Shown here: positions 1-64,000 of the stretch, piece by piece | Layout of the letters: every line of letters starts with the position of its first letter | Position numbering within the stretch: position 1 is the first letter of the stretch | NCBI RefSeq assembly: GCF_006861775.1 | Contig: NZ_VDGG01000004.1 | Coordinates: forward strand, 1 to 64,000 | Source: Psychrobacillus soli | GTDB lineage: Bacteria > Bacillota > Bacilli > Bacillales_A > Planococcaceae | Reading direction: 5' to 3' | DNA length: 64,000 bases | The notes under the pieces: model-generated | What the model saw: only the letters and a program-made list of their open reading frames with translations | The model's database searches: none | What the model was told of the DNA's origin: nothing | Translations under genes and position numbers: made by a program

Positions 1-60
1 ATCAGCACGAGAGCAACTAAATTGCCAGTGAAAGCAACCATTTCTCCAAATAGCAAGTTT
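1..60 (-). repeat. Tail of a 21-bp-phased repeat array
   Basis: GCAACT begins at 13 and GCAACC at 34, exactly 21 bp apart, and a weaker GCAAG at 53 is slightly out of phase. The pitch and core match the much clearer arrays elsewhere in the window, so this looks like the end of an array cut by the window edge. Only two good copies are visible, so the call is tentative. Confidence 0.45.
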
Positions 61-245
61 ACTTGTAGAGAGACGCCAATAATTGTGACACATTATAGGG
101 ATAATGCGTCGCAGAGTATCAGTTGGTTTGGTTTTGTCGCGTTCGGGATAGGCTTTGTCGTCTTCGAGGGTATGTATGGTCGTGTTCACAGCGTATTTAG
201 TCTAATTCATCCATTTATTGGATTTAGTAAGTCGTATCTGATTAC

Positions 246-511
246 TGTTGATTCTCACCAGTAAGCAATCTCCATGGATTTTCGCTTCAGGGCGGCGACT
301 CCAGTGGGATCAAATGAGCAAAATGAGACTTCACAACGAACGCTCAAGCGGGCGGGGAAGGCTCATCGCTCACCCCACGGAAAGCGCCCGCCCTGCAGCG
401 AAAATCCCAGCGAACACTTTATTCAACTCACTACGTCGCAGTATCCAAATTATGTGCGTCATTCCATTCATCATTCTCTCGAGCCCGACACAGACGCTTT
501 AGCGCTTTTAT
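246..511. repeat. Dispersed intergenic repeat element, copy A
   Basis: The stretch begins with AGCAATCTCCATGGATTTTC and continues through GGCGACTCCAGTGG, GAGACTTCACAACG, GGCTCATCGCTCACCCCACG and CCTGCAGCG. The same blocks in the same order recur at 42205-42425, and the second half recurs at 63296-63470, including flanking text such as CATTCCATTCATC. Its two ends are imperfectly complementary, so a single strand could fold into a long hairpin. Short open frames here are not conserved between copies. The DNA from 60 to 245 shows no gene or convincing signal. Confidence 0.75.
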
Positions 512-540
512 TATAGAAAAGTGATCTTGAACTCGACAAT

Positions 541-586
541 AAAAAAAGGCGTCTTCCCCCGTTACGAGAGAGAAAAACACCTTTCC
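541..586 (-). terminator. Rho-independent terminator of ywhB
   Basis: Read on the minus strand, an imperfect stem pairs AAGGTGTTTTTC with GGAAGACGCCTT and is followed by seven T. It lies just after the ywhB stop codon. Confidence 0.75.
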
Positions 587-596
587 AAACTAGTAA

Positions 597-782
597 TTAT
601 TTATCGCTAAATAATTTTCCAGCAACTGCGTAATGATTTTTCGGCATGTCCTCGATAAATACGACAACATTTTCAACAGGTGCATTTACTGTTTCTGATA
701 CTGCAGCCGTTACTTTCTCTACTAAAGCTCTTTTTTGTTCTTCTGTACGACCTTCTAGCATTTTTACTGTTACGTATGGCAT
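597..782 (-). CDS. ywhB: 4-oxalocrotonate tautomerase family protein (YwhB-like)
   Basis: This 61-residue protein has the size and start (Met-Pro-Tyr-Val-Thr-Val) of the 4-oxalocrotonate tautomerase family. In that family the initiator Met is removed and Pro1 acts as the catalytic base. Arg11 of the mature chain is present (LEGR). The second active-site Arg of the Pseudomonas enzyme (Arg39) is replaced by Val, as I recall for B. subtilis YwhB, so the true substrate is uncertain; weak tautomerase activity is the safe prediction. A strong AAAGGAGG lies upstream on the minus strand. It is divergent from ywhD with only 66 bp between, the same neighbourhood as in B. subtilis. Confidence 0.9.
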   Translation of the reverse strand: MPYVTVKMLEGRTEEQKRALVEKVTAAVSETVNAPVENVVVFIEDMPKNHYAVAGKLFSDK

Positions 783-848
783 TTCATTTCCTCCTTTAGT
801 GAAATTTTCTGTATACTAGTATCATAACAGAACGGAGGGAACTTTCGA

Positions 849-1373
849 ATGGCAAATGAAGAAAAACCAAAACAAAAAATCGGCTTCACCATTATAAAAA
901 ATGATCCAACTGATGGACATAAAGGATTTGGAATTGGTTCTCTATCTTTAGAGAATGTGTCACCAGTTATTATCGATGTCGAAGAAGACATTGCAAGAAT
1001 TGAAATTGGGGCGATGCATGCGAGAAGTGACACAGAAAGAGGAATCAAGTTTACGACGAACCGAGAAGACTCTGAAGGTGGAAAACCATATTGGCTAGTT
1101 TGGGTGACAATCGATTATAAAGCAGAAGGGCCGTATTATGCAGGGGTTACAGCATGCGAAATGGTGGTCAATCGTGAAAAACGCCGCGGTTACAAATTAC
1201 TTGCGGACCATGTAAACCGAATGGACAAATCAATGAAACGCCACATTATGGTAGATTTTATGGATGATCGTTCCAAAAATATTTTAAGTAATTTTCTACA
1301 AACGCATAACCTCGAAATGTGGGAGCGTAGCGAAGCACAGCTGCATAATGACTTACACGTAACTTCTAATTAA
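849..1373 (+). CDS. ywhD: YwhD family protein, function unknown
   Basis: A 174-residue soluble protein with no signal peptide or membrane segment. It matches the Bacillus YwhD family by length, by sequence character (KPYWLVWVTID, RRGYKLLADHVNRMDKSMKRHIMVDFMDD) and by position next to ywhB and pbpG. The family has no established function. The ATG is preceded by GGAGGG at a good distance. A terminator follows at 1561. It appears to be monocistronic. Confidence 0.85.
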   Translation: MANEEKPKQKIGFTIIKNDPTDGHKGFGIGSLSLENVSPVIIDVEEDIARIEIGAMHARSDTERGIKFTTNREDSEGGKPYWLVWVTIDYKAEGPYYAGVTACEMVVNREKRRGYKLLADHVNRMDKSMKRHIMVDFMDDRSKNILSNFLQTHNLEMWERSEAQLHNDLHVTSN

Positions 1374-1560
1374 ACAGTAGCAATTAGGGATAATTGCTTT
1401 ATGAGGTTGAATTCAAACTGAAAAGACAGTACAATTTACTTAAAGCTTACTTCACAGTAATGCTAGGACACTTAGTAGTCGTAAGTAGGTTAGGAAAATG
1501 TAATCATTGTGACAACCCAATCCTGTAATTACATACTTTTGGCAGAACGCAACACTAAGA

Positions 1561-1608
1561 AAAAGCTTTCTATTACCTTTTTTAGGTAGTAGAAAGCTTT
1601 TTATTTTT
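1561..1608 (+). terminator. Rho-independent terminator after ywhD
   Basis: AAAAGCTTTCTA pairs with TAGAAAGCTTTT around a short T-rich loop and is followed by a T-rich tail. It sits about 190 bp after the ywhD stop; the 190 bp between hold no recognisable feature. The repeat array begins in the terminator tail. Confidence 0.8.
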
Positions 1609-1609
1609 G

Positions 1610-2202
1610 TTTTGGTTGCTTTGGCCGGGAAATTGGTTGCTCTCAGTGGCAAATTGATTGCTTTGGCAGCGGAACTGGTTGCTCACCCCGAGAAACTAGT
1701 TGCTTTCATCCTCATTTGGTTGCCCTAAGCCGTTTATTTCAAACTCTGCGTATTTCACAGTCAAGTTAACTCTTTATAAAGAGAATTGGTTGCTCTCGGT
1801 GGCAAATTGATTGCTTTGGCAGCGGAACTGGTTGCTCACCCCGAGAAACTGGTTGCTTTCATCCTCAATTGGTTGCCCTAATCCGTTTATTTCCAACTGT
1901 GCGTATTTCACATTCAAGTTAACTCTTCACAAAGAGAATTGGTTGCTCTCGGTGGTAAATTGATTGCTTTGGCAACGGAATTGGTTGCTCACCCCGAGAA
2001 ATTGGTTGCTTTCATCCTCATTTGGTTACCCTAAGCCGTTTATTTCCAATTGTTCGTATGTCACATTCAAGTTAACTCTTTACAAAGAGAATTGGTTGCT
2101 CTCCGTGACAAATTGGTTGCTTTGGCCACGGAACTGGTTGCTCACCCCGAGAAACTGGTTGCTTTCGTCCTCATTTGGTTGCCCTAAGCCATCTATTTCC
2201 AA
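1610..2202 (+). repeat. 21-bp-phased TTGGTTGCT array in four tandem 153-bp units
   Basis: The core AATTGGTTGCT (with small variations) starts at 1610, 1631, 1652, 1673, 1694 and 1714, then at 1784, 1805, 1826, 1847, 1867, then 1937, 1958, 1979, 2000, 2020, then 2090, 2111, 2132, 2153, 2173. Pitch inside a block is 21 bp, with 20 bp at the last step. Blocks repeat every 153 bp exactly (1631, 1784, 1937, 2090). About 10 bases between cores vary, but are kept between equivalent positions of successive 153-bp units. Each block ends TTGGTTGCCCTAAGCC followed by an approximately 70-bp spacer containing AGTTAACTCTT. The last unit runs into the pbpG stop codon at 2203. Confidence 0.95.
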
Positions 2203-4275
2203 TCATTCCCCAAAAAACGAAAACGGGAAAATAGACCATGGTGTTGTATCTTCATCTGATCCATCCTCGAATGTTTGTTGCTTCAAAGTTGGATCCGTGC
2301 ATAGTTTAGTTGGGACATCCTCCTCTTTTAAATAGACAAGTCGTTGTTTTTTACAAGCGGAAGTAGCAATACCTCCTGTTTCAATATCAACAATAACTCC
2401 GCGAACACCTGGAGGAGCGATGAATGGTTCTGACGGTAAACCTTGATGAGATTTCTCCATAAATTCAATCCACACTTGTTTCGTTACTTGTCTTGCCTCT
2501 GCTTCACTCACTTGTTTCCCTTGGTCATAGCCATTCCAAACTCCCGCAGTCAATTGAGGGGAGAAGCCGATTAAATATTGATCGGAAATGGTCGTTCCTG
2601 ATTTTGCTGCATATGGTCTTGTTTGCTTTGCGCGAATACTGATGCCAGTTGCAGGTGAGTAATCATTAAAAATTGGATCGAACATACCGGTTAGTAAATG
2701 AGATAGCAAGAATGCATCTTGTTCTAGCAACACTTTTTTATCTTTCCTTTTATCTTTCTCCAAGTCATAAAGCACTTTGCCATTATTATCGGTAATTTTC
2801 GTAATATAAGTTGGTTCTCTCAGGATTCCCTTTGCGGAAATCGCGTTATATGCTTTGGTCATGTCTAATAAAGAAGCCTCCGATGTACCGAGCGCTGTCG
2901 CCGGAGTATCGTCGACATCCATCTGAACATTGAATCTTTCAATCAGCTGCTCGAATGGCTTATACCCAATTTGTTCAAGCGTTTTAACAGCATAAATATT
3001 ATCCGAAATGGCAAGTGCTTGTGCCATCGATATCGGATGTTCCGCAAATTCACCGTTTACATTTTTCGGTTCATATTCTTGGCGCCCATTATCATACGTG
3101 AAAATAGTACGTTCACTTTTCATATATGTCAGGGGAGTGAATCCATTTTCTAAAGCGGAAGCAAACAATAAAGGTTTAATCGTTGAACCTGGTTGTCTTT
3201 TTGCTTGCGTTACGCGATTAAATGGACTTTCACTAAAATTACGACCGCCAACCATTGCTGTAACGTATCCCGTTTTCGGTTCTATACTAACAAAGCCAAT
3301 TTGTAACTCGCCTTCAGGCATCCACTTTTCAATAACTTCTTCAGCTACTTGTTGATGATTTCTGTTCAAAGTTGTTTCAATTGTCCATCCGCCATCTTCA
3401 ATTCGCCGACCCTTTTTCTGAATGATACTGGTTGCTTCTTTCCAAACCTCTTCTAAAAAGTAAGGAGCTGCTTTTTTCTTTACAAGCGAGTCTTCTGTTT
3501 TCAAGACATATTGCTCTTTCACAGCACGCTCTCGTTGTTCTGCAGTTATAAATTGTTGATTTTCCATTAATTTTAAAATAAGTTGTTGGCGGTTTACCGC
3601 TTTTTCTTCATCTGCTAAAGGTGAGTAATAAGTAGGTCCTTTTGGAATTCCCATCAATAAAGCGGATTCTGCAAGCGTTAAATCTTTTGCACTTTTTCCA
3701 AAATAATACCGGCTTGCGGCTTCTACACCGTACATGCCATGTCCGAAATAGACTGTATTCAAAAATCCTTCGAGCAATTCATCTTTTTCATAAAAAATTT
3801 CTAGCCGGTAAGCATACAAGGCTTCATTTATCTTCCGAGTCCAAGATTTTTCATGCGTCAAAAATAAATTTCGTGCGTATTGTTGGGTAATTGTACTTGC
3901 ACCTTCTACTTTTCGCATCGCCTTTATATCCTTTAAAAGTGCAGAAGCAATTCGCGTATAATCAAACCCATGATGCTCATAAAATTCCTGATCTTCTACA
4001 GCAATAATCGCTTGAGGCACGAATGGAGAAATGTCCTCTAGTGAAACCCAATAACGCCTCTGGTCTTCAAATCGATCACCAATTACATTTCCTTGGTCGT
4101 CTAAAAAGACGGAAGAAATAGGCACTTGAATAATAGGTGCACCAACGATTTGAGCGTAAACTCGGAGCGTTACAAGTGCACCAATCAAAGCAAAGCAAGC
4201 TACGATACTTAATAAAAAAACTCTTTTCATACGTTTAGATCGAGTGGTTTTCTTTCGGTATTGTACACGCCCCAT
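2203..4275 (-). CDS. pbpG: Bifunctional penicillin-binding protein, PBP2d-like (transglycosylase/transpeptidase)
   Basis: A class A PBP of 690 residues, near the length of B. subtilis PbpG (YwhE), which also lies between ywhD and speE. A basic cytoplasmic tail and one membrane anchor (about residues 17-41) are followed by the glycosyltransferase domain, with EDQEFYEHHG near residue 94 and GASTITQQ near 125. The transpeptidase domain has Ser-Thr-Ile-Lys at 364-367 (active-site Ser), Ser-Asp-Asn at 424-426 and Lys-Ser-Gly-Thr-Thr at about 558. It would polymerise and crosslink peptidoglycan outside the membrane; the B. subtilis gene acts in spore germ-cell-wall synthesis. The chosen ATG has GGAGGAG upstream. 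An internal ATG at 4230 is possible. Its stop codon lies at the edge of the repeat array, and no separate terminator is seen. Confidence 0.92.
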   Translation of the reverse strand: MGRVQYRKKTTRSKRMKRVFLLSIVACFALIGALVTLRVYAQIVGAPIIQVPISSVFLDDQGNVIGDRFEDQRRYWVSLEDISPFVPQAIIAVEDQEFYEHHGFDYTRIASALLKDIKAMRKVEGASTITQQYARNLFLTHEKSWTRKINEALYAYRLEIFYEKDELLEGFLNTVYFGHGMYGVEAASRYYFGKSAKDLTLAESALLMGIPKGPTYYSPLADEEKAVNRQQLILKLMENQQFITAEQRERAVKEQYVLKTEDSLVKKKAAPYFLEEVWKEATSIIQKKGRRIEDGGWTIETTLNRNHQQVAEEVIEKWMPEGELQIGFVSIEPKTGYVTAMVGGRNFSESPFNRVTQAKRQPGSTIKPLLFASALENGFTPLTYMKSERTIFTYDNGRQEYEPKNVNGEFAEHPISMAQALAISDNIYAVKTLEQIGYKPFEQLIERFNVQMDVDDTPATALGTSEASLLDMTKAYNAISAKGILREPTYITKITDNNGKVLYDLEKDKRKDKKVLLEQDAFLLSHLLTGMFDPIFNDYSPATGISIRAKQTRPYAAKSGTTISDQYLIGFSPQLTAGVWNGYDQGKQVSEAEARQVTKQVWIEFMEKSHQGLPSEPFIAPPGVRGVIVDIETGGIATSACKKQRLVYLKEEDVPTKLCTDPTLKQQTFEDGSDEDTTPWSIFPFSFFGE

Positions 4276-4356
4276 AAAAATCTCCTCCGTCCTGCTTGGA
4301 TGTTTTCATTAGTATGAGAACAATAGATTCAAATTAAACGGAAAAAGAAAAAAGTA

Positions 4357-4384
4357 TTGCACTTTTGTAAAAAAGCTCTATACT
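4357..4384 (+). promoter_or_regulatory. Candidate sigma-A promoter of speE-speB
   Basis: TTGCAC at 4357-4362 and TATACT at 4379-4384 with a 16-bp spacer, about 60 bp before the speE start. A second AT-rich candidate (TTGATACACTATATA) lies nearer the gene. Confidence 0.55.
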
Positions 4385-4444
4385 TTCTTTGTATTATTTT
4401 TTTGATACACTATATACAAACGTATTCACAAAGGAGATAGATAG

Positions 4445-5278
4445 ATGAGCGGATTTTGGTTTACTGAAAAACAAACCGAGAATTTTGGAATTACGATGAA
4501 GGTAAAACGTACACTTCATACGGAGCAAACAGATTTTCAACTATTAGAAATGGCAGAAACAGAAGAGTGGGGGAATATGCTCTTTTTAGACGGCATGGTC
4601 ATGACGTCTCAAAAAGATGAGTTCGTATACCATGAAATGGTAGCGCACGTTCCTTTATTCACTCACCCAAACCCGGAAAACGTATTAGTTGTTGGTGGCG
4701 GAGATGGTGGCGTAATTCGTGAAATTATGAAGCATCCGAAAGTTAAAAAAGCAACTCTTGTTGATATAGATGGGAAAGTTATTGAGTATTCGAAAATATA
4801 TTTACCAGAAATTGCATGTGAATTAGAAAATCCACGTGTCGATGTACAAGTAGGCGACGGTTTCATGCATATTGCTGAATCTGAGAACGAATACGATGTA
4901 ATCATGGTAGATTCAACAGAACCAGTAGGTCCAGCGGTTAACTTATTTACTAAAGGTTTCTATGCTGGGATTTCAAAAGCTTTGAAAGAAGATGGATTAT
5001 TCGTTGCACAATCGGACAACCCTTGGTTCAAAGCGGACTTAATCCGACAAGTACAAAAAGACGTGAAAGAGATTTTCCCTATTACAAATATGTACTTAGC
5101 GAATATTCCTACGTATCCAAGTGGACTTTGGTGCTTTACAATTGGATCGAAAAAATACGATCCACTTCAAGTTCCTGACGAGCAGTTCCATGAAATTGAC
5201 ACAAAATATTACACAAAAGAGCTTCACAAAGCAGCATTCGTATTGCCTAAATTTGTGAAGGACTTAGCAGGAGAGTAA
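4445..5278 (+). CDS. speE: Spermidine synthase (putrescine aminopropyltransferase)
   Basis: A 277-residue aminopropyltransferase that transfers the aminopropyl group of decarboxylated S-adenosylmethionine to putrescine. The nucleotide-binding loop [12 protein letters not shown] and the catalytic-loop [10 protein letters not shown] are intact, as is the early HEM motif (residues about 64-66). The start follows AAAGGAGATAG. speB begins 4 bp after the stop codon, so the two are translated from one message. The order pbpG-speE-speB is as in B. subtilis. Cytoplasmic. Confidence 0.95.
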
Positions 5279-5282
5279 GCCG

Positions 5283-6155
5283 ATGCGATTTGATGAAGCT
5301 TATTCAGGAAATGTATTTATTAAAAGCAAGCAAAATTACGAAGAAGCGCAAGCAGTTATTTATGGGATGCCAATGGACTGGACAGTAAGCTACCGTCCAG
5401 GTTCACGCTTTGGCCCGCAGCGTATTCGTGAAGTATCGATTGGTCTAGAGGAGTATAGCCCGTACTTAGACCGTGAGCTAGATGATGTAAATTATTTTGA
5501 TGCAGGAGACATTCCACTTCCTTTTGGAAATGCATCGAAAAGTTTAGATTTAATCGCAGGATTTATTCGCCAGTTAATGCAAGACGGAAAAATTCCGGTC
5601 GGCATGGGCGGAGAGCATTTAGTGTCATGGCCGGTTATGAAAACAGTGGCAGACAACTATAAGGACCTAGCAATCATTCATATGGATGCGCATACGGATT
5701 TACGTGTGGAATATGAGGGAGAGCCACTTTCTCACTCGACGCCAATTCGTAAAATTGCCGAATACATCGGTCCGAAAAACGTTTATTCATTTGGAATCCG
5801 TTCTGGAATGAAAGAAGAGTTCGATTGGGCAAAAGAAAATGGCATGCATATTTCAAAATTTGAAGTATTAGAACCATTAAAAGAAGTACTGCCAACACTC
5901 GAAGGTCGTCCTGTCTATGTCACGATTGATATTGACGTGTTAGACCCTGCACATGCACCAGGTACTGGAACAGTAGATTGTGGTGGAATTACAAGCCGCG
6001 AGCTACTAGCTTCTATCCATGCGATTGCAAGTTCAGGCGTAAATGTAGTAGGATTCGATTTAGTAGAAGTTGCACCGATTTACGATTCATCGGAGCAAAC
6101 AGCTAATACTGCATCGAAGCTACTAAGAGAAATGATTCTAGGCTGGGTGAAATAG
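5283..6155 (+). CDS. speB: Agmatinase
   Basis: A 290-residue ureohydrolase converting agmatine to putrescine and urea, supplying the substrate of SpeE. Manganese-ligand motifs are visible in order: GGEH, DAHTDLR and DIDVLDPAHAPGTG. The start codon is 4 bp after speE, with AGGAGAG at the end of speE as ribosome binding site. The last 18 or so codons are repeated twice downstream (see the duplication entry). The frame used here ends at the first stop, TAG at 6153. Confidence 0.95.
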   Translation: MRFDEAYSGNVFIKSKQNYEEAQAVIYGMPMDWTVSYRPGSRFGPQRIREVSIGLEEYSPYLDRELDDVNYFDAGDIPLPFGNASKSLDLIAGFIRQLMQDGKIPVGMGGEHLVSWPVMKTVADNYKDLAIIHMDAHTDLRVEYEGEPLSHSTPIRKIAEYIGPKNVYSFGIRSGMKEEFDWAKENGMHISKFEVLEPLKEVLPTLEGRPVYVTIDIDVLDPAHAPGTGTVDCGGITSRELLASIHAIASSGVNVVGFDLVEVAPIYDSSEQTANTASKLLREMILGWVK

Positions 6156-6359
6156 AAAGCGAATATTTAATGTTACTGCGACGAGCTTGCGCAGGAGCAA
6201 ACAGCAAACACTGCATCGAAGCTACTAAGAGAAATGATTCTAGGCTGGGTGAAATAGAAAGCGAATATTAAATGTTACTGCGACGAGCTTGCGCAGGAGC
6301 AAACAGCTAATACTGCTTCAAAGCTACTACGTGAAATGATTTTGGGCTGGGTAAAATAA
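6092..6359 (+). repeat. Three tandem 102-bp repeats of the speB 3' end
   Basis: GGAGCAAAC begins copies at 6092, 6194 and 6296, each running through the codons for QTANTASKLLREMILGWVK and a stop (6153 TAG, 6255 TAG, 6357 TAA). Copies 1 and 2 differ by two bases within this segment. Copy 3 differs from them at several codon third positions and in the stop codon yet encodes the same peptide. The linker between copies (AAAGCGAATATT..GCTTGCGCA, 38 bp) is repeated twice. Copies 2 and 3 have no start codon and are non-coding remnants. Confidence 0.95.
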
Positions 6360-6363
6360 TTTG

Positions 6364-6398
6364 GAAACGTGATGTCCTTTTTAGGGCATCACGTTTTT
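6364..6398 (+). terminator. Rho-independent terminator of speE-speB
   Basis: AACGTGATGTCC pairs with GGGCATCACGTT around a TTTTTA loop and is followed by a run of T. It follows the third speB tail copy directly, suggesting that copy 3 was the original gene end. Confidence 0.9.
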
Positions 6399-6419
6399 TT
6401 AGGTTTTGCTTATGTTTAG

Positions 6420-6449
6420 TTGTCATTCACACGCTTTTAGCTTTATAAT
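6420..6449 (+). promoter_or_regulatory. Candidate sigma-A promoter of ywiB-argS
   Basis: TTGTCA at 6420 and a perfect TATAAT at 6444-6449, spacer 18 bp, about 170 bp before the ywiB start codon chosen here. Confidence 0.6.
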
Positions 6450-6499
6450 AAAAAGGTTATATTAATAAGACTCAGTTGGAGAAACACTGAATCTTATTA

Positions 6500-6600
6500 A
6501 TAATGCCTCCGGCGGATGTCACAGATTTTGAGAGGAGTGAATTGTGCAAGCACAATTCAAAATCTGGACGCAATTACGCCAAGGCGAAATTGATAAAAAA
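6500..6600. repeat. Hairpin-forming intergenic repeat before ywiB
   Basis: CAGATTTT and AAAATCTG form an outer stem, and GAATTGTG and CACAATTC an inner stem around 6523-6580, flanked by GCCTCCGGCG and ACGCCAAGGCG. The CTAAGGCGAATTAGAT end of the pyrG leader (about 43475) resembles its 3' edge. I believe this kind of element is common in related genomes, but that is memory, not shown here. It explains why the ywiB frame is open upstream of the real start. Confidence 0.55.
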
Positions 6601-6619
6601 TGTGTTAAGGATGAACGCA

Positions 6620-7039
6620 ATGTCTCAACCAATAAAAAAAACAGTCACTGTCCGCTTATTATCCACGATTAAACATCCCGATACTGCAGCAGAAACTTTC
6701 GACATACAAACGACAGGTGAACTAACGATAAAAGGGGAACAACCTTATTTAGTTTACGAAGAAATGCAAAATGAAAAAACGGTCAAAACTACCGTCAAGT
6801 TAAATAGTGATTCTGCTTTAATTCTCCGAAGTGGTGGAGTAAAAATGAGACTGCCATTCGTACAAGGAGAACGTCAAACAGGAAGCTATGATCCAGGGTA
6901 TGGCGTAATGATGATCACTACAAATACGAAGCAACTCAATTTCGAAGATGGTCATTTCCGAGTGGAGTATGAACTCTTAATAAATGAAGAAATTGCAGGT
7001 ACATATACATTAGAACTAATTTACACGGAGGCGGATTAA
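6620..7039 (+). CDS. ywiB: YwiB family protein (DUF1934), function unknown
   Basis: A 139-residue beta-rich protein of the DUF1934/YwiB family. In B. subtilis it also directly precedes argS. The start is taken as the ATG of Met-Ser-Gln-Pro, with AAGGA eight bases upstream. A longer frame opens at 6503, but its extra 39 residues are encoded by the hairpin repeat and are unlikely to be translated. argS begins at the base after its stop codon, so they share one message. Lipocalin-like folds are known in the family, but no function is established. Confidence 0.85.
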   Translation: MSQPIKKTVTVRLLSTIKHPDTAAETFDIQTTGELTIKGEQPYLVYEEMQNEKTVKTTVKLNSDSALILRSGGVKMRLPFVQGERQTGSYDPGYGVMMITTNTKQLNFEDGHFRVEYELLINEEIAGTYTLELIYTEAD

Positions 7040-8707
7040 ATGAACGCAGTAGAAAAAGTGCAACAATCGATCAAAACAGCGTTGCAACAAGCAATTGTAA
7101 AGGCAGAATTAGTAGCAGAAGAACAGATTCCAGCTATCCATTTAGAAACACCGAAAGATAAAGCAAATGGGGACTACGCAACAAATATTGCAATGCAACT
7201 AACAAAGCTTGCGAAAAAAAATCCTCGTCAAATTGCGGATTCGATCGTTGAAAACTTAGATATGGCAGGCACGATGATGGAAAAAATCGATATCGCCGGT
7301 CCAGGGTTTATGAATATTACAGTGCGTAAAGATTATTTACAAGAAGTAATTAAAGCAGTACTTACGGAACAAGCCGATTATGGTCGTACAAAATCAGGTG
7401 CTGGTGAAAAAGTTCAAGTCGAGTTCGTATCTGCAAATCCAACGGGTGACTTGCATTTAGGTCATGCTCGCGGTGCATCTGTAGGGGATTCTTTATGTAA
7501 TGTACTTGATTTTGCAGGCTTCGATGTAGCACGTGAATATTATATTAATGATGCTGGTAACCAAATCCACAACTTAGCGGTGTCTATTGAAGTTCGCTAT
7601 TTTGAAGCATTAGGTTTAGAGAAAGAAATGCCGGAAGACGGATATCGCGGGCAAGATATTATCGATATTGCAGCGGATCTTGTAAAAGAGCATGGTGATA
7701 AATTTGTTCAAATGTCAGACGAAGAGCGCTACAAAGCATTCCGTGCACATGGTTTAAAAGTAGAACTTGCGAAATTACAAAAAGACTTAGCGGATTTCCG
7801 TGTAGGCTTTGATAATTGGTTCTCTGAAACTTCTTTATACGAAGATGGAAAAATTGAAGTAGCACTAGACAAATTAAAAGCAAATGGCCATATTTTCGAA
7901 GAAGAAGGAGCTACTTGGTTCCGTTCTACAACATTTGGCGATGACAAAGATCGTGTATTGATCAAAAGCGACGGCTCTTTCACGTATTTATTACCAGACA
8001 TTGCTTACCATGAAGATAAATTAGTACGTGGCTTCGACCAACTGATTAATATTTGGGGAGCAGACCACCACGGATATATCCCACGTATGAAAGCGGCAAT
8101 TGAAGCACTTGGGTACGAGCGTGAGAAACTTGAAGTATCTGTGATTCAAATGGTGCAGTTATATAAAGACGGCGAAAAAATGAAAATGAGTAAACGTACT
8201 GGTAAAGCAGTTACGATGCGTGAACTTGTAGAGGAAGTAGGGTTAGACGCAGTTCGTTATTTCTTCGGTATGCGTTCAGGCGATTCCCATATGGACTTCG
8301 ATTTAGACTTGGCTGTCTCTCAGTCGAATGAAAACCCAGTGTACTATGCACAATATGCACATGCACGTATTTGTTCGATTTTACGTTCAGCTGAAACGCA
8401 AGAGCTAAAAACATCAACAGATTCACTGGAATTATTGCAAAGTGAAAAAGAATTAGACTTATTGAAAAAAATTGGTGACTTCCCACAAGTCGTAGCAGAT
8501 GCTGCAAAACTTCGTGCACCTCACCGTGTCGCAACTTATATCCAAGAGCTTGCTGCAACATTCCACAGTTTCTATAATGCGGATAAAGTACTCGATACAG
8601 ACAACGTCGCTCTAACTGGCGCTCGTCTAGCATTAGTAACATCGGCTCGCCAAACAATCGCGAATGCCCTTCGTTTAATCGGTGTAGCCGCTCCGGAAAA
8701 AATGTAA
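7040..8707 (+). CDS. argS: Arginyl-tRNA synthetase
   Basis: A class I aminoacyl-tRNA synthetase of 555 residues, the usual Bacillus length. The HIGH-type motif reads HLGH (within [13 protein letters not shown]), the KMSKS-type motif reads KMSKR, and the N-terminal Arg-tRNA domain and C-terminal DALR anticodon domain are complete. GGAGGCGGA at the end of ywiB serves as ribosome binding site. No T-box leader is visible. A strong terminator follows. Confidence 0.96.
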
Positions 8708-8712
8708 TATGG

Positions 8713-8742
8713 AACACTTCGACCACGGTCGGAGTGTTTTTT
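8713..8742 (+). terminator. Rho-independent terminator of argS
   Basis: AACACTTCGACC pairs with GGTCGGAGTGTT around AC, followed by T residues. Confidence 0.9.
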
Positions 8743-8860
8743 GATGGAAAAAAGTGTTTTGTTGGAAAAATTCATGTTTTAGTTGGAATTCTCGGATGTT
8801 TAGTTGGAATTTTAGAGCATTTAGTTGGAAAAATGGACGCCTTAGTTGGAAAACGCTACT
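8743..8860 (+). repeat. 21-bp-phased array with a variant core (TTAGTTGGAA)
   Basis: GTTGGA starts at 8761, 8782, 8803, 8824 and 8845, exactly 21 bp apart, with a weaker GATGGA at 8743. The ten or so bases between cores are variable. Pitch, length and placement immediately after a terminator match the TTGGTTGCT arrays, but the core differs (AGTTGGAA instead of TTGGTTGCT). It lies before the promoter of the B12 operon. Confidence 0.85.
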
Positions 8861-8892
8861 TTTTCCCATAATTGGTGCTAAAAAAATCCCTG

Positions 8893-8920
8893 TCGACAAC
8901 AATGCCATTTCATGTATAAT
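8893..8920 (+). promoter_or_regulatory. Candidate sigma-A promoter of the cobalamin operon
   Basis: TCGACA at 8893 and TATAAT at 8915-8920 with a 16-bp spacer, about 30 bp before the riboswitch. Confidence 0.6.
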
Positions 8921-8950
8921 TAAATCGATGCATGCAAAATATTTCGAAAA

Positions 8951-9138
8951 TAAAGGTGCTTGCTACTAACCTAGCAAGTTAAAAGGGAAGCTGGTTCAAA
9001 TCCAGCACGGTCCCGCCACTGTAAATGATAGAACACTATCATAAGTCAGAAAACCTGCCTTTATGTGAAAACACTTTTATGCCTACGAGGATAGGTTACG
9101 TGTGAGTCGGCTTGGCATATTGCAAACCTAGCAGATTT
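8951..9138 (+). ncRNA. Cobalamin (B12) riboswitch
   Basis: Conserved elements appear in the expected order: AAAGGTGCTTGC, GGGAAGCTGGTTCAAATCC, CACGGTCCCGCCACTGTAA and the B12-box-like AAGTCAGAAAACCTGCC, closing with AACCTAGCAGA. The aptamer would bind adenosylcobalamin and repress the downstream salvage and uptake operon. The terminator at 9150 is the expected expression platform. Confidence 0.95.
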
Positions 9139-9149
9139 ATACCTATTCT

Positions 9150-9179
9150 ATCTCTCGTTCATTGGACGAGAGATTTTTA
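9150..9179 (+). terminator. Riboswitch-controlled intrinsic terminator
   Basis: A perfect 9-bp stem (ATCTCTCGT with ACGAGAGAT, loop TCATTGG) followed by five T, lying between aptamer and first gene. It implies transcription attenuation when B12 is abundant. Confidence 0.85.
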
Positions 9180-9206
9180 ATTGCACAAAAAATGGGGGAA
9201 AAGAAC

Positions 9207-10181
9207 ATGAAGAAATTATGGCAATTATGGATGACATCCGCTTTAGCAGTATTACTTTTAGTAGGATGTGGTCAAAAAGAAGAAACACCTGTCGAAACTA
9301 ACGGCAATGCACAACAAGAACAACAAGCAACGGTAGAAGAAGCAGCATTTCCGGTAACATTAACAGATGCAGTTGGCAATGAAATAACCTTGGAAGAAGC
9401 ACCAAAAACAATCGTTTCCATGATTCCAAGTAATACAGAAATTTTATTTGCGCTTGGGTTAAATGAAGAAATCGTTGGTGTAAATGACTATGATAACTAT
9501 CCAGAAGAAGCGCTAGAAAAAGAGAAAATTGGTGGACAGGAATTCAACGTGGAGAAAATTGTATCGATGAATCCAGAAATCGTATTTGCGCATGAGTCAG
9601 GCCTAGGCATGGGCGAAGCTGGATTACAACAAATCCGTGATGCTGGTGTGAAAGTATTCGTCGTGAAAAATGCAGCAGATTTCAATGAAACATATACAAC
9701 AATCGAACAAATTGGTCGTGCTACAGGGAAATTAGAAGAAGCACAAAAAATTGTAGAAGATATGAAAGCAAAAGTAGAAGAAGTAAAAGAAAAAGTAGCA
9801 AAAGTAGAAGCGAAGAAAACAGTATTTGTAGAAACTTCGGATGTTCCTGATATTTATACACCTGGTAAAGGAACATTCATGCAAGAGATTTTAGACATGG
9901 TGAATGCAGAAAATATCGCAGCAGATCAAGAAGGCTGGTTTATAATGTCGCCAGAAGAAATTGTTAGTCGTAACCCGGACGTAATCATTGTTATGTATAG
10001 CTATGTAGATGGAATTGTAGATAGCGTCAAAGCGCGTGATGGTTTCGATACGGTTACTGCGGTTCAAAATGATGCTGTAGTACAAGTAGATGAAAACTTA
10101 ACGAGTCGTACAGGTCCACGTCTTGCAGAAGGATTAGAAGAAATCGCGAAGGCAATTTACCCTGAGGTATTTAGTGAGTAA
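9207..10181 (+). CDS. btuF: Cobalamin/cobinamide ABC transporter substrate-binding lipoprotein
   Basis: A 324-residue periplasmic-binding-type protein of the BtuF/FepB class. The signal peptide ends in the lipobox Leu-Val-Gly-Cys (Cys at residue 21), so it is anchored outside the membrane. A charged linker is followed by the conserved start VTLTDAVGNEITLEEAPKTIVS and the two-lobe fold. The ATG of MKKLW has GGGGAAAAG upstream; a longer frame from 9162 lies within the terminator. It overlaps btuC by 8 bp. Being first after the B12 riboswitch makes a corrinoid the likely ligand. Confidence 0.9.
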   Translation: MKKLWQLWMTSALAVLLLVGCGQKEETPVETNGNAQQEQQATVEEAAFPVTLTDAVGNEITLEEAPKTIVSMIPSNTEILFALGLNEEIVGVNDYDNYPEEALEKEKIGGQEFNVEKIVSMNPEIVFAHESGLGMGEAGLQQIRDAGVKVFVVKNAADFNETYTTIEQIGRATGKLEEAQKIVEDMKAKVEEVKEKVAKVEAKKTVFVETSDVPDIYTPGKGTFMQEILDMVNAENIAADQEGWFIMSPEEIVSRNPDVIIVMYSYVDGIVDSVKARDGFDTVTAVQNDAVVQVDENLTSRTGPRLAEGLEEIAKAIYPEVFSE

Positions 10182-11169
10182 AGCCTTGATCGGCTACATC
10201 TTGTCGATTGCTGCGCTATTAGTTGCAATTTGGCTTGGTGTATCGGTCGGATCCGTTAAGGTACCGATCAGCACTTTATGGGATACGGGAGCAGATGCAA
10301 TCGCGTCGAATATCGTTTGGAAAATTCGCATGCCACGTGTTGTGCTTGCAGGGTTAGTTGGTGCATCACTAGCCATCGCAGGTGCTGCGTTTCAAGGGTT
10401 GTTAAAAAATCCGCTTGCCGATCCTTATACGTTAGGAGTGTCGTCCGGTGCCTCAGTAGGCGCCGTGACTACGCTCTTTTTCGGTATTTCGGTACCCTTT
10501 TTAGGGATATTCACGTTACCAGTTTTCAGTATGATTGGTGCAATAGTGACGATGTTTCTTGTCATTTCTTTTGCAAAACTAGTCGATCGTGCGATGAAAA
10601 TGGAAACAATCATTTTGACTGGGATTATTTTCAGCTCTTTTTTAGGTTCGGTTATTTCATTAATGATTGCACTCACTGGGGAAGAGCTACGTCAAATTAT
10701 TAGCTGGCTTCTCGGTAGCGTATCGATGCGCGGTTGGAGTTTTGTGCAAATGGCTCTCCCTTTTATATTCATTGGTACGCTTTTATTGTGGTTAAACAGA
10801 AGAGAGTTAAATGCGATGCTGTTTGGAGAAGAACGAGCACAGCATTTAGGTGTCAACGTTAAAAAACGAAAAATGATGATTTTAATCGGTGGCTCTATGC
10901 TTACTGGTACAGCGGTTGCGGTATCGGGGACAATCGGGTTTGTAGGACTTGTCGTTCCGCATATGACGAGGCTTTTATTTGGCTCGGACAATCGCCATGT
11001 ATTGCCACTTAGCTTTATTAATGGGGCGGCGTTATTAATCATCTGTGATTTAGTGTCTCGAACGATTATTGCGCCAACGGAACTGCCGATCGGTGTTATT
11101 ACAGCGTTTATCGGGGCTCCTGTTTTTGCATTTATTTTCTTTAGACAACGAAAAAAAGGAGGCATTTAA
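10174..11169 (+). CDS. btuC: Cobalamin ABC transporter permease
   Basis: A 331-residue FecCD/BtuC-family permease with about ten hydrophobic segments and the typical GLLKNPLADPYTLGVSSGAS and GFVGLVVPHMTR signatures. GTG start overlapping the end of btuF. It would form the membrane channel with the BtuD ATPase encoded next. Confidence 0.92.
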   Translation: MSKALIGYILSIAALLVAIWLGVSVGSVKVPISTLWDTGADAIASNIVWKIRMPRVVLAGLVGASLAIAGAAFQGLLKNPLADPYTLGVSSGASVGAVTTLFFGISVPFLGIFTLPVFSMIGAIVTMFLVISFAKLVDRAMKMETIILTGIIFSSFLGSVISLMIALTGEELRQIISWLLGSVSMRGWSFVQMALPFIFIGTLLLWLNRRELNAMLFGEERAQHLGVNVKKRKMMILIGGSMLTGTAVAVSGTIGFVGLVVPHMTRLLFGSDNRHVLPLSFINGAALLIICDLVSRTIIAPTELPIGVITAFIGAPVFAFIFFRQRKKGGI

Positions 11170-11170
11170 T

Positions 11171-12640
11171 ATGTTAAAAGTGGAAAATGTTTCAGGTGGA
11201 TATGATCGCCAATTGATTGTCAAAAATGTCTCCTTTCATGTTGAAAAAGGGGAAATGCTTGGAATTCTTGGACCTAACGGGAGTGGCAAGTCCACGTTGT
11301 TAAAAGTAATTAGTGGAATACTGCATAAGGAATCTGGAGATGTGCTAATAGATGGGAAATCGTTAACGGCGTATTCATCGAAAGAGCTGGCGAAAAAAAT
11401 GGCGGTTCTTCCACAACTACATAGTCATGCTTTTTCTCATACCGTAAGAGATACGATCGCACTCGGTCGGTACCCTCACCAAAGTGGCTTGTTTTCCTCT
11501 TGGTCGGACGAAGATGAAACGGCTGTTGTAGAGGCGATGAAACAAATGGGGATAGAAAGATACGAACATCAAATGCTGGACTTATTGTCCGGTGGGGAAC
11601 AACAGCGTGTATTTGTAGCGCAAGCACTCGCACAGGCAGCGCCCATACTACTACTCGATGAACCGACGAACCATTTAGATATTGCACATCAAAAACAATT
11701 ACTCGATACGATTAAAACGCAAGCTAATGAAAACGGCATAACGATAGTAAGTATATTTCACGATATAAATCTCGCATCGCTATACTGTGACAGACTACTA
11801 TTAATGGATCAAGGCGAAGTAAAAATAATTGGTGCACCGCATGAAGTAGTAATGAAAGAGCAAATCGAAACGGTGTATAAAGCTCGCGTAAGCACAAACC
11901 CGCATCCAGAGCGTCCAAAGCCACAAATTACCATACTTCCGGATGTAAAAGAGAAGCGTAATGAGCAGCTGATCACAATAGAAAACTTCCAAGTAACAGA
12001 TGAATTAGTTGTTTTCCAAGCAGAAAATCAATTAAAAACATGGTCTTCCGCAGTCATAAATGCCGGCACTGGTTGGTATCGAACGTTTGTGAATCGAAGA
12101 GTAGATGCCCGCTATAATATTGACAACGCACAAACAGAAATGCAGCAATATCTAGCCAATCGGGGTTATTCCGAAACGGAAACGGTAGGAATGATGACAG
12201 CCGTTTATACGAAAGATGCGATCATTAAAGAATATGAAGCTGATTTTGGTTCCGTCGTCGTTATGGTGACAGCAGGTGTTGGTAATGCAGTAGATGTGTC
12301 CAAAGCTTATGAAGTAGAGGCATTCCCGGCAATCGGCACGATTAACACATGGATTATTGTAAATGGAGAACTAGCGGAAGAAGCGTTTATACAGGCAGTC
12401 ATTACCGCAACGGAAGCGAAAACGAAAGCGCTCGCATTTGAGCAAGTCAAGGATCCTCGTACCGGCACAATCGCTACGGGAACCTCAACGGACAGCGTAT
12501 TAGTTGCAGCAACGCAACAAGGGAAGCATATTCCATACGCAGGTCCAATTACGGAAATCGGCAAAAAAATCGGACTTGGTGTGTACGAATGCACAGTCGA
12601 AGCAATTCAAATTTATAAAAAAGCTAAAGGTTGGGAATAG
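11171..12640 (+). CDS. btuD: Fused cobalamin ABC ATPase and adenosylcobinamide amidohydrolase (BtuD-CbiZ)
   Basis: A 489-residue fusion. Residues 1 to about 255 form a complete ABC ATPase: Walker A GPNGSGKST, signature LSGGEQQR, Walker B ILLLDEP. Residues about 265-489 match CbiZ, the amidohydrolase that removes aminopropanol from adenosylcobinamide to give cobyric acid, with the characteristic TGWYRTFVNRRVDARYN and TAGVGNAVD stretches. ATG after GGAGGCATTTAAT. Fusing uptake to remodelling suggests imported corrinoids are processed at the membrane. The long frame open upstream of the ATG lies inside btuC. Confidence 0.92.
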   Translation: MLKVENVSGGYDRQLIVKNVSFHVEKGEMLGILGPNGSGKSTLLKVISGILHKESGDVLIDGKSLTAYSSKELAKKMAVLPQLHSHAFSHTVRDTIALGRYPHQSGLFSSWSDEDETAVVEAMKQMGIERYEHQMLDLLSGGEQQRVFVAQALAQAAPILLLDEPTNHLDIAHQKQLLDTIKTQANENGITIVSIFHDINLASLYCDRLLLMDQGEVKIIGAPHEVVMKEQIETVYKARVSTNPHPERPKPQITILPDVKEKRNEQLITIENFQVTDELVVFQAENQLKTWSSAVINAGTGWYRTFVNRRVDARYNIDNAQTEMQQYLANRGYSETETVGMMTAVYTKDAIIKEYEADFGSVVVMVTAGVGNAVDVSKAYEVEAFPAIGTINTWIIVNGELAEEAFIQAVITATEAKTKALAFEQVKDPRTGTIATGTSTDSVLVAATQQGKHIPYAGPITEIGKKIGLGVYECTVEAIQIYKKAKGWE

Positions 12641-12642
12641 CA

Positions 12643-13602
12643 ATGGGTCCACATATAATCGCTATAGCGATAGGGCTTATCCTGGACCGAATAATCGGTG
12701 ACCCGCCAAACTGGCCACATCCCGTTCGATTTATTGGTACACTTATTTCCAAACTAACCACTTGGTTGAATAAAGGTAGGGCACGCAAAGCAAAAGGATT
12801 TCTACTCGTTTTTATCGTTGTAGGAATAACATTCTCTGTCGCGATATCACTTTTAGTAAGTGCCTATTCCATTCATATGTGGGTTGGGATAATAGTGGAA
12901 AGTATGTTAATTGCCTTGGGACTTGCGCAAAAAAGTTTAAAAGAAGCGGCAATGGATGTGTATAAACCGTTAGTTGCAAATGATTTACCTGCTGCTAGAC
13001 AAAAGTTATCGTGGATTGTTGGAAGAGATACGGAGCAGTTAGATGAACAAGAAATTACACGTGGCGTTGTAGAAACAGTATCCGAGAATATTAGTGACGG
13101 TGTTACGGCTCCGCTTTTTTATGCTTTTATTTTTGCTGGTGCACCTGGTCTTTGGGCGTATAAAGCGATCAATACGCTCGATTCAATGGTTGGATATAAA
13201 AATGAGCAATACGAGGATTTCGGATTTGCCTCTGCCAAGCTCGATGATATTGCAAACTATATACCTAGCCGTTTGACAGGCTATATTATGATGCTTTGGG
13301 GCAAAAAAGAAAGTATGATACCTTTTGGCAAGCGCATGAAGGGCTGGTGGCAGGATGCGAAGAAGCATCCAAGTCCAAATAGTGGCTATTTAGAAGCGGC
13401 GACAGCGTACCAGCTAGGCATTCAACTCGGAGGGATTAACACATATAAAGGAGTTATTTCTAACCGAGCACGCATGGGAATTGGAGAAGTTCCTTTATCG
13501 CCAAACCATATACTAAGTACCATCTCGCATTTGCATACAGCTGTCTTTCTATTTTGGCTGTGGATGATGGTCATTGGAGGAATTTTATTTGGTCTTACCT
13601 AA
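12643..13602 (+). CDS. cbiB: Adenosylcobinamide-phosphate synthase (CbiB/CobD family)
   Basis: A 319-residue membrane protein with the family start LILDRIIGDPPNWPHPVRFIG and several transmembrane helices. It condenses adenosylcobyric acid with (R)-1-amino-2-propanol phosphate. The ATG at 12643 is used; a TTG at 12631 is an alternative that overlaps the preceding stop. Its product consumes the cobyric acid released by CbiZ, so the two together rebuild the nucleotide loop arm. Confidence 0.9.
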   Translation: MGPHIIAIAIGLILDRIIGDPPNWPHPVRFIGTLISKLTTWLNKGRARKAKGFLLVFIVVGITFSVAISLLVSAYSIHMWVGIIVESMLIALGLAQKSLKEAAMDVYKPLVANDLPAARQKLSWIVGRDTEQLDEQEITRGVVETVSENISDGVTAPLFYAFIFAGAPGLWAYKAINTLDSMVGYKNEQYEDFGFASAKLDDIANYIPSRLTGYIMMLWGKKESMIPFGKRMKGWWQDAKKHPSPNSGYLEAATAYQLGIQLGGINTYKGVISNRARMGIGEVPLSPNHILSTISHLHTAVFLFWLWMMVIGGILFGLT

Positions 13603-14665
13603 TCACGGTGCAAATGCGCATCACGTATATGAACGACTAGGAATTGAAATGCCGGAAGTGGTTATAGACTTTAGTGAAAATGTAAATCCATTAGGTCCTC
13701 CAGCATTTGTAAAGGAAAGATGGTCTACCTATGCGGGGTTAATCACCAAATACCCAGATCCTAATGGAGAACCTTTTCGATCAGCAGCCGCAAAGTATCA
13801 CAATGTATCAGTAAGTAACGTCCTTGTTGGAAACGGTGCCGCCGAACTATTTGCTGCTCTTGCAAAACGATATGAAAACAAACGTGCAGTGCTGATTCAT
13901 CCGACTTTTTCAGAATACGAAGCAACACTAGCTCCTTACAATGTGTACATAAAAGAAATAATGGCAACTGGAGAACTATCTTTGGACGAAGTATTCGATG
14001 AAGTAGAGTTTGCAGAAGTAATTTATATTTGTAGACCAAATAATCCGACCGGCTATTTAATACCTTTAGAAACAATTAAGCAAATAGCGGAATATGCGAA
14101 AAGATATAAGTGTGAAGTGATTTTAGATGAAGCATTTCTCGACTTTATCGATGAAAACGAATCATTTATTCCTTATTTGAAAGATTTTCCGAACGTTATC
14201 ATCGTACGCTCCATGACGAAAATGTATGCGATTCCTGGTTTGCGTCTTGGTTATGCAGTAGCAAGTGAACAAATTGTAAACGACATCCGATCGAGCATGC
14301 CCCAATGGAATAGTAATGCGATTGCTACAGCAATTGGTGCAGAGTGTTTACAGGAAGAAGCATACCGCAATCAGGCTATTACTTTTGCCAAAGAAATGCG
14401 AGAGCAAATGACGGTATTTCTAGAAAAGTGGAACTGCATTGTATTACCGTCTACGACTAACTTTATCTGTTTCCAATTACCAGATGCAACACGTTCGAAA
14501 GCATTTTTTACATATTTATTAGCAAAAGGTTGCGTCCTTCGCCACACTGAAAATTTTAAAGGGCTTGACGGAAAATGGTTTCGTGTAGGGATGAAAGAAA
14601 AGCCGCAAATGGAGCATTTACAAAAGGAGATGACCGCATGGTTCGAGGAAAACTTGTCTTCATAA
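13589..14665 (+). CDS. cobD: Threonine-phosphate decarboxylase (PLP-dependent)
   Basis: A 358-residue aspartate-aminotransferase-fold protein, class of CobD/HisC. The start is LPNHGANAHHVYERLG, FSENVNPLGPP is the substrate end, and the PLP Lys lies in VRSMTKMYAIPGLRLGYA. It makes (R)-1-amino-2-propanol phosphate from threonine phosphate for CbiB. I chose the TTG at 13589 because GGAGG lies eight bases before it; this overlaps cbiB by 14 bp. HisC is the main alternative by fold, but the context favours CobD. Confidence 0.85.
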   Translation: MVLPNHGANAHHVYERLGIEMPEVVIDFSENVNPLGPPAFVKERWSTYAGLITKYPDPNGEPFRSAAAKYHNVSVSNVLVGNGAAELFAALAKRYENKRAVLIHPTFSEYEATLAPYNVYIKEIMATGELSLDEVFDEVEFAEVIYICRPNNPTGYLIPLETIKQIAEYAKRYKCEVILDEAFLDFIDENESFIPYLKDFPNVIIVRSMTKMYAIPGLRLGYAVASEQIVNDIRSSMPQWNSNAIATAIGAECLQEEAYRNQAITFAKEMREQMTVFLEKWNCIVLPSTTNFICFQLPDATRSKAFFTYLLAKGCVLRHTENFKGLDGKWFRVGMKEKPQMEHLQKEMTAWFEENLSS

Positions 14666-15168
14666 CAGGAGGTGTGCGAAGTGGGAAAAGTAGCTTTGCT
14701 GAACAATATGTTATGAATGAGCAAGCAAAACGAAATGTGTATGTCGCTTCCGGCATTGCAGTAGACGGGGAAATGAAGGAGCGTATTGAACGACACAAAG
14801 ACGACCGGAGAAACTATCCTGTCGAGTGGACAACATTCGAGCAACCGAGACATTTCGAGCAAATCATTCCGAAAGTCAAGGAAGGGGATGCCATCCTTTG
14901 GGATTGTGTTACGACTTGGCTTGCGAATGAATTATATGAAGGTCATATGGAGCAAGTAGAAAAGCAATTATATGAGGCAATTGACAAGTTGTTAGAAAAA
15001 GTACAAGTGCTCGTTATCGTGTCAAATGAAGTGTTAGACGAACCTTTATCTGACTATGAAGACACGGTATACTATCAAAAATGGATAGGACGAATCCACC
15101 AAAAGCTAGTGGAGAAAGCGGATCATGCTTTCGAAATGGAATATGGCTTAGGTCGTCAGTGGAAATGA
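14638..15168 (+). CDS. cobU: Adenosylcobinamide kinase / guanylyltransferase
   Basis: A 176-residue CobU protein with a proper P-loop (ITGGVRSGKSSFAEQ), the IERHKDDR segment and the SNEV motif. It phosphorylates adenosylcobinamide and attaches GMP. AAAGGAGATGACCGC precedes the ATG at 14638, inside the last codons of cobD (28-bp overlap). In the C-terminal part the common GIVP is replaced by DEPL. A second, shorter CobU-like gene sits further down the operon. Confidence 0.87.
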   Translation: MVRGKLVFITGGVRSGKSSFAEQYVMNEQAKRNVYVASGIAVDGEMKERIERHKDDRRNYPVEWTTFEQPRHFEQIIPKVKEGDAILWDCVTTWLANELYEGHMEQVEKQLYEAIDKLLEKVQVLVIVSNEVLDEPLSDYEDTVYYQKWIGRIHQKLVEKADHAFEMEYGLGRQWK

Positions 15169-15177
15169 GGGGTGCAG

Positions 15178-16002
15178 ATGAAAGGCTTAATGGTGCAAGG
15201 AACCGCTTCTAGCGTAGGAAAGAGTTTAGTATGCACAGCAATTTGCAGGCTACTAGCCAATGAAGGGAAACAAGTGGCCCCTTTTAAATCACAAAATATG
15301 TCTACATTGAGCATACATACAGAAAGCGGATTGGAAATAAGTGTTTCCCAATCGTTACAAGCGAGAGCTGCAAGAACCCCTTACACTGCAGAAATGAATC
15401 CAATATTACTAAAACCAGTAGGAAATATGGAATCTGACATCATTATCCTTGGAAAAAAGTTAAGTAAAATGAATGGAATGCAGTATAGGGAACAGTTTTT
15501 TGAAGAAGGTCAAAAGCTGATTGCAAACAGTTTAAGGACACTAGCCGAATCCAATGAATACTTAATTTTAGAAGGTGCTGGCAGTCCTGTAGAAGTAAAT
15601 TTGCGAGATAGAGAATTAGTGAATATGCGAGTTGCCGATTTGGCGGATGTTCCGGTTTTACTAGTTGCAAACATTGAATACGGCGGAGTATTTGCATCCA
15701 TCGTTGGCACACTTGCACTATTACCAGAAGCGCAAAAAGCTCGAGTACAAGGAATTATTATTAATAAGTTTCGGGGAGACATATCTTTATTTCAAGAAGG
15801 AATCGACTTCATCGAATCGTATACAGGGATAGATGTAATCGGAGTCGTTCCTTATTTTTCAAATGAATTAGAGGAAGAAGACGGCGAAGCGAAAACCGAG
15901 CATTCCGCATCGGATGAACAAATAGAAGATTGGGCGAGCCATTTTAAAAACCATGTGAAATGGGATAAGATTATATCCATTTTAGATGGGGGGAAGAAGT
16001 GA
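15178..16002 (+). CDS. CobQ/CbiP-like protein lacking the glutamine amidotransferase domain
   Basis: 274 residues. Residues 1 to about 225 match the ATP-binding half of cobyric acid synthase: VQGTASSVGKS P-loop, VAPFKSQNMS, MNPILLKP, LEGAGSPVEVNLRDRELVNMRVADLADVPVLLVANIEYGGVFAS and INKFRGD. Full-length CobQ is about 500 residues, with a GATase domain carrying the catalytic Cys. Here the ATPase half runs almost directly into a C-terminal tail (about 245-274) resembling the very end of CobQ, as if the GATase domain were deleted. It could take free ammonia, pair with another amidotransferase, or have a new role. Start ATG after GAGGGG; GTGA overlap with cobS. Confidence 0.8.
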   Translation: MKGLMVQGTASSVGKSLVCTAICRLLANEGKQVAPFKSQNMSTLSIHTESGLEISVSQSLQARAARTPYTAEMNPILLKPVGNMESDIIILGKKLSKMNGMQYREQFFEEGQKLIANSLRTLAESNEYLILEGAGSPVEVNLRDRELVNMRVADLADVPVLLVANIEYGGVFASIVGTLALLPEAQKARVQGIIINKFRGDISLFQEGIDFIESYTGIDVIGVVPYFSNELEEEDGEAKTEHSASDEQIEDWASHFKNHVKWDKIISILDGGKK

Positions 16003-16748
16003 ACAGTTTATTATTAGCGCTTCAATTTTTTACGATTATTCCGGTTCATAAAAACTTGCCGATGGAAAGACGGTCAATTACTGGAATGTACAGTATGTTT
16101 CCTTTTCTAGGAGCTCTTCTAGGAGCAGTTGCATGTTTGCTGCTTTACTTCAATTGGAGCCCACTCATGACGGGATTTAGCATTGTACTGCTTGGCATTT
16201 TACTCTCCGGTGGTCTGCATATGGATGGGTTTATCGACACGTCGGATGCGTTTTTTTCTTATAAAGATCGATTAAAGCGTTTCGACATATTAGATGATCC
16301 GAGAGTCGGCGCATTTGGCGTAATGGCTGTTGTGTTACTAATTGTTGGAAAAGTGATTATTGTGTCTGAAGTGCTTGCTGTGGAATCATTTCAGTGGATT
16401 TTTATTTTATTAATCCCTTATTTTTCTAGAATAACTTTAGCAACATTGTTTTCTTTAACAAATAGTGCGAAAACGAGTGGACTTGCTTATTTTTTTAAGC
16501 AAAAAATGAATGGAAATGTTGTACTGATTGTGGCTGCCTGTCATTTTTTAATTGGCGTTGCGGTAGTAGGATGGCAGACAGATTGGCTGATTGCCGTTAC
16601 ATTTGCGGTAGTGTTGTTTGGGTTTATTTGTTTATTTCGAGGATGGATATTAAGGAATTTCGGCGGAGTTACTGGTGATTTACTTGGGGCGAGTGTGGAA
16701 GTTTCGGAGGTGGTATTATGGCTAACCCTTTTACTATTACTCTCGTAA
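15999..16748 (+). CDS. cobS: Adenosylcobalamin-5'-phosphate synthase
   Basis: A 249-residue integral membrane protein of the CobS family, with LQFFTIIPV at the start, the metal-site stretch GGLHMDGFIDTSDAFFS and DDPRVGAFG. It joins adenosyl-GDP-cobinamide to alpha-ribazole (phosphate). GTG start in a 4-bp overlap with the gene before; cobC begins 31 bp before its end, so translation is coupled. Confidence 0.92.
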   Translation: MNSLLLALQFFTIIPVHKNLPMERRSITGMYSMFPFLGALLGAVACLLLYFNWSPLMTGFSIVLLGILLSGGLHMDGFIDTSDAFFSYKDRLKRFDILDDPRVGAFGVMAVVLLIVGKVIIVSEVLAVESFQWIFILLIPYFSRITLATLFSLTNSAKTSGLAYFFKQKMNGNVVLIVAACHFLIGVAVVGWQTDWLIAVTFAVVLFGFICLFRGWILRNFGGVTGDLLGASVEVSEVVLWLTLLLLLS

Positions 16749-17317
16749 GGCATTTACCAACACAAGGGAACTTGGAAAAAAAGTATATCGGCTGGACAGA
16801 CGAACCGATTATGGAAGGCATCAAAACCAAAAATCGACCACTAACAATGAAACAAATTATCGGCAGCGATTTAGTACGTTGCAAACAAACAGCAGCGCAA
16901 GTTTTTAGTGGAATTCCTTATAAGGAAAATGCAAATTTCCGGGAATGCTCCTTTGGTGAATGGGAACAAAAAACATATAATGAATTAAAAGAAGATAGTT
17001 TATATAGTAAATGGCTTGACAATCCACGAAAGCTTGCACCTCCGAACGGGGAGTCACTGGAACAAATGGAAGCACGCGTGTTGCAAGCATTTTATGAAGC
17101 AGTGGAAGAACTATCGCAACCAGTAATTATGACGCACGGGGGTCCCATTCGCTTTTTATTGACAAAGTTTGCAAATGTCGAAAAAAGTTTTTGGGATTGG
17201 GATGTACCGCATGGCTGTAGTTACGAGTTACAATGGATAAATAAACGAGACGTACTGGAGGGAAAGCGATGCACGTCATTTTCGGTGGAGCATTTAATGG
17301 AAAACGAGCGTATGTAG
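16718..17317 (+). CDS. cobC: Alpha-ribazole / cobalamin phosphatase (histidine phosphatase family)
   Basis: 199 residues of the phosphoglycerate-mutase-like histidine phosphatase fold: LVRHLPT near the start (the usual RHG has become RHL) and MTHGGPIRF near 140 supply the two catalytic His. GGAGG precedes the ATG. In this operon it would remove the 5' phosphate from alpha-ribazole phosphate or cobalamin phosphate. Confidence 0.82.
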   Translation: MANPFTITLVRHLPTQGNLEKKYIGWTDEPIMEGIKTKNRPLTMKQIIGSDLVRCKQTAAQVFSGIPYKENANFRECSFGEWEQKTYNELKEDSLYSKWLDNPRKLAPPNGESLEQMEARVLQAFYEAVEELSQPVIMTHGGPIRFLLTKFANVEKSFWDWDVPHGCSYELQWINKRDVLEGKRCTSFSVEHLMENERM

Positions 17318-17658
17318 AGCAATTCGTTCAGGGACGAAACGTTCAGTGGCTAAATGCGGAAACAGATACGCTAGTATTATCGCCACAGACAGATGTAGTA
17401 GTTATTTTTGGGGTAGAAAATTTGCTAGAACCGAAGAGTGCAGAGTTACTCGAAATGCTTGAATTATGGGATGAACAAGCGGAAGTAGTAATAATTGCAA
17501 CGGAAATTGGTCGTGGAATCGTACCGATGGAAGCTAGTAGGCGCAAGCTAAGAGATGACGTCGGTCGATTTTATCAACAACTGTTTACAAAGGCAGAAAG
17601 TATTACACGAATTTGGTACGGAATTGCACAAACAATAAAGGGAGATGTGTGGAGATGA
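17269..17658 (+). CDS. Half-size CobU-like protein
   Basis: 129 residues, overlapping cobC by 49 bp. The N-terminus (HVIFGGAFNGKRAYVEQ) resembles the CobU P-loop but reads GGAFNGKRA rather than GGxxSGKS. The C-terminal half, EIGRGIVPMEASRRKLRDDVGRFYQQLFTKAESITRIWYGI, is a good match to the GxGIVP...RxFRD region of CobU. The central guanylyltransferase part is shortened. The full-length CobU in this operon lacks precisely the GIVP motif that this one keeps, so they may have divided functions or act together. Confidence 0.75.
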   Translation: MHVIFGGAFNGKRAYVEQFVQGRNVQWLNAETDTLVLSPQTDVVVIFGVENLLEPKSAELLEMLELWDEQAEVVIIATEIGRGIVPMEASRRKLRDDVGRFYQQLFTKAESITRIWYGIAQTIKGDVWR

Positions 17659-18245
17659 AAATTTATACAAAAACAGGGGATAAAGGGAAAACAGGATTAA
17701 TAGGGGGAAGAACAGACAAGGACAATATCCGTGTAGAAGCTTATGGAACAATTGATGAGTTAAATTCATTTATCGGAAAAGCTGTAACAGAATTAGACCC
17801 AGCTATTTTTGCGGATATTCTAGAAGACTTAGAAACAATTCAACATGAGCTATTTGATTGTGGTGGAGATCTTGCAAATGTATCGAATCGCCGCGTCTAT
17901 AAAATGACAGACGAACCAATCGAAGCAATGGAAAAACGAATTGATGTGTTAGTAGAAGAAGGTCCAGTGTTAGAACGTTTCATCTTACCTGGTGGAACAC
18001 CAGCAGCTGCAACACTTCATATCGCGCGCACCATTACAAGACGCGCAGAACGTCAAGTAGTCACATTAACGAAAGCTGAAGAGGAAGTACCAGCAGTTGT
18101 GCAACGCTATTTAAACCGTTTATCCGATTATTTATTTGCAGCGGCACGAGCGGTTAATGCGCGATTGAATGTTTCGGATGTGGAATATGTGCGCAGTGCA
18201 AAAGTATTCAAAAACGTAGGAAGCGTTAAAAAAGAGGAGGAGTAA
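17655..18245 (+). CDS. ATP:cob(I)alamin adenosyltransferase, PduO type
   Basis: 196 residues. The N-terminal KIYTKTGDKGKTGLIGG ATP-binding motif and RAERQVV and NRLSDYLFAAAR motifs are those of PduO/YvqK. It transfers adenosyl to cob(I)inamide or cob(I)alamin. ATG overlaps the previous stop (ATGA), with GGAGATGTGTGGAG upstream. The adenosylated product serves CbiZ/CbiB and the mutase IcmF encoded 20 kb downstream. Confidence 0.93.
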   Translation: MKIYTKTGDKGKTGLIGGRTDKDNIRVEAYGTIDELNSFIGKAVTELDPAIFADILEDLETIQHELFDCGGDLANVSNRRVYKMTDEPIEAMEKRIDVLVEEGPVLERFILPGGTPAAATLHIARTITRRAERQVVTLTKAEEEVPAVVQRYLNRLSDYLFAAARAVNARLNVSDVEYVRSAKVFKNVGSVKKEEE

Positions 18246-18250
18246 GTAAG

Positions 18251-18733
18251 GTGAAGCTTCGTTTACTTACACTTGCAGCAATGTTTGCAGCTCTATCAGC
18301 AATAGGAGCATTTATTAAAATTCCAGTAGGGATAAATAGTGCGGCACTCGATACAGTACCTTCACTTCTATCAGCTGCATTTTTGCCGCCTGTTTATGCG
18401 GGGGCAGCATCTTTAATCGGCCATTTATCTTCCTCTTTGTATGTGGGATTTCCATTTGGACCATTGCATATTGTCATTGCTGCGGAAATGTTTTTGATTT
18501 TATTTGTGTATACGAAGCTCCATCAGGCAGGGCGAAATATACTTAAATGGGTATTTTTTATCGTTGCGAATAGTGTGCTTGCAACGCTTCCGTTTTACTG
18601 GATTATATCACCGGCATTTTTTGTAGCTACATTACCGGGAATTACAATAGCGACTGTGTTGAATGCTGGAATAGCCATAATCGTGTCTCCAGTTTTAGAG
18701 CGAGTAATGGTAAGAGTGAAAAACCATGCGTAA
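18251..18733 (+). CDS. cblT: ECF-type substrate-binding membrane protein, probable alpha-ribazole transporter CblT
   Basis: A 160-residue protein with five or six hydrophobic helices and the N-terminal LAAMFAALSAIGAFIKIP pattern of ECF transporter S components. GTG start after GAGGAGGAG. Gene pairing with the PurM-like kinase that follows matches the CblT-CblS pair described for alpha-ribazole salvage in Listeria and Geobacillus. The substrate is inferred from context. A B12 precursor S component is the general alternative. Confidence 0.75.
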   Translation: MKLRLLTLAAMFAALSAIGAFIKIPVGINSAALDTVPSLLSAAFLPPVYAGAASLIGHLSSSLYVGFPFGPLHIVIAAEMFLILFVYTKLHQAGRNILKWVFFIVANSVLATLPFYWIISPAFFVATLPGITIATVLNAGIAIIVSPVLERVMVRVKNHA

Positions 18734-19388
18734 CGCTGTTTTACTGCCAAATGATCTCGTATTAACAACGGATAACTCCGCAGCGATCGGTGAGAAAGAG
18801 GCGGATGTCGTTCAGGTGTCAGACGAAGTTGTTGCCTATTTTGCAGGTAGGGTTGCACTGATGGAGCAGTGGGCAGCTGGAGCATATCCGGTTTCTATTG
18901 TCATTCATAACTTTTCTGGCAATAAAAGCTGGAATAAGTATGTGGCCGGCATGGAGAAATTGTTTGGAGAAATAAATCAGCCTTGTCCAGAGATTACTGG
19001 CAGCACGGAATCCAACATGGAAACACTACAATCGGCAATGGCTGTAACAATGATTGGTGAAAGGCAAGTTACGAGTGCTGAAAACTATACTTGGTATGTA
19101 TACGGAATGCCGTGTGTCGGTGAAGAAGTAATGACAGAGTCTGAGAAAACTGCAAACATGAAGAAGATTTCGGACGGCGTAAATAGCGGGTTCGTACAGC
19201 GAGTTTGGCCAGTAGGTTCCACTGGAATAGCAGGGGAATGCAAGCGACTCGGTTTGCATTGTGAGCTTAGTAATTGGGACACTGGGAAATCTGCCGGCCC
19301 AGCAACTTCTGTGCTACTTGGTATAGCAAATAATCGAATCGAAGAAGCAAAATTGCATTTTGGAACGTATTTTGAAGAAATAAATTGA
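18726..19388 (+). CDS. cblS: Probable alpha-ribazole kinase CblS (PurM/AIR synthase-like)
   Basis: 220 residues, overlapping cblT by 8 bp. LVLTTDNSAAIG near the start and ITGSTESNM in the middle resemble the ATP-binding elements of the PurM superfamily. CblS phosphorylates alpha-ribazole to alpha-ribazole phosphate, so that cobalamin can be completed without CobT. No cobT is seen in the operon, which fits. Last gene of the operon, with a terminator immediately after. Confidence 0.75.
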   Translation: MRNAVLLPNDLVLTTDNSAAIGEKEADVVQVSDEVVAYFAGRVALMEQWAAGAYPVSIVIHNFSGNKSWNKYVAGMEKLFGEINQPCPEITGSTESNMETLQSAMAVTMIGERQVTSAENYTWYVYGMPCVGEEVMTESEKTANMKKISDGVNSGFVQRVWPVGSTGIAGECKRLGLHCELSNWDTGKSAGPATSVLLGIANNRIEEAKLHFGTYFEEIN

Positions 19389-19391
19389 TCG

Positions 19392-19424
19392 AAAAGGGCT
19401 ATCTCACATAGAGGTAGCCCTTTT
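19392..19424 (+). terminator. Rho-independent terminator of the cobalamin operon
   Basis: AAAAGGGCTA and TAGCCCTTTT form a perfect 10-bp stem. The T-tail TTTTAGTTGCT doubles as the first core of the repeat array. Confidence 0.9.
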
Positions 19425-19522
19425 AGTTGCTCTTGTTGCGAAATTGGTTGCTTTCACGCAAAATTCTGTTGCTTATCGGGAGAAAATGGTTGCTTTCGTG
19501 ACCAAGTTGGTTTCCCTTAGCC
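19421..19522 (+). repeat. 21-bp-phased TTGGTTGCT array
   Basis: GTTGCT begins at 19426, 19447, 19468 and 19489, and a terminal GTTTCCCTTAGCC at 19510, all exactly 21 bp apart. The first core overlaps the terminator tail. The closing unit matches the end sequence of other arrays (TTGGTTGCCCTAAGCC). The following 180 bp, to the first operator-like palindrome, is very AT-rich without a gene. Confidence 0.9.
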
Positions 19523-19699
19523 GTATTACAACAAATAATAGAAAATAATTCCAATGAAAAAAGAACTCCAAACAGAATGCATAATACAAAATATTAAGAA
19601 AATTACAAAATAATTTAATATATTACAATATCATTTAGAAAATAATAAACTCCATACATTTTATAGAAAAGCCGATAAAATACCACCCTTAATAATATC

Positions 19700-19715
19700 G
19701 TTGCAATAAAGCAAC
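19700..19715. promoter_or_regulatory. Operator-like inverted repeat GTTGC-N6-GCAAC (distal)
   Basis: GTTGCAATAAAGCAAC, a 5+5 bp perfect inverted repeat with six AT bases between. The same spacing and arms recur 180 bp later immediately before the regulator gene. Candidate binding site of the regulator itself or of another factor. Confidence 0.45.
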
Positions 19716-19879
19716 AAATAAAACTTTGCTAATATTATATAGTTTTACTTTTGCCGCGAATAAAGTGTGATTGATGCACCGAGTGAAATTGATACATAAA
19801 AATCTTTATGCTACTGTTGTTGTAATGCGACAAACGACAGAATAATAAAAAAATAAACTATACATATAACGAAAAATGT

Positions 19880-19895
19880 GTTGCAAAAATGCAAC
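19880..19895. promoter_or_regulatory. Operator-like inverted repeat GTTGC-N6-GCAAC (proximal)
   Basis: GTTGCAAAAATGCAAC, ending 20 bp before the chosen start codon of the regulator. A possible promoter (TTGTAA at 19820, TAATAA at 19843) lies just upstream, so binding here would affect transcription of the regulator and of the operon behind it. Confidence 0.5.
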
Positions 19896-19915
19896 AATTG
19901 AAAGTAGGTGGGAAA

Positions 19916-21937
19916 ATGGAAACATCCATTTCGGTTCAACCAGTCGGTGTTTACAAAACGACGATGCATTCATTACATATAGTCATGAAAGATTTTATGG
20001 AACAACAATATGAATACGGTATTGTTTTGAATCGGCTAGGCAAAATAGAAGGTTTTTTCTCTAGTACCGAGTTACTGAAACATTGTTATGAAATAGGATT
20101 TGACTATGTAGAAGATATTGAATCACTAATGCCATTAACAAAAGTGCTCAATAAAAAATTCGAAATCTTTGACGGTGAACCTACTTCTATTAAGGACATG
20201 CCGCAAAATATAGAATTGTATATTTTACGAAAAGGCAGGGAAATTGTCGGTGTCATTGATCAACAAAGTTATCTTGCATCTGTAGTGAAAAAGCAACAAT
20301 TCGAACTATACCATTTCAATACGATATTTAATGCAGTTCCTAGTGGCATTATGGCAGTCAATATTGAAGGTAATGTGACGATGATAAATCCAGCTGGAGA
20401 AAAAATTTCAGGCGTACCAAGAGAAAAAGCGATTGGTCAATTTATAACAGATATCGTGCCTCCGGAAGGTCTGTTGCAAGTATTACAAGACGGGCAAGGG
20501 CATGTGGAGAAGTATAAAGTACGAAAAAGATGGTATATCTCGTACCGGGAGCCTATTTTTGATGGGAAGCAACTTGTTGGTGCAGTCGGAGTTTTCGATG
20601 ACATTTCGAAAATAGAAAAGTTATCATCGGAGCTAGATACTGTGCGAGAACTTGTAAAAGAAAATGAGGCTTTAATGGGGAATAGCGAAAATGGCATCGC
20701 GATTGTAGATGTTTCCGGCAATATTTTACGAAAAAATAATCAATTCCAACAACTGTATTTGTCCATTATAAATGATAAAAATCAAATGGAAATCTTTTTT
20801 CAAACTATAAACGATGTAGTTCGATCAAAGCAAATAAGGCATTATGAAGGAACGATTGGGCAAGGAGTAATATGTCACTTTCAATTTGAGCCTATATTCG
20901 AAGAAGAAACTACTCAAAAAATCATCGTGCGAGTAAGGGATATTACGGCTAATAGAGTAGCTCAACATCAAATGACACAGATGAAAAAAACGTTAAAGAA
21001 TTTGCTATATATGGAGCAATCAATACCATATATACATCAGAATATAGAAATGAAAGAAATTGCAAACGAAATACAAAAAATTGCTAAAGTAAGTGCACCG
21101 GTTCTTATTAAAGGAGAGATTGGCACGGGGCGTTCCAAGTTAGCAAGAGAAATTATGCAAAACAGTGATCGAAATGGAGCACTTTTTATAGAAATTGATT
21201 GTCAGGGAAAAAGCTATGCTGAATTGAAAAAGGTATTAGTAGGAGAACCGCATCAGTTTTTGCGCTTATTACGAACAGTAGAAGGTGGCATCGTGTATAT
21301 AAAAAACATGGATTATCTACCTTTTACACTACAAGAGCAATTAGCAAATCTAATTATGCAACAATCTAAGGAACAGTCTGGATCAAAAGTAGACGTTAGA
21401 TTTATAGCTTCTGTCAGTAAAGAAATAACATTTGATGGACCGCATGCTTTTAGTGAACGATTGTATTATTTAGTAAATGCGATGACGGTTACCACTCCAG
21501 CTTTAGGTACGAGAACAGATGATGTTAAATTGATTGTCCAACAATTTGTAAGTCTATTACGAGAGAAATATAATCGAGAAATTATATTGACTGAAGATGC
21601 ACTAGATTTTATCGTTTCTACAAAATGGAAGCGTAATTTGCTAGACATTCAAGAATGCCTAGAGCAATTTGTTGTCACTTGGCCAAATACTATCCTTAGT
21701 AAGGAGCAGTTGGTGTATTACTTAGAGGATAAACAGCAGGAATTACAAAAATCAGTTGTGGTCAATAAAATCATCCCATTAAAACAAGCGGTGATGGAAG
21801 TTGAAAAAGAACTAATTCAACTGCTTAGTACACAGCATATTTCCTATAGAAAAATGGCGAAAATTTTAGAAGTTAATGCCTCTACTATTATCAGAAAAGT
21901 GAAAAATATAGAAGTGGATAACAAAGTGCAGCAGTAA
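19916..21937 (+). CDS. CBS/PAS-domain regulator with degenerate sigma-54-activator AAA domain
   Basis: 673 residues. In order: an N-terminal CBS-like pair (about 10-125), a PAS domain (130-235), a second PAS-like region (250-340), an AAA domain resembling NtrC-type activators (355-590) and a Fis-type helix-turn-helix at the C-terminus (SYRKMAKILEVNASTIIRKVKN). The AAA domain is degenerate: Walker A is GEIGTGRS (Lys replaced by Arg, about 400-407) and the GAFTGA loop is missing. It should therefore not activate sigma-54 RNA polymerase and may work as a TyrR-like ligand-sensing DNA binder. It lies 18 bp before the acyl-CoA operon, probably its regulator. AGGTGGG supports the ATG at 19916. Confidence 0.75.
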   Translation: METSISVQPVGVYKTTMHSLHIVMKDFMEQQYEYGIVLNRLGKIEGFFSSTELLKHCYEIGFDYVEDIESLMPLTKVLNKKFEIFDGEPTSIKDMPQNIELYILRKGREIVGVIDQQSYLASVVKKQQFELYHFNTIFNAVPSGIMAVNIEGNVTMINPAGEKISGVPREKAIGQFITDIVPPEGLLQVLQDGQGHVEKYKVRKRWYISYREPIFDGKQLVGAVGVFDDISKIEKLSSELDTVRELVKENEALMGNSENGIAIVDVSGNILRKNNQFQQLYLSIINDKNQMEIFFQTINDVVRSKQIRHYEGTIGQGVICHFQFEPIFEEETTQKIIVRVRDITANRVAQHQMTQMKKTLKNLLYMEQSIPYIHQNIEMKEIANEIQKIAKVSAPVLIKGEIGTGRSKLAREIMQNSDRNGALFIEIDCQGKSYAELKKVLVGEPHQFLRLLRTVEGGIVYIKNMDYLPFTLQEQLANLIMQQSKEQSGSKVDVRFIASVSKEITFDGPHAFSERLYYLVNAMTVTTPALGTRTDDVKLIVQQFVSLLREKYNREIILTEDALDFIVSTKWKRNLLDIQECLEQFVVTWPNTILSKEQLVYYLEDKQQELQKSVVVNKIIPLKQAVMEVEKELIQLLSTQHISYRKMAKILEVNASTIIRKVKNIEVDNKVQQ

Positions 21938-21955
21938 GAAAAGGAGAGAGAATAG

Positions 21956-22810
21956 ATGGTACAAAAAATTACAGTAGTAGGTGCAGGTATTATGGGCAGT
22001 GGAATTGCCTATACAAGTGCATTAAATGGTTTTTCAGTTGTACTGCAAGATATTGCGGAAGCGGGTCTTACAAAAGCTAAAAAAGAAATTGAAAAGATCG
22101 CATCGCATAGTGAAGAAAAAGGATTCATCACAACGGAGCAAAAAGAAAGCGCTTTAAAAAGAATAAAGTATGAATCGGAGTTAGAAATCGCTGTTCAGGA
22201 AGCGGAATTAGTCATCGAAGCAATTGTAGAAAACATGGACGTGAAAATTGAGCTCTTTCAAAAGTTAGATCGTCTTTGTCACCCAAATACTATTTTAGCG
22301 ACTAATACATCTTCCTTAAGCCCAACGGAAATCGGGGCACAAACGTCACGTCCCGATAAAGTAGTTGCGATGCATTTCTTCAATCCCGTACACAAAATGA
22401 AACTAGTGGAAATAATCCGGGGGCTTGATACATCAGACGATACGGTGGCAGTGATTAAAGCGGTAACGGAGCAATTGCAAAAAGAATCTGTAGAAGTAAA
22501 TGAGTTCCCGGGATTTGTCACATCCCGTATGAATGTTCTAATTGGCAATGAAGCAATGAATATGTTAATGGAAGGTGTTGCATCAGCGGAAGATATCGAT
22601 AAAGCGATTAAACTTGGCTTAAATCATCCGATGGGACCATTTGAAATGGGTGACCTTGTAGGTTTGGATACACGTTTGCGGACATTGGAATATTTATATA
22701 AAACTTTAGGTGAAAAATATCGACCAAGTCCACTTCTCGTGAAATATGTAAAGGCAGGTCGGTTAGGTAAAAAAAGTGGAAAAGGTGTTTACGATTACAG
22801 GGAGGAGTGA
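21956..22810 (+). CDS. 3-hydroxyacyl-CoA dehydrogenase
   Basis: 284 residues of the 3-hydroxybutyryl-CoA dehydrogenase type: Rossmann GAGIMGSGIA at the N-terminus, NTSSLSPTEIG and AMHFFNPVHKMKLVEII in the middle, and the helical C-terminal domain with NHPMGPFEMGDLVGLD. It oxidises a 3-hydroxyacyl-CoA with NAD. First enzyme of an operon ending at 30429. In the proposed pathway it acts on the chain formed after ring opening. AAGGAGAG precedes the ATG. Confidence 0.9.
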   Translation: MVQKITVVGAGIMGSGIAYTSALNGFSVVLQDIAEAGLTKAKKEIEKIASHSEEKGFITTEQKESALKRIKYESELEIAVQEAELVIEAIVENMDVKIELFQKLDRLCHPNTILATNTSSLSPTEIGAQTSRPDKVVAMHFFNPVHKMKLVEIIRGLDTSDDTVAVIKAVTEQLQKESVEVNEFPGFVTSRMNVLIGNEAMNMLMEGVASAEDIDKAIKLGLNHPMGPFEMGDLVGLDTRLRTLEYLYKTLGEKYRPSPLLVKYVKAGRLGKKSGKGVYDYREE

Positions 22811-22816
22811 TGGATA

Positions 22817-23596
22817 TTGACAGCATTTGAAAATATTCAACTAGAAATAGAGCAACAGATTGCCTATATTACGCTCAATCGTCCAGAAGTTCGAAATGCA
22901 CTAGATGCTAAAATGCAACAGGAGTTAGCGAGAGCTTTTGACTATGTAGAAAATAAGGAAGACATTCGTATCGTAATTATACAAGGTGCTGGTGGAAAAG
23001 CATTCGCAGCAGGTGCAGACATTAAGGCATTGCATGAACGACCAACACTTGATGCGCTAGTGCCAGGAATGCAAGGATTATATACAAAAATCGAACAGTG
23101 TACGAAAGTGACAATCGCCGTTGTTAACGGCTATGCGCTCGGTGGTGGTTGTGAGTTAGCGATGGCATGCGATTTAAGGATTGCGACTGAACAGGCGAAA
23201 TTTGGATTGCCAGAGTTAAATCTTGGCATTATACCAGGTGCAGGTGGTACGCAGCGTTTACCACGTTTAATCGGTAAAGGACGTGCACTAGATTTAATCT
23301 TAACTGGTCGGATGATTGATGGTGTTGAAGCGGAGCGTATTGGATTAGTGAATTATTATACGACCGCAGAAAAGCTAGATGAGACACTTGCTTCCGTTAC
23401 ATCCGCTATTTTGAAAAAAGGACCAGTTGCTGTGCAGTTAGCAAAGTTTGCAGTTAATCGTGGTGTCGATGTAGATATGCAAACAGCACAATGGATTGAG
23501 AAATTATCGACAGCAGTTTTATTTGGAACAGAAGATAAAGAAGAAGGTACTAGGGCTTTCATGGAAAAAAGGAATGCGGAATTTATGAACAAATAA
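22817..23596 (+). CDS. Enoyl-CoA hydratase (BadK/crotonase-like)
   Basis: 259-residue crotonase-fold protein. Oxyanion-hole region AAGADI, ALGGGCELA with the first catalytic Glu, and LPELNLGIIPGAGGTQRL with the second Glu are all intact, so it should hydrate enoyl-CoA. TTG start, because the nearby ATG is in another frame and GGAGG lies 11 bases upstream. In the alicyclic pathway the matching step is hydration of cyclohex-1-enecarboxyl-CoA (BadK). General short-chain hydratase activity is the alternative. Confidence 0.85.
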   Translation: MTAFENIQLEIEQQIAYITLNRPEVRNALDAKMQQELARAFDYVENKEDIRIVIIQGAGGKAFAAGADIKALHERPTLDALVPGMQGLYTKIEQCTKVTIAVVNGYALGGGCELAMACDLRIATEQAKFGLPELNLGIIPGAGGTQRLPRLIGKGRALDLILTGRMIDGVEAERIGLVNYYTTAEKLDETLASVTSAILKKGPVAVQLAKFAVNRGVDVDMQTAQWIEKLSTAVLFGTEDKEEGTRAFMEKRNAEFMNK

Positions 23597-23608
23597 TAGG
23601 GGGGAAGC

Positions 23609-24769
23609 ATGATGAATTTCCAATTTTCCGAGGAGATTGAATCATTAAAAGAGATTGTAAGAAAGTTTGTAAAAGAAGAGGTTGAGCCAGTTGCCAATCA
23701 AATTGAAGAGGAAAATGCAATTCCTCCACATCTTGTATCGATGTCAAAGGAAATGGGGTTATTTGGTCTTAGTATCCCAGAAGAATATGACGGATTAGGT
23801 TTAAGTATGGTAGATAAATGCGCCATTCTGGAAGAACTTGCAAAAACGCATAATGGATACACGACATTAATATCCTGTCATATCGGAATTGGTTCTGTAG
23901 GAATTGTTGAATTCGGAAACGAAGAACAAAAAAAGAAATACTTGCCGAAAATGGCGACTGGAGAATGGATAGGTGCTTTTGCATTAACTGAGCCCGATGC
24001 CGGTTCCAATGCGGCTAATTTAAAAACAACCGCTGTAAGGCGTGAGGATAAATATATTATAAATGGTTCCAAGCACTATATTACAAATGCACATGATGCG
24101 CATGTATTTACCGTAATGGCCGTGACGGATCCGACAAAAGGTGCACGAGGAATTACTTCTTTTATCGTAGAAAAAGGAACACCAGGCTTTGAGATTGGCG
24201 CACCAGAAAAGAAATTAGGTTTACGTGGATCCAATTCAGCGGAACTTTACTTCGAAAACGTAGAAATTCCAGCTGAAAATGTGCTCGGTACAGAAGGAGA
24301 AGGGTATATTAATGCATTAAAAATTTTAGCAAATGGACGTGCAAGTATGGCAGCGAGGTGTTTGGGCTCATCTGAACGTTTGTTAGAGCATTCAATGGAG
24401 CATGCGCTAGAACGTAAGCAGTTTGATCAACCAATCTTTAACTTCCAAGCAATTCAGCACATGATTGCCGATATGGCTTTGCAAATTGAATCATTGCGCT
24501 CGTTTACATACCGGGTTGCATGGATGGTGGATCAAGGGGAGCGAGTTGTGAAGGAAGCGGCTATGGTAAAGCTTTACGGATCAGAAGTATATAACAAAGT
24601 GGCAGACAGTGCGCTTCAAGTGCACGGTGGATTAGGTTATATGAAAGACTTTCCAATCGAGCGATTTTTCCGGGATGCACGTATTACGAGAATTTATGAA
24701 GGAACATCTGAAATACAACGGAATATTATTGCATCAGAACTAAATAGAGAATATGCGCCTAGGGGGTAA
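23609..24769 (+). CDS. Acyl-CoA dehydrogenase
   Basis: 386 residues, FAD-dependent. ALTEPDAGSNA and the C-terminal IYEGTSEIQRNII with the catalytic Glu are standard for short/medium-chain acyl-CoA dehydrogenases. ATGATG start after GGGGGGAAGC. Within this operon it could oxidise pimeloyl- or glutaryl-type CoA esters after ring opening. Substrate is not readable from sequence. Confidence 0.88.
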   Translation: MMNFQFSEEIESLKEIVRKFVKEEVEPVANQIEEENAIPPHLVSMSKEMGLFGLSIPEEYDGLGLSMVDKCAILEELAKTHNGYTTLISCHIGIGSVGIVEFGNEEQKKKYLPKMATGEWIGAFALTEPDAGSNAANLKTTAVRREDKYIINGSKHYITNAHDAHVFTVMAVTDPTKGARGITSFIVEKGTPGFEIGAPEKKLGLRGSNSAELYFENVEIPAENVLGTEGEGYINALKILANGRASMAARCLGSSERLLEHSMEHALERKQFDQPIFNFQAIQHMIADMALQIESLRSFTYRVAWMVDQGERVVKEAAMVKLYGSEVYNKVADSALQVHGGLGYMKDFPIERFFRDARITRIYEGTSEIQRNIIASELNREYAPRG

Positions 24770-24774
24770 GTTGG

Positions 24775-25971
24775 ATGAGAGACGTTTACATTGTAGAAGG
24801 GGTTCGCACTGCTATTGGGAAACTTGGTGGGGCTTTTAAAGAAGTGCAAGCGGATTTACTAGCAGCAAAAGTCATTCGAGGGCTATTAGAAAAAACAAAC
24901 CCATCTATTGAAGTAGATGAAGTGATTTTAGGACAAGCAAGACAAAGCGCAGATGCAGCAAATATTGCACGAGTTGCAGCGCTACATGCGAAGCTAGGAG
25001 AAGACGTTACGGGATACACCGTACACAGACAATGTGGCTCCGGCTTACAGGCGATTAATAACGCTGCGCAGCAAATAGCACTCGGTTTACAGGATGTTGT
25101 CATCGCAGGTGGTACGGAGAGTTTAAGCAATGCACCGTACTATTTACGAAATGCAAGATACGGATTTAATGTAGGAAACGGTGTGTTATGTGATCCGAAC
25201 ACAGAGAGCCAAATCCACTCGCAACCAATCGATCAATACGGCACGTTCACTATGGGCTATACAGCTGAAAATCTAGCAGAAAAATACAATATTTCGAGAG
25301 AAGCACAAGATGAATTTGCACTCCGTAGTCAGCATTTAGCATTACAAGCAATTGCGGAAGGTCGCTTTGAAGAGGAAATTATCCCGTATGAGATAAAAAC
25401 ACGAAAATTGACTGTGCAAGTCGCAGTAGATGAGCATCCACGTCAAACATCACTCGATTCGCTTAGTAATTTAAAGGCTGTTTTTAAAGAAGGTGGAACA
25501 GTAACAGCAGGTAACTCAAGTGGTAGAAATGATGGTGCTTCGGCATTACTGCTTATGACGAAAGAAAAGCTGGAAGCGTACCGTTTACAAGCGAAGGCGA
25601 AAATCATTGCACAAGCAGTTGCAGGTGTTTCACCAGAACTAATGGGAATTGGCCCAGTACTATCTACGCAAAAAGCGTTAAAACAAGCAAACTTGACGAT
25701 CCAAGATATAGATGTAATTGAACTGAATGAAGCATTTGCTGCACAAGCTTTAGCCGTTATACAAGAAGCAGGCATGGAGCTAGACAAAGTAAATGTTAAC
25801 GGCGGAGCAATTGCGCTTGGTCACCCTATTGGAGCAACAGGTGCAATTTTAACGACAAAACTTATATATGAATTACAAAGACAAAAGGCTCGATACGGAT
25901 TAGTGACATTATGTATTGGCGGGGGACAAGGGATTACGACTATTATAGAAAACTGCCAGTATTCAAACTAA
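24775..25971 (+). CDS. Acetyl-CoA acyltransferase (thiolase)
   Basis: 398-residue type II thiolase. Nucleophilic Cys87 in HRQCGSG, GHPIGATGA with the catalytic His and CIGGGQG with the second Cys are intact. It cleaves 3-ketoacyl-CoA to acetyl-CoA and a shortened acyl-CoA, the final step of the operon's chain-shortening. It starts 5 bp after the preceding gene. Confidence 0.92.
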   Translation: MRDVYIVEGVRTAIGKLGGAFKEVQADLLAAKVIRGLLEKTNPSIEVDEVILGQARQSADAANIARVAALHAKLGEDVTGYTVHRQCGSGLQAINNAAQQIALGLQDVVIAGGTESLSNAPYYLRNARYGFNVGNGVLCDPNTESQIHSQPIDQYGTFTMGYTAENLAEKYNISREAQDEFALRSQHLALQAIAEGRFEEEIIPYEIKTRKLTVQVAVDEHPRQTSLDSLSNLKAVFKEGGTVTAGNSSGRNDGASALLLMTKEKLEAYRLQAKAKIIAQAVAGVSPELMGIGPVLSTQKALKQANLTIQDIDVIELNEAFAAQALAVIQEAGMELDKVNVNGGAIALGHPIGATGAILTTKLIYELQRQKARYGLVTLCIGGGQGITTIIENCQYSN

Positions 25972-26001
25972 AATACGTAGACAAAAAAGGGGAATTTACG
26001 C

Positions 26002-27156
26002 ATGTTGAATTTTGAATTTTCAGAAGAACAGGAGCAGTTCCGAAAGATTTTACGGGATTTTGCCAAAGAAGAACTGCTGCCTCATTATACGAAATGGGAT
26101 CGTGAAGGCATCACACCTAGACATCTATGGAAAAGACTTGGCGATTTAGGGGTCAATGGTCTACGTATTCCAGAAGAGTATGGTGGCAGCGGAGCTGATT
26201 GTGTCACAACAGGTATCGCAGCAGAAGAAATTGGAAGAGGCGATTTTAACTTAACGTATGCAGTTATGCTAAATGCCTTAATCGGTGAAATTATTGCCAA
26301 GCATGGTAGTGCAGATTTAAAAGGAGAATGGCTCCCTCAAATTGCGAGCGGCGACAAAATCGTCGGTATCGCTATTACGGAACCTTCTGCAGGAACAGAT
26401 GCTGGTGGAATCCAATCGACAGCAAAATTAGAAGGCAACTATTACGTATTGAATGGAGAAAAATCGGGCATCAGCGTAGCCACTTGCGGCGATGCATTTA
26501 TCATTTTTGCTAAAACAGATCCATCACTTGGCAATAAAGGAATTAGCGCATTTTTGGTGCCAGCTGAGTTGGATGGACTAGAAACAAAGGGTTATGAAGA
26601 TATGGGGAATATTCCAATTGGCCGCGGTTCCCTTTATATGAATGATGTGAAAGTCCCGGTTTCTAACTTGATCGGTAGTGAAAACAAAGGGTTTTCGCAA
26701 GTGATGAATGGCTTCGATTTAAGCCGCTTATTAATCGGCTTGCAATGCGTAGGAACGGCGATGCAAAGTATTGACGAGACGATTGAGCATGTAAAAATTA
26801 GAAAATCATTTGGTCGTCCATTAGCAACTTACCAAGCAGTATCATTTTCCTTAGTGACGCATTTTACTCAACTAGAACTTATTAAATGGCAAGCATACCG
26901 AGGATTATGGCTCCGAGATAAAAATTTAGATCATTCCAAAGAATCTTCTAGCGTAAAATGGCTTGGCCCAAAATATAGTGTAGAAGCAATCCATGAATGT
27001 TTATTGTTAAATGGTCACTATGCATATACGAAAGAAATGCCTTTAGAGCAACGTTTGCGTGATGTAATTGGATTAGAAATTGGAGATGGTACAGCACAAG
27101 CAAACCAAATGGTCATTGCAAAAGGCATTATTGGAAAAGAGTTCCGTACTTACTAA
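26002..27156 (+). CDS. aliB: Acyl-CoA dehydrogenase, probable cyclohexanecarboxyl-CoA dehydrogenase (AliB-like)
   Basis: 384-residue acyl-CoA dehydrogenase with ITEPSAGTDAGG. Where most family members have YEGT at the C-terminal active-site position, this one reads IGDGTAQANQMVIAKGIIG (Glu to Asp). Together with the AliA-, BadI- and BadH-like neighbours this points to AliB, which introduces the ring double bond in cyclohexanecarboxyl-CoA. AAAAGGGG precedes the start. Assignment rests on sequence resemblance recalled from the Rhodopseudomonas pathway plus context. Confidence 0.75.
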   Translation: MLNFEFSEEQEQFRKILRDFAKEELLPHYTKWDREGITPRHLWKRLGDLGVNGLRIPEEYGGSGADCVTTGIAAEEIGRGDFNLTYAVMLNALIGEIIAKHGSADLKGEWLPQIASGDKIVGIAITEPSAGTDAGGIQSTAKLEGNYYVLNGEKSGISVATCGDAFIIFAKTDPSLGNKGISAFLVPAELDGLETKGYEDMGNIPIGRGSLYMNDVKVPVSNLIGSENKGFSQVMNGFDLSRLLIGLQCVGTAMQSIDETIEHVKIRKSFGRPLATYQAVSFSLVTHFTQLELIKWQAYRGLWLRDKNLDHSKESSSVKWLGPKYSVEAIHECLLLNGHYAYTKEMPLEQRLRDVIGLEIGDGTAQANQMVIAKGIIGKEFRTY

Positions 27157-27177
27157 ATAGCGAAGGGGATATGAAAA

Positions 27178-28017
27178 ATGGAAACGACAAAAAACACAAC
27201 TGGAAGCGTAGCACAAATTGATTTGACGGATATTTTATATGAAAAAAACGACGGAATCGCTAAAATTACGATCAATCGACCAGCGGTTTATAACGCATTT
27301 CGTGCACAGACGATTCAGCAGCTTATTTGGGCTTTTCGTGATGCATGGGACGATTTGCGAATTGGAGCGGTAATTCTGACAGGTGCGGGTGAAAAGGCTT
27401 TTTGTGTTGGGGGTGACCAAAAAGAAAAAGGGAATGAAGGCGGTTATGATTATTCAGGTGGTCTAGGCGGAGGAATCGGTCTTGAAATAGAATCACTACA
27501 CCAAGTAATTCGCAATATTCCAAAGCCTGTTATTGCTGCTGTAAATGGGTTTGCAATTGGCGGGGGACATGTATTACATGTAATTTGTGATTTAACCATT
27601 GCTGCAGATACAGCGAAGTTTGGTCAAAGTGGACCAAAAGTCGGGAGTTATGATGCTGGTTTTGGTTCTGCCTACTTAGCACGTATTGTTGGGGAAAAGA
27701 AAGCACGTGAAATTTGGTATTTATGTGAACAATATACAGCAGAAGAATGTAGGGAAATGGGACTTGTTAATAAAGTCGTGCCTGCTAATGAATTGCAACA
27801 AGCGGCTCAAGAATGGGCAGAAAAGATTTTACAAAAAAGTCCAACAGCTATTCAAATGCTTAAATATTCATTCAATGCGGATAGTGCCAACATACAAGGT
27901 ATTTCTCAACTTGCAATGGGTAGTTTAGCGATGTTTTATAACACACCAGAATCGAATGAAGGAAAAGAAGCATTTTTAGAAAAACGACCAGTCAACTTCA
28001 ATAAATTCCGTGGATAA
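27178..28017 (+). CDS. badI: 2-ketocyclohexanecarboxyl-CoA hydrolase-like ring-opening enzyme (BadI)
   Basis: 279-residue crotonase-fold protein with the MenB/BadI signature [32 protein letters not shown], and GGDQKEKG near residue 79. It lacks the paired catalytic Glu of hydratases. MenB (naphthoate synthase) is the nearest alternative, but there are no men genes around, and the AliA/AliB/BadH neighbours fit hydrolytic ring cleavage to pimelyl-CoA. The N-terminus has an about 15-residue extension rich in Thr. Confidence 0.8.
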
Positions 28018-28032
28018 ATAAGGAGGAAAAGG

Positions 28033-29664
28033 ATGAAACTCGAAACGTTATTAACTGCGAATCTGATAGATGGGTATCAATCTGTTTGGCCGTATAAAAC
28101 GATTTTGAATTACTTGAACGATGCAATCGAAAAGTATCCACAGAAAGTTGCAATTATTGATAAAAATTCTCGTTATACATACGAGGAATTGGGCAAAATG
28201 GTCGACCGAGTAGCATTAGGTTTATTAGAACTAGGCATTGAAAAAGGCGATGTTGTATCTATTCAACTGCCAAACTGGAACGAATTTATCATATTACACT
28301 ACGCTATTACTCGAATTGGAGCTATTACGAACCCACTTATTCCAATCTATCGAGAACGTGAAATTTCCTATATGGTTGGGGCGGTAGAATCGAAAGTACT
28401 TATTATTCCAGCAAAGTTCCGTAATTATGATTACGTACAAATGGTGCAAACGATTCGACCGAAATTACCGTCGTTAAAGCATTTGTTTGTTATTGGCGAC
28501 GATATTCCGAGTGATGCACAACCCTTAAGTTATTTATTTGATACCGAATGGGAAACGAAGAGAGATCCTGCCATTTTAAATGATATTCACCACGATCCAA
28601 ATGATGTAACCGAAATTATTTTCACATCAGGTACAACGGGTAATCCGAAAGGGGTTATGCATACGCATAATACACTATGCGTGTCGACTAACTTTTGGAT
28701 TGAACGTTTACAGTTAACAAGTGAGGACGTCATGTTTATGGCTTCTACTTTTGCACATCAGACAGGATTTGGATATGGCGTTCGCTTACCAACACATATT
28801 GGTGGAACAGCAGTGTATCAAGATATATGGAATCCCCAAGAGTTTTTACGACTAGTAGATAAGGAAAAAATTACGTTTACAGCTGGTGCAACGCCATTTT
28901 TGCAAGATACAATCCAATCACCCGATATAGGGCAATATAATTTAGAGTCATTGCGTGCATTCGTAGCAATTGGTGCACCGATACCACGTGCACTTATACG
29001 AAAAGCAGCGGATATCGTCAGCTTTTCCATACTATCCGGATGGGGTCAAACAGAAGATGGGCTTGTGACACTCACTAAGTTGAACGATTCGGAAGAAAAA
29101 TTAACAAATACAGACGGCGTTGCTCTTCCAAGTATGGCCGTGAAAGTCGTGGATGCGGATTTCAATGATCTACCCGCAAACGTTGAAGGGAGCTTACTTT
29201 GTAAAGGCCCAGCTCTGTTTGTCGGTTATTTAAAACAAATGGAACAAACGCTTTCGGAATTCCATGATGGGTGGTTTATAACCGGTGACCGCGCAATTAT
29301 GGATGAAGACGGATACATTCGAATATCCGGACGGGACAAAGACGTTATTATTCGCGGTGGTGAAAATATTCCAGTCGTGTATATTGAAAATATTTTGTAT
29401 GAACATCCGGATGTTGCAATCGCTCAAATTGTTGCGATGCCAGACGAACGCTTGCAAGAAAAAGCATGTGCTTTCATCCAAATGAAGCAAGGTACAACAC
29501 CGCTCACACTAAAACTACTTCAAGTTTTCTTAGAAGAAAAAGGGGTAGCAAAACAGTACTGGCCGGAAAAACTAGAAATAATAGAGAACTTCCCGCAGAC
29601 GGCAAGTGGGAAAATACAAAAGTTTAAATTACGAGAACTAATTACAGAGGATGTTACAAACTAA
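28033..29664 (+). CDS. aliA: Acyl-CoA ligase, probable cyclohexanecarboxylate-CoA ligase (AliA)
   Basis: 543-residue adenylate-forming enzyme. P-loop IIFTSGTTGNPKGVMHTH, GWGQTEDG, TGDRAIMDEDGYI and GRDKDVIIRGGENI are present, and the catalytic Lys is in ASGKIQK near the C-terminus. It would activate the carboxylic acid with ATP and CoA, entry step of the operon. AAGGAGGAAAAGG precedes the ATG. The specific substrate is inferred from neighbours. Confidence 0.82.
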   Translation: MKLETLLTANLIDGYQSVWPYKTILNYLNDAIEKYPQKVAIIDKNSRYTYEELGKMVDRVALGLLELGIEKGDVVSIQLPNWNEFIILHYAITRIGAITNPLIPIYREREISYMVGAVESKVLIIPAKFRNYDYVQMVQTIRPKLPSLKHLFVIGDDIPSDAQPLSYLFDTEWETKRDPAILNDIHHDPNDVTEIIFTSGTTGNPKGVMHTHNTLCVSTNFWIERLQLTSEDVMFMASTFAHQTGFGYGVRLPTHIGGTAVYQDIWNPQEFLRLVDKEKITFTAGATPFLQDTIQSPDIGQYNLESLRAFVAIGAPIPRALIRKAADIVSFSILSGWGQTEDGLVTLTKLNDSEEKLTNTDGVALPSMAVKVVDADFNDLPANVEGSLLCKGPALFVGYLKQMEQTLSEFHDGWFITGDRAIMDEDGYIRISGRDKDVIIRGGENIPVVYIENILYEHPDVAIAQIVAMPDERLQEKACAFIQMKQGTTPLTLKLLQVFLEEKGVAKQYWPEKLEIIENFPQTASGKIQKFKLRELITEDVTN

Positions 29665-29676
29665 CGTAAGGGGGAA

Positions 29677-30429
29677 ATGAACATGACAAATAAAGTCGCT
29701 TTCATTACAGGTGCCGGACGAGGAATTGGTAGACAAATTGCATTAACACTAGCAGCTAAAAATATAACTACTATTGTGTCGGATGTGAACGATGCAAATG
29801 CAAATGAAACAGTAGCACTCATAGAACAAGCGGGTGGAAAAGCTTTTGCAGTGTATTGTGATGTGACTAAATTGAGCAGTGTAGAAGAAGCTGTACAAGA
29901 AGCCGTAAGTAAACTAGGTCGTATCGATATACTTGTTAACAATGCGGGATGGGACAAAATTGAACCATTCTTAAAAAGTGAGCCTTCTACATGGGAAGCG
30001 ATTTTAAATATTAACCTATTAGGTCAAATTCATACGTGCAAAACGATTCTACCACTCATGATTGAAAATGGATACGGTAAAATCGTCAATATTTCCTCTG
30101 ACTCTGGTCGTGTTGGTTCAAGTGGAGAAGCAGTTTATTCTGCAGCAAAAGGTGGAGTAATTGCGTTTACGAAAACATTAGCACGCGAAATGGCAAGACA
30201 TAAAATAAATGTAAATAGCATCGCACCAGGTCCAGCGGATACACCATTATTTAAGGAAATTGGTGAATACAATGCAGGCATCGCGGAAGCGCTTATTAAA
30301 GCAATTCCATTTAGACGTCTTGCGCAACCAGAAGATATTGCAAATGCAGTAGCATTTCTATCTTCAGAAGAAGCAAATTATATTACAGGCCAAGTATTAT
30401 CGGTCAATGGTGGATTGGCAATGGTGTGA
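29677..30429 (+). CDS. badH: SDR dehydrogenase, probable 2-hydroxycyclohexanecarboxyl-CoA dehydrogenase (BadH)
   Basis: 250-residue classical short-chain dehydrogenase: TGAGRGIGR cofactor loop, NNAG, catalytic Ser in ISSDSG and YSAAK are all intact. Context makes it the NAD-dependent oxidation producing 2-ketocyclohexanecarboxyl-CoA, the substrate of BadI. An ATG two codons further on is an alternative start. Last gene of the operon, with a terminator 11 bp later. Confidence 0.8.
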   Translation: MNMTNKVAFITGAGRGIGRQIALTLAAKNITTIVSDVNDANANETVALIEQAGGKAFAVYCDVTKLSSVEEAVQEAVSKLGRIDILVNNAGWDKIEPFLKSEPSTWEAILNINLLGQIHTCKTILPLMIENGYGKIVNISSDSGRVGSSGEAVYSAAKGGVIAFTKTLAREMARHKINVNSIAPGPADTPLFKEIGEYNAGIAEALIKAIPFRRLAQPEDIANAVAFLSSEEANYITGQVLSVNGGLAMV

Positions 30430-30440
30430 CATGAACAATC

Positions 30441-30471
30441 AACAGGAGCCAATTCTGACTCCTGTTTTTTT
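30441..30471 (+). terminator. Rho-independent terminator of the alicyclic acid operon
   Basis: AACAGGAG pairs with CTCCTGTT around a 10-base loop and is followed by T residues. It separates badH from the SDR-like gene at 30502. Confidence 0.88.
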
Positions 30472-30501
30472 ATATAGAAAGCTAGAAAGGATGATTGGAA
30501 A

Positions 30502-31254
30502 ATGGGTAACTCACTAAATGGTCGCACAATTTTAGTAACAGGGGCAGCAAATCGAATTGGAAAGGCAATAGCTATTGCAGCAGCAAATGAAGGAGCAACT
30601 ATTGCACTGCATTACAACCATTCTGCTGAACAAGCAATAATAACAGCTAAAGAAATAGAACAATTAGGGAGCCAAGTTGCTTGTTTTCAAGCAAATATCG
30701 CAAGTTTAGAGGATGTACAAAAGATGCACAAAGCTATAGAAGAACAACTAGGATCAGTGTTTGGTGTGATCAACAATGCAGGATACGGGCAAATGAAGTC
30801 TTTCTTTGACTATGAACCAAATGAATGGAAACAAGAAATCGATGTTTGCTTAAATGGAGTATTAAATTTAGCTTACACATTTGTACCATCTATGAAAGAA
30901 CAACAAGAAGGCAAGTTTATTACGATTGTTGGCGATTCAGCGCGCACTGGTGATCGAAAACTCATCGTATCCGCAGCAGCGAGAAATGGAGTTATAAGTT
31001 TTATGAAGTCTTTAGCCCAAGAAGTAGGTCGACAACATATTCAGTGTAATACCGTCTCACTTGGTTTAATCGATCAAGATGACTTGCAGATAGGAGAGGA
31101 TATGTATCGAAAAATTGTAAAAGGGTATCCGCTTCAACGTTTAGGCAAACCGGGAGATATTACAGGAATGATGCAATTTTTGTTAAGTGAGCAGTCTGAT
31201 TGGATCACAGGCCAAGTGTTTTCGATCAACGGTGGTCATAGTATGTTAGGGTAA
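30502..31254 (+). CDS. SDR-fold protein lacking the catalytic Tyr and Lys
   Basis: 250 residues with the cofactor loop TGAANRIGK, NNAG and the conserved C-terminal GQVFSINGG, so the Rossmann fold is kept. A gap-free alignment with its neighbour BadH places Ser157 at the catalytic Tyr and Arg161 at the Lys of YxxxK (SAAAR instead of YSAAK), while Ser146 remains. It is therefore unlikely to be a normal dehydrogenase and may be a structural subunit, a binding protein or an enzyme with other chemistry. It has its own GGAAAGGATGATTGG upstream and follows a terminator. Confidence 0.8.
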   Translation: MGNSLNGRTILVTGAANRIGKAIAIAAANEGATIALHYNHSAEQAIITAKEIEQLGSQVACFQANIASLEDVQKMHKAIEEQLGSVFGVINNAGYGQMKSFFDYEPNEWKQEIDVCLNGVLNLAYTFVPSMKEQQEGKFITIVGDSARTGDRKLIVSAAARNGVISFMKSLAQEVGRQHIQCNTVSLGLIDQDDLQIGEDMYRKIVKGYPLQRLGKPGDITGMMQFLLSEQSDWITGQVFSINGGHSMLG

Positions 31255-31301
31255 TGGTGAAAAATAGAAGATAGAATTTAGATTATTCTTGAAAATAACC
31301 A

Positions 31302-31330
31302 TTGACTGAATGCTCATTCAGTTTTAATAT
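31302..31330 (+). promoter_or_regulatory. fadF promoter overlapped by a TetR-type operator
   Basis: TTGACT at 31302 and TAATAT at 31325 with a 17-bp spacer. The 18-bp palindrome ACTGAATGCTCATTCAGT (8-bp perfect arms, 31305-31322) covers the -35 and spacer. It resembles the FadR operator of B. subtilis (TGAATGA..TCATTCA), so the TetR-family gene at 38251 or a FadR elsewhere probably represses here in the absence of acyl-CoA. Confidence 0.8.
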
Positions 31331-31413
31331 TAAATTAATTCTTTATTAATCTATTAGCCTAATGGTATTCTATGCATAACATCATTTTACGTCTTTAAGG
31401 GGGAGAGAATAAG

Positions 31414-33576
31414 ATGAATCCATTGTTAATCGCTAACTGGGTGCTGTTTATAGCAGTTACTTTGTATGCAATCGGTTTGTTCGCCTATTTGTTAAAAACA
31501 AGGTATGCGTATATCAAACTTGGGAAAAAAGTGGAGTTTGAAGATAACGTGAAGGAACGACTCCGGAAAATTTGGGTGTATGTGTTCGGACAAAAGAAGC
31601 TGTTAAAGGATAAGAAAAGCGGAGCAATCCATGTAATGTTCTTTTATGGGTTTTTACTTGTTCAATTTGGAGCAATTGATTTCATTTGGAAAGGCTTAGC
31701 ACCAGGTTCACATATGCCATTAGGTCCTGTGTATCCTGCTTTTACGTTTTTTCAAGAACTTGTAACATTTGTCATTTTAGTAGCAGTTGTGTGGGCATTC
31801 TACCGACGCTATATTGAAAAATTAGTACGTTTAAAACGAGGATGGAAAAGTGGACTAGTTCTCATATTCATCGGTGGGCTAATGGTTTCCGTTTTAGTTG
31901 GGAATGGTATGGGAATGATTTGGCAAGGGCACGAAGCAACTTGGTCAGAGCCGATTGCATCAGCTGTCGCAACAATTTTTGGAATATTGCCAACTGCAGC
32001 TGCTACAACTATTTTCTATATCATGTGGTGGGCGCACTTACTATTCTTACTAACATTCTTAGTATACGTTCCACAATCGAAGCACTTCCATTTAATTACT
32101 GGTCCTGCGAACGTTTACTTCCATCGCTTAGACAATGTAGGTAAACTACGTCCGATCAATTTTGAAGAGGAAGAAGACGAAGAAGCGGACGAAGAAGCAA
32201 TGCCTTCGTTTGGTGTTGGGAACATTCATGAATTTACGCAAGCGCAAATGATCGATTTCTACGCATGTGTAGAATGCGGTCGCTGTACAAATATGTGTCC
32301 TGCAACAGGAACAGGTAAAATGCTGTCTCCGATGGACTTAATCATTAAGCTTCGTGATCATTTAACATTTACTGGAGCTGTAGAAACGAAGGCAAAACCT
32401 TGGGTACCAGCACTAGCATTCCAAGGAACAAAAGGAAACCAACTTGCAATGGCTGCTGGAGCAGAAGGGGCAATCATTGAAGACATTTATAGCCCATCAC
32501 TAATTGGCGACGTTATTACAGAAGAAGAAATTTGGGCTTGTACTACTTGTCGTAACTGTGAAGACCAATGTCCAGTTATGAATGAGCATGTCGATAAAAT
32601 TATCGACCTTCGTCGCTACTTAGTAATGACAGAAGGAAAAATGGATCCAGATGCACAACGCGCAATGACGAATATTGAACGTCAAGGAAATCCATGGGGC
32701 TTAAACCGTAAAGAAAAAGAAAACTGGAGAGATGCTAGTCCAGAAATTCATATTCCTACAGTGAAGGAAGTTTCGAAAGCTGGAGAAGAATTTGAATACT
32801 TGTTCTGGGTTGGTTCAATGGGATCATTCGATAATCGGTCACAAAAAATTGCATTAGCATTCGCCCATTTGATGAACGAAGCTGGAGTGAAATTCGCCAT
32901 TCTTGGTAATAAAGAAAAGAACTCTGGAGACACACCACGTCGATTAGGAAACGAGTTTTTATTCCAAGAGTTGGCAACATCGAATATTTCCGAATTTGAA
33001 AAAGCTGGTGTAACAAAAATCGTCACAATCGATCCGCATGCATATAATATCTTTAAAAATGAATATAGTGATTTTGGTTGGAGCGGGGAAGTACTACATC
33101 ATACAGAAATGCTGTACGACTTAGTCCAAGCAGGTCGCTTAAAGCCACAATATGCAGTGGAAGAAACGATTACATTCCATGATTCCTGTTATTTAGGTCG
33201 ATACAACGATGTATATGACGCACCACGAGAAGTATTGAAAGCAATTCCTGGTGTGAAATTAGTGGAGATGGATCGTAATCGTGAAACTGGTATGTGTTGT
33301 GGAGCTGGTGGCGGACTAATGTGGATGGAAGAACATGTAGGAAACCGTATTAACGTTGCTCGAACAGAACAAGCGCTAGAAGTAAATCCAACTATTATTT
33401 CATCTGGTTGTCCATATTGTTTAACAATGCTTTCCGATGGTACAAAAGCAAAAGAAGTAGAAGAAACAGTTGGCACGTACGATATTGCTGAATTGCTAGA
33501 GAAATCTATTTTCGGGGAATTCACACCATCGAGCGAAGAATTAGAAGAGGAAGAAAAGGAAGCGATTGTTCAATAA
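31414..33576 (+). CDS. fadF: Fe-S oxidoreductase of fatty acid oxidation (FadF/YwjF)
   Basis: 720 residues. Five or so N-terminal transmembrane helices (about 1-230) are followed by two 4Fe-4S motifs, CVECGRCTNMCP and CTTCRNCEDQCP, then two CCG-type cysteine domains with CHDSCYLGRY-like HDSCY, MCCGAGGG and SGCPYC. This is the membrane oxidoreductase proposed to pass electrons from acyl-CoA dehydrogenases via ETF to quinone. B. subtilis has the same gene before acdA-rpoE. Acidic C-terminal tail. AAGGGGGAGAG precedes the ATG. Confidence 0.9.
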   Translation: MNPLLIANWVLFIAVTLYAIGLFAYLLKTRYAYIKLGKKVEFEDNVKERLRKIWVYVFGQKKLLKDKKSGAIHVMFFYGFLLVQFGAIDFIWKGLAPGSHMPLGPVYPAFTFFQELVTFVILVAVVWAFYRRYIEKLVRLKRGWKSGLVLIFIGGLMVSVLVGNGMGMIWQGHEATWSEPIASAVATIFGILPTAAATTIFYIMWWAHLLFLLTFLVYVPQSKHFHLITGPANVYFHRLDNVGKLRPINFEEEEDEEADEEAMPSFGVGNIHEFTQAQMIDFYACVECGRCTNMCPATGTGKMLSPMDLIIKLRDHLTFTGAVETKAKPWVPALAFQGTKGNQLAMAAGAEGAIIEDIYSPSLIGDVITEEEIWACTTCRNCEDQCPVMNEHVDKIIDLRRYLVMTEGKMDPDAQRAMTNIERQGNPWGLNRKEKENWRDASPEIHIPTVKEVSKAGEEFEYLFWVGSMGSFDNRSQKIALAFAHLMNEAGVKFAILGNKEKNSGDTPRRLGNEFLFQELATSNISEFEKAGVTKIVTIDPHAYNIFKNEYSDFGWSGEVLHHTEMLYDLVQAGRLKPQYAVEETITFHDSCYLGRYNDVYDAPREVLKAIPGVKLVEMDRNRETGMCCGAGGGLMWMEEHVGNRINVARTEQALEVNPTIISSGCPYCLTMLSDGTKAKEVEETVGTYDIAELLEKSIFGEFTPSSEELEEEEKEAIVQ

Positions 33577-33632
33577 ATAGACATATTTATATTGCAAATA
33601 GTTTAACAGTTTCGTAAACTAGGAGTAACAGT

Positions 33633-33660
33633 AAAGGGAGTAGTCGATACTCCCTTTTTC
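33633..33660 (+). terminator. Rho-independent terminator after fadF
   Basis: AAAGGGAGTA and TACTCCCTTT form a perfect 10-bp stem (loop GTCGA) followed by T residues. Confidence 0.9.
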
Positions 33661-33671
33661 TAACAAGATAA

Positions 33672-33689
33672 ATTGAGCGAGCGTTCAGT
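33672..33689. promoter_or_regulatory. Second TetR-type operator, before the thiolase gene
   Basis: ATTGAGCGAGCGTTCAGT has the same length and arm layout as the fadF operator, with two mismatches between arms. It lies right after the fadF terminator and 52 bp before the thiolase start. Likely co-regulation of both transcription units by one TetR-family repressor. Confidence 0.6.
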
Positions 33690-33741
33690 CAACTTGTTTT
33701 TTATTTTAAAGGTGATGAAAGCGCATACAAAAGGGGTGGCT

Positions 33742-34953
33742 ATGTTGACAAAAACAGTGATTTTGGATGGGGCACGTACAGCTTTTGGTAAGTTCGGAGG
33801 AGGACTAAGTAGTTTAACAGCTTCGGATCTTGGGGGAATTGCGATAAAAGAAGCGTTGACTCGCGCGGGTGTCGATGCTACAGATGTAGATGAAGTAATT
33901 ATGGGGACCGTTTTACAAGCAGGGCAAGGGCAAATTCCATCTAGACAAGCGGCGACAAAAGCAGGAATTCCTTGGTCAGTGAAAACCGAAACGATTAATA
34001 AAGTATGTGCTTCTGGTATGAGAAGTGTTACTTTAGCTGATCAATTAATTCGACTTGGGGACGAAGAAATTATCGTTGCAGGTGGAATGGAATCGATGTC
34101 AAATGCGCCTTATTATTTACCCAAAGGACGATTTGGCCTTCGTATGGGAGATGCCCAAATAGTAGATGGCATGATTTATGACGGACTTTCTTGTTCATTC
34201 CATCCAAAAAAAGTGCATATGGGGACATACGGAAACTCTACTGCTCAAGTCTTTGAATTATCACGTGAGAAACAAGATGAATGGTCCTTTAGAAGTCATG
34301 ACCTTGCTTTAAAAGCAATCGACAATGGGATTTTGGCCGAGGAGATCGTTGCAGTGGAAATACCTCAGCGAAAAGGAGAACCAGTCATCGTAAAAGAAGA
34401 CGAAGCACCACGACGAAATACGTCTATCGATTCACTTGCGAAATTGAAACCAGCATTTGGTAGTGACGGAACAATCACGGCAGGAAATGCACCAGGAGTT
34501 AATGACGGGGCATGTGCAATCATTTTAACAAATGAAGAAAAAGCAAAAGAGCTTGGCAAAGAACCACTGGCGTACGTAATCGGGCATGCTGAAATTGCCA
34601 TTGAACCAGAAAATTTCCCACAAACACCAGGAATCGTCATCAATAAATTACTTGATAGAACTGGAAAAAATCTAGCAGATATTGATTTATTTGAAATAAA
34701 TGAAGCGTTTGCAGCGGTAGCACTAGTCAGCAGCCAAATTGCAGGATTAGATGAAGAAAAAGTAAATGTAAACGGTGGAGCAGTTGCACTAGGTCATCCA
34801 ATTGGAGCGTCTGGAGCACGAATCATTTTAACGCTTGCATATGAATTAAAACGCCGTGGCGGAGGAATTGGAGTTGCAGCAATTTGTTCAGGTGGCGGGC
34901 AAGGTGACGCAATTATGATCGAAGTTCCAAAAACAGGGGGAAGTAACGCATGA
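33742..34953 (+). CDS. Acetyl-CoA acetyltransferase (thiolase)
   Basis: 403-residue thiolase with nucleophilic Cys in [20 protein letters not shown] and CSGGGQG. ATG of [10 protein letters not shown] has AAAAGGGGTGG upstream; a longer frame beginning at 33673 overlaps the operator and is rejected. It overlaps the next gene by 4 bp. Layout thiolase-hbd-acyl-CoA dehydrogenase resembles B. subtilis mmgABC. Confidence 0.92.
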
Positions 34954-35801
34954 CAATCCAAAAAGTAATGGTAATCGGTGCAGGGCAAATGGGCGCAGGC
35001 ATCGCACAAGTTTGTGCACAAGCCGGATTTGATGTGAAGCTAAATGATCGAGAAGAACAATACTACGAACGCGGCCTTCAAACAATTACAAAAAATCTTT
35101 CACGCAATGTGGAAAAAGGCCGCATGACAGAAGCTGAAAAGCAAGCAGTGCTAAACAATATTACGAAATCATTATCCATCGAGGACGCAAAAGATGTAGA
35201 CATCGTAATAGAAGCGGCAGTAGAAAATATGGAAATCAAGCAATCTATTTTCAAGCAACTAGATGAAATTACACCAAAGCATACGATCTTAGCAACAAAT
35301 ACTTCATCGTTACCAATTACTGAAATTGCTGCTGTGACGAACCGTCCAGAACAAGTAATTGGCATGCATTTCATGAATCCAGTTCCAGTGATGAAGCTAG
35401 TAGAAATTATTCGTGGCCTTGCTACATCAGACGAAGTATATACAGCAATCGAAGAAATGACGAACAAGTTAAGCAAAGTACCAGTTGAAGTAAATGATTT
35501 TCCTGGCTTCGTCTCTAACCGAATTTTAATGCCGATGATCAACGAAGCAATTTATACGCTCTACGAGGGAGTTGCATCAAAAGAAGCAATCGATGATGTG
35601 ATGAAACTAGGGATGAATCATCCAATGGGGCCCCTTCAACTTGCCGACTTTATCGGCTTAGATACATGTTTATACATTATGGAAATTTTACATGAAGGAT
35701 TTGGTGATAGTAAATATCGTCCATGTCCACTTCTTAGAAAATACGTAAAAGCTGGTTGGTTAGGGAAGAAATCTGGTAGAGGTTTCTACATTTACGGGTA
35801 A
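34950..35801 (+). CDS. 3-hydroxybutyryl-CoA dehydrogenase
   Basis: 283 residues: [11 protein letters not shown] Rossmann loop, [28 protein letters not shown] and [16 protein letters not shown]. It reduces acetoacetyl-CoA or oxidises 3-hydroxybutyryl-CoA. Start overlaps the thiolase stop by four bases (ATGA). Related to, but clearly distinct from, the enzyme at 21956. Confidence 0.93.
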
Positions 35802-35814
35802 AGGGGAAATTTAG

Positions 35815-36951
35815 ATGGAGCTAAAGTTTACTGAAGAACAGCTTATGATGCGCAACATGGTCAGAGATTTTGCTAAAACAGAAATTGAACCTTTTATCGG
35901 TCGAATGGAGCAAGGAGAGTTTCCTCGTGAAATCATTCAAAAAATGGGGAAACTTGGATTAATGGGAATTACCGTTCCGGAACAATATGGCGGTTCAGCA
36001 ATGGATTTTACAAGCTATGTCATCGCGATTAATGAGCTGTCAAAAGTAAGTGCAGTAGTTGGAGTAATTCTTTCTGTCCACACTTCGGTTGGAACAAATC
36101 CAATCCTTTATTTTGGCAATGAAGAACAAAAAAATAAATACATTCCGAAGCTAGCAAGTGGGGAATATCTAGGCGCATTTTGCTTAACAGAACCATCTGC
36201 TGGATCCGATGCAGCTGCATTGAAAACAAAAGCTGTGAAAAAAGATGATCACTATGTGCTAAATGGATCAAAGGTATTTATTACAAATGGTGGAGAAGCA
36301 GATGTGAACATCGTTTTTGCAACGACTGATCCTTCGCGGGGCTCCAGAGGAATTACGGCATTTATCGTAGAAAAAGATACGCCAGGATTTATTGTCGGGA
36401 AAGATGAAGAAAAAATGGGCTTGCACGGATCTAGAACCGTTCAGCTTACATTTGAAGATATGAAGATTCCGGTAGCAAGTAGACTTGGCGAAGAAGGCGA
36501 CGGATTTAAAATTGCGATGGCGAACTTAAATACTGGTCGAATCGGAATCGCAACGCAAGCACTTGGAATAGCGGAAGCTGCATTTGAGGCAGCAGTCAGA
36601 TACGCAAAAGAGCGTGTGCAATTTGGTAAGCCGATTGCTGCAAACCAAGGGGTAGGCTTCAAACTTGCAGACATGGGCACAGCAGTAGAGGCAGCTAGAC
36701 TTCTTGTATACCGAGCAGCTAGCCTTCGTGACCAAGGACTTCCTTGTGGAAAGGAAGCATCGATGGCGAAACTGTTTGCATCCAAAACAGCAGTAGATGT
36801 CGCAATCGAAGCAGTGCAAGTATTCGGCGGATACGGCTACACAGAAGACTATCCAGTAGAACGCTATTTCCGAGATGCAAAAGTAACGGAAATTTACGAA
36901 GGTACAAGTGAAATCCAACGAATCGTCATTAGTAAATATTTAACGAATTGA
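35815..36951 (+). CDS. Short-chain acyl-CoA dehydrogenase
   Basis: 378 residues with CLTEPSAGSDA, FGGYGYTEDYPVERYFRDAK and the catalytic Glu in IYEGTSEIQ. Third gene of a beta-oxidation trio. Likely works with ETF and FadF. The repeat array that follows separates it from a paralogue of similar length. Confidence 0.92.
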   Translation: MELKFTEEQLMMRNMVRDFAKTEIEPFIGRMEQGEFPREIIQKMGKLGLMGITVPEQYGGSAMDFTSYVIAINELSKVSAVVGVILSVHTSVGTNPILYFGNEEQKNKYIPKLASGEYLGAFCLTEPSAGSDAAALKTKAVKKDDHYVLNGSKVFITNGGEADVNIVFATTDPSRGSRGITAFIVEKDTPGFIVGKDEEKMGLHGSRTVQLTFEDMKIPVASRLGEEGDGFKIAMANLNTGRIGIATQALGIAEAAFEAAVRYAKERVQFGKPIAANQGVGFKLADMGTAVEAARLLVYRAASLRDQGLPCGKEASMAKLFASKTAVDVAIEAVQVFGGYGYTEDYPVERYFRDAKVTEIYEGTSEIQRIVISKYLTN

Positions 36952-36970
36952 AGAAATTTCCTGTAAATGG

Positions 36971-37068
36971 TTAAGGGCAACCAAATCAGCAGCGAAAGCA
37001 ATCAATTCACATCTAAGAGCAACCAACTAAGAATCGAAAGCAACCAAATCATATAGAAGAGCAACCAA
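36971..37068 (-). repeat. 21-bp-phased GCAACCAA array between two acyl-CoA dehydrogenase genes
   Basis: GCAA cores start at 36977, 36998, 37019, 37040 and 37061, exactly 21 bp apart. Read on the minus strand it closes with TTGGTTGCCCTTAACC, matching the end sequence of other arrays. It fills most of the gap between two co-directional genes, and no terminator hairpin is visible here. Confidence 0.9.
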
Positions 37069-37101
37069 ATCAGCAAAACTACCAAAAAGGCGGGATACAC
37101 A

Positions 37102-38241
37102 ATGAACTTTCAACTTTCAGAAGAACATGAAATGATTCGTAAAATGGTACGTGACTTTGCAGAAAATGAAGTAGCACCAACCGCAGCAGAGCGCGACGAA
37201 GAAGAACGCTTTGACCGCGAAATCTTCGACAAAATGGCGGGCCTTGGATTAACGGGTATCCCGTGGCCAGAAGAATACGGCGGAATCGGTTCTGATTACC
37301 TTGCATACTGTATCGCGGTAGAAGAACTATCACGAGTTTGCGCTTCAACGGGTGTAACACTTTCCGCGCATACATCACTTGCAGGATGGCCGATTTTCAA
37401 ATATGGCAATGAAGAGCAAAAACAAAAATACCTTCGTCCCATGGCAGAGGGAACTAAAATCGGTGGATATGGTTTAACAGAAGCTGGTTCAGGTTCAGAT
37501 GCAGGTGGCATGAAAACGACTGCTAAATTAGACGGCGATCATTACGTTCTAAATGGCTCTAAAATTTTCATCACAAATGGTGGAATTGCAGATACGTATG
37601 TAGTATTTGCAGTGACCGATCAAGAATCGAAGCATAAAGGAACGAGTGCATTTATCGTAGAAGCAGATTTCCCAGGTTTTTCTGTAGGGAAAAAAGAAAA
37701 GAAACTAGGTATTCGCTCTTCACCAACAACGGAAATTATTTTCGAAAATTGCCGTGTGCCTAAAGAAAACCTTCTAGGAGAAGAAGGAGAAGGCTTCATC
37801 ATCGCAATGAAAACATTAGACGGCGGTCGTAACGGTATCGCTGCTCAAGCAGTAGGGATTGCGCAAGGTGCGCTGGATGCAGCAGTGGGATACGCAAAAG
37901 AGCGTGTACAATTCGGAAAACCAATTGCTGCAAACCAAGGAGTATCATTCAAGCTTGCGGATATGGCGACAGCAACAGAAGCATCCCGACTACTTACGTA
38001 TCAAGCGGCTTGGCTAGAGTCTAACGGACTTCCTTACGGGAAAGAATCCGCAATGGCAAAATTAATGGCTGGTGATACCGCGATGAAAGTAACAACAGAA
38101 GCTGTGCAAGTGTTCGGTGGATACGGTTATACAAAAGATTACCCAGTAGAGCGCTATATGCGCGATGCGAAAATCACACAAATATACGAGGGAACACAAG
38201 AAATTCAACGCCTTGTTATTTCTCGTATGTTGACGAAGTAA
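37102..38241 (+). CDS. acdA: Acyl-CoA dehydrogenase (AcdA-like)
   Basis: 379 residues. [33 protein letters not shown] and catalytic [13 protein letters not shown] are intact. The segment from [13 protein letters not shown] to the end is very close to the dehydrogenase before the array, pointing to an old duplication. Position before rpoE matches B. subtilis acdA. ATG after AAGGCGGG. Confidence 0.88.
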
Positions 38242-38250
38242 TAGATACCT

Positions 38251-38871
38251 ATGGAAAAAAAGCATAAAGTACTAACGTCCATAAAAGATGAGAGTCTCGT
38301 TGAAAAGCGGCGTCATCAAATGATCCGTGCAGCGGTTACGTTATTCAAACAAAAAGGCTTTCACCGAACAACAACGAGAGAAATTGCAAAAGAAGCTGGC
38401 TTTAGTATCGGAACGCTGTATGAATATATTCGGACAAAGGAAGATGTACTCTATTTAGTTTGCGATAGTATTTATCATGAAGTGCATAACAAACTATCGA
38501 AAATTTCACTTCAAAATGGTACGACGGAAGGCTTAAAAACTGCAATACGACACTATTATGGAGTTATTGACGATATGCAAGATGAGTTTGTTGTTATGTA
38601 TCAAGAAACAAAGTCTTTACCAAAAAGCGCATTGCAATACGTACTTACGAAAGAATTAGAAATGGTCGAGATTTTCAAGAAAATTCTTGTTGGCTGTAAA
38701 CAAGCTGGGGAACTTGAGCTAACAGATGCACAAGTCAATCTGTATGCCCATACACTTGTCGTTCAAGGGCAAATGTGGGCATTTAGAAGATGGGCGCTCG
38801 GCAAAGAATATTCGCTCGAACAATTTACTGAATTGCAAATACACTTTGTACTGAAGGGGATGGGACAGTAA
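38251..38871 (+). CDS. TetR-family transcriptional regulator
   Basis: 206 residues. N-terminal helix-turn-helix (about 22-68) with FKQKGFHRTTTREIAKEAGFSIGTLYEYIRTKEDVLY, followed by an all-helical ligand domain. No good Shine-Dalgarno is seen; it starts 9 bp after acdA, so translation is probably coupled. A natural candidate to bind the palindromes at 31305 and 33672, with an acyl-CoA as inducer, by analogy with FadR. Confidence 0.88.
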   Translation: MEKKHKVLTSIKDESLVEKRRHQMIRAAVTLFKQKGFHRTTTREIAKEAGFSIGTLYEYIRTKEDVLYLVCDSIYHEVHNKLSKISLQNGTTEGLKTAIRHYYGVIDDMQDEFVVMYQETKSLPKSALQYVLTKELEMVEIFKKILVGCKQAGELELTDAQVNLYAHTLVVQGQMWAFRRWALGKEYSLEQFTELQIHFVLKGMGQ

Positions 38872-38898
38872 ATGGTCACAAAACAAAGGGGGAGCAAC

Positions 38899-41800
38899 AT
38901 GTCTTCTGTAGAAGTATATCGTCCAAAAAATCACGTTCGTTTTGTCACAGCTTCTAGTCTTTTTGACGGGCATGACGCATCGATTAATATTATGCGCCGT
39001 ATTTTACAGGGGAGCGGAGCAGAAGTAATTCACTTAGGTCATAATCGTTCCGTTGAAGAAGTCGTAAATGCGGCAATACAAGAAGACGTTCAGGGGATAG
39101 CGATCTCTTCTTACCAAGGGGGACATGTTGAGTATTTTAAATATATGAAGGATTTACTCGTGGAACGTGGCGCACCGCATATTCAATTATTTGGCGGTGG
39201 TGGTGGCGTAATCATACCGAAAGAAATAAAGGAATTGGAAGAGTACGGGATATCCGGTATTTTCTCACCAGAAGATGGACGTAAACTAGGTCTCCAAGGA
39301 ATGATCAATCAAATACTTCAAGCATGTGATGTGCCTACTAAAGCAACGGGTGCTAAGGAGCAAATTGAAGCTGTTTCCACGGAAAGTCCAGAAGTACTTG
39401 CCCATTTAATCACCATTGCAGAGGAAGCACACCAAACGGGAGATGCCGAGGCAAAAGCGATGATTCAACATGCGAAAAGTATTTCGAAAGGTACACCAGT
39501 GCTTGGTATTACAGGGACTGGTGGAGCAGGGAAAAGTTCGTTAACCGACGAATTAATTCGCCGATTCTTGCATGACCTGCCAAACAAAAAAATTGCGGTT
39601 CTTTCCATTGATCCAACCAAACAAAAAACAGGTGGCGCATTACTTGGTGACCGTATTCGTATGAACGCTATTTTCAATAAACGAGTGTTTATGCGGAGCT
39701 TAGCAACACGCGGATCTCGTACAGAATTATCCGGTGCACTTTCGGATGTGCTAGATGTCGTGAAAGTAGCAGGTTTCGATTTAATCATTGTTGAAACGAG
39801 TGGTATTGGGCAAGGGGACGCTGAAATTGCAAACGTATCGGATGTTTCGATGTACGTAATGACAAGCGAGTTCGGTGCACCGTCTCAACTTGAAAAAATT
39901 GACATGATTGACTATGCAGACTTAATCGTCATCAATAAATTCGAACGAAAAGGCTCCGAAGACGCACTTCGCCAAGTACAAAAGCAATATCAGCGCAGCC
40001 GAGAATTATGGCATGATAATTTAGATACAATGCCAGTTTACGGAACAATTGCTAGCCAATTTAATGATAAAGGAACGAATTCTTTATTTGCAGCGTTAGT
40101 TGGTGTGCTAAATGATAAGACTGGTACTGATTGGGAAACATCATACGAACAATTCGTGAAGACGCAAAAACAAAACGTCATAATTCCAAATGATCGTCAC
40201 TACTACCTTCGCGAAATCACCGATACAGTTCGTAGCTACCATAAAAAGTCAGATGAACAAGTAGCATTTGCAAGAAGATTGTTCCAACTAGAAGGTGCCA
40301 TAGAAGCGGTAAAAGAAAAAGCTGGGGACGATGCACTAGTAAAATCGTTGGAATCACTTGCATCGGGTGTCAAAGCCGAATTGACGGCAGAATCCAAACG
40401 TATTTTGGAAAACTGGACGGCTTTAAAAGAAGCGTATGCTGGAGATGAATTCGTCACAAAAGTTCGCGATAAAGAAATTCGGACCATACTTCGTACAGAA
40501 AGCTTATCCGGTCTTAAAATACCAAAAGTAGTCCTGCCAAAATTCGTCGATTACGGAGAAATTTTAAGATGGGTATATAAAGAAAATGTCCCAGGTTCAT
40601 TCCCATATACTGCGGGGGTTTTTCCGTTCAAACGAGAAGGGGAAGATCCGAAACGTCAATTTGCTGGAGAAGGAACACCAGAACGTACAAATCGTCGTTT
40701 CCACTATTTATCCAAAGATGATGATGCCAAACGTTTATCCACAGCGTTTGACTCCGTAACACTTTACGGAGAAGATCCGGATCACCGTCCAGATATTTTT
40801 GGAAAAGTAGGAGAATCAGGTGTAAGCATTTGTACGTTAGAGGATATGAAAAAGCTATATGACGGTTTTGATTTATGCGCACCGTCAACATCTGTATCTA
40901 TGACGATTAATGGACCGGCACCAATCATTTTAGCGATGTTCATGAACACGGCAATCGATCAGCAAGTGCGTATTAGAGAAGAAGAACTAGGACGTACATT
41001 GACGCTGGAAGAGTTTACGGAAGTGAAGACAAACACATTGCAAGTAGTTCGTGGAACGGTGCAAGCAGATATTTTAAAAGAAGACCAAGGTCAAAACACA
41101 TGCATATTCTCTACAGAATTTGCACTACGTATGATGGGCGATATCCAACAATATTTTATCGACCAAAAGGTTCGAAATTATTATTCCGTATCGATTTCTG
41201 GATATCATATTGCAGAAGCTGGCGCCAATCCAATTTCGCAGCTGGCATTCACACTTTCCAATGGCTTCACGTATGTGGAGTACTATTTAAGTCGTGGTAT
41301 GCATATAGATGATTTTGCACCAAACTTATCGTTCTTTTTCTCGAACGGTCTGGATCCTGAGTATACAGTAATCGGTCGGGTTGCTCGTCGTATTTGGGCA
41401 GTCGTGATGCGAGAAAAATACGGAGCAAATGAACGCAGCCAAAAGCTGAAGTACCATGTACAAACGTCAGGTCGTAGTTTGCATGCGCAAGAAATAGACT
41501 TTAATGATATTCGTACAACACTTCAAGCATTGATGGCACTGCAAGATAACTGTAATTCCCTTCATACAAACGCGTATGATGAAGCAATTACAACACCAAC
41601 AGAAGAATCGGTTCGACGTGCAATGGCCATCCAAATGATTATTACAAAAGAACATGGCCTATCTAAAAATGAAAATCCACTCCAAGGTGCTTTCATCGTA
41701 GAAGAAATGACAGACCTTGTAGAAGAAGCAGTACTTGCTGAATTTGACCGCATGAACGATCGCGGCGGTGTCCTTGGTGCGATGGAAACACAATACCAAC

Positions 41801-42156
41801 GTGGCAAAATTCAAGAAGAATCAATGTATTACGAAATGAAAAAACATACAGGCGAGCTACCAATTATCGGCGTCAACACATATTTAAATCCAAATCCTGC
41901 AACCGCCGAGGACATCGATAATATGGAAATTGCCCGCGCAACGACAGAAGAAAAAGAATCTCAAATTACAAATCTTCGTAACTTCCAAAAAAAGCACGAA
42001 TCGGAAGCTGACATTGCACTTGCCAAGTTGAAACAAGTAGCAGTAACAGGTGGCAACATCTTCGAAGAGCTCATGTCCACAGTCCAAAAAGCAAGCCTAG
42101 GACAAATCACAAACGCACTATACGAAGTTGGCGGACAATATAGAAGAAATATGTAA
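38899..42156 (+). CDS. icmF: Fused isobutyryl-CoA mutase (B12-dependent) with G-protein chaperone domain
   Basis: 1085 residues in the IcmF order. N-terminal B12-binding domain with DGHDASI (His is the lower cobalt ligand) and GGGGGVI; MeaI-type GTPase with P-loop GTGGAGKSS (about 205-215) and [11 protein letters not shown]; linker; C-terminal mutase barrel with YPFTAGVFPF-type [17 protein letters not shown] and [20 protein letters not shown]. It interconverts isobutyryl-CoA and n-butyryl-CoA and, in some homologues, pivalyl-CoA and isovaleryl-CoA. It needs adenosylcobalamin, linking it to the operon at 9-19 kb. AAAGGGGGAG supports the ATG at 38899 over one at 38872. Confidence 0.95.
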
Positions 42157-42204
42157 AGGTTCATGACTGATAAGCTAAGACTTTGTTAAGAACAATTGTT
42201 AACT

Positions 42205-42425
42205 AGTCAGCAATTTCCATTGATTTTCGATGCAGGTGGCGACTCCAGTGGAGGCCAACAGGATGTTGGTCACAAAGGCGCTGCCACACGATGTGGCGTT
42301 TTTAGCCTTTGATCCTCTGTGTGAGTAAGATGAGACTTCACAACGTACGCGCAAGCGGCGGTGAAGGCTCATCACTCACCCCACGGAAAGCGTCTGCCTG
42401 CAGCGTAAATCCTGGTGGCAACAAG
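42205..42425. repeat. Dispersed intergenic repeat element, copy B, with internal hairpins
   Basis: It starts AGCAATTTCCATTGATTTTC and ends CCTGCAGCGTAAATCC, sharing GGCGACTCCAGTGG, GAGACTTCACAACG and CTCACCCCACGGAAAGCG with copy A. Its terminal segments are imperfectly complementary. An insert absent from copy A (about 42256-42330) contains further stems: GGCCAACA/TGTTGGTC, AAAGGC..GCCTTT and GCCACA..TGTGGC. Such nested hairpins suggest a structured RNA or a folding mobile element. No coding frame. Confidence 0.8.
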
Positions 42426-42440
42426 TTTAAAGAAAATTTT

Positions 42441-42471
42441 GTGTCTCGATGTATTATCGGGACACTTTTTT
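42441..42471 (+). terminator. Rho-independent terminator after icmF
   Basis: GTGTCTCGAT pairs with ATCGGGACAC (loop GTATT) followed by seven T. Confidence 0.88.
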
Positions 42472-42472
42472 G

Positions 42473-42478
42473 TATAAT
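42473..42478 (+). promoter_or_regulatory. Candidate -10 element for the small membrane protein gene
   Basis: A perfect TATAAT directly after the terminator and 36 bp before the GTG start at 42514. No convincing -35 is visible. Confidence 0.4.
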
Positions 42479-42513
42479 GATATAAGTTGATTATGGAGTA
42501 GAGGAGAATAGGC

Positions 42514-42672
42514 GTGAAAAAACCAATTCAAATAATGATAGTTATTATACTCCTACTACTTACTATTTATCTGTATAATAGAAGACTGGCATCTATTCCA
42601 TTACTATTGCTTTCTATTTACTTATTTTTATTGGCAGGTGCAAAGTTTTCCCTTTTCAAAAAGAATAAATGA
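42514..42672 (+). CDS. Small two-helix membrane protein, 52 residues, unknown
   Basis: GTG start with GAGGAGAA eight bases upstream, ending TGA at 42670. The translation begins MKKPIQIMIVIILLLLTIYL and continues with YNRRLASIP, a second hydrophobic helix and a basic tail FSLFKKNK. Two hydrophobic stretches (about 6-20 and 27-44) flank a short positively charged loop, so both ends are likely on one side of the membrane. It follows a terminator and its own TATAAT, and precedes rpoE. I do not recognise a family. Confidence 0.7.
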   Translation: MKKPIQIMIVIILLLLTIYLYNRRLASIPLLLLSIYLFLLAGAKFSLFKKNK

Positions 42673-42699
42673 CTGTAGCATATAACATAATTGTTTGTA

Positions 42700-42705
42700 T
42701 ATAAT
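42700..42705 (+). promoter_or_regulatory. Candidate -10 element of rpoE
   Basis: TATAAT (within TTGTATATAATGGG) 40 bp before the chosen TTG start of rpoE. No good -35 is seen. Confidence 0.45.
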
Positions 42706-42744
42706 GGGAAGTATCCAAACGGACAGAGAAAGGACGTGCACGAT

Positions 42745-43278
42745 TTGAATTTTCGTGAAATGACAACAGCACAACTAGTAGAAGAATCGCTAATAGATAT
42801 AGGATTTGCGATTTTAGAAGATAAGAAAAATGCATTAACATTAACAGATCTATTCGATGAAATTCAAAAACTAAATGGATTTACGGACGAAGAAATGGCG
42901 GAGCGTAAACCACAATTCTACACAGATATGAATATTGACGGCCGCTTTTTAGCAATTGCCGAAAACCAATGGGGACTAAGAGAATGGTACCCAGTCGAAC
43001 AAATTGAAGAAGAAACTGCTCCTACTGTAAAAGTACGTAAAAAGAAAGCCAAAGCAGTGGAAGATGACGATTTAGACGATTTAGATGAAGACGAAATCGT
43101 ATTCGAAGAAGAATTCGATGAGTTTATTGAAGACGAAGAAGATGAAGAGGAAGTAGTAGTGGACTTCGAAGAAGATATCGATGAAGAAATTGAAGAAGAT
43201 ATAATCGATGAAGACGAAGAAGACTTCGATATTATCGATGACGAAGAATTGGACGAAGAAGAGGAAGACGAAGAATAA
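42745..43278 (+). CDS. rpoE: RNA polymerase delta subunit
   Basis: 177 residues. Folded N-terminal domain (about 1-95) with WYPVEQIEEE at its end, then a basic KVRKKKAKA patch and an extremely acidic Asp/Glu tail of about 75 residues, the hallmark of Gram-positive RpoE, which aids RNA polymerase recycling and promoter specificity. TTG start chosen because AAAGGA lies ten bases upstream and homologues begin close to this point. pyrG follows, as in B. subtilis. Confidence 0.92.
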   Translation: MNFREMTTAQLVEESLIDIGFAILEDKKNALTLTDLFDEIQKLNGFTDEEMAERKPQFYTDMNIDGRFLAIAENQWGLREWYPVEQIEEETAPTVKVRKKKAKAVEDDDLDDLDEDEIVFEEEFDEFIEDEEDEEEVVVDFEEDIDEEIEEDIIDEDEEDFDIIDDEELDEEEEDEE

Positions 43279-43281
43279 TTC

Positions 43282-43310
43282 TTGACATCTTCTTCTAATC
43301 GCTATAAGAT
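43282..43310 (+). promoter_or_regulatory. Promoter of pyrG with GGGC start
   Basis: TTGACA at 43282 and TAAGAT at 43305-43310 with a 17-bp spacer place the transcription start on GGGCTC at 43317. Starting with three G is required for CTP-sensitive reiterative transcription at pyrG in B. subtilis. Confidence 0.8.
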
Positions 43311-43316
43311 TCTATT

Positions 43317-43392
43317 GGGCTCTTTTTAAAGAGACATTACTTATGTGCATATGCGCTCCCCTGCCAAAATAGCAGGCGGGGCGCTTTTTGTT
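43317..43392 (+). promoter_or_regulatory. pyrG: pyrG attenuator (reiterative-transcription type)
   Basis: The leader starts GGGCTC. About 36 bases later GCGCTCCCCTGC begins a GC-rich terminator stem closed by GCAGGCGGGGCGC and followed by T residues (43353-43390). In the known mechanism, low CTP makes polymerase stutter on GGG, and the added G tract pairs with the C-rich 5' arm of the stem, preventing termination. All required parts are visible. The next 110 bp to pyrG hold a possible stem (TTATTCA..TGAATAA) and no gene. Confidence 0.85.
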
Positions 43393-43434
43393 GTTGTAAG
43401 ACCTTATTCAAAAGCCCGTCCAAAAGCTTGCTGA

Positions 43435-45108
<1,674 letters not shown>

Positions 45109-45117
45109 TATAAAAGA

Positions 45118-45146
45118 AGCAGTTCGACAACGTCGAGCTGCTTTTT
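45118..45146 (+). terminator. Rho-independent terminator of pyrG
   Basis: AGCAGTTCGAC pairs with GTCGAGCTGCT, followed by T residues. Confidence 0.9.
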
Positions 45147-45171
45147 TAGTGTGGATAAAGGGAATAATTGG

Positions 45172-46155
45172 CTAAAAGCAACCAAATCCGGTGGGAAAGC
45201 AACCAAACCGCCAGGCAGAGCAACCAGTTCACCATCGAAAGCAACCAATTGGAACGGGAGAGCAACCAAAGCGTATAGAACTAACTACTCTCTGAATGAA
45301 TATCGAAAATGAATACACAAATTGGAAATAAATAGTTAAGAGCAATCAAATCAAGCATGGGAGCAATCAAATCCATAGCGAGAGCAACCAAACCACCAGA
45401 CAGAGCAACCAGTTCAGCAGCGAGAGCAACCAATTGAAACGGGAGAGCAACCAAAGCGTATAGAACTAACTACTCTCTGAATGAACATCGGAATAAAGAC
45501 ACAAATTGGAAGTAAATAGCTAAGAGCAATCAAATCAAGCATGGAAGCAATCAAATCCATAGCGAGAGCAACCAAATCGCCAGGCAGAGCAACCAGTTCA
45601 GCAGCGAGAGCAACCAATTGGAACGGGAGAGCAACCAAAACTACTCTCTGAATGAATATCGAAAATGAAGATAATAATTGGAAAAAATAGCTAAGAGCAA
45701 TCAAATCAAGCATGGAAGCAATCAAATCCATAACGAGAGCAACCAAATCGCCAGGCAGAGCAACCAGTTCAGCTTCGAGAGCAACCAGTTGGAACGTGAG
45801 AGCAACCAAACATATATAACTAACTACTCACTGAATGAATAGCGAAAATGAATACATAAATTGGAAATGAATAGCTAAGAGCAACTAAATCAAGCATGGA
45901 AGCAATTAAATTCATAGAAAGAGCAACCAAATCGCCAGGCAGAGCAACCAGTTCAGCTCTGAGAGCAACCAAACAGTATAGAACTAACTACAATCTGAAT
46001 GAACACCAAAAATGAAAACACAAATTGGAAATAAATAGCTAAGAGCAATCAAATCAAGCATGAAAGCAATCAAATCCATAACGAAAGCAACCAAATCGCC
46101 AGGCAGAGCAACCAGTTCACCATCGAAAGCAACCAATTAGAAAGCCAAAGTATCC
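45172..46155 (-). repeat. Large 21-bp-phased GCAACCAA array in six clusters
   Basis: Cores (GCAACCAA and close variants, the complement of TTGGTTGC) start at 45178, 45199, 45220, 45241, 45262; 45342 to 45447; 45526 to 45631; 45697 to 45802; 45881 to 45965; and 46045 to 46129, with a degenerate GTATCC at 46150. Every step within a cluster is exactly 21 bp: 33 good cores plus one weak. Clusters recur every 164-184 bp, separated by spacers that share CTCTGAATGAA and AATTGGAAATAAATAGCTAAGA. The array fills the gap between two convergent genes. The spacer lengths are not multiples of three. Confidence 0.95.
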
Positions 46156-46156
46156 A

Positions 46157-46190
46157 AACAAAAAAACACCCAAAGAAATTTCTTTGGGCG
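46157..46190 (-). terminator. Rho-independent terminator of the DUF2529 gene
   Basis: On the minus strand CGCCCAAAGAAA pairs with TTTCTTTGGGTG and is followed by T residues. Confidence 0.85.
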
Positions 46191-46202
46191 TTTCCAATAA
46201 AA

Positions 46203-46718
46203 TTATTCACCTAATAGCATTTCATCCAACTTCATCTTCACCGCTTCATACACAAACATTGCGCCCAGTGCATACGGCAACACTATGCGTGAACCATCTT
46301 CAGCAGGAAGCAAACCTTTCGCTAATTTCAATGAAATATATGTATAGGCAAGATTCGCTAACTTATTTTCTTCACTTACAGGCTCTGCAGCAAGCACGCT
46401 AAAAGGAATAAATAATGCACTTAAATGTTCCGCAAGAGCTATTGCTTCCTCATTTTCGGCAGATCGAACGATGATCCAAACGCGATCCGCACTTGTCAGC
46501 TGAACGGTTGGTGTCCAACTTTTCATACTAGGAAAGGGCTCTGCAGCTAATTGTGCATTGACAGAAATACTGGTCATTTCTCCAAACGTTGCAAAATAAA
46601 TGCTTCCTTCTCTAGCGGCGGCTTGTGCTAATAGTCGAGCGGTTTCTTCTATATTCTCTTCCTCCGAAGTTGCAATACGTTGAAGAAGCCCTGTGAGTTG
46701 TGTTGTTAACATTTTCAT
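46203..46718 (-). CDS. ywjG: DUF2529 family protein (YwjG), function unknown
   Basis: 171 residues, soluble, Ala/Glu rich. The fold suggests a sugar-isomerase (SIS)-like domain, with SADRVWIIVRSAENEEAIALAEHL typical of the family. B. subtilis ywjG holds the same place between pyrG and spo0F, but here it is convergent with pyrG and divergent from spo0F. GAGGTG lies eight bases before the ATG. Confidence 0.82.
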   Translation of the reverse strand: MKMLTTQLTGLLQRIATSEEENIEETARLLAQAAAREGSIYFATFGEMTSISVNAQLAAEPFPSMKSWTPTVQLTSADRVWIIVRSAENEEAIALAEHLSALFIPFSVLAAEPVSEENKLANLAYTYISLKLAKGLLPAEDGSRIVLPYALGAMFVYEAVKMKLDEMLLGE

Positions 46719-46819
46719 TCTTTATTCACCTCATCTTCATAATAATTATAAAGGAAAAGTAAAAAAACGTCGCCTTTCTTCCTATTCGAATAAAAAATGG
46801 AAAAAAGATTAGGAATAAA

Positions 46820-46848
46820 GAAGGAATAGTAGGGAAAGTATCGAATAG
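46820..46848 (+). promoter_or_regulatory. Sigma-H-type promoter of spo0F
   Basis: GAAGGAATA at 46820 and ATCGAATAG at 46840 with an 11-bp spacer closely fit the sigma-H consensus (RNAGGAWWW, RNNGAATWW). B. subtilis spo0F is known to be transcribed by sigma-H in early sporulation. Confidence 0.75.
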
Positions 46849-46889
46849 TAGTATGAAAGTGGGAAATTCAAAAAAGGGGTTTGTTCATC

Positions 46890-47246
46890 ATGAAACACAT
46901 TTTAATTGTAGACGATCAACTAGGAATACGAATGCTCTTGAAAGAAGTTTTTTCACAAGTAAAATACGAAGTGAGTTTAGCGGCAAACGGTTTTGAAGCT
47001 TTGGAAATTGCGAATGCCGGGAAAATTGACGGAGTCTTATTAGATATGAAGATTCCGGGAATGGATGGTATTCAGATTTTAAAAAAGCTAAAAGAAAAGT
47101 GGCCTGATTTACCCGTAATGATGATGACTGCATACGGGGAGTTAAATGTAATCCAAGAAGCAATGGATTTAGGTGCCGCTCTTTATTTTACAAAGCCATT
47201 CGATATATTTGAAGTACGGGATGCCGTAATGAATTTATTGAAATAA
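46890..47246 (+). CDS. spo0F: Sporulation phosphorelay response regulator Spo0F
   Basis: 118-residue single receiver domain without output domain. The acidic pocket (VDDQ near residue 8), phosphoacceptor Asp in LLDMKIPGMDG (about 52), Thr in MMMTAYGE and Lys in FTKPFD are all present. It relays phosphate from sporulation kinases to Spo0B. The ATG at 46890 is used; an ATG three codons upstream is also possible. Confidence 0.94.
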   Translation: MKHILIVDDQLGIRMLLKEVFSQVKYEVSLAANGFEALEIANAGKIDGVLLDMKIPGMDGIQILKKLKEKWPDLPVMMMTAYGELNVIQEAMDLGAALYFTKPFDIFEVRDAVMNLLK

Positions 47247-47261
47247 AAAGCTCTACTAGCA

Positions 47262-47287
47262 GGCAGTGGAAAACATCGCCTTTTTTT
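47262..47287 (+). terminator. Terminator after spo0F
   Basis: GGCAGTG pairs imperfectly with CATCGCC (loop GAAAA), followed by seven T. Confidence 0.6.
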
Positions 47288-47354
47288 GATATGATGAAAA
47301 AGATATAGGGATTAAAACAAAGTATGAAAAAGCGAATAGAGGAGGCCCATTTAA

Positions 47355-48212
47355 ATGGCTTTAGTATCGATGAAAGAAATGCTTGAAAAAGGGAAAAAAG
47401 AAGGCTATGCTGTAGGACAATTCAATATTAACAATTTAGAATTTACACAAGCTATTTTACAAGCTGCTGAAGAAGAAAAGTCTCCAGTTATTTTAGGCGT
47501 TTCTGAAGGTGCAGCAAAATATATGGGCGGGTTTACTACAGTAGTACACATGGTAAAAGGATTGATGGAAGACTACAAAACAACCGTACCAGTAGCTATT
47601 CACTTAGACCATGGTTCTAGTTTTGAAAAATGTAAAGCGGCCATTGACGCAGGATTTACATCCGTTATGATAGATGCATCCCATCACCCGTTTGAAGAGA
47701 ATGTAGAAATTACATCTAAAGTGGTGGATTATGCACATGCACATAACGTTTCTGTCGAAGCAGAGCTTGGCACAGTTGGTGGTCAAGAAGATGATGTAGT
47801 GGCAGATGGGGTTATTTATGCGGATCCAGCAGAATGTGCAGAACTTGTAAAACGTACGGCAATTGACTGTTTAGCACCAGCATTAGGTTCCGTTCACGGA
47901 CCATACAAAGGGGAACCAAATTTAGGGTTCGAAGAAATGGAAGAAATCTCGAAACTTGCGGACCTTCCATTAGTATTACACGGTGGAACTGGTATTCCTA
48001 CGCATGATATTACACGCGCTATTTCTCTTGGAACAGCGAAGATTAATGTAAATACGGAAAACCAAATTGCTGCTACAAAAGCAATACGTGCGTATTTGGC
48101 AGAAAATGAAAACCAATACGACCCACGTAAATACTTGACTCCAGGACGCGACGCGATTAAAACAACCGTAATGGGTAAAATGCGCGAATTTGGAAGCTCA
48201 AACAAAGCATAA
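47355..48212 (+). CDS. fba: Class II fructose-bisphosphate aldolase
   Basis: 285 residues, zinc-dependent type: HLDHG with zinc-ligand His, [23 protein letters not shown] and NVNTENQ. Catalyses fructose-1,6-bisphosphate cleavage in glycolysis. GAGGAGG precedes the ATG. Same position after spo0F as B. subtilis fbaA. Confidence 0.96.
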
Positions 48213-48298
48213 GCAAGTCAACATAAACAACTTTAATGGAGAAGCGTTCATCTAAAGGACCTTCTCCTATTTGTCCATCATGAGGAGGAAATATTAAT

Positions 48299-48946
48299 AT
48301 GAAATTTTTTATCGATACAGCAAACTTTGACGAAATAAAAGAAGCACACGCATGGGGTATTTTATCCGGTGTCACAACAAACCCATCACTTGTTGCAAAA
48401 GAAAACATTTCTTTTCATGATCGACTACGTGAAATTACAGCACTTGTGGACGGTTCGGTTAGTGCAGAAGTAATTGCACTAGATGCTGAAGGAATGATTA
48501 AAGAAGGTAGAGAACTTGCTGCCATTGCTCCGAACATTACAGTTAAGCTACCAATGACACCAGAAGGCTTAAAAGCTTGTGCAGTATTTACAAAAGAAAA
48601 TATTAAAACAAACGTAACGCTTATTTTCAGCGCGAACCAAGCATTACTTGCAGCTCGTGCAGGTGCCACATATGTATCACCATTTTTGGGGCGTTTAGAC
48701 GATATTGGGCATGATGGAATGGAGTTAATCGCAAAAATTGCGCAAATTTTTGACATCCATCAAATCGATACAGAAATTATTGCTGCTTCCATTAGACATC
48801 CACAGCATATTACAGATGCTGCGTTAAATGGTGCGCATATTTCTACAACTCCATTTAAAGTATTACAACAATTATTTAACCATCCTTTAACAGACAAAGG
48901 GATTGAAGGGTTTCTAGCGGATTGGAACAATCGTAAAAGCGAGTAA
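48299..48946 (+). CDS. tal: Transaldolase (TalC/fructose-6-phosphate aldolase-like)
   Basis: 215 residues of the short transaldolase class: [28 protein letters not shown] at the start, Schiff-base Lys in [45 protein letters not shown]. Role in the pentose phosphate pathway. AGGAGGAAA precedes the ATG. Matches ywjH of B. subtilis. Confidence 0.94.
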
Positions 48947-48965
48947 CAAGTCGAAGGAGAAACGT

Positions 48966-50243
48966 ATGGAAGTTTATAAAATAAATGGCGGAAAACGCCT
49001 GAAAGGCACGATCAAAGTAAATGGAGCAAAAAATAGTGCAGTTGCATTAATACCTGCTTCTTTACTTGCAAATTCACCTGTTACCATTGAAGGCTTACCA
49101 GAAATTTTAGACGTTTGGACGTTAAAAGAAATTTTAGAAGAACTGGGAGCGAACGTAACGTTTGAAAACGGTACAATGACTATCGATCCAACAAATGTGG
49201 TCGATATCCCGCTCCCAAATGGCAATATTAAAAAATTGCGTGCTTCTTATTATTTAATGGGTGTCCTACTTGGAAAATTTAAAAAAGCAGCAATCGGCTT
49301 GCCAGGTGGATGTCATCTTGGCCCTCGTCCAATTGATCAGCATATTAAAGGTTTTGAAGCTTTAGGAGCGAATGTTTCCAATGAACATGGAGCCATTTAC
49401 TTGCGTACAGAGGGATTAGTCGGCTCTAAAATCTATTTAGACGTCGTAAGTGTTGGAGCAACGATTAATATTATGCTTGCTGCTGTACTTGCAAATGGAA
49501 GAACGATCATTGAAAATGCTGCGAAAGAACCTGAAATTATAGATGTGGCAACGCTATTATCTAATATGGGCGCAAATATTAAAGGTGCCGGCACGAATGT
49601 CATCCGTATTGATGGTGTGAAAGAGTTGCATGGCACAAAGCATACAATTATTCCAGACCGTATTGAAGCGGGGACATTTATGATAATGGCAGCGGTTGCA
49701 GGAGACGGTGTAACGATCGATAATGTCATCCCATTCCATGTAGAAGCATTAACTGCTAAGCTCCGGGAAATGGGTATTAAAGTAGAAGAATACGAAGAGA
49801 AGATTTTCATTCCGAAATCGACGAACTTACAGGCAGTAGATGTGAAAACACTTGTCTATCCTGGTTTTCCGACGGATTTACAACAACCATTCTCCGTATT
49901 AATGACACAAGCTACTGGAACCTCCGTTATTACAGATAGTATCTACTCTGCCCGTTTTAAACAAATCGATGAACTTCGCCGTATGAATGCAGTTGGTCGA
50001 GTGGATGGTAGAACAGCAACCATTACAGGTCCGGTGAAGCTAGAGGCGGCAATAGTGCGCGCAAGCGATCTGCGAGCAGGAGCAGCACTCGTTATTGCTG
50101 GCTTACTCGCAGAGGGAGAAACAGAAATTCAAGATATTTTCCATATTGAACGCGGATACAGCAACATCATTGAAAAACTGCAAGGGCTCGGAGCAGACAT
50201 TCGACGAGTAAAGATAAAAGAAGTAGAAGTAAACAACGAGTAA
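48966..50243 (+). CDS. murA: UDP-N-acetylglucosamine 1-carboxyvinyltransferase (MurA2/MurZ type)
   Basis: 425 residues, first committed step of peptidoglycan synthesis. [15 protein letters not shown] near the N-terminus and the active-site loop [22 protein letters not shown] with the phosphoenolpyruvate/fosfomycin-binding Cys are intact. Located as murAB is in B. subtilis. Firmicutes usually have a second copy elsewhere. Confidence 0.95.
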
Positions 50244-50361
50244 ACCTACCTCCTAGCTAGAACATAGGTGCTTCCGTTTTTCTCTTAAAATATGCTACAA
50301 TGATACAGGAAGAAAGTTAAGATCGGATTTTATTTACCGTAAAACGGGAGGCATATAATAG

Positions 50362-51324
50362 ATGGAACGTAGTTTATCAATGGAACTAGTCCGAGTAACA
50401 GAAGCAGCAGCAATTGCATCAGCACGTTGGATGGGACTAGGATTAAAAAATGAAGCAGACGACGCAGCAACTACTGCAATGCGATCAGTTTTTGACACAA
50501 TTCCAATGGAAGGTGTCGTTGTAATTGGGGAAGGGGAAATGGACGAAGCACCGATGTTATATATCGGAGAAAAGCTTGGTCTTGGAACTGGAGGTCCTCA
50601 AGTAGACGTAGCAGTCGATCCTTTAGAAGGTACAAATATCGTAGCTTCTGGTGGTTGGAATGCACTAGCAGTACTTGCAATTGCCGATCGCGGAAATCTA
50701 CTTCACGCGCCAGATATGTATATGGACAAACTAGCTGTTGGTCCTGAAGCTGTTGGTCAAGTCGATATCAATGCACCAGTAATTGATAACTTAAGAGCAG
50801 TAGCACGTGCAAAAAACAAAGATATCCAAGACGTAGTTGCTACGATTTTAGGTCGTCCACGTCACCAAAAAATTATCGATGAAATTAGAGCTGCCGGTGC
50901 TCGCATTAAGTTAATCACAGATGGCGATGTAGCAGGAGCTATTAATACTGCATTTGATAACACAGGTGTAGATATTTTATTCGGCATGGGTGGAGCTCCA
51001 GAAGGAGTAATCTCCGCTGTTGGATTAAAATGTTTAGGCGGGGAAATTCAAGGGAAACTTGTACCACAAGATGAAGCAGAACTAGCTCGTTGTATTAAAA
51101 TGGGTCTCAACGTAGAAAAAATATTACGTATGGAAGATTTAGTAAAAGGCGACGATGCAATTTTTGCAGCAACAGGAGTAACAGATGGAGAACTTCTTCG
51201 TGGTGTACAATTTAAAGGGGCTTTCGGTTCTACACATTCAATCGTTATGCGTGCAAAATCAGGCACAATTCGATTTGTAGAAGGACGCCATAGTTTAAAC
51301 AAAAAACCGAATTTAGTTCTATAA
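50362..51324 (+). CDS. glpX: Fructose-1,6-bisphosphatase, class II (GlpX)
   Basis: 320 residues. [18 protein letters not shown] and [22 protein letters not shown] metal-binding motifs, and [12 protein letters not shown]. Gluconeogenic phosphatase of the lithium-sensitive fold. AAACGGGAGGC precedes the ATG. Matches ywjI/glpX position. Confidence 0.95.
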
Positions 51325-51342
51325 GTGAAACTTCTCTTATGT

Positions 51343-51368
51343 ATACCCGGTCTTTATGTACCGGGTAT
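51343..51368 (+). other. Perfect hairpin between glpX and rho without a T-run
   Basis: ATACCCGGT and ACCGGGTAT form a 9-bp stem with an eight-base loop. The CCTCATAA that follows is not a terminator tail. It could be a weak terminator, an RNA-stability element or part of a rho leader. Confidence 0.55.
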
Positions 51369-51446
51369 CCTCATAATAAACTTCATTCCTATTAAATCCG
51401 AAAAAAGAATTCACAACAAAATATAATAAAGAGTGGTGCGTTGCCG

Positions 51447-52730
51447 ATGACACAAACGACGATAAATGAATTAGAAAACATGACGCTTAAAGAGCTTTAT
51501 ACACTTGCGCGCAAATACAAAGTGGCGGCTTACAGCAAACTAACAAAAAAAGAACTTATTTTTGCTATATTAAAATCCCGTGCCGAACAAGAAGGATTCT
51601 TCTTTATGGAAGGTGTCTTAGAAATAATTCAGCAAGAAGGTTTTGGATTCTTACGTCCGATTAACTATTCTCCTAGTTCCGAGGATATTTATATTTCTGC
51701 TTCTCAAATTAGAAGATTTGATCTACGTAACGGAGATAAAGTAACAGGAAAAGTACGACCTCCAAAAGAAAGTGAACGTTACTACGGCCTTTTACATGTA
51801 GAGTTAGTAAATGGAGAAGATCCAGAAATCGCAAAAGAACGTGTGCATTTCCCAGGACTTACACCATTATACCCAGATCGTCATATTAAATTAGAAAGCG
51901 TTCCTGAAAAGCTATCAACTCGAATAATGGATTTAGTAGCTCCGGTTGGATACGGTCAACGTGGATTAATCGTTGCTCCTCCAAAAGCAGGTAAAACATT
52001 ACTAATAAAAGAAATTGCAAATGCGATTACGACTAATCACCCGAATGCGGAGTTAATTGTTTTATTAATAGATGAACGTCCTGAGGAAGTAACAGACATC
52101 GAGCGTTCCGTAAAAGCGGATGTAGTAAGTTCCACATTTGATGAGGTACCAGAAAATCACGTGAAAGTAGCTGAGTTAGTACTAGAAAGAGCAATGCGCC
52201 TAGTAGAACATAAGCGTGATGTTATCATCTTAATGGATTCTATTACACGACTTGCTCGTGCATATAATCTAGTAATTCCTCCAAGTGGTCGAACATTATC
52301 TGGTGGTATTGACCCAGCTGCATTCCACCGTCCAAAACGATTTTTCGGAGCAGCACGTAATATTGAAGAAGGTGGTAGCTTAACGATTCTTGCTACTGCT
52401 TTAGTAGACACAGGTTCACGTATGGATGAAGTAATCTATGAGGAATTTAAAGGAACAGGTAACTTAGAACTTCACTTAGATAGAAGCCTCGCAGAACGCC
52501 GAATTTTCCCTGCCATCGATATTCGCAGATCAGGAACAAGAAAAGAAGAGCTACTTATTCCAAAAGATCAGCTGGATAAACTATGGGCAATCCGCAAAAC
52601 GTTTTCCGACTCATCCGATTTTGCAGAACGTTTCTTGAAAAAACTGCGCCAATCAAAAACGAACGAAGCATTTTTTGAACAACTCGCAGAAGAAATGAAA
52701 GCACATCGTAGTGGCAAAGTAACGCTTTAA
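51447..52730 (+). CDS. rho: Transcription termination factor Rho
   Basis: 427 residues: N-terminal helix bundle ([18 protein letters not shown]), cold-shock-like RNA-binding domain (GFGFLRP), ATPase core with Walker A APPKAGKT, Walker B VIILMDS, Q-loop and R-loop regions. The ATG at 51447 is used; a TTG two codons upstream is possible. Hexameric RNA helicase. Confidence 0.95.
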
Positions 52731-52740
52731 AATAAAATAG

Positions 52741-52769
52741 TTGCAAGCGAATGAGAAAGATGATACTAT
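52741..52769 (+). promoter_or_regulatory. Candidate promoter of rpmE
   Basis: TTGCAA at 52741 and TACTAT at 52764 with a 17-bp spacer, predicting a leader of about 115 nt. Confidence 0.6.
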
Positions 52770-52799
52770 ATTTAACGTAACATCATACATTTCTGCTAC

Positions 52800-52885
52800 A
52801 TATGCGATTGACATCAATCGGATCGTGTAAGGTATCAGTTTTCATAACCAACTCTGTTCCAGATGGTTCAGGGCGAGAGGAGAGA
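52800..52885 (+). promoter_or_regulatory. rpmE: Structured leader of rpmE, candidate L31 autoregulatory element
   Basis: CGATTGA and TCAATCG form a tight stem near 52806-52821. AACTCTGTTCCAGATGGTT could form a second stem just before GGCGAGAGGAGAG. Leaders that bind L31 have been described in Firmicutes. The match here is by position and structure only. Confidence 0.4.
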
Positions 52886-52890
52886 TAGAG

Positions 52891-53106
52891 ATGAAAGCAG
52901 GAATTCATCCCGATTACAAAGAAGCAACAGTAACATGTTCATGTGGTAACGCATTTACAACAGGTTCTGTAAAATCAGACATTAAAGTCGAGTTCTGTAA
53001 CGAATGTCACCCATTCTATACTGGACGTCAAAAATTCGCAGCAGCGGATGGCCGTGTTGATCGCTTCAACAAAAAATACGGTATTAAAGAAGAAGTTAAA
53101 AACTAA
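52891..53106 (+). CDS. rpmE: Ribosomal protein L31, zinc-binding form
   Basis: 71 residues with CSC and CNEC pairs (Cys 16, 18, 37, 40), so the zinc-containing paralogue, which can act as a zinc reserve when replaced by a zinc-free L31. GAGAGGAGAGATAGAG precedes the [22 protein letters not shown] is the family start. Confidence 0.95.
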
Positions 53107-53113
53107 GCACCAA

Positions 53114-53150
53114 ATACCTGCAAAACACAATGTGTTTTGCAGGTATTTTT
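53114..53150 (+). terminator. Rho-independent terminator of rpmE
   Basis: A 16-bp perfect stem (ATACCTGCAAAACACA with its complement) followed by T residues. The next 250 bp to tdk is AT-rich and holds no recognised feature. Confidence 0.93.
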
Positions 53151-53408
53151 GTTTGTGTGATACATATCCTCGTATTAGTATTTTCTAGAAAAATGCTGAA
53201 GTGAAAAATGAAAATATTTATTTAAATTTAGATGTACAGTAGCGTATGTTATAAATAGATAGAGAAAAAATCATAAACCATCGATAGTAAAATTAAAGTG
53301 TTCGGAAACAGTTTTTCCTTAAGCACATTTTCATAATAAATAAAAGACAAGATTTTTAATTTGTTTTTCGGTATGATGAGTAAAGACTGTTTGAAAGGAA
53401 GTATTTAA

Positions 53409-54005
53409 ATGTTTATTACATCCCAAATGGGCTGGATAGAAGTAATATGTGGAAGCATGTTCTCTGGTAAATCAGAAGAGCTAATTCGTCGTATTAGACG
53501 TGTACAATTTGCTAAACAGAAAATTGCCGTGTTTAAGCCGATGATTGATAATAGGTATAGTGAAGAGGCAGTAGTGAGCCACGATGGAACGTCAACAATT
53601 GCGATTCCGATTCAACAATCGGAGGAAATATGGGAACATATTTCAGATGAAATCGACGTAATAGCAGTAGATGAAACGCAATTTTTCGATGAAGGAATAG
53701 TGGATGTTGTCACAAAACTTGCAGATCATGGCTATCGTGTAATTGTAGCAGGTCTTGACCAAGACTTTCGTGGCAAGCCATTCGGACCTATGCCTGCTAT
53801 TTTATGTATGGCGGAGGAAGTAACGAAACTCCACGCAGTTTGCGCTGTTTGTGGATCAGAGGCAAGCAGAACTCAAAGGCTCATTAATGGACAACCTGCT
53901 GGTGCAGATGATCCGATCATTCTAGTTGGAGCATCTGAAGCGTACGAGCCTAGATGCCGCCACCACCATGAAGTACCTGTAGGAACAACAACTTTACAGC
54001 AATAA
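53409..54005 (+). CDS. tdk: Thymidine kinase
   Basis: 198 residues, type II thymidine kinase. P-loop [11 protein letters not shown], Walker-B-like [21 protein letters not shown] lid, and four Cys/His zinc ligands (CAVCG and CRHHH). GAAAGGAAG precedes the ATG. Confidence 0.95.
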
Positions 54006-54011
54006 CATTCC

Positions 54012-54040
54012 AAAAGAGTAGCTAAAGCTGCTCTTTTTTT
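54012..54040 (+). terminator. Rho-independent terminator of tdk
   Basis: AAAAGAGTAGC pairs with GCTGCTCTTTT (loop TAAA), followed by T residues. Confidence 0.88.
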
Positions 54041-54087
54041 ATTACAGTTTTGTTACTGGTGCCTGGCACCAGTAACAAAACTGTAAT
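54041..54087. repeat. Perfect 47-bp palindrome
   Basis: Two 23-bp arms, beginning ATTACAGTTTTGTTACTGG and meeting at GGTGCC-T-GGCACC (centre T at 54064), are exactly complementary. It lies directly after the tdk terminator with no T-run of its own. GGTGCC-T-GGCACC palindromes occur as dispersed elements in some bacilli as far as I recall. Confidence 0.9.
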
Positions 54088-54172
54088 AAATCGATGATAG
54101 AAAAAGTAGCGGGAACGATGTTTTTTCTTTATAATAGGAATGATATAGACTTAAACGAACGAGGTGAGGTCG

Positions 54173-55252
54173 ATGTTTGATCGATTACAATCGGTAGAAG
54201 ATCGCTATGATAAATTAAATGAATTGCTCAGCGACCCGGATGTCGTAAATGATACGAGCAAGTTAAGACAATATTCAAAAGAACAATCCGACTTGCAAGA
54301 TACAGTCGATGTATATCGCGAATATAAAGAAGTAAAAAGTCAGCTTAAAGACGCCAAGCTTATGCTAGAGGAAAAGCTAGATGCGGATATGCGCGACATG
54401 GTAAAAGAAGAAGTAAATGATTTGGAATCACAAATCGAGGAATTAGAAGAGCGACTTCGTGTTTTGTTGATCCCGAAAGATCCAAACGATGATAAAAACG
54501 TAATTATGGAAATTCGTGGAGCAGCGGGTGGAGACGAAGCTGCATTATTTGCAGGAAATCTATTCCGTATGTATAGTCGCTATGCAGAATCGCAAAACTG
54601 GAAAATTGATGTAATGGATTCATCTCCAACTGGACTTGGTGGTTTCAAGGAAATCATTTTCATGATTAATGGCAATAAGGCCTACTCGAAGATGAAATAT
54701 GAAAATGGTGCGCATCGCGTTCAACGTGTCCCAGAAACAGAGTCTGGTGGTCGTATTCACACATCAACGGCAACAGTCGCGGTACTTCCAGAAGTAGAAG
54801 AAGTTGACGTAGATATTCATGAAAAAGACATCCGTGTGGATACATTTGCATCATCTGGTGCCGGTGGACAGTCCGTTAATACAACGATGTCTGCTGTTCG
54901 TATGACCCATTTACCAACTGGAATTACCGTATCGATGCAAGATGAAAAATCACAAATCAAAAACAGAGAAAAAGCGATGAAAATACTTCGTGCACGTGTT
55001 GCGGATAAATTTTTGCAAGAAGCACAAGCAGAATATGATGCTGTTCGAAAATCAGCAGTAGGTACAGGAGATAGATCCGAACGAATTCGCACATACAATT
55101 ACCCGCAAAATCGTGTGACGGATCATCGTATTGGATTGACGATTCAAAAACTGGACCAAATTTTAGAAGGTAAAATGGATGAGATTGTGAATGCGTTAAT
55201 CGTAGAAGATCAAGCAGAAAAACTAGAAAGAATGAATGATACGAATGTGTAA
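54173..55252 (+). CDS. prfA: Peptide chain release factor 1
   Basis: 359 residues. Catalytic GGQ in [12 protein letters not shown], and the PET tripeptide in RVPETESGG for UAG/UAA recognition. GAGGTGAGG precedes the ATG; a GTG three codons upstream lies within the ribosome binding site. The Gln of GGQ would be methylated by PrmC, encoded next. Confidence 0.95.
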
Positions 55253-56102
55253 AACAAATTATGAGGCCCTTACCCGGGCTTCTTCTTTTTTAGAAGCGAA
55301 TAATCGGGAAACAGGAGTCGCTCGTTTCTTATTGCAACATGTCCTTGGAAAAAGTTACTCACAGTTAATGCAAGACTTATATGAAGACATGCCCTCAGAA
55401 GACTTTCAAATATTTTGGTCATACGTGGAAGAAAGTGCAACTGGTCGCCCATTTCAATATATTATCGGGCAAGAAACGTTTTATGACCGAAACTTTTTAG
55501 TAAACGAACATGTATTAATACCCCGACCTGAAACGGAAGAGTTAATAGAAGAAGTAAAAAAACGAACGAAAACACTATTTGGCGCACAAGCTGCTCCGAA
55601 AGTTGCAGATATTGGAACTGGTAGTGGTGCGATTGCTATCACGATCAAAAAAGAAATACCAACTACAAACGTTACTGCAACGGATATTTCAGCGCAAGCT
55701 TTGGAAGTAGCGAAGCAAAATGCGCAATTGCTAGAAGCGGAAATAGTGTTCAAACAAGGGGATTTACTTGCCCCAATTGCAGATGAAAAATGGGATATCG
55801 TCTTATCGAACCCACCTTATATAGGAAACGAAGAAGCGCAAGTCATGTCCGATACAGTGCTAGATTATGAACCGCATCTTGCTTTATTTGCCGAAGAAAA
55901 TGGCTTGCAATTGTACCGGAAAATGGCGGAGCAGCTCCCACAAATAATGAATTCTCCTAGTTTCATAGGTTTTGAGATAGGATATGCACAAGGACCTGCT
56001 GTACAAAAAATGCTTCAAACTGCATTTCCGCAAGCGCAAGTGGAAATTGTAAAAGATATAAATCAAAAAAATAGATTTGTTTTTTGCACAATCGATGAAT
56101 AA
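55245..56102 (+). CDS. prmC: Release factor glutamine methyltransferase
   Basis: 285 residues: helical N-terminal domain, then SAM-binding [12 protein letters not shown] and catalytic SNPPY. It methylates the GGQ glutamine of release factors. ATG at 55245 overlaps prfA by 8 bp; an ATG at 55236 is equally possible as no strong ribosome binding site decides. Confidence 0.92.
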
Positions 56103-56146
56103 GTTATGAATCTATTGGTAACAATGTTCCTAAGGGGGAATGTTAC

Positions 56147-56680
56147 ATGTTACCAGATTACGAGATAAAAAAAGCACCAAGAGTTGGCCAACAAATAGAT
56201 GCAGTTATTTTCTTTGTTTGGATGTTACTAATCATTCAATTTTGTTTGTTTTTTCTTTTTCAACCGGGAGAAGAAGCGGAAGGTATGCGCTTGCGATTAA
56301 TTGCCAATAGTAATACTGTCCAAGATCAACAAATGAAAGAAGAAGTAAAAAAAGCAATTGAACCTATTTTAATGAATTATACTCAAAATCAGCAACAAAC
56401 ATATAGTGAATTAGAACAAGCTGTGGATAAGTTATCAGAAAAATTAAACGAAGAGATTCATATATCCACAGGTAAAGCTCTATTTCCACCTAAAGTATGG
56501 AATGAAGGGATTACCTCCCAAACAAATGTCGAATCGATCGTCATATCAATTGGACATGCACGTGGAGATAATTGGTGGTGCTCCTTATTTCCAAAGGTTT
56601 GTTATAAAGAAGAAGTAGAAAAAGAAGAAAAACCGAAATTTTGGGTGTGGGAATGGTTAAAAAAGAAGTTTTCCACATAA
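56147..56680 (+). CDS. spoIIR: Stage II sporulation protein R
   Basis: 177 residues. One N-terminal membrane segment (about 20-38, FFVWMLLIIQFCLFFLF) acts as signal or anchor. The extracellular part has RLRLIANSNTVQDQQMKEEV and GDNWWCSLFPKVC, conserved in SpoIIR. Made in the forespore, it triggers SpoIIGA processing of pro-sigma-E. AAGGGGGAA precedes the ATG. Confidence 0.92.
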   Translation: MLPDYEIKKAPRVGQQIDAVIFFVWMLLIIQFCLFFLFQPGEEAEGMRLRLIANSNTVQDQQMKEEVKKAIEPILMNYTQNQQQTYSELEQAVDKLSEKLNEEIHISTGKALFPPKVWNEGITSQTNVESIVISIGHARGDNWWCSLFPKVCYKEEVEKEEKPKFWVWEWLKKKFST

Positions 56681-56748
56681 CTATCCACAAAATTCAGAAA
56701 GTTACCAACAAATTGTGGACAAAGTAGAGAGAAAGGAGAAAATACGAC

Positions 56749-57777
56749 ATGAAAACTGAAATTGCGAGTGTGGATAACTTATTAGCGAAAGAGTTTAGTT
56801 ATACACAAGCTGTGGATTTGTTAAATGAAGGAGAAACAGTTGCTTTTCCGACTGAAACTGTTTATGGGTTAGGTGCGATTGCAACAAGTGAATCTGCCGT
56901 TTCCAAAATTTTCGAAGCAAAAGGTAGACCACAAGATAATCCACTCATTGTGCATATAGGATCAAAAGAAGAGTTATCCACATTTACACAAAATGTTCCG
57001 AATTTAGCTAAAACATGTATGGATACATTTTGGCCAGGAGCACTTACGCTCGTATTACCAATTAAAAACGATTCACTTGCTAAAAATGTGACAGCTGGAT
57101 TAAATACAGTCGGCGTTCGTATGCCGGATCATCCTGTCGCACTAGAATTACTTAGACGTTTAAAACAACCGGTCGCTGCTCCAAGTGCAAATAGAAGTGG
57201 AAAACCAAGTCCTACAAAAGCAGCACATGTGTATCATGACTTAAACGGAAAAATCCCACTTATCCTAGATGGTGGAGCTACTGGAATTGGATTAGAGTCA
57301 ACCGTTTTAGATTTTACGACAGAAGTACCAACGATATTACGTCCGGGTGGAGTAACGAAAGAAATGCTTGAAAAAGTAATAGGGCAGGTCAACGAGTCTA
57401 AACTTACAGATGAAGCAGAAGCACCCCGTGCACCAGGTATGAAATATGCGCATTATGCCCCTGATGCTCCTGTCTATTTAATCGAAGCATCTACCGGGAA
57501 AGTCGGGCAGGCAATTGAACAAATACATAATGATCAGAAAAAAGTAGCACTGATTGCAACAGAAAATTATCGTTTAGCGAAGGCGGACTACTATTTTTCA
57601 TTAGGACAAGAACATCAACTAGAACATGCTGCTCACTTACTTTACGAAGCGCTTAGAAGCTGTGATGAAACAGATGCAAACATTATTTTAGTCCCAATCT
57701 TTTCGAAACAAGGTGTTGGTACAGCCATCATGAACAGACTCGAAAAAGCATCTAATGGGAAATGGTTTGAAAGTTAA
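56749..57777 (+). CDS. ywlC: L-threonylcarbamoyladenylate synthase (YwlC/TsaC, Sua5 type)
   Basis: 342 residues: YrdC domain with AFPTETVYGLG and the KGRPQDNPL motif, PSANRSGKPSPT, then the C-terminal Sua5 domain (from about residue 225, PGMKYAHYAPDAPVY). It makes threonylcarbamoyl-AMP for the t6A tRNA modification. AGAAAGGAG precedes the ATG. Confidence 0.94.
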   Translation: MKTEIASVDNLLAKEFSYTQAVDLLNEGETVAFPTETVYGLGAIATSESAVSKIFEAKGRPQDNPLIVHIGSKEELSTFTQNVPNLAKTCMDTFWPGALTLVLPIKNDSLAKNVTAGLNTVGVRMPDHPVALELLRRLKQPVAAPSANRSGKPSPTKAAHVYHDLNGKIPLILDGGATGIGLESTVLDFTTEVPTILRPGGVTKEMLEKVIGQVNESKLTDEAEAPRAPGMKYAHYAPDAPVYLIEASTGKVGQAIEQIHNDQKKVALIATENYRLAKADYYFSLGQEHQLEHAAHLLYEALRSCDETDANIILVPIFSKQGVGTAIMNRLEKASNGKWFES

Positions 57778-58344
57778 GCACTGTAATAACATACTAGGTA
57801 CTTTATGTATAGGTGCTTTTGGAGAGCTTTTTTTCCGATAATCGTGTGTTAGTCGTTCGTCCGTCGTTCTCCAAAGGCACAGATAATCAAAATGCCAAAG
57901 CTTTTTGGAACGAGAGAATAGTCACTTTCCTATCTAGATAAAAGCAGCCAAAGATGCAATTTTGGCTGCTCAGTCCTTCTCTATAATATTTCCACCTTTT
58001 CGATTGGAAGGAAATGTCCCTTTTTAATATAGTGTCACCATATTGCTAGCGTTCACTTTTCAAAAATAAGTAAGGAACGCATGATAGAAAGTGTTAGAGC
58101 ACCTGAAATTGCATCTTCAGGTGCTTCCTTTTTGAGTTGGAAAGCATCTTTTCACTCATTATCCAAAAAGGTTTTAACCTTATTCGTACTGTTGAAGGAG
58201 GGCGACGACCAGCCTCCCTAAAAAATCAAACGGTAATAATATAGCAATAATTCTGTCCAAATACCTCCGAAAACGATACGAAACAGGTTTTGTACTTAGA
58301 GGGTGCTTGCGCTTTTGTTAGCCGAGTGTATTCTCTTCCATTCT
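57778..58344. other. Gene-free 600-bp region with several hairpins
   Basis: No convincing coding frame on either strand. Notable hairpins: AGCAGCCAAA/TTTGGCTGCT at 57943-57970 and AGCACCTGAA/TTCAGGTGCT at 58098-58125. Their 8-base loops (GATGCAAT and ATTGCATC) are exact reverse complements. The second is followed by TCCTTTTT and could terminate transcription. GGAGG..CCTCC at about 58196-58218 is a weaker stem. An undetected small RNA is possible. Confidence 0.5.
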
Positions 58345-58368
58345 TTTGCATACATTTAATTATGCAAA
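58345..58368. promoter_or_regulatory. Inverted repeat before mntP
   Basis: TTTGCATA and TATGCAAA are perfect arms around CATTTAAT, ending 18 bp before the start codon. Its position fits an operator or a leader hairpin blocking the GGGGGAG ribosome binding site region. Confidence 0.5.
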
Positions 58369-58386
58369 CGGACGGGGGAGATTTTT

Positions 58387-58890
58387 TTGTGGCGTGAGAT
58401 TGTAGCGGGTGCATTAATGTCAGTTGATGTGCTGATTTTGTTTTCACTCGTATTATATCGGAAGCAAATTTTCACATTGGCAGCGTGGGTGGCATCTTTA
58501 CATATGCTTTTTCCTTTAATCGGCTATTATGCAGGGGCAATTATGCAAAGTTATTTGCAATATGCAAGCCCATATTTATCTGGATTTTTGCTGTCGCTTG
58601 TTGGATTACAAATGATTCTAGCAAGGTCACCTAAACAAGTGCCTCTACTTTCACCTTACTTACTAGCAGTAGTTGCAAGTATTGACACCTTTTCAGTAAG
58701 TATTTCATTTGGTATGCTTAGAGTAGAAAAATTTCTATTCATATTAAGTTCAGGTATATTCTCCTATCTAGCTGTATTTATTGCGCAGAAAGTGATTTTC
58801 AAACATGCTTTTTTGAACCGAGGACTTATTATGAAGCTGGCGGGAGTCGCTATTTTATTAATAGGGATTATAACTTTACGAAATATTTAA
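58387..58890 (+). CDS. mntP: MntP-family putative manganese efflux pump (YwlD)
   Basis: 167 residues with about six membrane helices. SVDVLILFSLVL in helix 1 and SIDTFSVSISFGM in the second half carry the two Asp residues typical of MntP. TTG start after GGGGGAGATTTT. Occupies the ywlD position between ywlC and ywlE. Confidence 0.82.
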   Translation: MWREIVAGALMSVDVLILFSLVLYRKQIFTLAAWVASLHMLFPLIGYYAGAIMQSYLQYASPYLSGFLLSLVGLQMILARSPKQVPLLSPYLLAVVASIDTFSVSISFGMLRVEKFLFILSSGIFSYLAVFIAQKVIFKHAFLNRGLIMKLAGVAILLIGIITLRNI

Positions 58891-58949
58891 CAAATGAACA
58901 CATTATAATTAGACTATTTATTATATACTAGAGATGAGGAAATGTAACT

Positions 58950-59390
58950 ATGAATATTTTGTTTGTTTGTACGGGAAATACTTGTCGAAGTCCAATGGCA
59001 GAGGCGATATTAAAGGACCGAAATTTGGAAAATATAAACGTCCGTTCAGCAGGTATTTATGCGACGGATGGAGGAGAAATGTCTCTAAATGGGCAAAAAG
59101 TCTTAAAAAAAGAAAACATATCTTTTACGCATGAATCAGCTGCATTAAAAGAATCGCTAGTGGATTGGGCGGATCTTGTTCTCACCATGACAGCATCTCA
59201 TAAGCAAGCAATTATTTATGCATTTCCGCAAGCTATTTCCAAAGTATATATGTACAAAGAATTTGTGACACCTGAAAACATGCAGGATGTATCGGATCCA
59301 TATGGTGGCAATTTACGTACATATGAACACACGTTTCTAGAACTGCACACACTTACAGACGGACTAGTGAAAAAACTCCAGGGGGATTAG
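58950..59390 (+). CDS. ywlE: Protein-arginine phosphatase (YwlE, low-molecular-weight PTP fold)
   Basis: 146 residues. The signature loop [13 protein letters not shown] has the nucleophilic Cys and, as in YwlE, Thr after the GN, which favours phosphoarginine over phosphotyrosine. DPYGG supplies the general acid Asp. It reverses McsB arginine phosphorylation. Followed after 1 bp by a chemoreceptor gene. Confidence 0.9.
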
Positions 59391-59391
59391 G

Positions 59392-60699
59392 ATGAAGACA
59401 GAAAAAAAGCGGTACTCATTTGGAATTCAAAAAAAGATTGTTTTATTTGTAACGGTTTTAGCATTAGTTACATACACAACGAGTGCGGTGTTTATCAATT
59501 TTATACAGCCGCTTATATTTGAAAATACAACGAAATCGCTTAACTTCGAAATTGGCATGTATGCATTAGGGATCTTCTGGTCTGGGCTACTTGCATATTT
59601 TTTCAGTGGATTAATTATTAAGCCATTATTTAATTTGGAAAAAGTAGCGACCCTTGCCTCAGAAGGTAAAATTGGTGTAGATGTGGAAGTACCAAAATCG
59701 AAAGATGAAATCCAATCTGTTTCTATCGCATTTCAATCAATGCTTGTCAATTTAAGAGAAATGGTTCAAAGCATTGAAGATAACTTTGAAAAAACAAATA
59801 ATACCGTGCAACAATTATCGCAACAATCTTCCGTTGCTTCCGAACAGGCAGAAGCGATTGCACAAACGATTGCACAAATTTCCGAAGGTGCTGAACACTC
59901 AGCCATCGCAGTTCAAGAAACAGTGGAATCTGTAGAAGATGTACGAGTACTAGCTTCTGAAGTAAATATGCGTGCAGAAAAATCAAACGTACAGTCCGGG
60001 GAAATGATCCGTGGTTTAGCGCAAACAACGGAAGTCATTCAATCCCTTGTAAATGGTATTCAGCAAGTTGCTTCTGGAAGCGAAGCGGCTTTAGTAAATG
60101 TAAAACAGCTAGAAGTAAACGCCGGGAAAGTGGAAAATATTATTCAACTAGTCGGCGATATTGCAGCTCAAACGAATTTACTTGCATTAAATGCATCCAT
60201 AGAAGCTGCTCGTGCTGGAGAACACGGAAAAGGTTTTGCGGTCGTAGCGGAAGAAGTGCGTAAACTAGCAGATGAAAGTGGCAAAGCGGTGCAAGGAATT
60301 TCAGCATTAATCATTGCTATTCAAACAGATGTCCAAACGGTTGTCCATCAAATGACGAATCAAGTAAACTTTGCAGTAGGGGAAGCAAAACGTGTTTCTG
60401 AAACGAATGAAGCGGTAGAAGGGATGTCACATAAAATCCATGATATGGCGGAATCCGTTGTACAAATTTCTTCATTAGTTGAAAATCAATTAACGAATAT
60501 CGAAAATACAGCACGTCAATCCCAAGAAGTAGCTGCCATTGCGGAAGAAACATCTGCAGGAGCAGAAGAAGTGAGAAGTGCAACAGATGAACAAGCACGA
60601 TCAATCGAACAAATTGATCGCTTATCGTTCGGATTAAAGCGACAATCGGAAGAATTATTTAAAGTTATTTCGCAATTTGACAGAAATTCGTCAAAATAG
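59392..60699 (+). CDS. Methyl-accepting chemotaxis-like protein with short extracellular part
   Basis: 435 residues. Two membrane helices (about 16-37 and 53-76) with only about 15 residues between, HAMP-like segment (75-130), then a long coiled-coil signalling domain with the conserved tip [36 protein letters not shown]. Lack of a sensory domain suggests it senses membrane or cytoplasmic cues. Start 1 bp after ywlE, CAGGGGGATTAGG upstream. Confidence 0.9.
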
Positions 60700-60710
60700 A
60701 GCTTTAAAAT

Positions 60711-60742
60711 GCAATTCACTTTACGTGAATTGTATTTTTTTT
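60711..60742 (+). terminator. Rho-independent terminator after the chemoreceptor gene
   Basis: GCAATTCAC and GTGAATTGT form a stem (loop TTTAC) followed by about nine T. Confidence 0.85.
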
Positions 60743-60796
60743 TGCGGATAAATGGTATGATGAATGGGAGTACTAAAACAGAAAAGAGGGAACAAA

Positions 60797-61234
60797 TTGA
60801 AAATTGCAATTTCTTCTGATCACGGTGGAAATAATCTTCGCAAGGAAATTATGCTACAACTAGAGGAGCTCGGACTTTCTTATGAAGACTTTGGTCCAAC
60901 GAGTGACGATTCTGTTGACTATCCTGACTATGCAATGCCAGTTACAGAAGGTGTAGTAAGTGGGAAGTTTGATCGTGGTATTTTAATTTGTGGTACAGGC
61001 ATTGGTATGTCAATCGCGGCAAACAAAGTAAAAGGTATTAGATGTGCATTAGTACATGATGTATTTTCGGCAAAAGCAACAAGATGCCATAATGACTCAA
61101 ATGTACTTGCAATGGGAGAACGAGTAATAGGTCCAGGACTTGCAAGAGAAATCGTTGCAACTTGGCTTGCACAAGATTTTGAAGGTGGACGTCACACACG
61201 TCGAGTAGAAAAAATTACAGCACTAGAAAACTGA
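60797..61234 (+). CDS. rpiB: Ribose-5-phosphate isomerase B
   Basis: 145 residues, RpiB/LacAB family: SSDHGGNNLR at the N-terminus, YPDYA, CGTGIGMSIAANK with the catalytic Cys, and RCHNDSN. TTG start after AAGAGGGAAC; a frame from 60764 overlaps the probable ribosome binding site. B. subtilis ywlF position. Confidence 0.92.
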   Translation: MKIAISSDHGGNNLRKEIMLQLEELGLSYEDFGPTSDDSVDYPDYAMPVTEGVVSGKFDRGILICGTGIGMSIAANKVKGIRCALVHDVFSAKATRCHNDSNVLAMGERVIGPGLAREIVATWLAQDFEGGRHTRRVEKITALEN

Positions 61235-61252
61235 GGAAGAAGGGATTTTCAG

Positions 61253-61798
61253 ATGGAAGCAAAAGATTTGTGGAAACAGCAAATAGAACAGCTTCTCCTG
61301 GAAGTGGAGCAGCAAATCCAACTGCATGAAGATGATCTTTTTGTTATTGGCTGTTCAACCTCAGAAATTATCGGTGAAAAGATTGGAACGGCTGGTGGTT
61401 TAGAAGTAGCCGAGGTTTTATTTGGACCATTCCAAGCCTTTGCTGAGCGTAACAAAGTGCATGTAGCTTTTCAAGGATGCGAGCATATTAACCGCGCCCT
61501 TACAATGGAAAGAAAAACGCAAAAGCTGTATCGATACCCGGAAGTTTCGGTTATTCCGGTTGTTCGTGCAGGTGGCTCCATGTCTGCACACGCGTACACG
61601 CAATTCCAAGACCCAGTCGTAGTCGAGCATGTCCAAGCGCGTGCCGGCATTGATATAGGACAAACCCTTATTGGGATGCAGTTGCAACCTGTAGCTGTCC
61701 CAATTCGCGTGTCCACAAAACAAATTGGGGAAGCAGTCGTGACGATTGCAAACACACGTCCGAAACTAATTGGTGGAGAACGTGCATTTTACGGTTGA
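61253..61798 (+). CDS. ywlG: YwlG family protein (DUF436/TIGR01440), function unknown
   Basis: 181 residues. VIGCSTSEIIGEKIGTAG, FQGCEHINRALTMER and VVRAGGSMSAHAY are characteristic of the family. Conserved next to rpiB and glyA in bacilli. No established activity. It starts 18 bp after rpiB. Confidence 0.88.
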   Translation: MEAKDLWKQQIEQLLLEVEQQIQLHEDDLFVIGCSTSEIIGEKIGTAGGLEVAEVLFGPFQAFAERNKVHVAFQGCEHINRALTMERKTQKLYRYPEVSVIPVVRAGGSMSAHAYTQFQDPVVVEHVQARAGIDIGQTLIGMQLQPVAVPIRVSTKQIGEAVVTIANTRPKLIGGERAFYG

Positions 61799-61819
61799 TA
61801 TTAGAGGAGGAAATGAGAA

Positions 61820-63055
61820 ATGGAGAAAATTTTAACACAAGATCCAGCAGTATACGAAGCGATGCTGGCGGAGAAAAAGCGTCAACAAACAAATATCGAG
61901 TTAATCGCATCTGAAAACTTTGTATCCGAAGCAGTAATGGAAGCACAAGGTTCAGTGCTTACAAATAAATACGCAGAAGGCTACCCAGGTAAACGCTACT
62001 ATGGTGGTTGTGAGCATGTAGACGTTGTAGAAAATATTGCTCGTGATCGTCTGAAAGAAATTTTCGGAGCAGAACATGCAAACGTACAACCCCATTCAGG
62101 TTCACAAGCGAACATGGCGGTTTACATGACTGCTTTACAACCAGGTGACACGATTTTAGGGATGAACTTGTCACATGGTGGGCATTTAACACATGGTTCC
62201 CCTGTAAACTTTAGTGGAATTCAATATAACTTTATCGAGTACGGTGTGGATAAAGAAAACGAAACAATCGACTATGAAGATGTTCGTGCAAAAGCATTAG
62301 AACATAAACCAAAAATGATCGTTGCTGGAGCAAGTGCATACTCACGAGTAATTGATTTCGCTAAATTCCGTGAAATCGCAGACGAAATTGGAGCATACCT
62401 ATTTGTAGACATGGCTCATATTGCAGGATTAGTTGCTGCAGGTCTTCATCCAAATCCAGTGCCACACGCACATTTCGTTACATCAACAACGCATAAAACA
62501 TTACGTGGACCACGTGGTGGATTAATCCTTACAACTGAAGAATTCGCGAAGAAAATTGACAAAACAATTTTCCCTGGAATCCAAGGTGGTCCATTAATGC
62601 ACGTTATCGCTGCAAAAGCAGTTGCATTTGGAGAAGCACAACAACCTGAATTTAAGGAATACCAAGCACAAGTGATCGCAAATGCTAAGACACTAGCAGA
62701 TAGCTTAGTAGCAGAAGGTCTTCGCATCGTATCTGGTGGTACGGATAACCACGTAATGCTAGTAGACGTATCAGCAATTGACTTAACAGGTAAAATTGCA
62801 GAACACGTCCTTGACGAAGTTGGAATTACAGTAAACAAAAATACAATTCCATATGAAACACAAAGTCCATTTATTACTTCAGGAGTTCGTCTAGGAACAC
62901 CAGCAGTAACTTCTCGTGGATTTAAAGAAGAAGAAATGAAAGAAATCGCTTCGATCATTGCGAAACTTTTGAAAAACCATGAAGACGCAGAAGTGATCCA
63001 AGAAGCAAAAGACAGAGTCGCTGCTTTAACTGATAAACTCCCATTGTATAACTAA
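61820..63055 (+). CDS. glyA: Serine hydroxymethyltransferase
   Basis: 411 residues, PLP enzyme. Schiff-base Lys in [29 protein letters not shown] and [10 protein letters not shown] present. Interconverts serine and glycine with tetrahydrofolate. AGAGGAGGAAATGAG precedes the ATG. Confidence 0.97.
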
Positions 63056-63073
63056 TACAAAATTTGAAAGTAG

Positions 63074-63106
63074 GCTACCTTTTTGGAGAAAGGTAGCTTA
63101 TTTTTT
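63074..63106 (+). terminator. Rho-independent terminator of glyA
   Basis: GCTACCTTT and AAAGGTAGC form a perfect 9-bp stem, followed by TTATTTTTT. Confidence 0.9.
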
Positions 63107-63113
63107 ATGCTTT

Positions 63114-63275
63114 AGGAAATATTTGTAGTTAATGCGTCACAGTCATAGGCGTCTCACTTCAAGTAAACTTGCTATTTTAAGAATTGATTGCTTTCATCGG
63201 CAAATTGGTTGCTCTCAGTACTGGTTTGGTTGCTTTCGGAATAGAATTGATTGCTTTCCATGACCGATTGGTTGC
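63114..63275 (+). repeat. Direct repeat R1 containing a 21-bp-phased array
   Basis: Cores (ATTGCT/GTTGCT) start at 63187, 63208, 63229, 63250 and, as GTTGCC of the terminal unit CCCTAATCC, at 63271, all 21 bp apart. The whole 162-bp segment, including about 70 bp of unique text before the array, is repeated almost perfectly 364 bp downstream. Confidence 0.93.
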
Positions 63276-63295
63276 CCTAATCCATTTACTGGTTT

Positions 63296-63470
63296 CCGTG
63301 CGGCGGTGAAGGCTCATCGCTCACCCCACGGAAAGCGTCCGCCCTGCAGCGGAAATCCCAGCGGATACTTCATTTAGCTCATTAAGGTGCAGTATCTCTA
63401 TTATGTTCGACATTCCATTCATCGTTTCCGCTTGCCATATAGGTTAGAGACAGTCGCTTGCGCTTTTTTT
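63296..63470. repeat. Dispersed intergenic repeat element, copy C
   Basis: GCGGTGAAGGCTCATCGCTC, CACCCCACGGAAAGCG and CCCTGCAGCGGAAATCCCAG match the right half of copies A and B, and the flank CATTCCATTCATCG matches copy A. The left half of the element is missing. It sits between direct repeats R1 and R2. Confidence 0.82.
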
Positions 63471-63477
63471 GCGTTTA

Positions 63478-63639
63478 AGGAAATATTTGGAGTTAATGCG
63501 TCACAGTCATAGGCGTCTCACTTCAAGTAAACTTGCTATTTTAAGAATTGATTGCTTTCATCGGCAAATTGGTTGCTCTCAGTACTGGTTTGGTTGCTTT
63601 CGGAATAGAATTGATTGCTTTCCATGACCGATTGGTTGC
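63478..63639 (+). repeat. Direct repeat R2 containing a 21-bp-phased array
   Basis: Near-identical to R1 at an offset of exactly 364 bp; cores start at 63551, 63572, 63593, 63614 and 63635. The closing unit reads GTTGCTCTTAGCC, slightly different from R1. Confidence 0.93.
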
Positions 63640-63740
63640 TCTTAGCCATATTCTGGATTACTAACAATGAAAAGCTGCATCGTATTAGGATTTAAAACGG
63701 TGGTGCCGATAACCTCATACTTTATTCAGTGTAGATATTA

Positions 63741-63790
63741 ATGTAGTCAGCAAATTCCCTTGATTGGAACGGAAAGTGCAGGCTTGAAGT
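63741..63790. repeat. Fragment of the dispersed repeat family (left end only)
   Basis: GTCAGCAAATTCCCTTGATT and GGAAAGTGCAGGC resemble the left end of copies A and B. No right half follows. The remaining bases from 63640 to 63880 contain nothing else I can identify. Confidence 0.45.
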
Positions 63791-63884
63791 GGACACTAAT
63801 TCGAACTTTTTATTTCAGTTTTGCGGTCAAGAATTTTATTTTTACAAACCAATGACGTCCGGGTAAATAGACGAAATATTAAAA

Positions 63885-63917
63885 CGTAGGATTAGTAGTA
63901 TGTTTCCTGCGTTTTTT
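63885..63917 (+). terminator. Terminator-like hairpin overlapping the upp promoter region
   Basis: CGTAGGA and TCCTGCG pair with one G-T wobble around an 11-base loop and are followed by six T. It may end transcription from upstream or act in a upp leader. Confidence 0.5.
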
Positions 63918-63925
63918 GTTATAAT
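63917..63925 (+). promoter_or_regulatory. Candidate extended -10 promoter of upp
   Basis: TGTTATAAT, a perfect TATAAT with the TG extension, 39 bp before the upp start. The -35 is weak. Confidence 0.55.
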
Positions 63926-63964
63926 TAATAGAATTTCAAATAAAACCACGAAGGAGATAAAAAT

Positions 63965-64000
63965 ATGCCAAAAGTATTCGTATTTGATCACCCCCTTATT
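63965..64000 (+). CDS. upp: Uracil phosphoribosyltransferase, 5' end only
   Basis: Only 12 codons lie in the window: Met-Pro-Lys-Val-Phe-Val-Phe-Asp-His-Pro-Leu-Ile. This matches the N-terminus of Bacillus Upp, and glyA-upp is the expected order. GAAGGAGATAAAA precedes the ATG. The product would convert uracil and PRPP to UMP. Confidence 0.85.
   Translation, partial: MPKVFVFDHPLI

Follow-up and report, generated by a model that had tools for sequence, protein, structure and literature searches.

Intergenic arrays at a 21-bp pitch in Psychrobacillus soli and its relatives, with a core word that differs among species

REP/BIME elements are extragenic, are present in many copies and favour 3' ends and convergent gaps, while avoiding divergent gaps with promoters; they form species-specific families, their unit is an imperfect palindrome or stem-loop, and a cognate transposase is associated with them. 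Plasmid iterons and the ParR/TubR centromere repeats are arranged head-to-tail at about two helix turns, with about five repeats per set, and are confined to one or a few sites next to rep or par genes. In eukaryotes, the rDNA Sal boxes bound by TTF-I are tandem protein sites beyond gene ends, with a fast-changing word and at one type of locus. The DUS of Neisseriaceae, as described in PMC3630211, is a short, abundant word with dialects among relatives, two of which may occur in one genome, and is associated with terminators; its dialects share a CTG core and are present in thousands of copies, partly as inverted pairs.

The arrays described here lie in a 64,000-nucleotide stretch of the Psychrobacillus soli genome (contig NZ_VDGG01000004.1, positions 1 to 64,000 of the forward strand), referred to as the window. 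All of the arrays named in an initial annotation were recovered in the window by script, and the features are as follows.

1..60, + strand: 3' end of an array module, cut at the window edge, then the long-element tail AGCAAGTTTACTTG (core match at 13-41)
1558..1605, no strand: terminator hairpin abutting the 1612-2182 array (sequence)
1612..2182, - strand: core A array made up of 4 blocks of 5-6 units, 21 units in all (steps of 21, and 20 at block ends)
1725..1740, - strand: last-block leader, reading GAAATAAACGGCTTAG on the - strand (leader motif compared by eye)
8713..8742, no strand: terminator hairpin next to the core B array (by eye)
8758..8851, - strand: core B array, variant core TTCCAACTAA, 5 units, pitch 21 bp (script chain)
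19393..19424, no strand: terminator hairpin running into the 19423-19514 array (sequence)
19423..19514, - strand: core A array, 5 units (script chain)
36960..36976, + strand: leader CCTGTAAATGGTTAAGG of the 36977-37068 array, like the leader in the orthologous gap of genomes G017 and G015
36977..37068, + strand: core A array of 5 units that takes up most of the 150-bp gap separating two co-directional genes (script chain)
45117..45148, + strand: upstream gene's terminator, preceding the 45178-46157 array (sequence)
45160..45177, + strand: leader GGGAATAATTGGCTAAAA of the 45178-46157 array (sequence)
45178..46157, + strand: core A array of 6 blocks with 34 units in all, lying in the convergent gap that follows a gene that is presumably guaA-like (script chain)
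46167..46190, no strand: converging gene's terminator, following the 45178-46157 array (sequence)
63184..63296, - strand: core A array in a long dispersed element, 6 units including the leader unit (script chain)
63548..63639, - strand: second copy of the long element, 5 units, its array part nearly identical to 63184-63276 (script chain)

The pitch was strict. Within the core-A chains of the window, 57 of 61 steps were 21 bp and the other four were 20 bp, and the 20-bp steps fell only where blocks of the 1612-2182 array end, both as the initial annotation had claimed. At up to two mismatches per core, 56 core pairs lay 21 bp apart in the window, which was itself supplied because of its arrays, whereas 100 dinucleotide shuffles gave 0.01 on average. 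Scanning the genome gave 520 core pairs at 21 bp and 4 for the reversed control pattern. Across 1.20 Mb of this genome, in stretches mostly picked around arrays, the core-to-core distance was 21 in 292 cases, 20 in 40 and 22 in 3, with at most 3 cases at any other distance within 12-33. The pitch was also found when the core was left out: in 231 kb of intergenic sequence, again mostly picked around arrays, repeated 8-mers recurred at 21 bp in 612 cases and at 20 bp in 40, and also near the multiples 42 and 63, with mostly about 10 elsewhere. Three in-phase words at 21 bp were present in 60 regions, and each of the other periods from 12 to 39 gave at most 2.

The units are asymmetric direct repeats placed head-to-tail, with linkers that vary between units. 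An 11-bp core, as first described, is present, but conservation extends beyond it to roughly GARAGCAACCAAWT, and some 6-7 bases are under loose constraint. When elements were located through their leader and tail, so that the core played no part in the search, conservation was greater in the core than in the linker (0.903 versus 0.814, p=0.0014; 0.878 versus 0.803, p=0.02). The modal block size in this genome was 5 units, seen in 27 of 46 local blocks and 28 of 59 long-element blocks, and all 10 clusters of genome G008 had 5 units. Three further cores besides core A were found in this genome, also at 21 bp, among nine non-core-A regions (region L102 left out). The initial annotation had defined the family by AATTGGTTGCT at this pitch; the pitch stands, whereas the word differs among species and among families within one genome. 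Its proposal of a phased protein-binding array is still our best reading, with about an even chance of being right, although definition by one fixed word has to be given up.

A period of 21 bp is a multiple of 3, and the arrays might be remnants of heptapeptide-repeat coding (21 bp being seven codons) or the product of plain minisatellite slippage; units are indeed lost in steps of about 21, and blocks are duplicated in tandem. We regard this as extremely improbable. At the G130 arrays the units alternate between 21 and 20 bp, which excludes a reading frame at such arrays, in agreement with the initial annotation, and many array copies in this genome carry a 20-bp unit. Furthermore, 11 of 87 arrays are open in none of the six frames and 62 of 87 in only one or two, linkers differ between units, and other periods hardly occur.

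Several arrays abut terminators, some directly follow a stop codon, and one lies between co-directional genes; terminator hairpins were also seen by eye in the inspected gaps of 8 other species. The terminator link suggested at first is thus borne out as to location in the cases looked at; an insulating or terminating activity there would be hypothetical. Such positions might point to an RNA-level element of the 3' UTR, with binding sites on the transcript related to Rho or RNase, and we consider this quite unlikely. In a selected sample of tandem gaps, taking long and local copies together, core A ran in the sense direction 14 times and antisense 19 times, about equally; either orientation is what a DNA site allows. 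The words range from A/C-rich to G/A-rich, and the consensus fold of 50 copies had an alifold energy of 0.0 on either strand of a gappy alignment, giving no common RNA fold. The 3 Rfam matches at gathering scores in the window lay on no array, none fell on arrays in six stretches scanned, and 1374-2210 gave only sub-threshold matches, at the terminator. Rho sites, considered in the light of PMC12350095, were separately set aside because the array words differ so much in composition.

In the stretches surveyed, arrays were unevenly placed among gaps of at least 150 bp, genes being taken as ORFs of at least 100 aa rather than from curated annotation: 18 of the 43 convergent gaps had one, as did 22 of the 188 tandem and 3 of the 49 divergent gaps. 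Convergent and divergent gaps differed at p=4.7e-5; all non-divergent against divergent gaps gave only p=0.051, which weakens the reading as a protein-binding array. The preference for convergent gaps, together with modules of about 105 bp, would also suit a topological element, in which about ten phased turns wrap gyrase or another bending protein at the supercoils of converging transcription and the word hardly matters. In a post hoc comparison the A+T component at 10.5 bp exceeded the 21-bp component in 12 of 13 motif sets, which is no more than suggestive of a gyrase-like 10.5-bp anisotropy and also speaks for the protein-binding array. However, components larger than the one at 10.5 bp are frequent, and that another harmonic is strongest in several motif sets also counts against the protein-binding array. 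Tandem gaps hold many arrays, and the topological explanation, which leaves the repetition of one word across a genome unaccounted for, seems to us unlikely.

Many array copies sit within a longer dispersed repeat, which went unseen in the initial annotation and whose inner ends carry GAATCCAGTAAA / TTTACTTGGA as an inverted pair. Part of the spread of arrays in this genome is copying of this longer array-bearing repeat. All arrays might be selfish or passively copied short repeats, REP or MITE-like, whose word marks a subfamily and whose places are shared only through the tolerance of 3' gaps for insertion; we hold this possible, though doubtful. The near-identity of the copies at 63184 and 63548, the few arrays in divergent gaps and the patchy copy number across genus and family all favour copying, which could also yield uniform words within a genome, a point against the protein-binding array. 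Linkers of local arrays were shared between different loci in 17 pairs (mean 6.2 and maximum 14 in 30 shuffles), slightly above chance, but this sharing is weak, and duplicated blocks or long elements that escaped detection account for part of it. Against copying as the whole explanation, the core is conserved above the linker, one pitch is kept by three other words in one genome, several species have a different word in the same gap behind a like leader, and the long element (63100-63320) had no match in plasmid or phage records.

In sister species, other words recur at 21 bp, among them GCGACAAA, GAGACCAA, ACGAGAGAGA and GCAAGTAAA. The sole recurring period in 11 other Psychrobacillus genomes was 21; the sequence surveyed had been taken for synteny comparison, apart from one stretch in G003 and one in G005 selected for their arrays. 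Other periods occurred once each, in G017 (16), G011 (22), G004 (20) and G018 (18). Arrays were present in 14 of 28 orthologous-gap comparisons where this genome has one and in 1 of 79 where it has none, counts that are not independent across species. In the gap after the guaA-like gene this genome has an array, as do 7 of 10 other species. The leader likeness in gaps where the word differs rests, at two gaps, on plus-strand rows only. What is often kept is thus the pitch, the module of about five units, the leader and the intergenic places, while the core varies.

Two observations tell against the protein-binding array. Arrays change fast: in stretches of 92-95% identity, the guaA-like arrays of G005 and G013 have unequal numbers of blocks and diverge in the linkers of their upstream units. 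No array at 21 bp was found in the stretches examined of G004 and G018, and one in those of G002, so the system is probably dispensable.

Similar words in relatives (GCAACCAA, GAGACCAA, GCGACAAA), mixed within G003, G008 and G015, recall a signal for recognition or uptake of own DNA with species dialects, as in Neisseriaceae, where the signal is bound by an uptake receptor and raises transformation; DUS is likewise associated with terminators (PMC3630211). Since the array dialects have no invariant core and form tandem phased arrays rather than thousands of separate sites, this seems very unlikely.

Copy number is patchy across the genus and family. A scan of contigs for the pattern returned 62 stretches, including Psychrobacillus and Bacillus sp. 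FJAT-22090. In the family scan some matches were single and may be chance or coding (by eye, G071 for example), and the reversed control matched in about 19 of 242 genomes, most in G022. Across the class, 11 of 259 genomes matched, 5 within the family and 6 outside it. Four of the six were inspected (the other two being G267 and G419): the matches in G429, G446 and G493 seem to be genuine arrays between genes, and the G399 match resembles a coding repeat by eye. Scattered pattern matches were also seen in other phyla, repeatedly in Prevotella sp. UBA3837 and one Bacteroidales bin.

Returning to the protein-binding array, we judge it an even bet, on sequence grounds, that the arrays are phased binding platforms for a putative DNA-binding protein at the ends of transcription units. 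A module would consist of a leader, acting as unit zero (...ATAAATGGC.AAG in this genus), and about five head-to-tail sites at 21 bp; with this spacing a stretch of about ten turns would present all of its sites on the same helix face. We infer a sequence-specific protein whose cooperative binding to this one face would start at the leader and build up a short filament at transcription-unit ends, chiefly between convergent genes and beside terminators. By acting as a boundary or roadblock, the filament may limit read-through and collisions between polymerases. The word shifts among species along with the arrays in the same gaps, and for this reason binder and sites would be expected to co-evolve.

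The arrays may, with chances evenly balanced, represent a new class of Bacillales chromosomal element, with about five sites over ten helix turns in the same gaps and a word rewritten in each species. This would imply a co-evolving, perhaps conflict-driven, DNA-binding protein or family with one geometry and many specificities. Geometry, module size and address are kept without the sequence; ordinary motif searches miss such elements, and a common genome feature may therefore have gone unnoticed. As a natural experiment, the arrays can show how a recognition code shifts across numerous sites; they are also relevant to how neighbouring transcription units are kept apart in Gram-positive chromosomes.

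As the initial annotation supposed, no such family was found in the literature on arrays of this kind. The arrays resemble REP/BIME in being extragenic and sparse in divergent gaps (3 of 49; p=0.051 for non-divergent versus divergent); unlike REP/BIME, they showed no palindrome or stem and keep a strict 21-bp head-to-tail order of about five units. MITEs are marked by terminal inverted repeats and a target-site duplication, and the inverted pair of the long element may or may not correspond to such termini. With DUS as described in PMC3630211 they share a species-abundant word, dialects, two words in one genome and the association with terminators; unlike DUS, their words GCAACCAA, ACGAGAGAGA and CGCTCCTAA have no common core and stand in phased tandem arrays. 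Like Sal boxes they would be tandem protein sites beyond gene ends with a fast-changing word, but they are bacterial, occupy many loci and are known from sequence alone. They are like iterons and partition sites in their head-to-tail units at about 20-22 bp, about five per set, and differ from these in occupying many chromosomal gaps (319 pairs across 1.20 Mb, 520 across the whole genome).

All array positions claimed in the initial annotation were recovered when the window was searched for chains of GCAACCAA (core A, which the annotation gave on the opposite strand as TTGGTTGC) and for the variant core.

Intergenic arrays of head-to-tail cores at 21-bp pitch in the window
1612-2182, GCAACCAA chain
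8758-8851, variant-core array
19423-19514, GCAACCAA chain
36977-37068, GCAACCAA chain
45178-46157, GCAACCAA chain
63184-63296, GCAACCAA chain
63548-63639, GCAACCAA chain

The near-strict step it described also held, since 57 of the 61 steps within the GCAACCAA chains were 21 bp and the other 4 were 20 bp. The window contained 56 core pairs 21 bp apart (at most 2 mismatches), against a mean of 0.01 in 100 shuffles, and the genome-wide scan for this pitch that the annotation had proposed gave 520 pairs, against 4 with the reversed pattern.

The pitch was then measured without reference to any word in 1.20 Mb of this genome, comprising the window and 60 stretches mostly picked around listed matches. 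In its intergenic portion (231 kb), recurring 8-mers lay 21 bp apart in 612 cases and 20 bp apart in 40; distances near 42 and 63 gave 57-222 cases, and the majority of the remaining distances about 10. Regions with three in-phase words numbered 60 at 21 bp and at most 2 at any other period from 12 to 39. Nine of the 60 regions lacked a chain of three GCAACCAA cores. Three of these carried TTCCAACTAA arrays, three AATCGCAAGAT (a separate chain search gave a fourth place) and one GGTTATGTGG; the remaining two were stretches L102 and L158, the latter a degenerate core A array. Thus, one pitch serves unrelated words in one genome.

The array unit is approximately GARAGCAACCAAWT followed by 6-7 loosely constrained bases. 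Units form blocks with a mode of five, seen in 28 of 59 blocks of a longer dispersed repeat that contains a subset of this genome's array copies (the long element) and in 27 of 46 blocks outside it; by cluster, there were five units in all ten clusters of genome G008 and 3 to 8 elsewhere. Block repeat periods inside one gap, for example 153 and 184, are non-integer numbers of helix turns. Of 13 motif sets, 12 had a stronger A+T rhythm at 10.5 bp than at 21 bp, a post hoc result in line with helical phasing.

Gaps orthologous to those of the window were assigned in 11 other genomes via flanking proteins. Across 18 gaps of 100-2500 bp, an array here was matched by one in the other species in 14 of 28 comparisons, against 1 of 79 where this genome had none (Fisher value 4e-9, which overstates the effect, the species being related). 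The convergent gap beside the guaA-like gene (45109-46202) has an array here and in 7 of 10 other genomes. By eye, G005 has the word GCAACCAA there, G003 and G008 have GCAACCAA together with GAGACCAA, G015 has mainly GAGACCAA, and G011, G014 and G017 have other words. Within this gap, arrays with different words have in common leaders (the unit-zero motif ahead of an array) such as GGAAATAAATGGC.AAG, and most arrays sit between two back-to-back terminators. At 8708-9161, the gap contains arrays in this genome and in 4 of 5 other genomes; the word used here is absent from all 4. The gap after 36951 (plus-strand rows only) has a like leader in both G017 and G015, followed by GCGACAAA units at 21 bp in G017 and by degenerate units in G015, which the protein-matched comparison scores as array-less. 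Divergence is fast: aligned stretches of G005 and G013 are 92-95% identical, yet block number and upstream linkers are not the same in their guaA-like arrays, with the last two units still recognisable; at a second locus, they differ by a clean loss of 21 bp and by a further 3 bp.

Among 19 genomes of the genus, GCAACCAA pairs (at most 1 mismatch) numbered 305 here, 287, 86, 80, 27, 13 and 12 in six others, and 0-3 in the rest. Words were surveyed in 11 further genomes, in stretches mostly syntenic to the window; no word at 21 bp was found in those of G004 and G018.

Words at 21-bp pitch in other genomes of the genus
G002: GCAAGGTT
G003, G008, G015: GAGACCAA mixed with GCAACCAA
G003, G015: TTCGACCGATT
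G011: TTATGGG and TTGTCGTAAAA
G012, G014: ACGAGAGAGA
G014: GCAAGTAAA
G017: GCGACAAA and CGCTCCTAA

Four-unit GCAAnnAA arrays (at most 2 mismatches) occurred in 81 of 242 family genomes and 13 of 19 genera, with the reversed control also matching in about 19 family genomes, mostly a few times but 84 times in G022. At one mismatch, a class-wide scan matched 11 of 259 genomes, 5 within the family and 6 outside. Among these 6, three genomes of two other families (G429, G446, G493) have arrays of the words GCAAGTAAA and GCAATTAA between genes. In G130, units alternate between 21 and 20 bp, a spacing that stays close to two helix turns and does not maintain a reading frame. Genome G100 has two 21-bp arrays side by side (L275, 1242-1673), one of GAGTGATCATAGAA and the other of the unrelated word CCGCAAGTAAA. 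Prevotella sp. UBA3837 and a Bacteroidales bin repeatedly show GCAACCAA triples with 21-bp spacing (stretches L033, L034, L059, L066, L070, L086, L088, L089 and L091), which may be coding or convergent.

With genes taken as ORFs of at least 100 aa, gaps of at least 150 bp were sorted by gene orientation in the window and in the syntenic regions from 11 genomes: 18 of 43 convergent gaps contained an array, as did 22 of 188 tandem gaps and 3 of 49 divergent ones. Occupancy of convergent versus divergent gaps gave p=4.7e-5, and that of all non-divergent versus divergent gaps p=0.051. The window, given because of its arrays, supplies 5 of the 43 array gaps, and its two arrays after 63055 were left out because no gene closes that gap. 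In tandem gaps of selected stretches, with long and local copies pooled, core A arrays were sense in 14 cases and antisense in 19, which favours a role at the level of DNA over RNA. One array lies about 150 bp downstream of a 5S rRNA gene, the last of its rRNA operon (L094, 15581-15671).

We infer, with about even confidence for and against, that the arrays form a nucleoprotein boundary at transcription-unit ends. Their sites would be occupied by a putative cooperative, sequence-specific DNA-binding protein, because the two-turn spacing, defined start, usual site number, conserved addresses and largely uniform words per genome fit the needs of such a binder. Genomes with mixed words would be possible intermediates, and the words of relatives can be close. 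The main rival explanation is that the repeats are copied passively or selfishly, and copying of the long element certainly contributes to their spread in this genome. A search with its leader and tail alone gave 49 copies, with spans of 124 (16 copies), 125 (8), 103-105 (5), 83 (4), 62 (3), 46-47 (7) and six single values; arrays therefore shrink mostly by whole-unit steps. Column conservation was higher in cores than in linkers for both the commonest span (0.903 against 0.814, 16 copies, p=0.0014) and the second commonest (0.878 against 0.803, 8 copies, p=0.02). A GC-rich dispersed repeat (around GGCTCATCGCTCACCCCACGGAAAGCG) at 270-420 and 63300-63480 of the window adjoins long-element copies, and it lies upstream of several copies in other stretches.

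Other elements in the window
1415-1605, noncoding, with a terminator at its end; strong conservation, judged by eye, at the same place in 8 other Psychrobacillus genomes; no credible Rfam match; may be a small RNA
6092-6358, tandem repeat, unit 102 bp, 2.6 copies, 92% alike
8937-9076, cobalamin riboswitch (Rfam)
42255-42321, Bacillaceae-1 RNA (Rfam); another lies about 235 bp beyond an array in stretch L097
52852-52882, L31 leader (Rfam)

In searches of an open-access library, we recognised no paper on such arrays. Features of REP, iterons, partition sites and Sal boxes served for comparison. The arrays have their location in common with REP/BIME and differ in anatomy; they have their pitch in common with iterons and partition sites, which do not have their dispersal. 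The DUS of Neisseriaceae have dialects, as the arrays do (PMC3630211), but their dialects have a core in common and they do not form phased arrays.
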